Source: Ptychodera flava
Taxonomy: Eukaryota > Hemichordata > Enteropneusta > Ptychoderidae
Length of the DNA stretch: 64,000 bases
Direction of reading: 5' to 3'
NCBI RefSeq assembly: GCF_041260155.1
Contig: NC_091930.1
Location: forward strand, 41,372,096 to 41,436,095
Below are positions 1 through 64,000 of the stretch, one piece after another. Within the stretch, counting starts at the first letter, position 1; the number at the start of each line of letters is the position of its first letter. The position numbers and the translations under genes were made by a program. Below the pieces are notes generated by a model, which did not search any database, had not been told where the DNA came from, and saw only the letters and a program-made list of their open reading frames with translations.

Positions 1-287
1 AACAGTTGCGTACACGCGTGCAACAACAGGCAAACAAATACTCAATTTTACTTGACCTTTTATATATAGCGATAAAAAGTATTTTATTTGTTTCACAATA
101 AAGTTATAATAGACTGTGATGGCATTATATTAAAGCAATATGCCATCACAGTTACTAGCGATCACTCAGTGCTTACAGGCGCCGTCAATCTTTTGTACAG
201 TGGTAAAAAAATTGGTATTGCTGACTGCACATGCTGTAATGAAGATACCTTAGTTGACAGCTGTAATAACAGAAACTCATCACACAC

Positions 288-1623
288 CTTGACCTGCCCA
301 TCCCCTCCGACAAGAAATTTGTGACTTGAGATCTTTCCTAACACAGTTTGCTGGTCACAGTCATGTAATAGTTGTAAGCATTCACATACGCCCAAAGCGA
401 GATCCACTCTCGTTGTCCACTCACAGCTTCCAGAATGCGTGCTTATTACATTCCTCAACGAACCCCTTTCCTCGTATTCCATCACGAGCCAGTGTGTATC
501 TGCCAGTTTCAAAGATATAGGTGGTTCTCAAAAGGTGACCCTAAATCTACATCTCACTCTGAGTCTCTCAGTAATCAGATTTGATATGTACTTCTATGCA
601 TTGAGTGTTTCTTACATAAAATTATTTCCGATGTTGAGACCTTTGCAAAAGGGTCAAAGAAAACATCAAATGCATTTTGAACGCACCAGCCTTTCGATGG
701 CTTCGTCGGTTGAAAATAGTATTTAAATCGATAGGCATTCGATCTGCATATTGAATACATACAGTCCCTAATGCGTTGATAAATTGCACATAGTGGCCTA
801 CCTGTCTCCACATCGTCCACTACACCTCTAACCTTAACATAGTGCCTGCTGTCACAAGAAGTCATTCGGTGAAAGCATCTGTATAGCATATTACGACTGC
901 AGTTCTGATTCCTTAAAGAAACCAAATGGCTACTTAAAAGCCTTGCTTTATAAACCCCAAACATACCTGTATGCCGAGCAACAATGATAGATACAGTAAT
1001 ACCTATGACACCGATAATTCCTCTACCACCACCACCATCAACATCAACAACAACAACGTCTTCATCTGTAAGAGTTATATCTTTTACTTCACGAATATAA
1101 AAAAGAAACATCAAATTAACACTTACTATATGTTATCTTTGTCATTACTAAAAACTTTTGTGATGTCATACCTCAGATTATTATTTATAATATATCGGAT
1201 TATCAAGCATTGTGGCCCAAGATGATTTCTACATCTACAGATGCATGTGCATCGATAAAATAATAAAATCATAGCAATGATATACCCCCTCCTGACCCAT
1301 AATGGACGTAAGCAAACTTTGCACTACGTAATGTACTCTCATCCGCCTCGTACATTATGTTGTACAAAGTTTGCTTTCGTCCATTATGGGCAGGAAGGAG
1401 GTACATTATTGCTTTAATGTATGTATGGGTAAGGAGATATGTTTAGAACAATTTATTTATTTCAAACCGATGTCTTGGAATATACTCTTTTACAGCAACA
1501 GTTTCTCCAGCGAACTTGCTCGTCTTACAGAACTAGTATCTGTCCCATCCATTGAAGTCAATTCAGAGATGTCATCTCTTGATAAGTTGAAGTTTCCCAG
1601 TTCTTGGCAAACTAGTGCTTCTG
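288..1623 (-). CDS. Gene 1 kinase-like domain, N-lobe to catalytic-loop region (partial)
   Basis: Exons about 1534-1623, 802-966 and 288-499. They encode a lead-in (LSRDDISELTSMDGTDT), a degenerate glycine loop (MFGVYKARL), a beta-3 strand with R where the ATP-binding K should be (LVSLRN), helix C and beta-4 (HYVKVRGVV), the hinge (HWLVMEYEERGSL) and helix E (LALGVCECLQLLHD). At the catalytic loop the sequence reads TVLGKISSHKFLV, so HRD is replaced by LGK and the metal-binding N by K. This is a pseudokinase by sequence. The activation segment and the rest of the C-lobe lie outside the window. Positions 971-1110 stay open upstream of 966 but are low-complexity GTT/GGT repeats and were not counted. 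Confidence 0.65.
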
Positions 1624-1638
1624 CTGTTTAAATAAATA

Positions 1639-1700
<62 letters not shown>

Positions 1701-4700
1701 CATGTAAGTCCAGCTATATGATGGAATTCCATGTATCATAATTATAACCATTCATGACATTGAACAAGAAAATGGACCTCTAAGAGGTAAACAATATTTT
1801 TCAGTCAAAACACATTGATTGGCAGTCATATATTTCTATCATACCTTACATATTATTGTAATTTAGCCGTAGCGACTTACGGTTGCATGTACCACAATTT
1901 GTCATGATTCTTTCCATTTGGCACATTTTGGACTCTTTCAAGGAATTTCTATATTCAGAACACTGAGCTTCCATTGCTTTGACCTTCTGCTTTTCTTCCT
2001 TTAGTTTCGTCTCCAGTTCAAGACACTCTTTCTCATACAGGGCACTTTTTTCTTCCATGCGGTCTCCTGTACGGTATAAAGAGACAACTCTCAGAAGGAA
2101 TGCAAACAATATCTATGTGAGCTAAAATAGTACATACAAAATCCACCCAATTATATTGTTAGACTCCTTTCCAAAAGCTCTATCTCTGACCGAGAATCAC
2201 CAGTTTATCTTTAAAACGAAGTCTCTATTAAATTTCCTTAGCAGGTACTGATTTTGAATTTTCAACAATCTTCTTTATGCATAAACATTATGAGCTTGCA
2301 GTAGGGTGTTTTTCTCACCAATATTTTACCAGGATAAATGAAACGGAATGTACATATTTTCAGTAAATTATAATACATGTGCACTATGTTTGAACTGTTG
2401 AAAAAAGTACATCGATCATAGACAAATATTATCAAGCGTTTTGACTGGTTTTTAATAAGATTTGAATTTGACGCTATTTTCATAGATGTTTTAAAACATC
2501 CTGCAAGAGGGATATCCTGAAAATACTGTCCCTATTTTTCAATGGTTGGATTTTGCATGCATTTATTAAAATATACCATTAATTACCGTAGTTTTTCAGT
2601 TCAAGTACAAGTTTTTCTAAGTTTGTTGTTTTCTTGAACTGTGTTCGTATGCTATTCATGTCACATTCGAGAACTTCGATACGCTTGAGACACTCCCTGA
2701 GAAGTTGCTCCAATCTTTCCATATCGTATTCAACTTTTCTGGTATCTTGCGGTCGACAGTCTTCATTTTCTACAGACCTGTACTTTGTTTGTAAAACTGT
2801 ATGACAATAAAAGTAAGAAAATTATTGAAAAAATTGGTTGTAAAATGTAATTATTATTGAATAAATGGAATTATAAGACTTTTTTGAAACAAATTAATAA
2901 CAATAATAGCAATATCTGTATGATGTCCTTAGATAAATTGTCAGTGAAAATATTTTTCGTTTCAAATTGTTCGCCTAAAACAAATTATAGGCCTTCCAAC
3001 CAATCTCCTTATGTGAATAGTCTAGGCGGTATTACGTTTTTGCATTTCCGCAACTTCATTCTTCATCTTGTGTATTTCCATTTCCTATTCGTTATCAACT
3101 CCTGTTGTGAAGCATTTTCAAGACGTAATATCATGACTTGGTCTTCAAGTTGTTTCTTATCTTTCTGCAGTTCACCCCTCTCTTCTTCCAATATTTTTTG
3201 CTTCACTGATGGTTGTGTCGACTTTGCTCACCACTTAGCCCCCGATTCGTAACTGAACCAGAATATAAACGACATCAAGGAGAACGGTTGAATGTGAAGA
3301 TTTAAATAATCAAGAGCGTCGAATATTATAATATGCACAAAATATTGATAATTGTAGCACATCACTCTCTTTAATAGGACAGTTTGTATATTTGAAAGTT
3401 ATCAAAGACAGCCAACACTGTAGGTAATAAATTCCCATGACGCAAATGCAGTAATTCCAAAATTGATGGAAGAAAAACATTACAAAGGATCCATTTGTTT
3501 ACCGAAAGTAGAAATATATCCTAATATTATGCCCTTATTTCCTTAACTGAAACTGAACACATTTTATGAACGTTAACTTAACATGACTTATCATTTATCC
3601 AGCACTCCTCATTCTATAGTTTCATTTTATTTTATTTTTTACTGAATATATTAAACCTTCACCATACACGTTATGGCTACAATCCTATTTGAATATTCAT
3701 CTATCACAAACCTGACTCTTCCCTTTGTTCGGTGACAGTTTTAAATTCAGCGATAGATTCCTCTTGAAAAACCTATTACCAAAAAACAATGCATAATTGT
3801 TTATGGTCATCCGGCCATACAGAATGTTCAGATTCGTTGTAATTTTAAACAGTCGAAATATGAGTCATACAGAGACAAATAGATCTAGCTGCAGATTATA
3901 CAGGGGAAGACCTGAGTCTTCCCTTAAAAACAAAAACTATGAGTCTTTACTGAAAAGTAATCAAAACAATAAGGAGTTACAACGTCAGTAACTTTATCAG
4001 ACAGACAACATACAGCGCCACCTGCAGGTAGAGGTCTAGAGGTCATCCCTCACGCTCAGACTGATCTTAATTTGCCCTCTGCTACTGTCCCTCATCTGAG
4101 AGTTCAAACTGTAGCTATATTTTATATTATTCATCATTTTGATGCTGTGCACTTGGAACATTCTTACATTGTGCGTTTAGGTATTATGCGTGCTATAACC
4201 CCTTGAGAAAATTCATATTTTAAGAACACGTACGAACCTTCTTTTCCTACTAAGTGCGATAAGGTGGATGTGACATGTTTTGTTATTGGATTAAACTTGA
4301 ATTAACGTCAAATGATGGAATTTGTTGCTTTACTGTTGCCTTACAACGTTTGATCACAGTCTTAACAATGATCTCTCTAACAAAAATGTTTGACCAACGG
4401 ATTTGTACTTGTCGTTTGTCATGATGACCGTTCAATATATAGGGTTTCAAGGCATGTGCTAGGGCTTCATTGCATCGCGTGCACTGTTCGGGTGTTCGCC
4501 CAATTTGTGCATGACCTTGATAGCGCATGGTTCCAAACATACTTTTATTGATGTTAAGCGTTTCAGGTCGGCTATTAACTTGCGCCGCCCTGCTGACAGT
4601 ATACTGTGTTTAGACATTTATTCCAAGCATTATTTTGTATTTAATTATTCAACTCACTTAGCAATAAAAACCCAGCGACAAAAAGTAAGCTTAAGCATGA

Positions 4701-6458
4701 AATCTCACCTCACTGCACACAAAGAAATTGTACAACTCCACGTCTCCCGGCGGCTCCTCATCTTTCACCTTTGTCCTCACAACCTGTCTACAGCTAGATG
4801 TATAAATGAAAATTCCGTTGGCTCAATATAGCGCTTTGGCGGAAAATTCTGAAGATGTCTAATTGTTCACGTATCATTGTTGTTTTGAATTATGTGTGCA
4901 TTTCTTCATTAAAAACATTATGGTAGCACAAAACAATTAAAGGTTATAAATGTTACACCAAAAAATAAATAATATACATATACCTGCCAAAGTAGCTAAT
5001 ATATGAATTAATCCAGCAATCAATCTATCAATGGATCGATTAACAGATATATCATAGGTCGATCGATGAACACACATACAAATACATATGAAAATAAATT
5101 AAATACATACATGCCCGCCTACCTGCCTGCCTAGCTACCTAGCTACCTGCCTGCCTACCTTTCAACCTACCTTCATACACATACATACGTAAGTACGTAC
5201 GTACGTACGTACGTACGTACGTACGTACGTACGTACGTACGTACGTACGTACATACATACATACATACATACATACATACATACATACATACATACATAC
5301 ATACATACATACATACATACATACATACATACATACATACATACATACATACATACATACATACATACATACATACATACATACATACATACATACATAC
5401 ATAGCATTCCCTTCTATTCCAATAATTTTGTTTTTACCTTCACTTTCTTCATACTGAATTACCGCAATCTTCTTTTCTTGGTCCATATTTTTACTTATCG
5501 TATCCCCTCCGCCAATTTTAGGACGACTGTAAAATACGTCTATGTCATCCAAGGTTGTGCTCTTGTGTTTAATATTTTTAACTAGTAGGAAAGATCTTTT
5601 AAACACCTTCATGACTACCACTCTTTCTCGTGTTCGCAACATTTCCTTCAGGGTTTGAAAATCTATAATATCGGAAAAAATATATCGAATGTTAGGCTTG
5701 TAAAATGATATGAAGTACACCAAATGTAGAATTCTGATGAAATAGGTACAGAAAGAAGTAGTGTACTTGCATTCTTAACGAATTAATTAACAACCAACGA
5801 TAAAATCAAAGTCAGACATAAAGATTTCACCGATGAGTGATCAACACTCAGATACACAACGAAAGCTTGAGGTAAGCAGAAGATCTTAAAACTTACTAAC
5901 CAACAATCTTATGTGAGTAAGTAGCGATCACCGACGTCTTATTTATTCTCTCCAATGCTGGTTCCTCTTTTCCTTTAACACAATGTCGAAGCATTTTTAA
6001 AATCTGTTCATCGCTCAAGTCTTCTGTTAACCACATAAACAATAATGAATTCTCATCTCTACGGGCATGGGCACACAGTGTTGGCACAAACTTGTTAACG
6101 AAAACGTCATCTCCGACGAAGCGGTGCTCCAAGTCTTCAAGCAGACGATCAACTTCCAGTAATGAAAGGGAAAAAAGAAATATTACTCGATGCATTATGT
6201 TGCATATCTACAAACTTGCACTTGAGATGAATCCTTAAACAAATTGACAAACAAACGCATCCATATGTTGAGCATGTCACTTACCGAATTTAGTCTGACA
6301 TTGCAAAATAACACTTTTATCTTCCCTGTAAATGTATTCTATTCCTTTGATGTGTCCGGAATTTATGCCGGAGCCCAATGTGTCCATCACCTGTTTGTAG
6401 CTGTCTGCATTGCGAAAGCGAAGTTGTATGCTATTTCTGGCGCTTGGGACATCCGAGT
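288..6458 (-). CDS. Gene 1: RRM / coiled-coil / pseudokinase protein (3' end off the window)
   Basis: Multi-exon minus-strand gene read from splice junctions and shared domains. Proposed exons, 5' to 3' in the gene: 6285-6458, 5901-6152, 5438-5662, about 4380-4464, 3712-3762, 3036-3226, 2587-2796, 1881-2066, about 1534-1623, 802-966, 288-499; it continues beyond position 1. Most junctions have GT/AG ends and phase 1 agrees from exon to exon. Domain order: N-terminal alpha/beta segment, PARP14-type RRM, about 200 residues of coiled coil, kinase-like domain lacking catalytic residues. It is a paralog of the genes at 31.1-35.5 and 52.4-59.7 kb. The start exon is not certain; candidates lie at 7.4-9.5 kb. 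One single-base deficit interrupts the exon at 3036-3226. Function unknown; the kinase fold is probably non-catalytic (inference). Confidence 0.7.
1283..1403. mobile_element. Foldback (MITE-like) hairpin inside gene 1 intron
   Basis: Two arms of about 54 bp, 1283-1336 and 1350-1403, are inverted copies separated by a 13-base loop; they share CCCATAATGGACG, AGCAAACTTTG and TAATGTAC in reverse complement with few mismatches. It lies in the intron between the exons at 1534-1623 and 802-966. Confidence 0.75.
1641..1699. repeat. (TCAA)n microsatellite
   Basis: About 14-15 copies of a TCAA tetranucleotide lie in an intron of gene 1, just upstream (in gene orientation) of the acceptor of the exon ending at 1623. 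Confidence 0.95.
1881..3762 (-). CDS. Gene 1 coiled-coil exons
   Basis: Four exons: 3712-3762, 3036-3226, 2587-2796 and 1881-2066. Each is rich in E, K, L and Q with heptad spacing, for example KQLEDQVMILRLE, RLEQLLRECLKRIEVLE and ECLELETKLKEEKQ. The phase-1 joins fit only if one base is missing in 3036-3226, near the AAA run at about 3,113-3,117; without it the frame ends early in an AGA-TGA. The donor at 1881 (CAACC then GTAAGT) and the acceptor at 2066 are strong. The coil presumably drives oligomerisation of the protein (inference). Confidence 0.65.
4380..4464 (-). CDS. Gene 1 RRM C-terminal exon
   Basis: After an acceptor ...AATGAAG the frame reads ALAHALKPYILNGHHDKRQV and then QIRW, the last helix and strand expected for the RRM begun at 5438-5662. 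The phase-1 join gives a continuous frame. The donor end is not clear; several GT positions lie between about 4,360 and 4,385. The equivalent exon in gene 3 is 59,027-59,115. Confidence 0.5.
5190..5403. repeat. Compound (ACGT)n-(ACAT)n microsatellite
   Basis: A run of ACGT units (about 5195-5250) changes directly into an ACAT run (about 5250-5403). It is an intronic tetranucleotide array of gene 1. All frames stay open through it, which produces spurious long reading frames rich in Tyr, Val, Cys and Met. Confidence 0.97.
5438..5662 (-). CDS. Gene 1 RRM-like exon (PARP14/PARP10 type)
   Basis: The exon runs from an acceptor TATTATAG to a GTAAAA donor (225 bp, phase 1 at both ends). It encodes strand 1 as FLLVKNI, then a helix DDIDVFYS, the glycine turn KIGGGD, and a final strand IAVIQYEES. 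This matches the RRM-like repeats of PARP10/PARP14, which have LxVxNI, xLxxYFE, GGGxI and aϕϕxFed blocks. The RRM tail (ALAHAL...QVQIRW) is on the next exon near 4380-4464. RRMs of this class bind RNA or mediate protein contacts. Directly downstream on the plus-strand map is a large ACGT/ACAT microsatellite inside the intron. Confidence 0.7.
5901..6458 (-). CDS. Gene 1 N-terminal exons: unknown domain with WxTE-like motif
   Basis: Two exons, 6285-6458 and 5901-6152. The first follows the acceptor TTATTCTAG and ends at a GTAAGT donor; the second follows a pyrimidine-rich acceptor and ends at GTTAGT. The join is phase 1 and stays open. The second exon encodes helix-rich sequence (VDRLLEDLEHRF...) followed by a hydrophobic strand LLFMWLTEDL and, about 30 residues later, SVIATYSH. 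The same strand-WTE-helix-strand layout occurs at 34,548-34,807 and 7,396-7,656. I do not recognise the domain; it is not obviously TIR, death-fold or macro. It may be a small alpha/beta module preceding the RRM. Confidence 0.6.
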
Positions 6459-6522
6459 CTAGAATAAATTATGTGAGTTACATTTTATGAAACAAAATAA
6501 CATTACTTTTTCTGACAAAACT

Positions 6523-6694
6523 CTACGACCTCGGAGGGCACTCTCCGGCGTGCCGAATGTACAATTACCAAGGGGATACGGTGTATTCTGTCGCCAGAAC
6601 TTTTCCGTGCTTCGTTCGGAAAGTACAAGCAGAGTACACTGTATACCTTAGGAAATAACTTGGAAACGCCAAAGAGCGCCCTCCGAGGACATGG
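6523..6694. mobile_element. Foldback element upstream of the gene 1 exons
   Basis: Arms of about 65 bp at either end are imperfect inverted copies; both contain CCTCGGAGGGC in opposite orientation, and the interior parts pair as GGTRTACRGTGTAYTCTG. No coding sequence. It resembles a short non-autonomous DNA transposon. Confidence 0.6.
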
Positions 6695-7395
6695 ATTCTG
6701 TTATATTACATAGGTTCCCGAACTTTGTCGATCACCGTCGAAAGAAAGATAATCGTGAATCGGTCCGACTGCATATAGATTTTTTAAATAGCGCATTGAT
6801 ATGCTGTGAATGACCCTTTTCATCAGCTGCGAGCTCACTGATTGGCTAAGGGAAACTTTTCACCATTTATATGCGAATATTTTGATGCGGAGTTCATTCT
6901 GTCACTGTGTATCCCTTTCGATTAAGAAAAAACAAACCAGATGCAAACAAACAGAAATCTGAAATACTTTTAAGACATGTGAACAAAATTGGCATTTAGA
7001 GCAACAAGATCAACTGTGATGAACTGGCAACACCATTGCAAGGATTGCCAAGTACTGATCGGCGCGTTGTCTTCAGGAGCCGATCTATCGCTCGCGTTGC
7101 TGGCCATGCCAACAGATGGCAACAGATATTTGCCATGGCCGACACTGGTGGCTACACTCTCGCTTGTCGATGTTCTCGGTCACGGGTTGAATTTGTTATC
7201 AGCTCCACTCAACGTTTTACTCATTTGCCGTTGTTGATCTTCGTTGGCTATTGATTTGATAACTGGATACCGAATATAGCTTATACTCTTCGTCACTATG
7301 ATATCGTACGCTGACGTAAACTTTAGCAAGTAGTGGGTCAATCTTGACTGGTGGAATACTCACGAGGCTACTAGTTTCCGTTGTTATTGTCCGAC

Positions 7396-7656
7396 GCCGT
7401 TAGACGAAAACGACAACTTCGCGACCCGTTTTCATAACGTTACGATGTTTTTGTTTGTTTTGCAACCCAACCAAAGCGTTGACATTTTCGGTCGAGACTA
7501 CTGCAACAAATCTTGCGGATGTCGACGGCTTTATCCTAGATTTCGCCGCTACCAATTCCATCGTAGTCACAGTTTTTCCTTCCGTCCATGCCAAGATATT
7601 CGTTTCACTTCGATAAACAAGTTCTGATTCTGAATGTTCAAAAATAAAAACAGTTC
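7396..7656 (-). CDS. Isolated exon with WTE-like segment
   Basis: An acceptor ATTTGCAG is followed by an open frame of about 85 codons that ends at a TAA at about 7,400. It includes NILAWTEGKTVTTMELV and, about 25 residues later, ARFVAVVSTENVN. The layout (hydrophobic strand, WTE, helix, strand) parallels the N-terminal exons of gene 1 (5901-6152) and gene 2 (34,548-34,807), so it is probably a related module: an extra 5' exon of gene 1 if an internal donor such as GTAACG near 7,441 is used, or the last exon of a small separate gene. No upstream exon with a matching phase could be fixed. Confidence 0.45.
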
Positions 7657-7699
7657 TGCAAATCGCAATAATTATGTTTTCTCGACAAGTATACAATCC

Positions 7700-9450
7700 G
7701 CTTCAATATTTATTGTTTTTCCGGAGCCGGCTATAATAATAACTAAGAGGAGGTTTTACTGGATAATAACTATTTGTAAAATATTAAGCAATAAATAATT
7801 ATTTAATTGCACGCGACCTGTTTGCAAAATGCTTTGCAGTTGGCAAAACACGAGAAATATTTTGTTAAAAGTAAGCAATTACTAAAATATTTGAAAGCAG
7901 TGATAATTACCTGAATCAAAAGCTAAAATATTCAGAAAAGTGTCACTGTTTTTTCAAAAATGAAAAAATAGAGTCTTAGAAAAAAAAAACTATAAAAAAA
8001 ATTTTGACACCCTTTGTGAAAATACCAACTTTATTTGCAGCCAACAGATTGGTAATCTGTGGTACATTATGTAATATTGCTGTTTATCCTATAAATAAAT
8101 TGCTGTCACAGTGGCTGTATCAAACACCATATACGCCAAAAAAAAACAAACGTACTAATTTTGTGTCACACAACGGATTGTTGTTCAAGATTGACACAAA
8201 TTTGTAATGCCGCAATTGCCTCGTATATTTTATATCAATCGGACACGACAATATAGGGCAGGACGTGACCTGCCAAAGTGTTCTATGAGTATCACTCTCT
8301 GCATATATCCTACGGCTGAAAAGTTATATGACTAACGTAGGCTTTTTCACTACCCTAACTCGCTCAGCATCACGGAACCGGTAAAAGAACTATTGTTGAG
8401 AATGAAGACATTTGAAAAGGGCATATTTTATTTGCAGGAGTTAATTTTTGTGATTTTGAATATTTAAAACTTATAATAATCAAACTCTCAAATGTTGCAA
8501 TTCTTTTCTGAAACTCCTTACAAGGCTTTTAGGGTGAGCAAAATTGTCACAGTATTGGTTTTTCGAAAATCGGAAATGTTATCTTCCAATACTGTCTACA
8601 CATTGATGGCGGCCATTTTGAGGAAAATCGGTAAATATTGGCTTATATGTTTCGCAAGATAATTTTAAACTCTTACACCGTAACCTTTAGTTTTGGTCTT
8701 GATTTGATGAGAGTATATCTGAAACTTTCAATCTGAACGATTGGACAAGCGTTTACCCTTTCGTTTTGGAGGTGGATATTAATCGTAGTACGGTGATTTT
8801 TTTCTTAATATGAGCAAGAGCGTGCATCTTCGAACTACTTTCATTTCGCTAGCTATACGAAATTGATATCCACATAGTCCCGTTTGTAAAAAAACTGCCC
8901 TAGACTCGAATTCTTTCTTCCCATTTTGCTGTACAAGGTGCAGTGAACCTGGCGACATCTGTTGATTGCGATGCCTGAAGCGATTAAAAATGTTAAAAAC
9001 ATTATTGATCCGTCGCTGCTGGTTCTGACAGGTTGTAAATTAATTAAAAGAGTATATCATTAAAGAGACTGCTATCCGTTACGCAGCTTACACACGAGGC
9101 CCCTTATGTGAGCTGTAAAATGTTATATGCATTTTAGATTTTAGCTTTTGAATATGTTGTCCGAAATGGAATGTTTTTTGAGTAAATATACGTGTAGGTG
9201 TGTTTGAAGTAAGAATAATATATATCCAGGGGAATGAAAAAAAATAAAATAAAATTATTGGCATATTTCAAAAATTGCTCAAGTTCTTATTTGTAATTTT
9301 ATGTTAGTTTTGTTTTTTTTTGGTTTCCGATCGAGGTTTTGAGTCCTTGGGGGTTGCTGTCAGTGAAAAAGTGCAAAGTGCCAAATTTGTTCACTGTCCT
9401 TTAAAATATGTACGGTGAAATATAAACGTTGCATGAGCTACTTAAATGAA
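7700..9450. other. No gene seen
   Basis: AT-rich unique-looking sequence. I see no convincing exon, RNA gene or inverted repeat in this stretch on either strand. Confidence 0.5.
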
Positions 9451-9480
9451 ATGCTATAGCTGCTTCGTAACTTCGCTCAC

Positions 9481-9532
9481 CTCTGGTTCCATTACTATCT
9501 TCACTGTTTTTCTGATTTGCAGACCTATCCAT
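9481..9532 (-). CDS. Possible first coding exon (start codon)
   Basis: An ATG at 9530-9532 opens a short hydrophilic frame (MDRSANQKNSEDSNGTR) that ends exactly at a strong GTGAGC donor after CCAGAG. It could be the start exon of the gene carrying 7396-7656 or of gene 1. The overlapping longer frame from 9,624 is also open, so the assignment is tentative. Confidence 0.25.
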
Positions 9533-10047
9533 GTCCCCTGAAAAAGCACTGCGTCATTCAAAACTGGTCTGCCGCTCTCAGGCGCTACTGATCGTTTGTA
9601 TGTTATGGCGGCTTTTGGTTGGTTCATAACTGTCACGTGACACATTGATAAAGACCATGATATAAATAGCATGGGAAACAATAAAAAAGATCAGCTGTTC
9701 GCTACATGAATTTGTCTTCAGAAAACAAGATATATTCATATTTTCTTGTTTTTTTATCAGAAGCTCGAACTAAATTTTTAACAGAGTTTTTTGAGGCTTT
9801 TTTGTTTATTTTTTGTTTCCGTTAAAAAATTTCAGAAAATTGGAATAGCGTTTATCGTGTTCAATATCTTTTTATAAAATGTTGGCTTTCATGAAATGCT
9901 TAAGAATTTGCAACCCTTATAAGAAGGAAGATAACGTTGGCGGATGCTCTAACACGAAAATAGCAATATTTTCCTTTTAACAATTTTTTTTCGCCATTTC
10001 TCCCTGAGTTGTTGGTAAATATTTTCAGGGCGGGATAATCGAACGTA

Positions 10048-10049
<2 letters not shown>

Positions 10050-10094
<45 letters not shown>
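10050..10094. repeat. (TC)n microsatellite
   Basis: About 22 uninterrupted TC units, 240 bp before the 5' LTR. Confidence 0.95.
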
Positions 10095-10098
<4 letters not shown>

Positions 10099-10332
10099 CA
10101 CGCACAACCTTACACACTATGATAAACAAATAATCAGAACACCTGCTCATGTCGTCAGGGTTAGTGCGATTAGTTTTTGCAGAATTATTTAACATTAATA
10201 TTTGATTTAAAAAGAAAAATCATGAAAATAGCTTTTTAACTGTATATTTACTTGACTTATCGGTAAGTGTACCCGTGCTGCAATGTATTTGTATATTTTC
10301 CCCAAGTAAGCGAATTTTGACTTGATGACTTT

Positions 10333-10901
10333 TGTTATGTAGGTCATTCCCCCCACACTCATCATGACCTGAGTTCAATTAGTCTAGAACATTCTCAAGG
10401 TCACTGCCCTTGATGACCTCACAACCTTGAATTCAATTAGTCATGTTTGGAATGTTCTGGAAAGTTGATTAGTTGTGTAAGGGAGATAATTTTAGAACAG
10501 TAATTAGCATGTCAATAAAAGTTCTAGATTGTTCTTATATGCCTTTATAAAAGGGACGTGCTCAGCTTCCAGTCAGACTTTTGGGATCGTGTCTCTTGTG
10601 TGTTACTAAACTCCAGCAGTAGTCATTCTCAAGACTTTTCAAGACCTTCACTGCCAACGCTGGATTTATACTGGGACTTTGTGCAGCTTCAAGCCTGCAA
10701 GCCAAAGGACTGTTCATTCATCCGACTGACTGTTACAACTCTGAGACTGGAGCTTTGCCGTCCAGCTGAGATAAGTAGTCTGTACACTTTTAAAGCTTGT
10801 ACTCTGTCCCTAACTAGCAATTAGTTTTGTTTTCGTAATAAATTTTGTTTAAACGGAAACTGCTGAGTTCACCCTTTTGTTCGTTTTCTCTGCACGTAAC
10901 A
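10333..10901 (+). repeat. 5' LTR
   Basis: 569 bp, bounded by TGTTATG and CGTAACA (5-bp inverted ends). Contains a TATA box (10,546-10,553) and an AATAAA (10,837-10,842). It aligns end to end with 16,030-16,598 with six single-base indels and no substitution seen. Confidence 0.95.
10546..10553 (+). promoter_or_regulatory. LTR TATA box
   Basis: TATAAAAG, 35 bp before the CAGCTTCC-type start region in the 5' LTR; the same motif is present in the 3' LTR. It is the likely U3 promoter for the genomic RNA. Confidence 0.6.
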
Positions 10902-10905
10902 AAAT

Positions 10906-10923
10906 TGGGGGCTCGTCCGGGAT
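10906..10923 (+). promoter_or_regulatory. Primer binding site, tRNA-Pro type
   Basis: TGGGGGCTCGTCCGGGAT begins 5 bases after the LTR end. This is the 18-nt sequence known from gammaretroviral primer binding sites that pair with the 3' end of tRNA-Pro. Confidence 0.85.
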
Positions 10924-11006
10924 ACGAATATTTTGAGCCGTTTGACAACATTTTGCCTGCCTTTTTCAAAAACTACTGTATACTGTGAACTCAGCGAAAT
11001 TCAATC

Positions 11007-12992
11007 ATGGCGGAATTCAAGCCAGACGAATTTATGGATGACCTTGATCAGGACACATTTAATTCCCTCAGAAAAGACAACCTCATAGCACTGGCAAATT
11101 TCCTTAAAGTAGAAGTCAAAAGATCTATGCGCAAGCGAGAAATTCAATTCAAGATTGCAAAACATTTAGTTAATTCTGGCCATTTTGAAGAGTCTGCCTT
11201 AAAAGATTATGAGCCTGAGTCTTCCTTCGAACTCAAAAAATTAGAATTAGAAATTCAGGCAGATTTGGAGCTTAAAAAATTGGCATTAGAAAAAGAAAAA
11301 ATACAAATGCAATTACAAATGAAAGAAAAAGAATTGCAAATGGAAGAAAGACAGAAAGAAAAAGAAAGGCAGGAAAGATTAGAAATGGAAGAAAGACAGA
11401 AAGAGAGGGAATTGGAAATGAAAGAAAAAGAATTGCAAATGGAAGAAAGACAAAGGGAGAAAGAAAGAGAGGAAAAAGAAAAGGAAAGAGAATTAGCTGA
11501 ACACCGACTGCAGTTAGAAATGAGACGTTTAGAGCTTGGAAAGTCAGGAAAATTCTTCCCTTCAGGCAATTTTGACATCACTAAGCATTTCAGGTTAGTT
11601 CCCCCTTTTCAAGAAAAGGATGTTGATAAATATTTTCTCCATTTTGAGAAAATTGCTCAGAGTCTGAATTGGCCTAAGGAGTCCTGGTCTATGCTTTTGC
11701 AGAGTGCTTTGGTGGGTAAAGCCAGAGAAATTTACATTCAGTTGTCAGTAGAGCAGGCTTCAGATTATGATTCTGTGAAGGAATTAATTCTCAAGGGTTA
11801 TGAGTTGGTGCCTGAAGCTTACCGTCAGAAATTTAGGGATTGTGAGAAGGTGAAAGATCAAACTTACGTTGAATTTGCTCGAACAAAAGAACAACTGTTT
11901 GATCGTTGGTGTTCTTCGGAAAAGGTCAGTCAGAATTATGACAAATTACGACAACTTGTTTTGATTGAGGAATTTAAAAGGTGCATCCGGAGTGACATCA
12001 AGACGTTTATCAATGAACAAAAGGCAGATACATTAGAGGTTGCTGCACGTTTGGCCGATGATTATTCATTGACCCACAAATCTTCATTTCTCAGCAAACC
12101 ATCCCAGTCCTTTTCATACAGAAACAATGCAGGTAAATTTAACTCCTCCTTTTCATCCAAGAAGTTTTTAAAGGACAGTAGAAAATCAAATGACAACAGT
12201 TCACAGAGTTCAAGTAACACATCATCAGATCCCAAGTCTCAATCTCCTTCTGACAAACAGTTTGGTACACTTTCTTGTAATTATTGTAAGAAAGACGGCC
12301 ATTTAATGTCAGATTGTTTCAAATTGAAAAGAAAACGTGAAGGTCAAAGTGGTCAAAGTGGATCTAAGCCCACCGGCTTTATTTCTTCATCAACTCAATT
12401 AGAGTCTAATAATGTGTGCAACACATTTTCTGAGGTTAAACCCCTCTCATCCCCAATTAATGAGGTCAAGGTCAATTCTTCTCAAGATAGCATTATGGGT
12501 ATTTTCGAACCATTTATTCATGATGGTTTTATATCACTTTCTAGTGATTTCTCTTCCGCTACCCCTGTCAAAATTTTAAGAGATACCGGGGCTTCCCAGT
12601 CTCTTTTGTTGGCAGATACCCTGCCGTTTTCTGAAAAGTCATTTTCAGGTTCTAAAGTTCTTATTAAGGGGGTAGATTGCAATGACTTTATTCCTGTTCC
12701 TCTCCATAATGTCTATTTGTCTTCGGACTTTGTTTCTGGACCTGTGACTTTAGGTATTAGGCCTTTTTTGCCTTTTGAAGGGATTCACCTTCTTCTTGGA
12801 AACGACCTTGCTGGGGACAAGGTCATCACTAATCCACTTGTGACTGATAATCCTAGTTTAGATCAGGATCCAGAGCCAATTGAACAAGAGATACCCGATT
12901 TATTTCCTTCATGTGCCATTACTCGAGCCATGTCAAAGAAAACTTCCGAGAATCAAAATACTCTCAAAATAATGTCACAGATGTTGACTTAA
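11007..12992 (+). CDS. Gag and aspartic protease of the LTR element
   Basis: Open frame of 661 codons starting at an ATG in good context (AATCATGG). Order: N-terminal SAP-like helices (residues about 1-65), a highly charged E/K/Q coiled region (about 75-180), a retrotransposon gag core (about 190-350, with FHFEKIAQSLNWP and AREIYIQL), a CCHC zinc knuckle (about 424-438: CNYCKKDGHLMSDC), and a retroviral-type protease with LRDTGASQSLLL near residue 525. The frame passes to frame 2 near 12,960, either by a lost base or by a programmed -1 shift; no canonical slippery heptamer was seen. The charged region makes an opposite-strand shadow frame. Confidence 0.9.
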   Translation: MAEFKPDEFMDDLDQDTFNSLRKDNLIALANFLKVEVKRSMRKREIQFKIAKHLVNSGHFEESALKDYEPESSFELKKLELEIQADLELKKLALEKEKIQMQLQMKEKELQMEERQKEKERQERLEMEERQKERELEMKEKELQMEERQREKEREEKEKERELAEHRLQLEMRRLELGKSGKFFPSGNFDITKHFRLVPPFQEKDVDKYFLHFEKIAQSLNWPKESWSMLLQSALVGKAREIYIQLSVEQASDYDSVKELILKGYELVPEAYRQKFRDCEKVKDQTYVEFARTKEQLFDRWCSSEKVSQNYDKLRQLVLIEEFKRCIRSDIKTFINEQKADTLEVAARLADDYSLTHKSSFLSKPSQSFSYRNNAGKFNSSFSSKKFLKDSRKSNDNSSQSSSNTSSDPKSQSPSDKQFGTLSCNYCKKDGHLMSDCFKLKRKREGQSGQSGSKPTGFISSSTQLESNNVCNTFSEVKPLSSPINEVKVNSSQDSIMGIFEPFIHDGFISLSSDFSSATPVKILRDTGASQSLLLADTLPFSEKSFSGSKVLIKGVDCNDFIPVPLHNVYLSSDFVSGPVTLGIRPFLPFEGIHLLLGNDLAGDKVITNPLVTDNPSLDQDPEPIEQEIPDLFPSCAITRAMSKKTSENQNTLKIMSQMLT

Positions 12993-14330
12993 ATGACACC
13001 TTTCTCAGTCAGGTGTTTGACACGGAGCATTCCGTTATCCCTCGGGATTTGAAACTTCCAGTAAAACTTCTGCTGACCAAAGTCAGACATTTTCTAGATC
13101 AAATCTCATTGCAGAACAACACAAAGACCCAGATATTTTGTCTTTGTTTGACAGGGTAGATGATGAAGATAAAACTTCAGATAGCTCTGTTTCCTATTAT
13201 ACAAAGTCTGGTATTCTCATGCGTAAATGGAGACCTCCAGATGTCTTGGTTGATGACGACTGGGCTATAAAACATCAAATTGTGGTTCCAAAGCCCTATC
13301 GTGCTGAAATATTGCGCCTGGCCCATGAAACGCCCTGGGCTGGTCATTTGGGAGTAAGGAAAACTTATCATAAAATTCTCAGTCACTTTTATTGGCCTAA
13401 TCTCAGGCAGGATGTAACACATTTCTGTAAAACTTGTCACACATGTCAGATGGTAGGAAAGCCGAATCAGACCATTCCAAAGGCCCCTTTACAGCCAATT
13501 CCTGCATTTCAAGAACCATTTAGTAGGATTCTAATAGACTGTGTTGGGCCCTTACCAAAAACAAGATCAGGAAATGAGTACATGCTGACAATAATGTGTA
13601 CATCAACTCGGTTCCCAGAAGCCATACCACTGAGAAATATAAAGACAAAGACTATAGTGAGAGCTTTAGTCAAATTTTTCACTTTATTTGGCCTCCCTAA
13701 ATGTGTCCAGTCCGATCAAGGCTCCAACTTTATGTCTGGTATTTTTCAACAAGTAATGGATCAGCTAGGCATTAAACAGTATAGGTCATCCGCCTATCAT
13801 CCAGAAAGTCAGGGTGCTCTTGAGCGATTTCATCAAACTTTGAAAAACATGATTAGGACCTACTGTTTTGACACAGAGAAGCAGTGGGATGAAGGAATTC
13901 ATTTTTGCTCTTTGCTGTTAGAGAGTCAATTCAAGAGTCTCTTGGTTTTAGCCCATTTGAGCTTGTATTTGGACATACAGTCCGTGGCCCACTTAAGCTC
14001 GTTAAAGAGAAATTCCTATCAGACGATGATGATTGTCTGAATATTTTGCAATATGTGTCAGATTTTCGTACGAAACTCTCTAAAGCATGTGAATTAGCCA
14101 GAGAAAATCTTGAGTCATCTCAGCAGTCAATGAAAACCAAATATGATAAAAGCACCTCAAAACGGAAGTTTGAACCAGGTCAAAAAGTTCTTGTTCTACT
14201 TCCAATTCCTGGCAAACCACTCCATGCTCGTTACTTTGGGCCATACCTAATTGATAAGAAATTGAGTGATTTAAATTACATCATAATAACACCTGACAGG
14301 CGAAAACAAAAACAGCTATGTCACATAAAT
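12993..14330 (+). CDS. Integrase of the LTR element (upstream of RT)
   Basis: Read across two frames. HHCC zinc finger with H-x-H and CKTCHTC (about 13,320-13,450), then the DDE core: D in LIDCVGPLP (about 13,535), D in QSDQGSNF (about 13,715) and E in ESQGALERFHQ (about 13,805-13,830). The frame changes by one missing base in the T run of CATTTTTGCTC (about 13,901-13,905), after which the core end (ELVFGHTVRGPL) and a C-terminal domain with PGQKVLVLLP and GPYLI (about 14,180-14,260) follow. A chromodomain was not recognised. Another single-base deficit lies near 13,060 (GTAAAAC) in the linker. Confidence 0.88.
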
Positions 14331-15895
14331 ATGCTTAAGCCATATTTGGATAGGGATAATCCTACTATAACTCAGCCTGTCAGTGCAGTCAGTTCAAACC
14401 ATTATGAAGATAGTGATACTGAAACTGACTTGAGTGAAAATACTCTAAACTCAAAGCTGGGCTCGGTCAAGCTTCAGAACTCAGAAATCCTGGAGAAGCT
14501 GGAGTCTACAAAGTTGGCACACCTCCAGCCAGAACAACAACAACAGGTGAAAGAACTGCTCCACGAATATAAACACCTGTTTCAAGATGTTCCAACGAGG
14601 ACAAACGTCATCTATCACGACGTTGATGTTGGGGACAGTAAGCCTATAAAACAACATCCATACAGACTGAATCCAACAAAAGCGAAATATCTCCAGGAAG
14701 AAGTCAAATACCTGCTGGACAATGACTTTATTGAACCCAGTAAAAGTAACTGGAGTTCGCCGTGCATACTTGTTCCCAAATCAGATCACAGTTATCGTAT
14801 GTGCACGGACTTTAGGAAGGTCAACACTTTAACAAAGACAGACACTTTCCCAATCCCGAGGATTGATGACTGCATCGACCGAGTGGGAAAAGCCAAGTAT
14901 GTGACGAAATTTGACCTACTGAAGGGATTTTGGCAAGTCCCTCTGACGGATCGTGCTCGTGAAATATCCGCCTTTGTTACACCAGACGGATTGTTCCAGT
15001 ACAAGGTGATGCCATTCGGAATGAAGAACTCTCCGGCAACGTTCCAACGGATGATCAACGACGTCATATCCGGGCTAGACGGGTGTGCAGCCTACGTTGA
15101 CGACGTCGTCCTGTATAGTGACACCTGGGAGGAACACATCAAGCTCATGCGGAAGTTCTTTGAGAGACTGAGTAAAGCAATGTTGACTGTCAACCTTGCC
15201 AAATCTGAGTTTGGTTGGGCGAGGGTAACTTACCTCGGACATACTGTAGGACAGGGTGAGGTAAAACCTGTTGATGCTAAAATCAGTGCCATTTCAAGTT
15301 TTCCCATACCAAACTGCAAACGACAACTGATGCGCTTTCTCGGTATGGCTGGTTACTACAGAAAATTCTGTCCAAATTTCTCCACAATTACTGAGCCTTT
15401 GACTAACTTACTTAAAAAGAAAGTAAAGTTTGTTTGGTCAGAGCAATGCCAACATGCATTTGATACACTTAAAGCCATACTGCAAAGTGCTCCAGTGTTG
15501 TCTGCACCAGATTTCACTTTGCCATTCAAATTAGCTGTGGATGCTAGTGATACGGCTGCTGGTGCTGTTTTATTGCAAGAGGATAGTCATGGTATAGATC
15601 ATCCTGTTTGCTATTTTCACGCAAATTTAACAAATCCCAGAGAAACTACTCTACAATTGAAAAAGAGTGTTTATCTTTGATATTAGCTTTACAGCATTTT
15701 GAAGTTTATGTTACTTCTTCAAATCAGCCAATAGTGGTTTATATTGATCACAACCCTCTTGTTTTTCTGCAGAAATTTAAAGGCAAAAATCAGAGATTGC
15801 TAAGATGGAGTTTAATGTTACAGGAGTTTAATCTTGACATTAGACATATCAAAGGCAGAGACAATTTAATTGCAGACTGTCTCTCTCGTATTTAG
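14331..15895 (+). CDS. Reverse transcriptase and RNase H of the LTR element
   Basis: After a linker comes a Ty3/gypsy reverse transcriptase: IEPSKSNWSSPCILVPK, MCTDFRKVN, the KFDLLKGFWQVPL block, FQYKVMPFGMKNSPATFQR and the YVDD active-site box (about 15,094-15,105). RFLGMAGYYRKF follows in the thumb/connection region. RNase H shows AVDASDTAAGAVL, then after a one-base break in the T run at about 15,613-15,617 the frame continues with STIEKECLSLI, VYIDHNPL and GRDNLIADCLSRI, ending at TAG 15,893-15,895. All key acidic residues visible to me are present. Confidence 0.92.
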
Positions 15896-16017
15896 AGTTT
15901 ATTGTTGTTCACTTTCAAGAAATTTTACTTTAGAGTAAAACAAATTTTGAGTACTTAAATCTTTTTCAAGATTACATTTGCAAAAGAAAGATTTTCTTTG
16001 AAAAATTTTCTTTTTTT

Positions 16018-16029
16018 GAAGAGGGGGTG
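16018..16029 (+). promoter_or_regulatory. Polypurine tract
   Basis: GAAGAGGGGGTG immediately before the 3' LTR, the expected position of the plus-strand primer. Confidence 0.8.
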
Positions 16030-16598
16030 TGTTATGTAGGTCATTCCCCCACACTCATCATGACCTGAGTTCAATTAGTCTAGAACATTCTCAAGGTCAC
16101 TGCCCTTGATGACCTCACAACCTTGAATTCAATTAGTCATGTTGGAATGTTCTGGAAAGTTGATTAGTTGTGTAAGGGAGATAATTTTAGAACAGTAATT
16201 AGCATGTCAATAAAAGTTCTAGATTGTTCTTATATGCCTTTATAAAAGGGACGTGCTCAGCTTCCAGTCAGACTTTTGGGATCGTGTCTCTTGTGTGTTA
16301 CTAAACTCCAGCAGTAGTCATTCTCAAGACTTTTCAAGACCTTCACTGCCAACGCTGGATTTATACTGTGGACTTTGTGCAGCTTCAAGCCTGCAAGCCA
16401 AAGGACTGTTCATTCATCCGACTGACTGTTACAACTCTGAGACTGGAGCTTTGCCGTCCCAGCTGAGATAAGTAGTCTGTACACTTTTAAAGCTTGTACT
16501 CTGTCCCTAACTTAGCAATTAGTTTTGTTTTCGTAATAAATTTTGTTTAAACGGAAACTGCTGAGTTCACCCTTTGTTCGTTTTCTCTGCACGTAACA
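16030..16598 (+). repeat. 3' LTR
   Basis: 569 bp copy of the 5' LTR, with TATAAAAG at 16,241-16,248 and AATAAA at 16,535-16,540. The following CTTT matches the four bases before the 5' LTR. Confidence 0.95.
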
Positions 16599-16873
16599 CT
16601 TTGCAAAACTAAAAGATCGACCCCCCAAAAACAAAGTAAAATAACAAAAAAAAAAAACCCCAAAAACTAAAAAACATGGGCGGGTGTTCTAGACAACAGT
16701 GAAGAGTTTAGATTGCAGATAGATAGATATTATTTTTATTCGTTATCATGTTTATTTTTTACGTGACAAAAACTTGAAAGAATAATGACGTCACTTAATG
16801 TTATTTTTACAGAGATTGGATTTTGACGACTGTAAATGCTGTGTTTAGCAAAGTAAACCAATTCATCATCTTT

Positions 16874-18598
16874 TTATTGTACGGATACAGATTTGACCCA
16901 ATGAACTTGTTCTTTCTTCGACCGATGCATGGGTAGTCTCTTTATCAATGGTTGGGCTTGATTCAAAGGTTTTTCTGCGATCCTGGTCTTCAATTTTTCG
17001 AAATCTAGACAATGAGAAATGCACATCATATACATTGTGTAAATGTAACATCTTTTGAACAAGCGATCGTCACGTTTTGACGTCCCTGCTGTGGTGATAT
17101 CTACGGGTTTTTTTAATTCTGGAAAACGGTCATAGATATTCTCTTAGTCAAGCTGCTTGTATATCTCCGAGTCGTTCTCAGCGTCTTTCTCGGCTTTTCT
17201 GCTATGTTGCTCTGTCTCTCATCAACGATGAATTGGCTAAAACAAGGAATGCCACTGCTACAAAACATGCTTGAAATGTGCCATACCTTCGATATCTTCT
17301 TGAAACTCAACGAAGACTGACATCGAATTCAAGTTGGCGTTTTGCATGTAAACGCCCTTCCTTCAAGATAGCGAACTATATTCTTGTGAGGAGTGTCAGG
17401 AGGCAATCTCATCAACATAAAGCGACGCTTGTCTAGCATTTTTATTTTTCTTCGATGTTTTCCTGGAAAAAACAAATATCGAGAGTGCATTCCTCATCAA
17501 CGAACTGAGAATGTTTCTTTCATCACTACTAAATCAAAATTAATTCTTCACTCGATAAGATAGAGGCTATCTGTCTTTTCGTCTGCCCCTCTCTCGCTCG
17601 CACACATGCACACATTTCACCTTAAACATCTCTTTCCTTTTATTGCTTCATGCATGCCCAACTAGCAAAAAAAATCAAACCGTTTACCAAGGTCTCTATA
17701 ATAAAAGCGGCACAAATGATTCTTTACCTAATAACATCAATGTGCTATAAATATGGAAAAAATATATATATGTACATATTTCACCCTGAACAAAATATCA
17801 CTAAAACGGAAATTTCAGTTAGTCGGCATCCCTCTTACTAGTTTGTGATTACGTTTTAAAATGTTGCCTTTAGAACGTATCTCTCATTTTGAAAATGTCA
17901 ATTTCATTACGTAGCTTCCTTAAAACGTAGACACGGTTTCTGAAAGGCTGCCGTACTAATAATGCTTATTATAATAAAAGTATGTTCCCAATTCTCACTA
18001 TATAACTGATCACCCCCATTTTCTCTCATAAAACTTCAGATGATTGAAACAAACATTCCCGCAGCAGAACACTTAATGTAATAAGGCTGTCATTTTTTCC
18101 TTGTAAAATACACGAAAGGTTTTCTTTCTTTCATTTGTAATTAAACACCATTGCCGAATTTAGTGAAATATACCGAGTTTGATACTCTGATGTGTCTATC
18201 TTAAAGCATGAGCCACGTAGCTCTATTGTGTTTTCTTGTTTTGATTCAGAAAGAATGTTTCCCCAAGTTTTTTGCTCGACAATACTGCTAAAAACTAGAA
18301 TCGTTCATGTGATTCAAATAAGCAACGTTGTTCCGATTAAAGTATACCTATGACATATAAGATTTGAGTATACACTTTATTTATTGGGTTATTTTTTATA
18401 CAAAAACCGTTCCGAATTTAAGAATAATTTACTGTTATGTTCGTGTCTTGTTATACACTTACCCTTCATAGGTGGGCCAACCATTTTGAATCAATTTTGC
18501 TCTCCTTTGATGACTGGTTTTTCGGTAGCTTTCGGCTGGACTGTACCCCAATGATTTATAATGGCGCTTGCGTCGTCTGTTAGCCTTCGTGCGCGAAT
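16874..18598 (-). CDS. Short RRM gene related to genes 1-3
   Basis: Exons 18463-18598 (basic: KANRRRKRHYKSLGYSP), 17287-17462 (RRM core) and 16874-17004 (RRM end and stop). The core exon gives RFMLMRLPPDTPHKNIVRYL and then, after one missing base in the GGAAGG stretch near 17,365, SMSVFVEFQEDI; the last exon continues DFEKLKTRIAEKPL and ends at TAA 16,874-16,876. An AATAAA overlaps the stop codon on the minus strand. The layout matches the PARP14-type RRM, but the protein stops directly after it, with no coil or kinase. The join between the first two exons does not keep phase, so one exon border or one base is wrong. The start exon is not seen. Confidence 0.55.
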
Positions 18599-19846
18599 CT
18601 ACGTGGTAAGTGAACAATACGATATTTGCCAGCTATTTATACAGATAGGCGTTGGCATACCGTTCACAAGGAGAATTCATTATACCGATACTAATTTATT
18701 TGATTGAATAGAGATAAAATTGATCCTGAAATTGTAGAACAGTTGATGGGACAGACAAGAATCAACTTAATCAATGGTAAAGATCAACGAATGAAATGCT
18801 TGCCATATACTTAACTTACTTTTTCGTCCATTGCTCCTATGTGCCTGCCGACATTGTCCACCATGTAGTTTCTTGTTGGTATAATATTAATGAGCTTGGG
18901 GGGCCTGATTTGTACTTCATTTATTATACCGTAGATACGTCAAATGAAGGTCAAATAAGGTGAAAACGCAAAAGAATTATAATGGTCAAATATTTGTGCT
19001 CGCATTTCAATGCGCAAAACGTACCGAAATTTTCGCAGAACGAAGGTTGACAATGCGCCGTTTTTAACAACGGCATGAGCAACAATTTCGGATTCCCGCT
19101 TTCAAGTTTAGTTAACCGACTGCAGAAAATGTAATTTTGTGTTCAGACAATGTCTTCACACAAGTAAAGCTGGCTCCTTTGGAATCGGACAAATTGTTAC
19201 AAGAAGAAATGTGATCAAATATTAAACTGACAAACCAGCATCCAAAGTTTGATAATGTTAGCGAATTTCAAGAACAAGTAAATAGCGACCGGGATGGACA
19301 AATTTGCTCAAGGGATATAGCTGCAGACCAAACCAGAAAATCATGTTGCAATTTGTTTTTGTACCATTTTAAATGTAATTTGATGACCGACATACGATCT
19401 CCAGCAAATAATTTTTGAAGCAATGTAAACATCAGTTTTCTTTTTATTTTTGTGGTACTCAGAAAAATAGACATTCAGGTAAGGCACTGTATTGGCTTTG
19501 TGGACGCGTTTACCTTGTGATACAAACACCCGCTAATTTATATGTAAATTGCACTTTGAAACCAGAAGCAGGGCAAAGTTCCCATGATGCTGTTGACTAG
19601 CCTGATGTGGCAGGTCATGTATTGGTCAATGACTCATTCGACTGAAACCAGCATACTCATGCGTGAAAATGTGTCGCTGATCTATTTACTCTGAGCGGTT
19701 AGTATTGACGGTAGGGATCTGGAATAGCAAGGCATAGGCCTTTTATCACATTTTTAGTATCTTGCTAATATGATTAACTGTGATGGAAAATTCCACTTCC
19801 TTCATACACCTTTTCATGATTTATTTTTGTTTTATTTCCAATTTTA

Positions 19847-22800
19847 GAGACCGGACGTAAATTAGCAGGGGGGATTTGGGGGAGGATCACAAATTTTGAA
19901 CCTCTGTTTTGGGGAGGGTCACAATTTTTGAGCTCCTCTGAGGGGGAGTGTCACAAATTTTCGGGCCTGTTGTCGGTGCACTCAAAGTAGCAAAATTGTT
20001 TGTAAAGACAATATGCGCACATGACATCACTCGCACACTGCCTCTTACTTTCTATTAAATGCTCATTCCCAACTCTCTGTGTATCTCTTCCCAACCATTA
20101 TCTTAAACAGGATTGTCTCTCTTGTTGCTATTCTTATCGCCATTAAGTTTATAGCAAATCCAATCTATTGTTCCTCAGCTAACCCACCATATTAAAGGGA
20201 ATGACTCGTGGCATTCTGGCTGTACATTGTACATGTAGTGTGTTTTGTTAATAAACACTGGACAGTGTTTTTGCTAAGGTTGGGGAACATTGGGAACCCT
20301 GGTAAAATTTCTGTTGTCCGCTAGTATGACTGCACTGATATACCAAGGGTAACCCTGGTAAAATGACTGGGGAACCCCGGTAATATTTGCCTAGGTACCA
20401 CCCTTAACAAAAACACTGCTGGATACTACCACAATATCTTACATTGTTCTACTGATGTAGTCAATCTTGAACCTCTCATACCATTTTTGTTGATCAATAA
20501 AAGTTGCTTCTCTTGTATAAGCCACTTTCCTTTGGAGTTTATGGCCAAGCTCTACCCTGCATCAGTCACTTTTTAGGTACATGAATTTTAGTTTTTAGAG
20601 ATACAATTGCTTGAAATTAAGAGCAAACTTTGGTGTGATACTGAATAATTATGATTCCAGAAAAGTGATTTTAATATACTTAAATATTTAGGTACAGTCA
20701 TCTGATTTGCATGGCTACTTGTGGCACTTTCAAGTTTATATTGGCTTTACCACGTGGGCACTATCTTTGGGATGGATAGTTTTCATTTGTGTTGTGGTGG
20801 CAGGATATATGGCATTTGTTGAAATCCAATGTGGGTAATGAATAAACAAGAATGTATTGAAAAAAAAATTAAATTCTTACAAATTATTGTCTTTTTGGTG
20901 TAATCAGAACATAAACTAGACAAATAAAATCTGTAGGTCAATACATGCATCTTATATCATAATTTCACAAACCAAACTTAACAATAATATACTACATCCA
21001 TTCCAAAGATAATATCCACCCTGAAAACCTAGTGCATTTGAAAATTCTTGAATTAGCCATGTTGATTACAAATTCAGATTGAACTTGATTAAATATGGTG
21101 AAATCCCTTTTCTGAGAATCTCGACATAACATTATGTACTAAAAAGCAATATACCCTACTCAATGTCATTTTAGAACATATAGACTTGATTGAAATAGTT
21201 TTTGCCACTTTTGTATCATATCAGTATCAATCTATCCCCTATTACCTAGGCTACTTTCTGTGATATGTTCAAAATGCAAAGAAACAAGGCACAAAACATT
21301 TCCCCTCCGCAAATTTACATAGTATTGTCAATGTTAAAACATCATAATTTCACACTAAAGCATTCAATCTACGACCATACTTTGAATTGTTTGCTTAAAT
21401 TATTGCTTTAATAGGCATAACCTTTCAGTCGACTTTTCCCTTCAAACAGGACAACATGACCAAACCTTCTCATTGTCTACTGGAAGACATAGTGCATTTG
21501 TAAAACTGGATTTGCTATGAGCACATGTACAAGTATTTTCAGTTCTCTGACTACACAGGTCTATCGTGAATATAATAAAATTCAGTGAATAATGGGGTCA
21601 TGCACACACATGTAGTTTTATATCTGTACCAGGAAAACATTTTAAACATACTTTCCCCTATTTCCTCCCCATGAAGAAATTGAACAGCTCAATATATTGT
21701 ACATGACCGTATAACATTGTTGTGGAGATTAGTGTCACATTGTGTTTCCAGTGTTCCCTCAATTGTCAATGTGATGCATTCCAAAATATGAATTTCACTG
21801 ATATCTTGATAAATGTTAAATTATAATTAATAAGAAAAAATGGCAGGCACATGTGCATTAATATAAAAGAAAACATTTGAGGTGCATTATTTATTACAAT
21901 CACTCTTAATGGAGTATAAGTGTGCTCCAGTCCATTATGAGCCAATTTGGGCAGTTATTATTGGAATTATTGGACAGCCTGTTGAATCATAACATTCCAC
22001 ATGTGCATTTCAAAGCAAAAGTGAAAGGGTTCATATTTACTACCTACATTACATGATATATGCCATTGACTTGGTGAAGTCTTAGCTCTCTGAGAATGGA
22101 GAGAGTATTCAGCTATTGGCTGCTCTGATTGCCTCCAACAACGGCATACAATGTAAATACAATGTAAATGTAAATAAAATGTACGTACCAAGCTTGCAGT
22201 TCAAGTCCAGGGGGTCAAGTATGATGTGAAGTAGGCCCAGAAGAAAGTTTTTAAATAGCTTTCAAACAAGCAGACTGTCGATCTTGTTTAGCGGTCATTA
22301 GTACCAAGACTTAAATTCACATGATACTATGCTTGGTGTCTACCTCCATGGTGTACAACATACATCATTCGGCACTCAGCAGAAGACTGCACTTTCATAC
22401 TGGAAATATTTTTGAGTTCAAATATTCAGAAATGGCTAATACTATGATAATTTGGACAAAGCTATTTTTGTCAACATTTTACAGGGCTATCTTGTCAATG
22501 CACCAATGATAAAAATATTCATTGCCACCATTTTAATACTTCAACAGTGCAATGGTCATGCTACTTGACACATAAATTAAAAGAATCTATACTAGTTATA
22601 TACTAGTTAATACCAAGTTAAAGGGACAAAGTTGCTCATTTTTGACATTATTTTGCCTTTTAAATTTCTTTTGATAGATCATTCTCACTGAAATATGCTC
22701 ACTCTCTGGTTATTGAAATTGCAATTCAATTCTCACCTTTTACAAGACACATTAACATGTGAAATTTACTATGTTACAATTTTGGGACACACCTTAAAAT

Positions 22801-24244
22801 TAAATTGTTAAATGATCACATGTTATGTACATGCATGCACATGAGTTGAGCTGTGACAACCAGATATTGCAATTGAGCCCCTTTCAGTGAACAGAAGAAA
22901 AGCATATATTCAACAGAAATTAAAGTGACCAAAATTTTGTCAAAAATGAGTGACTTTGTCCCTTTAATGGCTAGTGAAAATGGCTAAATTCCATGTTTGC
23001 TGTTTTGTTATTTTTGCCTGTCAGTCACTGTAATTTAAACAATGGTGTATGGATCAGGTGTTGTTGCTCATGTTGTTGCTTACTTTGCAGGTCAGAGTTA
23101 TATATAACATTTCAGAAGTTTACCAGGAAAAATGGTTTTATTTTTACTATAGAAAATTTATAAATGGTATAATTAATTTTGATGCATTATTGAACAAGGA
23201 TATCAGACCCAACACGTTACAGTATTCTAGATGTGTGTTCAGACTTGCTGTCACAACTCTGACCTGGCAATTGTCTAAATTTGCTGAACCAAACATGTGT
23301 TGTACCACAGGTTTGTTAAAGGGACGACAAAAGACCTGGCGAGGAAGTTGAATAAATTTTATGCAGTAAAAGAGGATAGGAGCTGAATATTATGTTCAGA
23401 ATTTTTCAGTATTTGTTGCTGTATTTTAGCCTGATATGCTTTGTATTGATTCAGTTTGTCAGCAAAGCCTGGTGACACTTGAGCAGTGGTGTCATTTTTT
23501 TTTGTCCAGTGAAGTCTTAAAAACCGTTTTTATGGTTTGTTCCACATTTACAAGTGTGCTGACAAAATGTAAAATTGAGCATTTCATCAAACTTGTGCAG
23601 AAAATCAAACGATGAATTATTTCAATCATAATGTTATCCCATGTGTTCCCCAGAACAATCCATCCATACCACACCAGAAACAAGAATGCCAGTACTCCTT
23701 TATCTGGTGATTAGTTTACTAAGTTTAAACAGTGTAAGAGTTAAACAGTATATTAAACCGTTATCATAACAATTGAAATGCTATTGTGTAGGCAGAGAAA
23801 TCAGGGGTTTCCCTTTTATTAAAAGTACTGAAAAATATGTAGCATAAAATTATCCAGATTTTTGTCTACAAGATTAGTTTTACCCGTTCTGGTCATGTGT
23901 GACTGACACCGATTCATCGAAAGTATTCATGGGCAAGGCTTACATCCAAATCTAGACTTGTTCTTGTCACAAGCAGAAGCAAATAAGAAATTTGCAGGCA
24001 TCCTTTGCTGGTGTCCATCTATATTACCCTGTGTGATATATCCCCACCTCAAGTTTTGAACTTCGAAGATTCGATCAATTTGTAAAATTCTATTTCTTTG
24101 AAACTGGGGGAGGGTCATAAATTTTCCAGCCTTACTTTATGGAAGGGTCATAAGTTTTTGGACTAAATTTTGGGGGAGGGTCATGATTTTGGCCACACTC
24201 TAGCGAAATCACCCCAGCCCCCCTGCTAATTTACGCCCAGTCCC
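19847..24244. mobile_element. 4.4-kb DNA transposon with PIF/Harbinger-like ends
   Basis: The left end GAGACCGGACGTAAATTAGC and the right end (reverse complement GGGACTGGGCGTAAATTAGC), both followed by GGGGGG after one A-G step, form 27-bp inverted repeats with three differences. TTA stands outside both ends (19,844-19,846 and 24,245-24,247). Subterminal GGGGAGGGTCA-type motifs recur in inverted order near both ends (19,880-19,970; 24,100-24,190). A 3-bp TWA duplication and GGG-type ends are typical of PIF/Harbinger. No transposase frame is visible, so it appears non-autonomous; a TTAA element is nested inside. Confidence 0.7.
22618..22967. mobile_element. TTAA-bounded MITE
   Basis: 350 bp. 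TTAAAGGGACAAAGTTGCTC at the left end and the reverse complement of TGACTTTGTCCCTTTAA at the right end pair over about 40 bases (TCATTTTTGACA shared). TTAA stands at both borders. Nested inside the 19.8-24.2 kb element. Confidence 0.7.
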
Positions 24245-24247
24245 TTA

Positions 24248-25700
24248 GTATTTTATATATCTATCTATCTTTGAATCTGTCTGTCTGTTTGTCTGTTGGT
24301 TTGTGTGTCTATCTGTCTATTTTCTGTCTATCTTTACCTTTAAAACATATATCTCAAAATGGGAAGTTTTCTTTTGATGATTATGGTGGGTTTCTAATGA
24401 ATTAACATGTTGAATCAATTGGCAATTGAACAAAATCTTTATTTTTAATAGAGCAAACCCTAAATAAATTTAATTGATTGTATGAGTCAGAATCCGAACG
24501 AGTTTACAAGCTCAGAAACACAAAAGTCCATGAGCTAGCCACCATTCAATAGTGAAAATGGCCATATTCCAACTTGCAATCAAAATGATACATCATTGTG
24601 TACTGGCCACATTAATATAGAGCAAAATCAGGTGGAGGTAAGATAGTTAACTAATGGTCTACCATGGCAGATCATATGTAGAAACAAATACGTAAAAGAT
24701 GCCGCCGAGTACGGCAGTATACGTTGTATGAAAGGAACGAAGCGAATCCTTCAGCTCTTGAATGAATTCCAAATGGGCCCCCTGTTGTGTGAAATTGTTT
24801 GTTTGTAGTCTTTGACATTAGTTACATTCAGATGGTTAATGAAAAATATCTAGTGTCTAGAGTTTTAGCTTGGTCACCTTAAATGTTTGATGAAGTTAAG
24901 CAAAATTATTTGTTGCTAGTGTTTTCTGCTACCTTCATCACCTTGTCTATTTTAATTAGTACTTTGGAGATAGTTAAGGTCAACCTTTACCTTGATTATA
25001 TGATACTATATGTTTAGTGCTGTTCGTTTACTGAATTTTAATTTCAAAATTTGAGGTTTAATGTCAGACAGTCAGACAATCGTTACTTTGGTCATCACTT
25101 CCGCCCCAAAAAATGTTGCGAGTTACACTGGAAGTGGCAAAGAAGCTACCCTTTACATGTGAAAAAACAAGCGCACAGATAATTGTAATGCAAAGATTGC
25201 AGGTCGTAGCAACACATGAAAATTTTATACTCAAAACCAACGCTTATAACGCATTCCATTTTCTGCTCTCCTTACAGGAGTTATTTTATACTTTCATCTT
25301 AATCTTGTTCTATAATTTTTTTATAATCACCTCCTGTACGTATGTGGTTTCAACTACTTGTTTTCAGACTGAATTTCTTACTCATTATCTGTCTAACATT
25401 ATTTTACTCCAATTTTACCAAAAACGTAGGAGTTAGTACAAACTGTTTAGCTGGTATCTTGACGATCATTAATGAATTCAAAGTTTGATCAGTTTGTAGA
25501 TCTGTTTATATATTTTATTTAAAGTTCATAAAAGTGTTTAGATAGAAGACTACAGCCTTTGCGAAAATCACCATCAGGAAATCTTGACCTTTTGACATTT
25601 CGTGTGCTGTTATATGTGGTTGGTAGAGTTTAGCCTTTGACACAGACTGCTTTAGAACTGAGTGACAAAAAATTCACACACACACACACACACAACCCCC

Positions 25701-25747
<47 letters not shown>

Positions 25748-27250
25748 GTATAAAAGGCATAATATTACATCCTAAGAGGTAATATATTATCTGTAAAGGG
25801 AAGTTAAATATATCCTATTATGTATTTTATTGTATTTTGTTGTATACCATTCAATGAAGTTCGATGCCGGTAATATTCGAATGGAAGTTGTACATTTAAT
25901 TTAAAGTGAAATGAGGTGTTTTGAAAAAAGACAGCTCACAGCCATTTTGAAAAAAAAACTAATATGAATTCTTGACTGTTTGACATTTGGTCTTAGTTAC
26001 ACATAATTTAATATCATGAATTTTTCTGAGGAATAAAACAAAACCCCGAAAAGAAAGGGGTTGCCCTGAAAATTTTGATCCGTAAACATATTTACGAATT
26101 ACCAAAGACACAAAATTCACATTAAGATTATCTGCTGGATCACCAAGAATCATACAAAGCTTGATGGAGTCGAACAGAGATCTAGTGATCGATCCATTGT
26201 ATGTATAATATTTCGCAATAGGGCTTTTGTATGGCTACAGTCGTAAATAACTGTCCTATTTTCTCTGGAAAGTTATGACAATTTCCACACAAGTTCCATT
26301 TCGAGGGGGGGCACCTTTGATGTGTGTAATGAATAAGAACTTTTGACGCAATTGCTTTGATGTAATGATTTTAGTTGCCATAATTTAGAAAACAATCGAC
26401 ATATGCATTATGTTTGTGAAGAACAGCATCCAATAAAGTTTTATTTAGGCTGGAGGCAGTACATAAGCTTATCATATTATCTTGAATTCAGAGACCTTGA
26501 ATTTAGAAATTTATTCCTTGTTCGTTTGCACTACAGGTTCGCCATCTTCCATACCGAAAGGTCACACAAAGCCTCTATTGTGTTACTCTGATAGAGTAAG
26601 TAATGGTGTATTGCTTTTCTAGGTCCCCGGCCCATATGCAAAATAGATACACGACTAGTAGTGAAATAATAAGTACAGGTGATGCGCAAGTAATTACATA
26701 CAAACACAATCACATTTCGCTGATACTGTAAGTGAAGATCTCAACTCCATGGCTTTGAACACATATTTGCAAAGGTCGATGAGTGTCTTATTTTCTGCAG
26801 GTGACACATATAATAGTGCTTGAAATTTGTTATTGTTTGGTTCAAAATATGTAAATCGCGGTAAAAACTTGGTTCTGAGGAGATGGGAAAGTGGTTCTCA
26901 TCTTCAATGTCACCTGTGTTACAAATCATAAATATTCTGAGGTGTGGGTCTATACTTTTCCGTCTACCTTCTTTGATCACCAGGGTAACCTTTTAACCTT
27001 GTTTGTGAAAACGTTTATCTGAACCCGGGACAGCTGGAAATGATGTCATTGTTCATTGTCACCTATTTATTCATTCTATCATCTATTCAGGATCCAATAA
27101 AATATGTGTTACATTTGTACAAAGACTATGAAGGCGTGAAATATATACTAATTCAGACTAAGGCAACTCATAAGAGTATCTAAACGACAACATTTGAATC
27201 ACCTATGCTGAAATAGTCTTCACTGTTTGCATCACTGCACACAGCAAAAT
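24248..27250. other. No gene seen; simple repeats
   Basis: Contains short TCTA/TCTG runs near 24,260-24,345 and an (AC)n-(TA)n tract at 25,674-25,740. No exon with coding character and splice signals was found on either strand. Confidence 0.5.
25674..25740. repeat. (AC)n-(TA)n dinucleotide tract
   Basis: About 10 AC units, a CCCCCC spacer and about 18 TA units. Confidence 0.9.
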
Positions 27251-29580
27251 ACTGTGTCAGGAACAGAGGAACTCTAAATATAGCATCGATAGCTCTGAGG
27301 TGACTCATAAACAAACAGGTACACAATAGGTTGGCCATGCAACAAATAAGTGTTTTCAGTCGGATTCGAACTCACAATGTACGGTACCCAGTCATCTGGC
27401 GGAAAAGTCATAGGCAAAAGTAAAGTTTTAGTTGCCATTAGAGACGATTAGAGCCTATCAGGGGACTCTAAAGACAGCACCAGTACACAGTACTGTAGAT
27501 TTCCCATAATTCTTTAAAATTTGTATCCTCGGAGAGTTTTCAGTGAATTCTACTATGTCTCCTAGAGCTGAAAAAGTTATAAGAAAAGTAACCTTTAATG
27601 TACAAATAAAAGAAAATTGTGGGTATTACTGTACTGTGAAGTAGCTCCTATAGGCGACTCATAAACAAACAGGTACACAAGAGCTTGGTCATCCACAAAA
27701 TGTCCATCACAGGTTTGGATTTTGTTTTCAATATATTTAAGAAGAAGGTTTGACAAGCCTTCCCTTACCGTTTTCTAGTACTGCAATTTTCAATTACCAG
27801 CCTCAAATTTTACAACGATTGATAAATAAGCCAGCAAATGTAATTGATAGCACGTCTGTTTGGCCTGAGAAGGCATAAAAAATACACTGAAAGGTCGTGT
27901 AAGAAAGCACATTCACTGATTATATCGCAGCAAGACAAAATTTGACTTATTTTTTGTTATCTTGTTACTTGATTTTTCACAAAACCATCAATTTATTGAG
28001 ATCAAAGCAGAGAGTTTTCGGTGGCTCATCACCATTGTGAACCTTGTATTTCGCCAGCATATTAAAACCCTTGAAAGGTACATAAAGCTTCACATAATCC
28101 GTTACTCTGTTATCTGCTGTGGAATAAAAGAAATGGGGTCTAACACTGTCTTTCAGAACCAGCAGGTACTAATTAGAATAGCAAATTAGCAATACACAAT
28201 TGTTTTCTGACTTTGCTTGAGAATACTGCAAATTTATATATGAAGACAGCAAGTACATATTCTCGAGCATGCTGCGCTGGACTAGAGTGTAACCATAATT
28301 TGTGAACACGTTTTTACTACTCTTAAATTACCTTGAGTACTCTTGCTTGTACAACATAACCGGAGCATTGTCAAGTTGATCACTGTGGTATGAAAAAGTA
28401 ATTATTTTGAATAATTGATAAAATATATTTACCACATTTGTTTTCAAGCATATTGCAGAGCAACATAGCAACTAGCTCAAGTGTATGCGGTGCACTGTTA
28501 TAAAAATGCCCAGCGCATAATGGGCTTGCCTATGCTGTCGTTGAAATTCAAAGTCTTTAGTCTTTAGCTGAAGATGTAAAGCATCCTGCTACTATGAGAC
28601 TGGACAACTTTCAGGTAAAACAGAGTGGGGAAAACGTCTTAATTTTGTGTACTATGTCAATGTTAACAAGTTCTCTTGCAGGGACAAACAATTCAGTCAA
28701 CTGAATTTTTCCTGAATTGAATACATTTTATTATGTGCTTCTCGAATTAAAGGGGACGGGTTGTTGGTGTTCAGCTACTTTCATTTTGATTTCCGCCATA
28801 TTGAGTAAGTGTTGGACGAACGGTTCTGTTCAGTCAAAACAACAACTTGTTTGGACAAAGGGGTATGAACTTTTGACCCTTTTATTGATTGCAAACTTTA
28901 CATGACATCGTATTTATGTAGTAAAGTTTCGGTTGCTATTAGAGACGATTAAAGGCGTGCAGAGGTACTCTAAATACAACACCAGTAGCTCCTAGGCGAC
29001 CATAAACAAACAGGTACACAAGAGCTAGGTCATACACAAAAAAGGGGATCAAAGCTCCGAATTGTGTAGTAGAGTATTTATTTGCATTCCAAGGCCACAG
29101 GCCCATATACAAAGAGGAGTTATATAGAATACATAACTTGTGACAGAGAATAATACAAATCAGAGAGAAAGAAAGGGAAACACATACAATTTCGTCAACT
29201 GTAACACAAAAGAACAGTGACGAGAATGCATTGATCAATCTCTGCATGTGTACGTGTGACTCTCAATTTCAAGGCTTTATATACCCAGCCTTAATTTTTG
29301 GAACTATGTCCAGTGTTATCAATTTCTCTCGCATGGACAAATAAAGAAATCATTGATCTGAATGTTCTCAAATGGGATGAATTTTATTAGTGATTGTCGA
29401 AGTAAAAGGGACTCGTAATTGCCGTTGAGCTACTTTCACTTTGTTGTCCGCCATATTGTGTAAGAGATCTGTTCGGTCGAAACAACAACTTGCTCGGACA
29501 AAAGGGGCATGACCTTTGGTCCGTTTATTGGTTGCAAACTTTGCATGTTATTGCATAGTAAAGCGTCGGTTGCTATATTC
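27250..29580. repeat. Local repeat cluster
   Basis: A block containing CATAAACAAACAGGTACACA occurs three times (about 27,307, 27,660 and 28,992), each near a GAGACGATTA or CTCTAAA-type block. A larger pair, about 28,650-28,940 and 29,305-29,580, shares GTAAAAGGGAC-like, TCCGCCATATTG, AAACAACAACTTG and TTTATTG-TTGCAAACTTT segments in order. No reading frame is conserved between copies. Confidence 0.65.
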
Positions 29581-30734
29581 AGAGATTAGACAGCTTTTCT
29601 TTGTCAACATGTGTTGTGTGGATCAATAACCAGTAAAGTTTTCACTGTGAATTTTAGGCCATGTTTGATATGTATAGTCTGCTCGTGAACACTGTAAATT
29701 CGCCATTTCGCCCATCGAACCTGTGCAAAAACAAATCGTTTGTTGCTCTGATCAACATTGTAACCTTTGACCTTATTTTTTTAAAAGTAATGTCGAAACC
29801 TGAGTCATCGTAGGCGTTTTTTCAGTGTCACTTATTTTCCTGCGAGCAGTAAGATTATAAGATAAACGTGTACATACAGTTATAATTACGTGTCAAACTT
29901 CGGGTATTGTGACGCGAGAAATAGCTTGGGAAGTCAGAAAAACAGATTTTTCAACGAAAAGCTTGCGGAACATTTGACTTCTATTTGATTTACGAAGTCA
30001 CTAACATCAACAGACTTATTTGGGACCAAATCAACTTAAAGTAACCCGAATCTTTCACTACTTTCTCATTTGCTCTTCTTAGACTCTTAGGTCTCTCTCA
30101 AATTTTTGAATGCCACTTTCAGGTAATATGAAGACAAACGACCGCCGTTCGGTGTAATTTGAAACCATTTTAATAATTCACAAACACAGTGTCATTGCAA
30201 TAATGAAATAATAACAGCTAGTTACAGGCAATGATTTCAAACTATTCCCGACTATACTATTGGCAGCTTGCCAGTAATCACACAAAATAATGAATCATGT
30301 GTTAATTCTCAATTAAACACGCGTGCTCTGGTTCCTTGAGTATAGATATGACAAGACAACATACATATTTATTGAAATGGTTGGTCATTCCTTGTGTCCA
30401 GTTTATTGAAAACATAAAAACGCCTCTATAGGTATGTTTTCTCAGGAAACCATACAATTAAGAATATATACATTAAGGTTGTAAGCATCTTTGTGCCTTT
30501 TCTAGAATTTCCCTTTAGGAAAGACCAACAAATCTGCCCATATCGAACTTGAAAGCAATTTGAAAATCAAACATGTAAATCATAAATGTATAACTATCAT
30601 GCTCATAATAACAGCTGTGAGTGTTCTAAAATATAAATGCTTCATCAAAGATTCTTGAAATTTTAGAATTTTGCTCACTGCATCAGTCTATTAACATATT
30701 AACCAGTCTCTGAATTGATTCCTCTGTATTAATT

Positions 30735-30860
30735 GCCAACCAAATCAACGGTGGCTCGGTATGCAACGTGAAGTCCGATTAGCATATCGTCAGGCAGGAC
30801 GTTAAACGGAGAAGTGACATTTCACCTTTGACAACAGCTAATTTGGTTAACAAATTAAGT
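30735..30860 (-). pseudogene. Relic duplicate of the gene 2 kinase subdomain X-XI exon
   Basis: After a CCGCAG acceptor-like site the minus strand reads ACTTAATTTGTTAACCAAAT, closely matching the start of the exon at 31,074-31,208 (ACTGGAATTTGAACACTAAA). Both continue to a KGE/RGE codon block and LPDD. The copy has frame breaks and loses similarity after about 90 bases. It is a decayed tandem exon copy, or less likely an alternative exon. Confidence 0.6.
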
Positions 30861-31073
30861 CTGCGGAGCGACGAGGTCATAATCTGCTACACTGCCAGTA
30901 GTTCGACTGCGTCTACAAGCAAACGGGAACATATTACAATAGGTTAATTATAAGGCCACAGATGACTTTCCAACCTTAAACGAATACACCTGGCAGACTA
31001 TATATATTTCTATTCTAAACTATGCAAAAGGTATAAATTACTGTTTTATTGTGAAGTTAAAAAGGAAACATAC

Positions 31074-33749
31074 CTCGCACAGTCAATCTTTCTGATGGTT
31101 CATGCCGTGTGAGACCAAGAGTGGCATCCTTGTACTGTGTCGGGCAGTCGTCCGGCAGAGTCACATCTTCACCTCTGATAATCGCTAATTTAGTGTTCAA
31201 ATTCCAGTCTGCTAAACAAAATATGGCACTTATAATGTAAAATGAAAATAAATTTTAATATATCAATTCGTCGTTACAAACATCAGAACAGTGTCGGTTT
31301 ACGTTTCATAAGATACATACAGTTAAAACAAACAAAAAACAAAGCCACACTGACCATTGACTATATCTCTGCCTTTTGCAATTGCTTCCAGGATCTTCCC
31401 ATACCTATGGATATAAAAAATACAAATCATCGTTTACTAAAAATATTTTGGTAAACTCCAGGAAGAATATTCAACAAGATTCCGTTCTAGATCATTTTAG
31501 CTTTAATGCCATCCAAACAGAATACAAGAACTTCAAGCAACTTTTAGTCTGCGATGCGTTGCATGTGGATAGCCAAAGTCGTGTTCGGCGTGTACGACGG
31601 CGTGTGACACCTCGCCAATTTTTTGTCACCTAAAACAACCTATAACTACTCTCAAGGTCATAATGCCTATATCCACGGTTCATCCAAGACAACAAGACGA
31701 ATTGATTTGAAACTAAATTTCGCAGAATTGGATGAAAAAAAATCAACGTTTGCAAAAAAACAAATGTCCTTTCAGTACAAGGTCACGAGACCAATCTCCT
31801 TTGTATTTACATTTCATTGGATTGTACGATTGGCTGGGTCTTTTAACTGAAAAAAATCCTAAAACTTGAACTTGGTTTTAAGAAAGTTGGCGAGGTAAAA
31901 TGGACACATGCTACATAAAAAGTTTATATTTGCCACTTTGCAATGGATTATGTTGATACTAAATTCAATGCCCGGCTTTCTCTAGTTATATGTTTACATG
32001 AAGATATAAACTTTGATGTCTCCACTCTGCCTATTACTTTGACTTACCCATAAGCTTCAGCTTCTAAATTGTAAAACGAGTTGTTTCCTTCTTCACTCAA
32101 AATTTCGGGTGGCTGGTATGGTTCTGGAGAAATTGGATATTCTCTCTCTGCTGTACCTGTGGTTTCAACATCGCCGGTGTTACAAATCTGAAAGAAAACA
32201 TCAAAACATGGGATAAGTAATCACTGTGTGGTGACTGTTTCACGGAAAAGGAATATGAAGTTCAAAGATTAGAATCAGGAAAGAGGAAAACTTACCTTGG
32301 CCCGAAGGTCCTCGGATACCAGAATGTTGGCGCAGCAAGTATTTCTCAAGAGCATGTCACGGCTGTGTAAAAAGTCAATTCCCCTTCCAACATCCAGTGC
32401 CAACTGATTTCTTTCTCCCCATGTCAGAGTCAACAAACTGTCTTCCAGTACATCGGACAGACACCCTCTGGCCATGCATTCCATTACCAACCAAAATATG
32501 TCTGCAAATAGTAAATATTGTGTTTACAAATGGTACGCCATCAGGTTCTGTTTGAGTGGCTGTAAAACGATACGTAAATACGAATAAAGTGACTGACAAA
32601 CTGTGCTATACTTTGCATGCAGGTGTAAGATCAACCCCGAGGTACTTGTACTATTCACTTTCTCCAACATATTGTTAATAGATTTTTGAAGTCTTTAATT
32701 AAGGTGGCTATTCTACATCTATTGTAGAGAACGATAGGATTTTGCGTGCGGTAAAAATAGCTGTACTGAATGCCTTTTCATAACATACACCGTCTCCAGG
32801 CTCCCCGCCCTTGCGGATGTGTCTACGTTTTCACTGTTGAACGGTTTCAAGGGACCCACTGGACGAGTGCCAGAATTTGCCTCACGCTATGTATGTGCAG
32901 CGCACAATACTAGAAGCGTGTCAACGACCGAGAATTGCATTCCACACTGTGCTTGCGCTATAAATCGGAAGATGAATTATTGTTATTGATTATTCACGAT
33001 CAGTAATCGGACAATTTGATGCCCCAGTTACGAATGTAAGATGTATAATAATAAGGTTGCCTCGAAAAATATTGCAAAGGCTGTAGTCGGACATTGACGC
33101 CACCTATGAAGATTACCTGTATTTAAAACTTAAAAAATTAGAACATTAATTGCACAACCTTCGTCAGAATGTGAACAGTAACCATACACCTCCACGATGG
33201 AATCACATCGCAAGACACATGAACGCTGATATCTTCTGATAAGTTGCTCCTGTCGAAGATAGTCTAACTTCATCCTGTTTGAATATAAAACAGATTAGAA
33301 CTCTGGTTATGTTGTTTCTGTTTAACACTGTATGAGCACTAGTTCTCCGTCTACCGCTTATAGCATGAAATACCTTGCTGTATGCTCGTCAACACATGAC
33401 TAAGAGCTTTGTCAACTGAAATTTTGAAAAATTAACTATTTGTTTCACCAACACCTATTTCACGACGTTTAGAGAGCTCATGGATATATCAAGATAATAG
33501 AAATTTTGTCCGAATTTCTTATAATCTTAGGCATATATTTGACCAGGAGATCAACTGGATATTTGACATAGCCAAAGAATCAATATTTGTGGTCTTACTT
33601 TGGTGGCGAAGCCAGCTTTTCAACTGATACAGGTCTGCCTGCATAACATGCCTGAAACAATTGACCAAAACGTCCAATCGATAGATTCCCATTGGCAAGC
33701 TCTGTAACTTCGTGTGGACTGATTATACCGGACTCTTCTTCATGTGTTA
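31074..33749 (-). CDS. Gene 2 pseudokinase domain
   Basis: Seven exons. Lead-in and glycine loop: ISPHEVTELANGNL, then SIGRFGQLFQACYAG. The beta-3 strand reads VSVEKL, with E in place of the ATP-binding K if aligned to VAVKKL. Helix C and beta-4: LRQEQLIRRYQRSC and SIVEVY. Hinge: FWLVMECMARGCLSDVL. Catalytic loop: MLLRNTCCANILV, where HRD becomes LRN and the K is lost, although the metal-binding N is kept. The DFG site reads ICNTGD (NTG). PPE replaces APE (YQPPEIL). Subdomain XI keeps PSERLTV. With catalytic Asp and DFG Asp both changed it should be inactive as a kinase. Confidence 0.72.
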
Positions 33750-35509
33750 CTGCGATAATGAAATGCAAAATACATGTGAGTGGAAAATTGTTAATGAAAC
33801 GGTTAAAGACTTTTATCATAAAATAACCAAGACTAGCATAGCGGCAGAGAAACAGGAAAATAAACGCAGTCTTCTGTCAATGCAAATATCACATTTGGAT
33901 CAACAAGTTGCGCCTAGAATGTTGAGTTCGTGAAATGAAAAGATGATGATTATTTTTCACCTTCTTTAGAAGCAGTGTCGAGTTCCTCATGTTCATTATT
34001 TTCTTTTATTGATAACGCTCTTCTTTCGCTCTTTTGTAGTTGACACTTCAGATATTCAGCTTCATCTGTCAACTCTCCCATTTTCAATTGGAACGAGACA
34101 TCTTTTTCAATCAGAGCCTTTGCTACGGATCTTGAGAGTTTGAGTTCCTCTGTCTGTTCAATGTATTGACTTTCTATGAGCCTGTTTTTAAGTTTTTCTT
34201 CTTCTAGCTGTTCCTGAAGAACTTTATTTTCTACCTGAAGGTTGCCGATGATCTCTTTTTGATGCTTTACTTCTTGCATGTAATGGAACCTTGTGTGTTT
34301 GGTCTGTAATTCAGTCTTGATATCCTCCCCATTTTCAGAAATCAAACCTCTCAAGTCTGAAAATTTCGGATGATTCAACAGACTTAATCGAAAATCGAAG
34401 TATTAATTGAACTTTAGATTATCAGTATAACATTCTAAACTATTTTGTGATTCAACATTGTTCGATGGCCATTGTGAACATTCGTTTTCGTTACATTTTT
34501 AAAATCTTTGTAGGACGCCTGGAGCTAAGCATACGTTTATAATTTACCTGTAAACGTCGTTGAATCGTGAACTCCTACTAGCACCTTCTCAACCCCGAGG
34601 AGTTCGAGGATCTTTGGTCTTTTTTCAATGATATCATTGGCAACCTTTTCGTTTTCCGTCCATATTATTAAAAGTCATTATCGTCACCCTTGCCACGCTC
34701 ACACCTCAACCCTTTGATATACGCGTTCAATATATCTTCCACATTCTGCAATATTTCCTTTACGTTCAGCTGGAACGCAACAGACACTCCTGCTCCGCCA
34801 GAATGATCTGCAATGATAAAAAGAAGTAATGATTCGCATTAATATTCCGTCGATAATTACCATTGCCCAGCTAAAATTCCAGATGACAATTTTGTTAAGA
34901 GTTAGATAAGTATACTGATCTTACCGTTTCTTGTTGACTTTCCCTTTTTCAGTAAGGTTTTGTTCCATGTCGACTTACAGGTACCCGTATCTGAAGAGTA
35001 TATTAGATACCATTGGCATATACGTGTTTAAATTTAAGATTTTCAGGATCAGATAGGACATTTAGCAATTCACCATATTTTGTTGTGTTAAAGTATTGTG
35101 TGTTAAGTATGATGCAGCAGAGCGAAGTTGGTCGACAATAAATGTATGCGAAAGGTTTGCCTTTCATTAGTATTAAGAAATCGAAGGCAAGCATACAATT
35201 TCCACGTTCGCGCTGGATTAATATTTTTAGCTTGGAAACCAGTTTTCGTCATTAAAACAATTAAGGCTACTCTTCTTTCAGGCCAGAAAGCCGTAATACC
35301 CTTGTTATTTTGAATAGCTGACGAGGGTAACTATCGAGGAATAGTAACGACCAGCATTCAGCATCGGCATAAGGAACTTAACGCCGTCTTAGAGTTATAT
35401 CCCGTAATTTGTACGAGGACCAACTGTCGCATCACTTGGTTCATTACTTTACTTGGTTCGGATATTTTCAGTAAAATACCACTACACATACCTGTCAAGA
35501 TGTCTTCCT
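31074..35509 (-). CDS. Gene 2: WTE domain / coiled-coil / pseudokinase protein
   Basis: Exons in gene order: 35492-35509 (microexon, tentative), 34925-34990, 34548-34807, 33961-34356, 33599-33749, 33183-33274, 32296-32501, 32048-32187, 31355-31404, 31074-31208. All have GT/AG ends and the phases agree throughout. Order of parts: short basic N-terminus, alpha/beta segment with IIWTE, a 130-residue coiled coil, and a complete kinase fold. Unlike genes 1 and 3 no RRM is seen between WTE segment and coil. One base is missing in the T/A run at about 34,668-34,673. The last coding exon and poly(A) site were not found. Paralog of genes 1 and 3 and probably a non-catalytic kinase-like protein. Confidence 0.75.
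33961..34356 (-). CDS. Gene 2 coiled-coil exon
   Basis: A single 396-bp exon from TTTTCAG to a GTGAAA donor, coding about 131 residues of charged heptads, for example KEIIGNLQVENKVLQEQLEE and LTDEAEYLKCQLQKSERR. Phase 1 at both ends. Probably an oligomerisation stalk between sensor-like N-terminus and kinase fold (inference). Confidence 0.75.
34548..34990 (-). CDS. Gene 2 N-terminal exons with WTE-like segment
   Basis: Exon 34925-34990 (TGTCKSTWNKTLLKKGKS) joins in phase 1 to 34548-34807, which begins DHSGGAGVSVAFQLNVKEIL. After one missing base near 34,670 it reads LIIWTENEKVANDIIEKRP and KVLVGVHDSTTF before a GTAAAT donor. The strand-WTE-helix-strand pattern is shared with 5901-6152 and 7396-7656. 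Domain not recognised. Confidence 0.6.
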
Positions 35510-36372
35510 CTACAGATGGGTATTGGTTGTAATTGAGTTAGAAGGAAAGAAAAGTGTAGAAATGTATATTCGCTGAACGAAAGTTATCCTATTCTCTTCC
35601 CTTATCCTCTCCTGTTTAGGAGATGATTTCGCCGAAGTAAACCCCGACGAACAGAAGCTGTCAACAAACAAGTAAAAATCATGATCAGAAACTTTCCTTT
35701 AACTCGGTATTTGAATCATCTCCGATAATTTCAACATCGTAATGTAAACCTCTGTTCAACAAGTTTAAGGTCAAAATGGTCTGATAAAAAGCAAGCGTGG
35801 TCTTGCCGTCACTTCATGGCGTCTGCAGATTCGGTATAACAAGGAGCAGCACGTGAGAACATAACACTTAAAATTATTTAACTGTAAATTTTCGTCTTGC
35901 TTTGTAGATTGTCAGAATTTTAATATGTTTTCCTGTGAACAGTTTTTTTTAATTTTATATTTATGCTATGCTCATTTCATGTGTAATTGATGAACAAAGT
36001 AGGGGTCAAAAGACTAAATTCGCCAAAATAATACACCGCTTTATGATCCTCTCTATTGATATATTACTATAATTTGAATTATCAATTTTCATACCTTTGA
36101 AATAAATTAATATATTTCAAAGTATCGAATTCATCTTACATTTTGAAAAAATGAGTGAATAAAAGATGGAAAAAAGCAATGCTGCAACTTGCTGAGTCTG
36201 AGTAGTAAAAGCTGTTGTCCTACAAGCGAAATGACAAATACCCAAGAGGCATTGTGATACTTGCTTGTCTGATTTCCTTTTTCTAAGATTTACGACACAT
36301 GAACGAGAGTTAGATATCTTACACCATGCACGGACATGTCTAATTCTAATAATAACCAGTAGCCGCATGATA

Positions 36373-36518
36373 TAAGGTTATTACAAAAATACCGGGATTT
36401 ATGTCCAAGTACATCGTGCAGCGGAGGTATTGTTCGAGACGCGTAGCGTCGAGGAAAATAGTACCGTTGAGTACGATGTACGAGGAAATAAATCCCGGTA
36501 TTTTGGGAATAACCTTAT
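36373..36518. mobile_element. Foldback element
   Basis: Outer arms AAGGTTATTAC...AAATACCGGGATTTA and TAAATCCCGGTATTTTGGGAATAACCTT (about 44 bp each) are inverted copies around a GC-rich centre (GAGACGCGTAGCGTCGAGG). Non-coding. Confidence 0.7.
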
Positions 36519-37124
36519 TACTATACACCTTTTTAGTCCAACATTACAAGAAAAAAGTTGAAATTAAGGCGTCTTTTGGATGCTCGTCGCGCACTGTACT
36601 GTGCGATCACGAGCAGACTGGGAACGTGTTGAGCGCGTATGCTAAGCGCGCAGAACGAAATTTAACCCGCGCTGCGCAATGCACACGGTAGAAATTGTAG
36701 GTCAGCAGCATAATTTCACTCGAATTCATAGGTTTTGGACTGACCACGATTTGATTTGGGTGTAAAGTTATCGGACTCCGCGTCTTCTGATACCGAAACT
36801 TACTGTACGACGAAACTCCATAGGTTAGAGACACAGGTGTATAATAGTAACCCATTATTATCCTAATGACGAATCACGTGATTATAGCCTTCACAAAATG
36901 GCGTCTCTCTCGGATGTTTGTTCAAGCAAAGCAAAACACGCCACTCTTTAAAAGCATTGCTGTACATGTATATTTTTACCTTGCCTGTAAAAATAGATAT
37001 GTACAGTTAAACATGTTTTTCTCAAAAGTAACTGCTATTTTAGGCGCTCAGAGTCTTTGTGAACAATTAACGAATGGCTAAATTGTCTTCATTAGCAGCC
37101 ATACGTTTGTTACTTTTCTCTAGG

Positions 37125-38950
37125 ATCTGTGGTTTGTTTAGTATACTGTTGTTGGTACATTGACCATGAAATCTGACACCCGAAACAGAATAAACTGAAA
37201 TGCCGATGTCATGGACCAAAAAGATTTTGTACTTACGTAGGAAGAGAAATGGTTTTTCACAGGCTTGGAAAAGTACATGCTAACTTGCCGAAAGACTTGA
37301 AGAGAACTGCAAGCAACAAGCAATGTAGGTCCCTTTAAACGAATCAGTAGCTGCGACATGAATATTCATGAGACCATATATGCTTCTGTTAAACTTTGCA
37401 AGGTGGGCACAGCCAAAAATGCGATATTTGCAAAGGAAATCAGGCCTTGGAATATGGCTTGACGACAGGAAACGAGAGAAAAAACGGAAGACGCAGAATG
37501 AGACTTGAGGCTGGTGGTGGTCGGCCTTCCCTCTGCCAAATTAGAAACGTTTATAACTGACTCCGGTGCCCCATTTTACAATTGAACCCGAACTCCTTTT
37601 TCTGCTGCGGTAAACACTCATCATACCTAATGAATATTCATTAACTAGCTATATCGTTCTGTTATGGCCGTATATGGCTGCAAATGTGTTTAAAAAGAAG
37701 AAAGCTAACGTAGTTTCCCTCTACAAAATACAGTCCTGACACGGCATTGTGAAAATGCATGGCATGCTTTCATAAACGAACCCATTTATATATCACAATG
37801 TTTCAGTGACAAAACAAGTTTTTTTCACTATTGTTTTGTCAAACTGCCAACAGTAATTCATCAAATTGTAATTTGATTTACGAGGATTTTCAGTTGAGCT
37901 CGACAACATGATGCCTTTGTTCACAACACAAGACGCAGCTTCAACTACGTATTAGGAATCGTTTTGGCAAACTACCAACACTCCTCGCGTGATCGTCATG
38001 TGAGTCCGCTTTTGTTCAAGAGAGGATTTAGTCAGAAATAGTTACAGGTTTCGTTGAAGGTAAACAAACTCGCCACTTCCCGCCCCTTGAGGTGATTTTC
38101 ATGATCGACAGGAAGTCTATTTTTGCCGACAGTGGAGCTCGTTGGAGTATAAATTGGTAAATAATATGAAGTAAATATCAGAAAGGCTATTGGACTGCTA
38201 CGTAATTCTTAATGTAGAAGACGCATACACACTGTTGAAGGAATCAAATGCGGAATCAGGTTAAAGCGGGATCGAGATATATCAGGCTGGGAGATTTCAC
38301 GCCAAGAGATCAAGCTGCAAAATATGAAACGTGGACGGAGTAGACATCGTGTGAAAAATAGTAGTTTAATTATGACAGGGACATTGCTAGTACAGTGTTG
38401 AGAGTGTCAACCTTCTCTGACCTTTTCACCTTGGATAGATGCCAACATAGCAGTTGGACGCAGTTGCCACAAGCCAGTCGATGTTGTCTTTTCCTCCTAA
38501 CAATTGAAACAATGCGGCTGGTATCGCATATTTATGGAGAACGTACAATACCATTACCAATACGCTATCTTCATCTACCCTAACTTCAAAACCAATGGAT
38601 GTGGTCTAGGCTAATCGACTCAATATCACCATATACATTGTGACAGCATTACCAGAGAACAAATCACTTGTATGTTTTATCCCATTGCGACAGTCGTAAG
38701 TGTAATAGACCCTGAACTCAATACAAAGCGTCTACGTCACCCTGTAGACTTTTTAAGTGTCTCAAGTTAGTCTGAAAAAATAAGTTTCTGTCCTAAACCA
38801 TTATGGGTCACGTTTGATTGAGTAAAGTCAAATCAACAAAACACCCAGCGTCTATGTAAATGAGAATTTCTACATCGCAAATTTGGCAAAATTATTTAAA
38901 TGCAGATAACAGTCTTACCAACTTTAATATTTTGCAGCTCCCTAACTCTG
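37125..38950. repeat. Tandem segmental duplication, copy A
   Basis: Aligns co-linearly with 39,350-41,070. Shared markers: GTACTTACGTAGGAAGAGAA, ACATGCTAAC, ATGGCTTGACGACAGG, a pair of ATGAATATTCAT palindromes, GTTATGGCCGTATRTGGCTG, and a block with CTACATCGCAAATT. Copies differ by many substitutions and indels, so the event is old. A minus-strand donor (CTACGTAAGTAC) is kept in both, but no frame is conserved. Confidence 0.65.
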
Positions 38951-39349
38951 TATGATTTTTGGTGGATGTGGGGCGAGTACTACGGTAAGGGTTGACTGCA
39001 GTGCATGGGCCGATCGGAACCCAGCCTGCTCCCACTATTTCATTCCGTGTCTAACAGTGTATATACAGACCATTCAGTTTGCGGTTTATCATAACATACG
39101 AAAACTGGGTTCTCACAAACTGTTAAATTTTGAACATTACGTCTCCACTGGATGCCAACCGACGCCCTATATAATATGTAAGGGACTTCAAGTGAACTCT
39201 GGCACAGATCATATTACGGTTAAACGATATTTTGCCATGTTAAACCATTCTTCTCTGTACTTAAAACCTGTCCGATTTTGATATCTGCACAATGGAATCA
39301 AATGTCCGCCATTTTGCTCTGAGAACCAGCGTACGTGCTCGTTTTCTCT

Positions 39350-41070
39350 GGGGTCTGTGGTTTGTTTTACTGTCGTTGGTACACTGAAAATGAAATTGAA
39401 ACCCGAACAGAATAAACGTAAAATGCCAATGTAAAGGACCACAATGCTTTTGTACTTACGTAGGAAGAGAAGTGATTTTTCACAGACTTGGAAAGTACAT
39501 GCTAACTCGCCGAAAGCCTTGAAGAGGACTGCAAGCGACAGGAGATCCCTGTCAACGAATGAGCAACCAATGCCGCATGAATGACATAAATATTCATTAG
39601 GCCATGCCTTATGTGAATGTTGAAAGGTAAAATCGTGTAGACAAAACATAAAAATGCGATATTTGCAACGGAACGCAAGCTTGGAATATGGCTTGACGAC
39701 AGGTAACAAGAGAAAATACGAAAGACTGAGAATGCGATTTGAGGTGGGTTGTGGTTTGCCTTCCGTTATTTCTGTCAAATTGGAAACGTTTGTTTATTCC
39801 CGACTTAAATACCCCTTTTACGATTTAACCCGAACTCCTTTTTCCTGCAATGGTAAACACTCATCTACCTCATGAATATTTATTGACTAGTAATGCTCTT
39901 CTCTGTTATGGCCGTATGTGGCTGTAAATCTGTCGAGGAAAGAAGCAAGTTAAACTAGTTTCCCTCAACAAAATACAGTCCTGACACGGCATTCTGCAAA
40001 TGCAGGACACTCTTTCAATAAAAACCAACCCGTTTTGATTTGATTTACGCGTGCCCTTCGTTCATAACACCAGACATAGCTTCGCCTACTAAATTAGGAA
40101 TTGCTTTGGCAAACTACCAACAGGCGTCGCGTGATCGTCCGCTTTTGTGCGAGACGATTTCGTTAGAAATAGTAAAATTATTTAGTTGAAGGTAAACAAA
40201 ACTCGACATCGCCCGCCCCTTTAGTTGACCTGTAACTCTATTTTTGCCGACAATGAAGCTCGATCGTTGCTGTATAAATAGGTAAATACATGTAATATGA
40301 AGTAAACACGTGAACTTCTGTTGGGATACTATACATAGGAGAGATAAATTGAGCAAGACGCATAACTGGTACAAGAATCACGGAGTCCTGTGTTTTCAAA
40401 TTTTACAATTAAACACGAGGTCTACATATATAAGGTAGAGAGATCAGGTGCCTAAAGATCCAGCAGCAAATCAAAGATGAACCAGTGGACGCAGTAGTGT
40501 TACGGTTGACATCGTGTGAAAACTAGTCGTTTCATTACATCGGGGATCATCGCTAGTACAGCATTTAGAATGTCAACCTTCCTTAAGCAGATATCATTCA
40601 TAGCAATTGCATGTCGTTGCCATCAGCCCTCTGTCTCGTCTTAATGACTGAAATAATGTCATTGCCGGTTTTATATTGTCTGCACAATATCATTACCATG
40701 CAATAAACTATCTTCAACTAGGATGTCCACCTTCTAAAATTAATTGATGTGGCCTGGGCTATTCCACTCAACGTTATCGTAGGCATGATTGGATTACCAG
40801 AGAACCCACTATCGGTATGTTTTATCGTATTACTGCAGCTTTAAGTAATAGTCCCTGGATACAATAACCAGGCGTACGTCATCCTTTAGCCTTTTTATGT
40901 TCTCAGGCAAAAACTCTCGGTACGAGACCATTCTGGGCCACATCTGATTAAGTAACATCAAACTTATAGGTCAATATCCATGAAAGAGCTCTACATCGCA
41001 AATTCAGCCAAATTAGTTTTGCACGCGTAGTACTGACAATATTCCTACCACGTTAATAATTTTTTGCTCC
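39350..41070. repeat. Tandem segmental duplication, copy B
   Basis: Second copy of the unit described at 37,125-38,950, offset by about 2.2 kb and same orientation. Could represent duplicated 5' exon/promoter regions on the minus strand, because the only conserved gene-like signal is the splice donor. Confidence 0.6.
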
Positions 41071-41888
41071 AAGCTATCCGAGATACTTCCTGATATTTGC
41101 CCAAATTTTAACAGCAAAGCAATAAACCACGCAAAAGAGGGGCAACTAGCGTTCAGGACATATATACACAAGCGATATTAAGTTGTATGAACTGGTCAAA
41201 ATCGAGATATGAATCCGTTAGGTGGTTCATAGCTATCATAACTTATAACATGTTAAAGTTCGTGCATAAATTATGAAAAGGAATTGTTTTCTTACTGTTT
41301 GCTCGCGCGTTTTTAAACCCTTCTATATTGCGAATATAACACGGCCATTTTCATGTTTCTACCACGTAGCTGTATACGCATTTGTACTATCTATATACAA
41401 TCATGTACTAGTATGATAAAATGGAAAAAAAATGACATATGCCCATACACCAGATTTGTACAAAGCTGCATTACCCTAAAAACAGGCTTTCGTATAGTGC
41501 TACAGGGTGGATTCAAGACAGCGTTGGAAGTTAATGTTGAGGCCACCAAAGCTATTCATGTGGTATATGGTAATATTTACGGACCAGTTGAAGAGCAAAT
41601 CAGGGTAGTCATTTAAAATGATTAGACGCCCATGTCAAACAGCATAATATTTATAACACGTATGATGTGTAAACGCGTATCCGCTATCTATAATTACACC
41701 TTTTGGCGTGTTAAGCAGAAGGTGGTTTATTGATCAGCAATTCAAGTTGACAAACTGAATCTAAGCAACAGATTCTTGATAGCATCTGTTTCCTCTTGTG
41801 GTCAAAGATCTTATAAACAATTCTCCTGACAGCAAATAGAATAAAAGTGGCCAGAGCTCAGGTGTAAGTTCCGGGTCGAGAGTACCCC

Positions 41889-41891
<3 letters not shown>

Positions 41892-41983
<92 letters not shown>
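41892..41983. repeat. (GA)n microsatellite
   Basis: About 45 uninterrupted GA units. Confidence 0.97.
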
Positions 41984-41984
<1 letters not shown>

Positions 41985-44900
41985 CAATTCTTAAACACGA
42001 TTCTGCTGGTTTACTGTCCTTGTAATGCCTACAGAGGGCGCAATTTGTGTTGCATACATGTATATATGGATTTATTCTGCTTCAACATGAAGAGAGCAAA
42101 ACGGTTTTGGCGCCAGCCATAGAACATCATATTGAGAAGGTCAACCGATAAGACCTCAGGACGAAAAACACATGACAGAGCGTATCAGATTGTAAGCATT
42201 TATCAGGTGGCAAGTATCCTGGCAACCATGTTACGCTACACCTGCTGAGGAATTTGACGTTGTTTAGCTTACACAATAAATAACACAAGAATGTCCGTCA
42301 AACGGAAAAGTTAAGTTTAATGGTGTAAGGAAATTAGTAGGCTTTAGCCCATTTTAAATTGGGAGTTTGCTTGCTGGTTGTAAATCGTGAAGGTATGTCT
42401 GTGTAATCGGAAATGTCGACGAAAGACTTTGTATCGTGGAACTGAAAACATCGTTCCTGTATGACCCAAAATATAATTATTATGACAATGTAACCGTCTA
42501 CTTTGGTTGACATTTCTAAGACAGTCATGGTGCGCTGCATTGGTCACTCTCTAACAGTTTTCAAAAAGCATTGGTTTGTTGGCTGTCCCTGCTGTTATAG
42601 GGTCATCTCGTATAATCACAATAACACTCTATGCATATTTATAATATACTTTGCATAAGGGCACTTAAGGTCACTTAGATAAACCAATGAGTGAATGATT
42701 TCACGCTCTAGAACTTTTTTTGACCTTGAGCAAACATGGGAGTCATTGCAGGCGCAGTTCATCATGTGTGCATGCATTCTATCCGTTGGTGTTGTAAATT
42801 GTCTGGATATTCAAACCCCATCTTGCGCCCAAGTTTTCGCGCCGCAAGTCAACAAGTTGTTATTTGTCGACTACTTGCGCAAACAAATTGTAGTGACTGA
42901 GGTCAAAAGGCAACACAACCGGACGGTAAACAGGATACAAACGGATGTCCTGCATATACGCAAAAGAATGTGTGGTTACACGAAAATCCCGCCTCCAATC
43001 CGGCTATCACCTCCTTGTCTCCTAGGCAAACCGTCAAATTGAATGTGCCCAACACTTGGTGAATTGGACCTGAAGAACACGAAAGCTAGATTCAACAATA
43101 CCTGTAACGGTATTTTCACAAATCAGAATGCCCCAAGGAAAGTGGTCTACGTATTTGAAAGCTGTTGACACGTAGTGTAAACATTTTCGAACATGTAAAC
43201 AATCGTCTTGTCTCAGAAAAAACAAAATGAAATATATATCTTATACAAATATCCTTAGAAAGTAAGTCTCCGAATAGCTATGAATAGTTATTCTATATAA
43301 ATGACATTTTTAGACTTTGAGTTGTAGATATTTCGAAGAGAACTTGACAAGCACAACAATTTGAAGTACCGCGCCCTGGAAAATATATTCCCTGCATTTA
43401 TTTTTCTGTCAAGACAGAACTCATTTCATTCATCGAAAACTGATGAAACAGTCTTCTTTACTTGAAATATAATATGTGAAACTGTATCATATTGTATATA
43501 CAAAACTGAAGATAGAACAGTCTTTGGAAAGTGGACAGTCTTTGGAAAGTGGCTTCATGTGAAAATGTTCTGCCTATGCCTTTGAACGAGTCCAAAAGAT
43601 TGTTGTTCAAAAAAATTATCCAATTTCGACATTTTCATAATGGCCTAGTCGAGCCTCTAGAAATTCCTCAGGAAGTATCCAAGCCAACGGTTCATGACAT
43701 ATCACAGAGCTAATGTACGTGAAAGTTGCAGCGGTTGTAAAAACACACCTGTTAATGAATAATGGGGTTTCTTCAACGGTCAATGAACTTTGAAAATGCA
43801 AACCTAAAGCTTTACAAAGGGATGAAAACTCGTTCTCTCCTCACACAATACCCATGAACCTTTGCGTTATTAACCGTCACCGGACTGTTTGAAATAATGG
43901 ATATCACACCGTGTCGCAAAAGAGCGACAAATGTCGGATAACTTTTAAAATTTATTAATTCCTTTACATGGAAACATTACTCTCGGACGTCTTGGCATGA
44001 AATGTAAGTTACAATTTTTTTCCCACATGGTAAATTAATTATCTTTATCCATTATATGTCTGATTACGTGTTTCATACCTCTTAAGACTTTTCCATTGAC
44101 TATCTGAATTCATATTTTCATATGACTTGCATCAAAAATAGCTCAAATGACGAACTTAACCGTGATATTACCACTATATTCAGTTTGCTTTCGTCAGAAC
44201 CTTGAAATCCATGGACAGTATTTTTTCACGAATCGTATACCATGTATAGTTAACAATATGCGACTGTGTGTCTTGGGCAAATTGCTTCGTGTTCACTCTG
44301 TGTCATGCCACCTAAAGGTTAACCTTTGACATATGACATGTCCATGTCACGATCGACCCCTGACCCAGTGTTATCAATCACCTGCTAAATAGCCATCAAG
44401 CAACTGATGCCAATACTTACATTCACATCATATGCGCATGCCTGCTCAATCGTTCAGAAAAGTTGATAGGACGGAAAATTCCATGATCAGCAAGAAAAAT
44501 TGGAAATCAATTTGGAAAAATAAAGAAAACGGGGAAAAATGATTTATGTTCTTCCCAAGGCCAAGCGCCGATCGATCAAACAGCAGGCCATTTGACACTC
44601 AAACACAGTAGAGTTTTCTATAATGCATCGCATATACTTTTATGAGGTCGAACGGAATAGGTAACGAGTTGCCGACCGAGTTTAACGCGTCAAACATACC
44701 TGATGTACTTTAACCACTCGCATCGCTTGACCGCGTAAAATGCAGCCATGTTACTCAGTCAAAGGGTTGTCTCTTTTGACTCTGCGTTTAGTGTGGTGGC
44801 CCACAAATTTGAATTATATTAGTGAAGGTACTAAGGAATTGTTCCAAAACAAAGGAATAGCACTAAAAAAGACGGTCACATTTGCTAAGAGACAACTTGT

Positions 44901-45350
44901 GCGGTCTCTTGGTTCAGAATATGTGCACGTTGCTTTCGATAAATGTTTGCTGGGTATCTTTTGACACTGCGTTGATAGTGAAGTACACAGATTGGATCCA
45001 AAATGATTTCAGGACGTTTTGAAGATACAATGAATTTTCCGGATTTTTGTGTAAAGTAGTTGTGCCGTTTACAAATTTATGAACTCAGATTTCGACTGGC
45101 CAGTGAATATGATCGTGTTCAGAGACCGCGATTTTGATATTCAGACAGAAGGTGATAATTGCATGCTCCAAATCCCCCTTGTGTGTATCAGATAGTGTAT
45201 ATCCCCTGATAAACTATCCTTTAAATGAGAAGGGCCAGCTAAGTATATAAAAATGACTGCTTCATCAGTAATCCCCCTTTTGTGCGCCCACGGTCCTGTA
45301 TCTTCCCGTTTACAGATCTTCATTGGCTACATGTCATGCAGTAGATGCCC
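41984..45350. other. No gene seen
   Basis: Several frames of 60-115 codons occur on both strands, but none has coding composition, splice signals or recognisable motifs. Confidence 0.45.
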
Positions 45351-45624
45351 ACATTAAAGGGCTGGTGAAAAGTAAAAATGAATTTTTTATTGCTTGTTTA
45401 TTTTGATGAATAAAATGGTCAGAAAAAGATCTGCATTGGAATTTTCAAAACTGCGTTCCCAGTTCCGAATAAAGGCCCTAGCGACGCCCTTGGCAACAAA
45501 GATACAAATCTTCGGTACACTTCGGCAAATGTCGGGTATGACGTAATTTACAGCACATTGACCGCCGGCGATATATTCACGTCAGTGCTTTTGTGTGCAT
45601 TCTCGAAATCCATCGTAAAAAGCT

Positions 45625-45870
45625 GTGACAGCGCCTAAGCGTTGTGTCGCTGCGCATTGTTCTCATTCAGTATCAAAATTGTTTCAATGGCCAAAGGATG
45701 AAGATCTGGCCAGAAAATGGACCAAATTTGTGAAAGCAAAGCGGGTTAATTTTACTCCTGTAGCCAAGCGCTGGCTCTGCATGGCAGGGCTTTGTGTTAC
45801 CGGCGTTATACGGGGAGGCCGTAATAACAGGTATTTTATACAAAGGCACAGACTTATTCTACCTGCAACT
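45625..45870 (+). pseudogene. THAP domain remnant (transposase N-terminus)
   Basis: The frame from 45,625 begins MTAPKRCVAAHC and continues SKLFQWPKDEDLARKWTKFV with KAKRVNF, the conserved C-x4-C, LF-x-WP and W-T-x-FV positions of a THAP zinc finger. The later Cys is present (RWLC), but the C-x2-H-F pair that completes the zinc site is not, and the frame ends soon after. It lies just inside the left end of a TTAA element, so it is read as a broken transposase rather than a host gene. Confidence 0.6.
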
Positions 45871-46276
45871 TAAAACTGATAGTGATTTGTAGCTCATTCT
45901 TTGCTATTTTTCATAGTATTTGGTAGCCGGTATCAGACAGTTCGTGTTTGTGTCGGCTACATAGACGATCTGCCCGGCGTTTTTAAAACAGACCCTGCCA
46001 TGCAAAGCTAGCCAGGCGCGTACATTTACTTCGCTACACACACTTCACTGACGATATTGTTTTCACGAAATACGATCATGAATTTTCCAGAAAGCAAGCC
46101 GTAATTTATAAGATTATCAATAAAACTAGTGATTGGCCAGACTATTTTGGTGTTGTAGTTCTACCCCACGAGTTCTACGTAACCGAAGATGTCGAACGAC
46201 TCAGACGACTGCAGTGCTTGCTTTCCAAGCATTTCTATGTGGCCAAAACCATGTGTTGCGCAATCGATCGTCTGAT

Positions 46277-46975
46277 CACAGAGTATCATAGACAGAGTGG
46301 CAACACTTGCATGCCTTTTGTTCCATGGTCGTCTCGGTAGACTATTGGCTTTTCATATTAAAATGAGCTTCAAAGGTGTTAAACTTTTTGGAGGCTTTGT
46401 TTGTGGTTGATAATTACACGAGATTATGCGAAACATACGACGAGATGGCATCGTACTGCCAGTCGCGTAGCAACCATAGTTACTTTGTGAGCTCTCAGGC
46501 CAGAAACACTGCTTCACGCCAATCAAAACATAACACGCCAGCAGTTTCATAAACATGTCCTTTCTGGACGCACGTGTAAAAGACGGTATGACTGACCGTA
46601 AACCATTCTGTAAAACCAGACAGTATCGATAAAAGACTTTCAAATTTGGTTCAAACACACTCATTATATATTCATAAAAATATGAGAGGAATTTTTAAAA
46701 CGGTAAAACCCACTTTCCTGAAGCTCAAAACACTCCCGTTTTTGCCAGCACATCAATTCCGATCAGCACCACACGACAAGAACAACACAAACTTTGTCGA
46801 ACATACTTTCGCTTAACAATTGGTGAAAATCCGAAAATTACCGAAGGGTGCATGGTCGGCACTCTTCGGAAAAGAGAGCCAAGAGCTTCGTGAGGCGAGG
46901 CAAACACGGATTGCTTACGTAACCGCTTCACGCCTTAAACAATAGGTGTTGCCACTCTGTCTATGATACTCTGTG
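46277..46975. mobile_element. Nested element with 30-bp perfect inverted repeats
   Basis: CACAGAGTATCATAGACAGA followed by GTGGCAACAC at 46,277-46,306 is repeated exactly in reverse complement at 46,946-46,975. The 640 bp between has no convincing coding sequence. It interrupts the Kolobok-like element. Confidence 0.75.
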
Positions 46976-48479
46976 GTCTGATGTACGTAGTCGTGGGGGT
47001 CATACCGTTCACACTTGACGATGTATTCAGTGTAGAAGTTAGAACAACAACAGACCTAAGCTTACATTGCCGAAGAAATAACTCTGTGAAAAATATCAGA
47101 AATTTACGGTTGAATTTAAAAACGTGTGCGGTACAACGATTCATTGAAAAAACGTATGTGCCGTTGGCTTGTGTAGCTCGGCACGGCGTGACCTTTGACA
47201 GTCGGTCAATCAACGTTTACAGATCGATGGGAATAATATAAAGTGAGATACTGAGTCATGATTATGGAGACCACAATTTTCCACGTCTTATATGGGCTCT
47301 GAATCTCACGTCAAAACTATGTCAAAGATTAGAAGTTTTCAGGCGTACATGATTCGAAAACACCGCAGCTCGCGCACTGTCTTGCAACAGATCATACAAT
47401 GATACACAGATACATTTCCACAGGTTTCTAGCTGTTTCGGCACTTGTAGGTTTTAGCCCAAATTGTTTCGGCCGGTAATGTTCACAACCCCGGTTTGTTC
47501 GGCGATGACAGCCTAGCCTTTTCGGCCTTTATCAGCGGCGCAGCCCATATCGTTTTGTCAGGACTGACATGGAAGACAGTACGATAATACCACGGCGCGG
47601 CGGTACCAGAAGAGTTCTACCTCTATGGATAATATACGGACAGTGCCAGTGGGCGTTTAGTCAGTAGGACTAACATAACAGTGGAGCCAGCGAGCGTTTT
47701 GTCAGTATGACTGACACAATTTGATAGAGACCTACAGCTGCCATGTACAGCCCAAAATCTAGCTGTTGTTCGTCTTCTAACACTGTCTTGGTCGCGCTAC
47801 TCGACAGAAGTCGCCATCGTGTTCCATACATGTACAGATAGGCTGTGCTTTAAGTGACGTCACACTTCCGGGTTTGATTTTTTCGCGGGAAAATGTGACT
47901 AAGCTTCGGAAAACGCATTTTTCCCCCGAAAATGCGCACTTAAACAATTTTTCCGCCGTAAATTTTTTGCTTGTGCCTTTCCATGTATTATTTAACGAGT
48001 GAAAATCACATTTTCAGCGATTTCATTTTTACTCTTCACCAGCCCTTTAAATTTAAATACTCTAGACTTGTTAACCTTCAAAATTGTTCATAGACATGCG
48101 CCTGTTTATTTGGGAGATTTCGTAAATTAATACGAACCAGCCAGAGAACTTCGACCCAATGAGAATTTTACGTTTAACACTACTTCATGATAATGTCAAC
48201 AAGATATACGGTCGGAGAGCGTTTTCTGTTTGTGTGCCCACACTCTTGAATGACTTGTAGTTGGAAATCATGGCAGCTAGAAATGTTGACTGTTTTGAGT
48301 GCAATTGAAAACTTACTTTTATACTCAGTTTATTTGTAAATTTTTAGAGGCTTCCTTTGCTTTATTTTATTGTTTTCATCCAGTGACTTTGAGTTTTCTC
48401 TTTTTAACTTCATGAGTGGTTGTACTTTTAAAATTATTTACTTTTGTTCAGTTATGAACAATGAGCTAACACGTCAGTG

Positions 48480-48499
48480 AAGTGCATTCGCTTCAAAAT

Positions 48500-48561
<62 letters not shown>

Positions 48562-48578
48562 TAATAATAATAATAATA
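48480..48578. repeat. (TAA)n microsatellite
   Basis: About 28 TAA units with one AAAAATAA interruption. Confidence 0.95.
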
Positions 48579-49594
48579 CCTTTTTCCTCATATCAAAGCG
48601 CTATTTATTCAGGCTAATGGAATATGAATACAAATATTGAACAAATGTTTACAAGCAATTGTAAAAAAAATCATAAGCAAATATCTTACAAATTTTCACT
48701 ATTAACCTAACAATTTTCCATTACTTTTTGAATACTAATTAAAACTATCGACAATTAACCCCCTTATTGAACACAGGTGTGACCGTTATCATAAAGAAGA
48801 GGGAGAACTGTTTAAATGAGTATTGTAAACCGAATAAGAGCTTACAATATTTTCAACTAAATCAGTGAACATAAGTATACTAAAATTTTAAAATCCCCCC
48901 AAAAAATAGACGACATCAAATGATTAGCAATCAAAATGAGAACAATGCACAAATGATAAACAACTGATATATGAGAAATTCAATGTATTAATGCATCGAC
49001 GTGAATATCTGAAGATGCATGGGACAATTTCCTAAATAATTGTAGATTACATATTACTATCATAATGATAAAACATCGAGCAAATTACAAATACTGGTAG
49101 CACAACTATAAAAAATAACAGGATTGAAGCATAATGTCTACAAAGTTAGAAATCGATGAAGGCAACATAAAATCAGAATGATCTTTTAAATAAAAAAATT
49201 TTTTATGCCATAATTTTATGTTTTGAATTATTCTTTTAAGTAGATTTATCAATACTTCTTAATATACCGTTCTGAGAAACATTTGTTCTTAGTCGACAAA
49301 ATTAGGTATAATATGGAAATATACAGTACAGCAATCAATCTCATCAAGCATGGCACATGTTGTTTCCTTTTGATGATGAAATGCAGACAGAACGTGCGAA
49401 TTTCAAGGCTTGGGTGTTAGAAATTATTTCTTACAGTATATTGGTGGCGCAAATACAGCGAACTGATTGGTTATGACGTGAAAAGAACCGTGGTATATTC
49501 AGGATATGGCCGATTGCACAAGCGCAAGCTCGCGACAAGTTCAAATTTTGACGCTCCATGCCAGAATTTCAATATACTGTTATGATATAATTAG

Positions 49595-49730
49595 ATATTA
49601 TTCCCTAATATTTTTCTTCGTTCAGCGACGTAATGACCGTGTCACCACGAGTCGAAGACGAGTGGTGACACGGTCATTACGTTACGAGTATTTTCCGAGC
49701 TGAACGAAGAAAAATATTAGGGAATAATAT
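49595..49730. mobile_element. Strong foldback hairpin
   Basis: The outer arms ATATTATTCCCTAATATTTT...TTCGTTCAG and the reverse complement CTGAACGAAGAAAAATATTA... match over 31 bases; an inner stem CGTAATGACCGTGTCACCAC pairs with its exact reverse complement ending near 49,681. No reading frame. Confidence 0.85.
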
Positions 49731-49733
49731 ACT

Positions 49734-50446
49734 TATCACATGCACAAGCCAAGAATTCGTTATTTTTTGCAAAATAAATAAGTTTTCCATGACGATTCCG
49801 CGTTTAAACTTTTGAACTACTTTAGGAATAAATATCAGTACGCCGTGCACAAGTTGTCAATCATTTCCAGTCGTCGGTAGTGTGCGTTAACGCTCACGTT
49901 CGTTCGTGTGTGGAGCAAATGACAGCTCTCGGTCTACACGTAGGCTACCTTCCGCAAAGTTATACTCTATTTCAAAGATAGCATAGTCCTAGAAATTTAT
50001 CACAGACGAGATACGCTATTTTTCGGGAACAAATATCGACTGAATCTCGACGGCGCGAACACTGTAAACGTCGCGCCTGACCCTGCCTGCAATGCGTACG
50101 TACGGAACCCACGGTATACGCGACCAGCTTCGAGTTCGTTGTTTCCGCAAATTATTCACGTAATTCCCTCGGGATATACAGGCGGTACACTCTTGTGTTT
50201 ACATTGTTCGGATTAGTAATGTCGTAGTCTGTGAAAATATCGATTTCATTACTTTTGATCGTGAGAGAAACATCGGCCGCCATGTTGTTTGTTTACATAT
50301 TTACGAGCACACCGAAGATCGACAAAAAAAGGTCCGACGCACCAAAATTGATGACATAGACGCGGGTTGTCGTGACGTAGAACGACCAGAGAATAAATCC
50401 CGTATTTTTTGTTCGGAGACGACAAACTTGGCTTGTGCATGTGATA
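49734..50446. mobile_element. Element with 20-bp perfect terminal inverted repeats
   Basis: TATCACATGCACAAGCCAAG (49,734-49,753) is repeated exactly inverted at 50,427-50,446. The interior has no transposase. The right part (about 50,303-50,446) has a diverged copy at about 56,820-56,950, so this is a dispersed family. Confidence 0.7.
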
Positions 50447-51461
50447 ATAGCAATAAATCACACTAAGTGACGGTGTACCATTCGATTTTTACCAGTTAAC
50501 TACATGTATGCACTCGCTATCGCTTGTGCATACCGTTGAAAATTACATGGTTAACAGTTGCTAGCGGGTTTTATTTCTTAATTGTTTATTGCAAACGTCA
50601 AATGGACCTTAGTATCAGTTTGATCGCGCAGATTAAAACGACGGTTCTTATCGAATAAAAAACAAGCGTTTTTGGAATAAGGCTCAAGGTACTGAGGTAT
50701 AATATTGGTATAATCCTAATTTTCCCGTTTGACGAAAGGTATCACACAAGTACACACACGCAAAGTGAAGTTTGTCCGACAATAGGTGTATGAAAGGCGT
50801 ACACATTACCTTGAGTACTTTAGGGAGTATTCGGAACCTTAACTACAACGGTTAATATTAGGAAAGTATATGGTTTCAAGGGAAAATAGTTCTTAGCTAA
50901 TTTGGTAATATGATCAAGTTTATGCCACGAAGATGGACGCTGCACCTGTTCGTATAAGGTCTGGGCGTACTGTCTGGGGTGAATGCTGTCGATTGAATTG
51001 AGTTCTCGACACCCATCTTGTTCCTTGATCTTTGAAAGGGGCTAATGTGCACTTCTGACCAGTTTACATCTCTGATGTTAACATCGATCGCACTTAGAGC
51101 CGACGATTGCATATAGGGTGTGCTATGTGTGAGATGATTCCATTGATATGATATGCATAAATGCATGATCATGTTATAATATAGCACTATGTTATATCAA
51201 TGTCACTTTCTTCAAACTTTCATAAAGATTCGCCTTTTTGAAAACACTTACCGACAAAAAGAGACATAATCATATTTTAATTTACAGATGTAATTGGTAG
51301 ACTGTTCCTTTCATTTGAAAGTAACTACTGAGAAGATATTCTTGGTGCTTTTTGATGATCATGGTTACATTTGAACAACCGAGTTGTTTAATGAAAATCT
51401 TCGGTTCGTATACAAAGGTATAATTGCGATCATTGTGAATGGAAATGACACTTGTTCAGTC

Positions 51462-52069
51462 TTAAAGGAGAAGTTCACCAAGGATGATTTTTACAAATGT
51501 GGTAGCTCTGTGGTCATTTACTCAGGAAAACTATTTTCACCATTTATAACTCGCAAGATCTTTACAAAAACGATAAAAATAGTACAGGAAGTTGCCCATG
51601 TAATTTGAATCATGGGAAAAAAGCTCAAAGCATGGAGCTTGCATAATGTGATATAGAAGGGACCATCTCCTGACGGGTATGGCCCCCACACTGTCCACTC
51701 AAAGTAACACGGTAGTAAACAGTAACACAAAATGTGACAGTGGACAGTTTATTGTAGGTGAATCATCGTTTATGCAAGGATATTCAGTATAAACGAAAGT
51801 TATGTAAATACGCACAGCCTGGTTTAAGCATGGGTGATTGGACAATGCCATACCCATGGGAAAATGGTCTCTTCCATATCAGATTATGCAAGCTCCAAGC
51901 TTGGCGCTTTTTCCCATGATTCAAATTACATGGGTAACTTCCTGTACTACTTCTGTCGGTTTTTGTAAAAATCTTGCGAGTTATAAATGGCGAAAATAGC
52001 TTTTCCGGGGTAAGTGACCACAAAGCTAGCACATATGTAAAAATCATCCTTGGTGAACTTCCCCTTTAA
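51462..52069. mobile_element. TTAA-bounded MITE with long inverted arms
   Basis: 608 bp. Arms of about 110-200 bp pair across the whole element; ends read TTAAAGGAGAAGTTCACCAA and, inverted, TTAAAGGGGAAGTTCACCAA, continuing GGATGATTTTTACA. TTAA flanks both ends. It lies about 360 bp past the stop of gene 3. Confidence 0.85.
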
Positions 52070-52426
52070 CCACCCCTGCTATCTTTTAGGGCTGATGTGT
52101 ACCTCAAAGTGATTTGAGTTGAATGAAATCAATTCCTCTGATGTATTTCTACGATATGTGTTTTCAAAAGTAAATTGGAACGCCAATTACACTTATTGGT
52201 GACATAAACACATATTTTTATAAAGAAAATAACAACATTTACTTCTGCATTTCTGCCAGTCTTAACAATTCCTCGCACCCCTTGCGAATCATAAGTGGAT
52301 CTTCTTCTTCCTATCTCGATAACTTCTCTTTGTGCACTTATGACAGCCTCCATCGCTATCTTTCTGAGATAACGCCTGCAGCGAAGTGGCATTCTATGGT
52401 CATCTATGACGATGAAATACACTTCG

Positions 52427-55400
52427 TCATTTTGGCTGCATCGATTGACAGTCCCCTGCACTGAGATTGTCGACCAAGTTCTTCAGCTCAGCCTCTGCAT
52501 CTGATGAAAGACACTCCCATTGTTTAGATTCGTAATGAATTTCAGACAAAATTTGCAATTTCTAAGCAAATATTTTTGCAGAATTTATGGAAGGGGTCTG
52601 TAACGGGAGAGTGAATAATTCAAATCACATGTGATATCTGCATTTCTCGACTTACCTTTACACTCATTCTTTGTGAAGGGTCGTTGTGTTTGAGCCCAGA
52701 CGTTACTCTTTTAAACGCTTCGGGACAATCAGCCGGCAATGGTTTAGCTGAAAAAACGAATGTGGATTAGCGAAAAGGAGGCAAATTCCAAGATAATGCA
52801 AAATTTTTAATCTCGGAAATTTGACAGTATTGGTGTTTTTAAGTGTGCTTAATTTTAAATTTGTCTAACATCGCATAATCAGTATTCGTGGTACGCACAG
52901 TGTGCTTCCTGATTGCTGGACTCTAGTTAAAGTCACTGTTGACGATTAAAACTACACGTTCCCATTTCCATACAGTGCTCATAATCAAAACTTTATAAAG
53001 CTTCATAATATCCGAAATTACGCTTAATGATTGCCCGCTTGTGTTTCATATGTGTCACATTATGTCTGTTCTGTTAATGTCAGAATAAAACTAAGACGAT
53101 CGTTTTTATCAAATCAGTAGCAGCTTTTGTGACCAGTATGTGTACGGGGTTCTAACAAGAAACATCTCTGATTTCATATCTACTAAAATTCAACAATACT
53201 TCCAACTCTGAAAATACACAACAAACGGAAAGACCTGGATATTAAATCACGTAAAGCAATGCGTTTGGAAGGAAAGAAGTCCAGCATATAACGGAGATTA
53301 CAATAATTGTGCACACAAGTAAAATAATAATCATGACATTATACCTTCACTAGGGGGTTTGCCAGTCGCAATTTCCCAAACGATAATACCGAGCCTGTTG
53401 AGAAAAGACAACAATTTTAAGGATATAAGCCATCAAATTACATCATTAGTAGACATATTCTTGGCTCTATCACAGTGATCTTAAACATAATTGTAAATTA
53501 TCTATATCTTTACTGTTCAAAGGAAAATACAACTTTTACTTCGTTCTCGACTTTTATGTCCTTACCTCTCTTGAATTTACGGAAAGATATATTATACACA
53601 TTAATGGAAATAAGATGTTGTAATCCTTAGATGGGGCTTAGTATTTCCTGCGATAAGAAGATGAAGAAACAATAGTGAATGAATTACCCGTAGAGCTCTG
53701 TCTCTTGGCGATACTTGTCTCTTTCAGAGGTCAACTGTTCTGGCGGAATATATTCTCTATTCTTTTTGTGAAGGTATCTTTTCGCCATGTCAGGATTGTC
53801 GGTGAAAGTAAAGTCATAGAGCTGAAAGAAAAAATATCACCAAATTAGAATGATGCTCTTTTTACGTTTGACATTTGTAACCTACTGAGTATCCTTATGG
53901 TGTTTACAGTTATTATCACATACCTTGACTTCCCTGTTATCTCCAATCAGAAGTTTGTGAGATCCAATTTTCCCCAATACCATCGGACGATTGTTGTTGT
54001 GAACTAAACGCAAGCATTTGCACACACACCAAGCGATTTCGGCCTTGTCCCTCGAGCTAAGACTTGCAAAGTTTTCCCTTAGCATGTCTGCCAGTGAGCC
54101 GTTCACCATATATTCCATTGCAAGCCACCGAGGCTCTGAAATATTCCAATCGTTGAGAAGCACGATATATGAGGTATATTTGAAGAGGCGAAACACATTC
54201 AATTCATTAGAACGTGTTTTACTTGAGCTAATACTTTACCTTAAATTGGGTAAAAATTCCGTTAAATGTAGTTATAACATGGAGCCAATGAGACATTTTT
54301 TCTGTCACATGCAGCTAAGATATTTAACCGTGAGGTTCGGATTTTAATCCAGTGAAATTTTTTGCCCTAGTTTTACAGTAATTGTGTGAAGGATTGAATG
54401 TTAATTATAAAACATTTGAGTTCAAGTGGTATCCATTTGTCTTGAATCGCGCACAGTTTAATCGCGTCTGCCTTTTGAAATACCTTTCTCTCTCCCGTAC
54501 ACGACCCCTATTCCCTGTACGCAGTACTGTGCTTGTAACGAATTCATTCTTTCATAAGCGTGAAAAAGTGCTTCAGGGGTGCATTCAGTGCCCGATACAC
54601 TGGAAAAAACAGCGTTAACACAAATGATAAGTATCGTAATGATATCCATTGTGATTCAGTTAAGAAAGACATCAAATAACACAACATGAGTGACTACGCC
54701 ATAGCAATATATTGGCTCTGATGAAGACGTGAGCGAAATTGCAAGGGTCATGTTCACGAGTAAGCATATGTACCCATACGCCTTGTGAGATTGAAAAGTT
54801 TACGTTGAACATATTTTGAGTTGAAGGTTGACAAAAATGTCACGGAAGAGGGGAAGAAGGGGGAGGAAGGAGGCTGGACTCAAGTAAAAAGCATCACCAT
54901 CATCATCATCCGAATAAAGTATTGGCAAAGACAATAACTGTTTTGGCAGATTTAGTTTAGAACTTTATGATGACTCATGAGCACTGCAGTAAAATATTTT
55001 TTGCAAAAATAGAAGTATTTCACACAATTTTTTCCCCTTGCATGTTGACGAGCTAAATTCACATAACTCAATTTTAAAAAATACATGAAGGTGGTGGTGT
55101 GATGGTAATGAAAATATGGAGGAGGAAGAGAAGGAGGACAATGATGATGATATTAATTATAATGTCGATCATCACCATCATTATCTGATAAACTACCTTG
55201 ATTTAAATGTGAATGTAATTTGGAAATCGTTTGCTTCTGAAAAACAAATCAATACAAAGAAGTCAAAAAAAACATTCTATCAAACCCGTATGACATGCGG
55301 TGATCTTTCATTGCAATGACTTGATTCCCATAGTAAGCCTTTTTAACAGTTCCACCGTTTTTCCCGCTTATGGTAGCCATATCCCTGATAGCCTCCAGTG

Positions 55401-55436
55401 GTATCAATGCATCGTTAATCGCCTGGCAAATTGGTC
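52427..55436 (-). CDS. Gene 3 pseudokinase domain, complete
   Basis: Eight exons. N-lobe: glycine-rich SGKNGGTVKKAYYGNQ and beta-3 IAMKDHR, with the ATP-binding K kept. Helix C/beta-4: ALFHAYERM and CVQGIGVVYG. Hinge: PRWLAMEYMVNGSLADML. Catalytic loop: MVLGKIGSHKLLIGD, so HRD is LGK and the metal-binding N is K. DFG site: LYDFTFTD (DFT). Then YIPPEQL for APE, GIIVWEIATGKPP for subdomain IX, and NDPSQRMSVK for XI, ending in an acidic tail with LKNLVDNLSAGD. It may still bind nucleotide through the K but lacks the catalytic base, so enzymatic activity is unlikely. Confidence 0.78.
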
Positions 55437-57289
55437 CTGCAATAATAAGAAAACAATTAGAAAATTTTAAAGCAAACAGTATGCAGAGGCCTTCTATGCG
55501 TCAATCAAGGTAGTAACTTACCGCTCTTAATAGGGTTTCCACCGTCCACCGTTTAACTTTTCAATGTGACGTATCTTCAACTCCTTGTTTAGTGCAACTT
55601 CTTCTGCGTACTTGGCTTCAAGTTCTTTGATTCGACGATCTGCTTCATCTTTTTCACTTTTCAAACGAATATTTTCGTCAGTCATTTTCTCATATTTGGA
55701 TCCAAAGTCGAGAAACATCTTCCTGCTTTTTATACTTTCCGATTCCATTAGTTCTCCTTAAGGCGAACCACATCATAATAGTGTATTTTGAATTAATAGG
55801 TACTATTAACAGATCTAGCCGTAGCTTTACAAAAAACAATCAGGAAACAATCAAATGATTATGAATGCACAACTATTTCAGAGCTACGTAAACTAGGAAT
55901 TTCTTTACAGCATAATATAGGCAGTAAAAGACATGGAACGATCAGGATGCACATGTACAAAGTAAAAATAATAAATAATCATTTTATAAACTTGTCCTTC
56001 ATTAGATTCAGTGGATCGAATTGTTCTATATTTTCCGTCAGATTTAGGGTCAAGTTTTCCGTTACATACCACATTGAAGTTATTAAAGTGTTTGCGTCGA
56101 ACCATTGGCAATACAGGAACTGCAAGACAAACTTAGTACTGTCGAAATTGAAGATTTGCCAATAGAGTCGAGTATAAATATCGTCTAGCGGCAATATCAA
56201 CCGATCACAAAGAAACTAAATCTGCCAAAGTTCAAACGTTGCCTTGAAGGAGGTCAAGCGTAGGCAAAACAACAACACCTGATTTGCGGCACCAACTACA
56301 CTACAGATATTGTGGTATGAACGGGATATGTGTGGATGTGTGGTGTAGTTTTCACTAAACTCAAGACCTTCTTCCGGACAATGTTCCAAATTTCGCAGGG
56401 TTGATTTTTTTGTATTGTCTGAAATTACTACTACGACTGACAGTGTTTTGAAACTCATCAATTAGACATGTGTCTAGTTCCTGTATGCCAAAGATTCAAC
56501 GCAAACCTCTGTAATGCTTTAATATTATCGCAATAATTCATTTTCATTTCTGCTTTATGTTTGTAATATAACGTAAGTATTCAGGAGTGTAACTAAATTC
56601 AATAAGTTTAAGGGAATTAAATGCATAAAAAAATTTGTTCAAAGTTACTGATAATATTTTAATTTTAATCATAGGTATTTTAATGTAGGTAAACTGTCCT
56701 TTGTCATTATTCCTCCGACATTAATAAAGATGTGTTTCATTTTATGTTTTGGTTAAGTTTTCTTGTATATTTCCTATATGTCCATTTCTCCAATGTCCTT
56801 TTTACATTAATTAACATTAACGAGCGTATCGAAGATCGCAAAAAATTCCGAATCATCAAAACAGATGACAGAGACGCGAGTTGTCGTCACGTGGAACGGC
56901 CAGGGATAAATCAAGTAATTTTCGTGTAGAGATGACAAATTTGGCTTGTGCCTGACATTGTCATAATAATAGTAAAAGAATAATTAAAGAACTATATAAT
57001 TATCATAATTTTCATAAACTTTTCGGCATAGAGGTATTTTGGGTCGGAACGAAGAAAAAGAATGTCAGTTTTGATGCCCCATGTTTCCACGGTAACCATT
57101 TTGACGTTTAAAATATCCTTTTTTGGCAAATTTCGTTGAAAGTGGATTAGAAGGCAACAAAACACTCAAAAATGTCCCTTGATGAGTTATAATAAACAAA
57201 AGTGATCTTTATGCTCATACTGCCTGTTTCCATGGCAACCTTGTGATGGCCAGAATTTTTTTTCCAAAACCCAACCAAAAAGACCTTGT

Positions 57290-57332
<43 letters not shown>

Positions 57333-59699
57333 TAATAATAACATTAATGGTTCTTATATAGCGCATATGTCCACAAGTGCATGTGCCCAAGGCGCTTTAC
57401 AATTATCATTACCCCTGGTCACTGGACCTTATTTGACACCGCTCTACCCCCTTGGGGACACACAAAGCCCACACGTGCAGCCAATCAGCGCAGCAGAGCT
57501 AAACGCACACATTACAACCACTTTCCCACCGGTACCTATCTCTCCTGGTGGGGAGGAGCAATGAGGGTTGCCTTGCTCAAGGACAAAACACCATAGCGAC
57601 GCCGGATCTCGAATTCATCATCCTGTGATTGTACGTCTACTACTCTAGCTACTGGCCCATGATGATTCCTCTAACATATGTCATGGTTTACTTACCGTAG
57701 ATTCGCAGCTGACGATTGTATTCTTTTAAATCAGCCACTTCAGTTCTAAGATTACGGTTTTCTTTCGAATTTCTCCAAGGTTCGACGTTGTCCCCGTGTC
57801 CGTGTTGCGTGCATTCCGCTAGTTGATCGCGCAGTTTCCTGTTTTCTTCACAGCTAAGCGGTGATTAGGATTTGTGCATACCTCAATCACATCTACTTGC
57901 CAGCCCTTCTCGTTGACGCCTTGCTCGAGTTGACTGCAATCTGTTAGTGTGAAAAGACACGCAGTTTTGTGAATAACTGAACAAATATCCAGAAAAAAAC
58001 CACCCCCATAAATTTACATTGCTAAGACGGTGTCAGAAACATCAATGCATATTTATAGGCTATAATGAATGCGATCATACTGTAAATAGTTACCGAGATA
58101 TGGCACATCAGCAAGACTATGTTGCGGATGATAGTTAATGCTCTTCACTCGTGAAAGTTGTGTTTCAAGTTCAATAACCTGCGACTGTAATTCATCGCAA
58201 CGCAATTCCAACTCAATATGTTGTTTTTCCAGCTGATTGTTTCTTTTCTGAACTTCACCCATTTCTTCCTCAGTAATGTACAGCATTTTCGAGGTTTGAG
58301 TACATTTTGCCTCTGATTCATGGTGACTGGATCCTTAGGCTCTGTTATTATAGAAATAAGGATATTAGTTGAAGAGTGGATTCTCCAATAACATTAAGAA
58401 TGGCATGAAACCCCAAATGTATTGTACAGGATATTCCTATGTTCAAACATTTTCAACTTTTACTTTTCCCCTTTCTCTGTGACAGATATCATCAACATTG
58501 ACTTTGTACGTTTTTATATTGATGAACGTATGTCTTGCGGTCATTTGGAAACTGAACCAGCAAAAATGATGTTATTCATTTTAAAAGACATAAATGTACG
58601 CTTCATGACATCAAACTTTCAATTTCAGTTCTTTGAAAATTGTAACCTTAGTATAGAATAATGCATGGAATGAATTAATCCTTCTTGGGTTTAAAATTTT
58701 AGACTATATCCCATTAAATATATTTCATAATGTTCCTAAAAGGCAATCATTTAATGAAAAAGAATTGTATTTTAATACTCAAATTAAACTTACCTGAACA
58801 TTCCATAATTTCTGGAGGTGCGGCGCAATCTAGCGATAATTCCTTTAAAAACAGAGTGATAAGGATTGGTTTGTCAATTTTTTGTCAGTATATCTTTATG
58901 GTCATGGAAGTATATGAAAGTGCACAAGCATAATTTTCATTCAGAAGAGAGCCGTATACAATATGCATAGAAACATCATTTACTTTTGTAGTGGTAGACC
59001 TGTAAGTAAGAATGTATTTATTTTACCTTGTGTTTAAAAAAGTATCTGTATACTTCCACTTGTAGTGTCTTTTCGCGTATGGTGTGTTTGTCACGTCCAA
59101 CAACATCACTTGCGACTGAATGTAGACAAAAACGAAGTAAAATCATTTAATCGGTTTGGGGTTATGTTTATATAACCTTAAATATATTACTTTAAATTTC
59201 AGAAAATTTGCACATTTATAGATACTAGAATGTAAGGTACTCACATTTTGCTGCATATTCAAGTCCTCAATCTAAAGCGCCAACGTTCAATTATTGATAA
59301 TAGTTGTACATACTTAAAGCTAAAAGCTATAAATAGTGCTGTTACCCAGAAAGCTCATATATATCTATTTGGCCTTATGTTTGTATGACTTATTCACACA
59401 CTGCCGTAATGAAAGTTATTCATAAAGCAAATTTGAAGCAGTGATTGAACGGGACAAAGTTGAAACACAAACAGGGTACCTTGAACATCTTCATACTGAA
59501 TGCAGCCAATCTCTTCATCTCGTCAAAGTGTATATTTCGTATGTCACTTCCACCAACCCTAGGACTTTCAAAATAACATTCCAAGAATGTTTTGTTGATA
59601 CCGTCAGGACATCTTTAACCAACACAAATGCTCCTACAAGGACTTTAACAACCACTAACGAGTAGCATCTCTCTAGGTCATTCTTCATCTTCTTGAAAT
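52427..59699 (-). CDS. Gene 3: RRM / coiled-coil / pseudokinase protein
   Basis: Best-resolved family member. Exons in gene order: 59480-59699, 59027-59115, 58794-58829, 58094-58268, 57696-57940, 55550-55756, 55286-55436, 54484-54599, 53924-54135, 53688-53821, 53345-53394, 52656-52747, 52427-52561 (stop TGA). All junctions are GT/AG with consistent phases once three single-base deficits are allowed (two in the first exon, one in 57696-57940). Order: PARP14-type RRM, linker, coiled coil, full kinase fold. Exon lengths match paralogs: 212 bp for the C-lobe exon (as in gene 1), 50 bp for subdomain IX (as in gene 2). Exons upstream of 59,699 are not identified, so the true start and any WTE segment are missing. 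Confidence 0.78.
55550..58829 (-). CDS. Gene 3 linker and coiled-coil exons
   Basis: Exons 58794-58829 (12 codons), 58094-58268, 57696-57940 and 55550-55756. Heptad-rich stretches include RNNQLEKQHIELELRCDELQ, NRNLRTEVADLKEYNRQLR and RRIKELEAKYAEEVALNKEL. A one-base deficit near 57,853 breaks the third exon. The donor at 55,550 (GTGGAC) is weak but keeps the phase. The role is probably multimerisation (inference). Confidence 0.68.
57288..57341. repeat. (TAA)n microsatellite
   Basis: About 15 TAA units directly before a dispersed repeat, inside an intron of gene 3. Confidence 0.93.
57342..57660. mobile_element. Dispersed SINE-like repeat with TAA tail
   Basis: Motifs CTTATATAGCGCATATGTCC, CAAGGCGCTTTACAATTATC and TTGCTCAAGGACA, followed by a GGATCTCGAATTC box, are the layout of a widespread animal repeat (TATATAGCGC ... 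AAGCGCTTTACA) that commonly abuts (TAA)n. It is inserted in a gene 3 intron. The class is not certain. Confidence 0.5.
59027..59699 (-). CDS. Gene 3 RRM-like domain
   Basis: Exon 59480-59699 starts DFKKMKNDLERC, parallel to DFQTLKEMLRTR of gene 1. Strand 1 reads FVLVKDV, then in the next frame TFLECYFESPRVGGSDI, and in the third frame IGCIQYEDVQ. The exon 59027-59115 completes it with ASDVVGRDKHTIREKTLQVE. The blocks (LVxDV, YFES, GGSD, IQYED, H-x-I-x-x-K-x-L-x-V) match PARP10/PARP14 RRM repeats closely. Each frame change equals one missing base. Confidence 0.7.
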
Positions 59700-61300
59700 C
59701 TGGAGAGACATAACAGAAACGTCTTTGGTGTAATACAAAGTTGAGACCAACATTGTATGTCACTTATCGTATTGCTTGTCCCGTAGCAGTCACAATCGAT
59801 TTTCGAAAGTTAGCATGAAAACGTATTATGATATGTTTATTATTTTGTTATGACGTGAACTCTATGATCCATAACGATGCATTACTATAATGATATGACT
59901 AACTTTATGACATTGTAACATCCATCTGTTGTAGCTTCCGTCTGAATGTGTAGAATGATTCGTGAAGAAACACTATCTATCAAACAGGCCTAGTGTGAAA
60001 CTTAACAACCGGGTGTTGTACACAACACTGCAAAATTTAGCGGCTTTGAGAATGATGCATGTTTGGGCCATTTAGCAATAGATTAGATTTTGGAGATGCT
60101 GTGTAGCTGATGAATCTATTTTTTTATAATGTCCCTTGAATTCGTTACGATTTTTTCTTTTGTGGTTACATAAATAAGGTCTACTGTCTTTACCTGTATG
60201 CCAACTAATATACCTGATGGGCTTTATCACCACATTCGGCTTAATACTTTTATTTAATGTGAACTTCTTTCCGAACGCATTTGCTTAATACCGACGATGT
60301 TTTACTATGCGGAAATAACATACGGATGCTGCAAACGGGAAAAAGAAGGTTTACTATATCATGGTTTTTTCAACTTCTTTATTAACTTGTCCTTTTTGTG
60401 CTATTCAAGTCCACACCTTAATGTTGATACGTGCCTCTGTGTCTGTCTCATTCGCCGCATAGAAACATTTAAAGTTGCTCACGCATGTATAATGCTGTGT
60501 GAAGACCCGGACACTGAATCTTAGTTTTACAAGCCGTTTAGGTCATTTTAAATGCCGCTGTCATCGAGCAAGTTCAAAAAATGATTTGATACATTTAAAC
60601 GGCTTCTGAACAAATTTCAAAATGTTGTCTGGCCATACTCACTCTCAGTTCTAAACTTAGTATAACAATTAGCCACATTTTATCATCCACTGAAATGTAC
60701 TCATTGTCAAAGGAGTTCACTCTTTTCATGAACAACTTTGAGGCCCACGGTATTGGTGTTATTTCGCCAAGAAAGGATAGGGGCCTGGCTAGACTAGGGA
60801 ATTGTTATTGCATTACCGTAATTTACCACCGTTCCTCAATCTCTGCGACTGTTTGTTTTTATTTTCCGTTACCCTGAACGGTGTAATTTTCAGATGAAAT
60901 AACTTTAGTCTTTCGTTTAGTGATGGCAGAATCCAGTCAGGCAACTTGTACATGATACTTAAGGAATGTCGACGATTTTCGAAAAATCTAGGCCGTGATT
61001 GTCTTTTACCAAGAGCTTAAAATAAGCCCCAAAAATTTGTAGATCAGAAAGGAATTGTAAAGGTTTCACTGTCAAAATTTCTTTCCCAAAACTTAACTAT
61101 TCTTCCCTATTCTACCTTCAAATCACTTTGGCAGAAAAATTAACAGCACAGATAAGAAATCAGTATTACCCATGTTGTACGTCATCCAGCCGGTAGTATT
61201 TTCAGTCTCGAGATACGGCATCCCTCCACAACAGTTTTGACTGCGTTCGCTTACCCTTGAAAAGCCCTGCACATTTTCATATACACTGCTTGTATTTTAT
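59700..61300. other. No gene assigned
   Basis: This stretch should hold the 5' exons and promoter of gene 3. I found no exon with a phase-1 donor that continues into 59,699, and no WTE-like motif. Confidence 0.4.
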
Positions 61301-61521
61301 TGAATAACATGAAAATATGGCGTCGTTTAATCAGCTAGTTCAGAATTTGAAAGTAAAGTGTTCAACTCAAAATTCAACTTTTATTCCATTTTCCCGGGTA
61401 AAAATGAACGCGGGAAGCCAGCGACACTTTTTGTCGTCTGCAGCTCCGGAGGTTGCGATAGATCTCATACCAGCGGTAGTGTCCAGACGTCCTTCAAGTC
61501 GGACGGAGTGGCCTGCTCACT

Positions 61522-62640
61522 ATGGCTAATCAAACGCAAGTCGAACTGGACGAAGACATTCGCGAAATCTTTCGCTTAGCTGAAGAACTTGGCGTGACGG
61601 AAACCGATGGGTTTTTTACTGAGGAGGAGCGAATACAACCGGCTCCGACTGTGACTACAGCTCAGCTTCCGACCGCGACCCAAAGTTCGCGATACGTCGA
61701 TTTTTCGGAAATCGACAAACAACATCTCGTCGAGGAACAACGTAAGAAAAACACCGTAAGAGCTACGAGTTGTGCTGTCAACCAGTTTCAAAAATGGATG
61801 ACAGCAATGCGACAAACTGAGACGAGACCTGTACACGAAATTCCTCCGGTCGAACTTGACGGCTATCTCGGCAGTTTTTTTGCAGGTGTTCGGCAAAAAG
61901 ACGGCGCGGAATATGAACCTGACACCTTGACATCATATCAGAGGGGAATCGACTGCTACCTCAGTGAGAACGGATACGCGTATTCCATCTGTCGCGATCT
62001 GCAATTTTGACATTCGCAGGAAACACTCAAGGCGAAACGTTCTCAGTTAAAATCGCAAGGTAAGGGAAATAAGCTAAACGCTGCTGAAGAGCTCTCCGAA
62101 CGTGAAGAAGATACTCTGTACGAGAAAGGCGTCATCGGCACGCACAGCCCGGAAGCGTTGTTGTTTCTCGTTTGGTTGAACAACCAAAAGCACTTCGGCT
62201 TCCGGGGATATCAAGAAAGTCGGCAGATGCTATGGGGTGACGTTACCTTAAAGAAGACCGTTGACAACATCGAGTATTTAGAGTTCAATGAACGGGAAAA
62301 CAAAACAAGATCGTCCGGCAAAGGTAACGAACAACAGCGGGCGTATCCACCGAAAACCTTCGCGGTTCCCGATGACCCCACTCGATGTCCCGTATTTGCA
62401 TACAAACAGTATGCACTCATCGGCCTCCATCACGCCTCGGTAGCGACGCGATTTTTATCTCGCGATTAATTATAAGCCGGAAACCAATCTCTGGTACAAG
62501 CGTCAGCCGATGGGTGCAAATAAACTGGACACCATCCTCAGCACAATGTGTGACAAGGCGGGCATAACCAGTAAAAAAAAAAACTAACCATAGCATTCGG
62601 CGTTCTACCATCCGGCGTTTAGGGACGATTCAGAATTTAC
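61522..62640 (+). pseudogene. Crypton-like tyrosine recombinase (DUF3504 family), decayed
   Basis: Frame from ATG 61,522 has an acidic N-terminus, then a core-binding domain (RKKNTVRATSCAVNQFQKWM; YEPDTLTSYQRGIDCYL). An in-frame TGA (62,008-62,010) interrupts it; the same frame then gives LKAKRSQLKSQGKGNK and HFGFRGYQESRQMLWGD. The end needs two frame changes near runs of T (62,452) and A (62,573-62,583): NYKPETNLWYKRQPMGANK and TNHSIRRSTIRRLG, the H-x-x-R catalytic box. The last Tyr region is absent. DUF3504 proteins (KCTD1, ZMYM, QRICH1 relatives) derive from Crypton transposons. No terminal repeats are expected. More GC-rich than the surroundings. Confidence 0.78.
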
Positions 62641-62659
62641 TTCCAGGGGGAGGGTGGAG

Positions 62660-62775
62660 GATTTTCTATTTTCTCGGTGATTTTTTTCCATGGCCCCCCC
62701 CCCTAGTAAATTATAGAAAAAATCTAGGCCCCCCCCCCCTCATCATTCCTGTTTTTTTCCATGGCCCCCCCCTAA
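62660..62775. repeat. Degenerate C-rich / CCATGG repeat
   Basis: The unit TTTTTTTCCATGGCCCCCCC occurs twice, with an inverted-looking TCTAGGCCCCCCC copy between. Low-complexity tail next to the recombinase remnant. Confidence 0.6.
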
Positions 62776-62779
62776 TATA

Positions 62780-64000
62780 TACATGCATGCTTATACGGTA
62801 CATTATAGACATATCTAGTCTAACAAGTTGCAGGAACTGTAGGGCCTAGTGGACATTGATCGATGATATAACAAATCATTTCAGGATTATGTGACTATAA
62901 AAAGAATGATTTGCAGGGACTGCAAGTGGCACACTTTTGGAAAGGGTAGCAATAAACATATCTGGTTGTAAATTTCTGAAGAAAAGTTAATTACTAAATA
63001 TGAATACTTTTTTCGTTATGTCTCACTGATACATATGATGCACACAAAGACAAGCAAAGATGTCAGTTAGAAATGGTGAACAGAAAATCAGAGGAGCAGA
63101 TAATTGGCAAAGTGATATATATCTTGAAGTTTAATGGTACATCTCATTTGCAGATATCCAGATATTTCTGGAAAGTGAGATGTACATGTACATGCACACG
63201 TTCAGCATACATTTTCATTTGATGATGCTGAATATTTGCAGACTCACGGTGAAAGTTTTAAACATTAGGAATTAAAATTGGTGAAAGCCAACTTGTTTTT
63301 AATTTTCTCTTTTTTTCTAATTTGGTTATCATAAAACCAAGTTGCTGCCACTGAAAGCAACAATGCTGAGGAATATTTTAGAACATTTCTTGAACAAAAC
63401 ACCTTATCCAAAACATGAATTCACATGTTATTCTGCTCATTCCATTCACAATCCAATGTTCATATTAAAATGCAGATAACCCTGTGTAAGTCAAAATTCA
63501 CATTTTGTCAGCAGTATTTTTCAAAATTGACAGAGCATTCATATTTCAATTTTTTTTTAACAAACTTTAATTTTAGAATAGTCATGATGCGCATGTTTTC
63601 AGATGACATGAAACAATACATGTTAATTTGTTTTTTTTGCCTTTTCTGCCAGCCGCCACTGTGAAATCTTTGATTATACATATCAGAATGAATTGGACAC
63701 AAAAGTATTAGCATCAATACACAATGTGTAAGCCTATCCACATTTCTCCTAGCCTCATACACACTGAGATCACTTCTTGGACTACAGCAAATTTCTTGTG
63801 TACACAATATTTCAACAATCCGACACCATAGCATTGGTGCAGTGCCACATGATCTTCTGGATGCACATACAGGATTATTGGAAAATCAACCCTTTTGTAA
63901 ATTTTTCACCATATATTTTTGACAGTAATACATAATATTTTTATTTTCAACATTAAAACCTATTTGTTGAAAAGCACCTTGAAGATGAGACGGCCATAAA
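62780..64000. other. No gene seen
   Basis: AT-rich sequence with short unrelated frames on both strands; nothing with coding character or known motifs. Confidence 0.5.

Follow-up and report, generated by a model that had tools for sequence, protein, structure and literature searches.

Predicted tandem genes of Ptychodera flava combining RRM or alpha/beta segments, a coiled coil and an MLKL-like pseudokinase

Results

Gene models at the locus

Three multi-exon loci were found on the minus strand of the window, the 64-kb stretch of DNA that was analysed: gene A (6458-288), gene B (approximately 35166-31074) and gene C (59699 to approximately 52427). This confirms the three minus-strand multi-exon genes proposed in an earlier note. 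The outer coordinates, 288 and 59699, are predicted splice sites, and gene A is truncated by the start of the window, with the remainder of its kinase beyond the C-lobe exon (288..499) lying outside. The predicted domain order is alpha/beta segments, RRM, coil and kinase in gene A; alpha/beta segments, coil and kinase in gene B; and RRM, coil and kinase in gene C. The architecture proposed earlier, an RRM and/or a WTE-like segment with a long coil and a kinase fold, stands as a prediction except that gene B has no demonstrable RRM. The predicted exons and the evidence for each are as follows.

Gene A
6285..6458 (-): alpha/beta segment 1, possibly a divergent RRM, with a beta-alpha-beta-beta pattern; open frame, donor 9.0, weak acceptor
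5901..6152 (-): alpha/beta segment 2 with MWLTE ("WTE-like") strand; open frame, splice scores 1.0/4.4
5438..5662 (-): most of the PARP14-type RRM; RRM_PARP14_3 15.8-21.2 bits, tblastn with the RRM of C E 5e-5
4709..4783 (-): probable final RRM strand, tentative; donor 10.6, out of phase with the preceding exon
3049..3222 (-): first coiled-coil exon, with a single frame break and a very weak acceptor; 53% identical to C over 36 aa
2587..2796 (-): coiled-coil exon 2; splice scores 2.6/6.3, heptad test of the whole stalk
1881..2066 (-): coiled-coil exon 3; splice scores 5.9/5.7, heptad test
1468..1623 (-): kinase N-lobe with one frame break, beta3 Lys retained (VAVK); alignment, ends in phase 2
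802..911 (-): alpha-C exon, Glu replaced; alignment, donor 10.4, intron phases
288..499 (-): kinase C-lobe, HRD replaced by LGK; PK_Tyr_Ser-Thr E 1e-7, 39% identity to C (E 5e-15)

Gene B
35011..35166 (-): first exon, tentative, alpha/beta segment; 18% identity with A, weak splice scores
34548..34807 (-): alpha/beta segment with IIWTE strand, one frame break; splice scores 4.8/8.7
33961..34357 (-): coiled coil, 132 aa in a single exon, weak acceptor; AlphaFold2 helix, heptads
33599..33749 (-): kinase N-lobe with a SIGRFG loop and a replaced beta3 Lys (VSVEK); alignment, phase
33159..33274 (-): alpha-C exon; alignment, intron phases
32296..32501 (-): C-lobe exon, HRD replaced by LRN; donor 11.8, alignment
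32048..32187 (-): activation-segment exon, NTG in place of DFG, PPE retained; alignment, intron phase
31355..31404 (-): alpha-F exon; phase 2 junction common to C
31074..31208 (-): last kinase exon found, PSERLTV; tblastn, intron phase

Fourth-copy remnant
26825..26926 (-): remnant of a B-type activation segment; tblastn, 45% over 38 columns

Gene C
59480..59699 (-): first part of the RRM, two frame breaks; frame and phase tests, Pfam
59027..59115 (-): last part of the RRM; RRM_PARP14_3 40.8 bits across both RRM exons
58794..58842 (-): linker exon; donor 12.8
58094..58333 (-): coiled-coil exon 1, weak acceptor; tblastn, heptads
57696..57940 (-): coiled-coil exon 2, one frame break; heptads, frame test
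55522..55753 (-): third coiled-coil exon, with a weak acceptor and one frame break; heptads, frame test
55286..55436 (-): kinase N-lobe, beta3 Lys kept (IAMK); acceptor 7.0, alignment
54484..54599 (-): alpha-C exon; alignment, intron phases
53924..54135 (-): C-lobe exon with a weak acceptor, LGK in place of HRD; alignment, intron phase
53688..53821 (-): activation-segment exon, DFT, PPE; alignment, intron phase
53345..53394 (-): alpha-F exon; splice scores, intron phase
52656..52747 (-): last kinase exon, PSQRMSV; donor 11.8, tblastn
52427..52500 (-): probable last coding exon, ends in a stop, tentative; direct reading, weak acceptor, phase needs one base

The kinase halves of the three genes match one another (31-85 bits), and three introns agree in position and phase across all three genes within the reach of the window, with two further such introns in B and C. 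Because the kinase halves match and the intron positions and phases are common, the three predicted genes are tandem paralogs. In genes A and C, the RRM, coil and kinase follow in identical order on the same strand, and tblastn identified both the RRMs (E 5e-5) and the first coil exons (53% identity over 36 aa, E 1.7e-4) as homologous. The N-terminal parts of B and A are 18% identical over 181 columns. The fourth-copy remnant was matched with an E of 0.004 in the whole window and 8e-4 in its own stretch. A possible extra alpha-G exon of gene C was seen by eye near 53206-53160, where C is approximately 14 residues short of B.

Several acceptors are weak, and the weakest splice sites are found in the RRM-to-coil part, above all in A. 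The junction between the RRM exon of A and the next exon is out of phase; the corresponding junction of C fits in phase 1 if another one-base break is assumed in its RRM exon. The tRNA and Rfam scans of the window found nothing, and searches for relatives in a protein database whose animal-protein content is uncertain gave no match.

Kinase-like domain

The Pfam model PK_Tyr_Ser-Thr matched gene C (E 6e-19), gene B (E 6.1e-22) and, partially, gene A (E 3.4e-8). In the alignment, read at the usual positions of the catalytic motifs, all three proteins lack the HRD Asp (LGK in A, LRN in B, LGK in C) and the alpha-C Glu. A (VAVK) and C (IAMK) retain the beta3 Lys, which is replaced in B (VSVEK), and C also retains the DFG Asp (DFT); B has NTG at the DFG site, and the position in A lies beyond the window. 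The earlier description of a kinase fold without catalytic residues holds for the HRD Asp and alpha-C Glu, but not for the beta3 Lys of A and C or the DFG Asp of C. A, B and C are predicted pseudokinases, each with a kinase fold that lacks at least one catalytic residue.

When a profile of A, B and C was compared with the PDB, ranks 1-11 were all MLKL (95.5-89.6 bits), and the next match was 7t6f (76.0 bits), a tyrosine-protein kinase that we take to be JAK1. The profile of A and B also placed MLKL at ranks 1-11 (64.8-58.4 bits), followed by a plant RIPK (54.1 bits), and C alone placed MLKL at ranks 1-8 (best 51.3 bits), followed by TNNI3K (45.9 bits). With A alone, a protist MAPKK-like kinase came first (27.6 bits) and MLKL scored 24.7 bits. 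B alone scored 46.2 bits with IRAK4 versus 38.0 and 33.0 bits with MLKL, and MLKL was not among its best 60 PDB matches. By these comparisons the kinase-like domain, taken as a family, most resembles MLKL, with B singly preferring IRAK4 and A singly the protist kinase. The analogy with MLKL is therefore closer than the earlier note had claimed, subject to this behaviour of A and B. The analogy with PKR (EIF2AK2), which consists of an RNA-binding part and a kinase fold, proved weak: no dsRNA-binding domain matched up to E 1, no PKR chain was among the best 60 matches, and the catalytic Asp is lost.

RRM and alpha/beta segments

An HMM search for the RRM, proposed earlier together with one for the kinase that was positive in all three genes, was positive in C, sub-threshold in A and without a match in B. 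In gene C, RRM_PARP14_3 scored 40.8 bits (E 2.3e-10, cut-off 24) with a second one-base break assumed in the RRM exon and 37.4 bits without it; RRM_PARP14_1 was second and sub-threshold, and two shuffles of the segment gave no Pfam match. The same model scored 15.8-21.2 bits in gene A, under the cut-off of 24, and gene B has an alpha/beta segment with a "WTE" strand instead of a Pfam RRM. A PARP14-type RRM is clearly predicted in C and is likely in A. At the canonical RNP aromatic positions, direct reading of the RRMs of A and C found aliphatic residues or Cys, and because the canonical aromatics are absent, RNA binding by these RRMs may have been lost.

Segment 1 of gene A had no Pfam match over the cut-off; RRM_DEAH11, also below cut-off (E 0.025-0.043), runs from the end of segment 1 through segment 2. 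Gene A may hold at least two RRM-like units; a tandem of three, as in PARP14, is a conjecture drawn from pattern reading and from matches below cut-off. The first two exons of A, with the in-frame intron read through, gave a mean AlphaFold2 pLDDT of 42.6, and this model was set aside; PDB searches with the RRM of C, the RRM pair and the N-terminal A/B pair returned nothing usable. According to the accessible part of PMC13224862, three RRMs lie at the N terminus of PARP14 and a single one in DTX3L. A weak second match of gene A was to the NID domain (E 0.07, 14.1 bits, cut-off 25), and among the matches listed for B and C there was none to NID.

Coiled-coil stalk

The heptad score of the stalk exceeded that of shuffled sequences in 300 of 300 cases for A, 300 of 300 for B and 299 of 300 for C. 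AlphaFold2, run on the single sequence, predicted the stalk of B as one helix (residues 2-131, mean pLDDT 94.7); single-sequence AlphaFold2 tends toward long helices on heptad sequences. The long coiled coil claimed earlier is borne out as a prediction by the heptad tests and the helix model. An MLKL-type four-helix bundle was considered for the stalk and was set back by the single predicted helix of B, the one stalk folded, with the same caution about single-sequence prediction. No Pfam match to such a four-helix domain was found among models up to E 1, or up to E 10 for the stalk of B, in a library in which the presence of such a model is unconfirmed. As a caveat on this negative result, the MLKL proteins of sea cucumber and amphioxus are also without an annotated MLKL_N domain in the accessible text of PMC11507063.

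Discussion

The sequences suggest that the three proteins are likely signal-gated immune scaffolds and not enzymes. The reading that we tentatively favour, at less than even confidence, is a scaffold of innate immunity in which the RRM would serve as the sensing arm, the coil as the oligomerising part and the MLKL-like pseudokinase as the switch. A ligand, likely RNA or a partner bound to RNA, is predicted to be caught by the RRM arm, and multimerisation would fall to the coil. The pseudokinase would transfer no phosphate but would either work as a switch or offer a partner kinase or an effector a place to dock. Gene B, without a demonstrable RRM, would encode another member of these assemblies, as a partner or a decoy. 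Splicing order and coil are predictions, and we infer the immune role, the ligand, the multimerisation and the switching. The RNA-responsive role suggested earlier stays conjectural, with a PARP14-type RRM found in C and the RNP aromatics absent in A and C. Poly(I:C) reportedly elicits no transcriptomic response in the hemichordate Saccoglossus (PMC11251625, accessible part), an observation that counts against the immune-scaffold reading.

The RRMs could instead join protein partners in a NID-like manner, with the coil and the MLKL-like pseudokinase forming a platform that has no RNA trigger, a possibility that we consider rather doubtful. The aliphatic or Cys residues at the presumed RNP aromatic positions of A and C are consistent with it, as is the weak NID match of A, but the sole match above cut-off is to a PARP14 RRM and not to NID. 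NID1 and NID2 mediate the interaction of NMI with IFP35, and NID domains bind proteins, in the portion of PMC8698480 available. The missing aromatics are, however, not decisive, since for PARP14 itself the RRM and KH domains are termed largely uncharacterised (PMC13224862, available portion).

It is improbable that A, B and C are pseudogene copies without a product in a decaying cluster. One-base frame joins are required at approximately eight places (two in A, one in B and five in C), a possible in-frame TGA at the start of coil exon 1 of A would be avoided only through a very weak acceptor, and there is a fourth-copy remnant, with retroelements nearby. However, over 572 columns the LTR pair of one retroelement in the window shows six one-base gaps but no substitution, so gaps of this size are typical errors of the assembly. 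The frame breaks look like assembly errors, and their use as proof of pseudogenes is set back by the LTR comparison. All six broken exons tested, chosen because they looked broken, were opened by one added base, versus 46 of 300 random pieces. The identity between the C-lobe exons of A and C was 62, 65 and 37% by codon position (71 codons), a pattern as expected under past purifying selection.

MLKL is the last step of necroptosis, and its order is also a helical part followed by a pseudokinase. Together with the leading place of MLKL in the profile rankings, this would fit direct killers whose helical stalk attacks membranes once the pseudokinase releases it. According to the accessible part of PMC11476962, MLKL of Rotifera, Echinodermata, Urochordata and Cephalochordata has N-terminal parts that are lethal to human cells. 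Such a role is nevertheless quite improbable for these proteins, as the stalk of B is predicted as one 130-residue helix and not a four-helix bundle, and the Pfam search described above, within its limits, found no four-helix match. Least probable of all is that the RRM and kinase units are separate adjoining genes, since the weak splice sites of the RRM-to-coil part, above all in A, are outweighed by the common order and strand in A and C and by the homology of their RRMs and first coil exons.

In agreement with the earlier note, no named family with the RRM-coil-pseudokinase order was found in the literature, which was searched mostly as titles and abstract starts. MLKL is similar in its pseudokinase, the best PDB profile match, in the helical part in front of it, in the loss of the HRD Asp from A, B and C, and in the catalytic loop, VLGKISSHKFLV in A resembling HGKIRSSNFLV of MLKL 6bwk. 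In contrast to MLKL, the predicted proteins have no four-helix N-terminal domain that could be found, a longer predicted coil, an RRM in front and three tandem copies; the loop of MLKL 6vc0 reads HRN, and B as a single sequence is nearer to IRAK4. The likeness to PARP14, PARP10 and DTX3L consists of the RRM_PARP14_3 match, above cut-off in C only, whereas no KH, macro, WWE, ART or RING domain matched the A, B and C models up to E 1. NMI and IFP35 combine a zipper or coil with NID, which is below cut-off in A, and have no kinase domain. UHMK1/KIS, like A and C, has a kinase and an RRM-like domain in one protein, but its kinase is active and comes first, its RRM is last and it has no coil. IRAK4, the best match for B alone, and the plant RIPK-like kinases, which are among the next-best matches, are active kinases without an RRM or a long coil.

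MLKL occurs in invertebrate deuterostomes (PMC11476962, PMC11507063 and PMC11932488, each as far as accessible), and in sea cucumber the phosphorylation of MLKL by RIPK3 is reported as not conserved in the available part of PMC11932488. The family would bear on how MLKL is triggered in animals without mammal-type RIPK3 signalling. It would join two immune modules, an MLKL-like pseudokinase and a PARP14-type RRM, whose link was not found in the literature searched, and suggests that a sensor can be fused directly onto the switch. PARP14-type RRMs would also gain another output module besides the ADP-ribosyl transferase and the E3 ligase. On a bolder and unlikely reading, the proteins may be one-piece death or alarm switches, with a PARP14-type RRM sensor, a coil assembler and an MLKL-class pseudokinase in each chain and the RRM-less B as a tuning partner. 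If this were true, one protein would perform a task that vertebrates divide among ZBP1, RIPK3 and MLKL.

Three related predicted genes on one strand

The window holds metazoan DNA with multi-exon genes and retroelements. Direct reading of the minus strand gave three related gene models, all partial (A, 585 aa; B, 486 aa; C, 634 aa), in which RRM and/or alpha/beta segments are predicted to precede a coiled coil and a kinase-like domain.

6458-288, minus strand: gene A, truncated by the window start, upstream of the DFG position
5165-5410: long GTAT/GTAC microsatellite inside gene A, immediately after the RRM exon
About 35166-31074, minus strand: gene B, partial model
59699 to about 52427, minus strand: gene C, partial model
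26926-26825, minus strand: fourth, B-type pseudokinase activation-segment remnant

Judged from their sequences, A, B and C are paralogs. The kinase parts matched pairwise by phmmer at 85 bits (C-A), 60 bits (C-B) and 31 bits (A-B), and for A and C these paralog scores exceeded those against two MLKL stretches (best 24.3 for A, 48.3 for C). The match of B to C (60.3 bits) exceeded that to IRAK4 (46.2), whereas its match to the partial A was under both IRAK4 and the better MLKL stretch (38.0). Intron positions coincided among the paralogs, with equal phases:

N-lobe/alpha-C, phase 2: A, B and C
Before the hinge W, phase 1: A, B and C
Before the DFG position, phase 0: B and C; the donor of A lies at the matching position
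In alpha-F, phase 2: B and C
Donor before alpha-G, phase 1: B and C, with the following exon in C starting some 14 residues further on

The first coil exons of A and C were also homologous (53% over 36 aa, E 1.7e-4), as were their RRMs (E 5e-5). Around the fourth remnant, no adjoining exons were detected in 16600-31000 at E 0.1.

Domain content

The earlier note had described a kinase fold without catalytic residues. This was borne out for the HRD Asp and the alpha-C Glu, which are lost in all three genes (by alignment, at the standard motif positions), but not for the beta3 Lys, retained in A and C and absent only in B, nor for the DFG Asp, retained in C (DFT; NTG in B; outside the window in A). 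When a profile of A, B and C was ranked against the PDB, rows 1-11 were all MLKL (95.5-89.6 bits), followed by 7t6f (JAK1, 76.0); without C, MLKL again filled rows 1-11 (64.8-58.4), followed by a plant RIPK (54.1). The ranking was clearer with profiles than with single sequences: C gave MLKL in rows 1-8, then TNNI3K (45.9 bits), A placed a protist kinase (27.6) ahead of MLKL (24.7), and B placed IRAK4 first, with MLKL absent from the best 60. By these comparisons, no solved structure lies closer to the family profile than MLKL; this does not establish orthology.

The PARP14-type RRM held for C, which matched Pfam RRM_PARP14_3 at 40.8 bits (E 2.3e-10, cut-off 24; 37.4 in an earlier reading of C). 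A further match of C, to RRM_PARP14_1 (E 0.001), stayed under its cut-off, and no Pfam match came from two shuffles of the segment. A reached 21.2 bits at most against RRM_PARP14_3, and B had no Pfam RRM match. The alpha/beta segments of A (MWLTE strand) and B (IIWTE strand) were 18% identical over 181 columns (BLASTP E 0.004 as a single comparison). AlphaFold2 gave no usable fold for the first two exons of A (mean pLDDT 42.6). The strand/helix pattern of the segments in A and B would fit additional RRM-like units of a PARP14-like kind; PARP14 has three RRMs, according to passages of PMC13224862.

Heptad scores of the stalks exceeded those of 300/300 shuffles for A and B and 299/300 for C, the A and C stalks containing joins by one-base shifts of frame. 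The 132-aa coil exon of B was predicted as a single helix (pLDDT 94.7).

Frame breaks and probable assembly errors

About eight one-base frame joins were required across the gene models. Several acceptors of the predicted exons scored weakly; at the junction after the RRM exon, A shows a phase conflict, and C fits phase 1 provided that its RRM exon has a second one-base break. All six broken exons tested were opened by one added base, and three also by one removed base, compared to 46 of 300 random 220-base pieces opened by one added base, a test biased because the exons were chosen for looking broken. A better internal control was the LTR pair of the first element listed here.

10333-16598, plus strand: Ty3/gypsy element, LTRs identical except six one-base gaps
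61525-62466, plus strand: QRICH1-type (below cut-off) and DUF3504 ORFs, probably a tyrosine-recombinase (Crypton-type) element
45619-45870, plus strand: THAP-like domain (E 0.0013, narrowly under the Pfam cut-off)
37114-37776 and 39342-40022: a 0.7 kb repeat present twice in direct orientation, the copies 78% alike

The Ty3/gypsy element has a gag with a SCAN-type domain, an interrupted pol frame and an integrase that precedes reverse transcriptase and RNase H. This is the order of the Gmr1-like elements of deuterostomes, in keeping with a deuterostome source for the window. Because LTRs are copies from one insertion event and should start out identical, one-base gaps with zero substitutions over 572 columns probably reflect assembly errors of the same one-base type. 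The comparison suggests about 6 such errors per 1138 bases in this assembly, a rate that, if uncorrected, would break many gene models. Between A and C, identity in the C-lobe exon (71 codons) was 62, 65 and 37% at codon positions 1, 2 and 3, which speaks for past purifying selection.

Possible role

The earlier note knew of no named family with this domain order, and a literature search of titles and abstract openings, mostly of open-access papers, agreed: the order was undescribed among the matches listed. The modules are known; we could not find their combination described at that level.

At beta1 (VLVKDV in C, LLVKNI in A) and beta3 (RIGCIQY in C, KIAVIQY in A), the canonical RNP aromatics are replaced, and an RNA role is thereby weakened. 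Passages of PMC11251625 report one hemichordate without a response to poly(I:C), which counts against an RNA-triggered role.

An immune setting for the predicted proteins may be inferred, because a PARP14-type RRM is combined with an MLKL-type pseudokinase, the genes are tandemly duplicated, and MLKL occurs in deuterostome invertebrates, according to parts of PMC11476962, PMC11507063 and PMC11932488. The most economical reading of these proteins is a non-catalytic scaffold, in which the RRM arm would choose the ligand, the coil would multimerise, and the pseudokinase would serve as a switch or docking surface.
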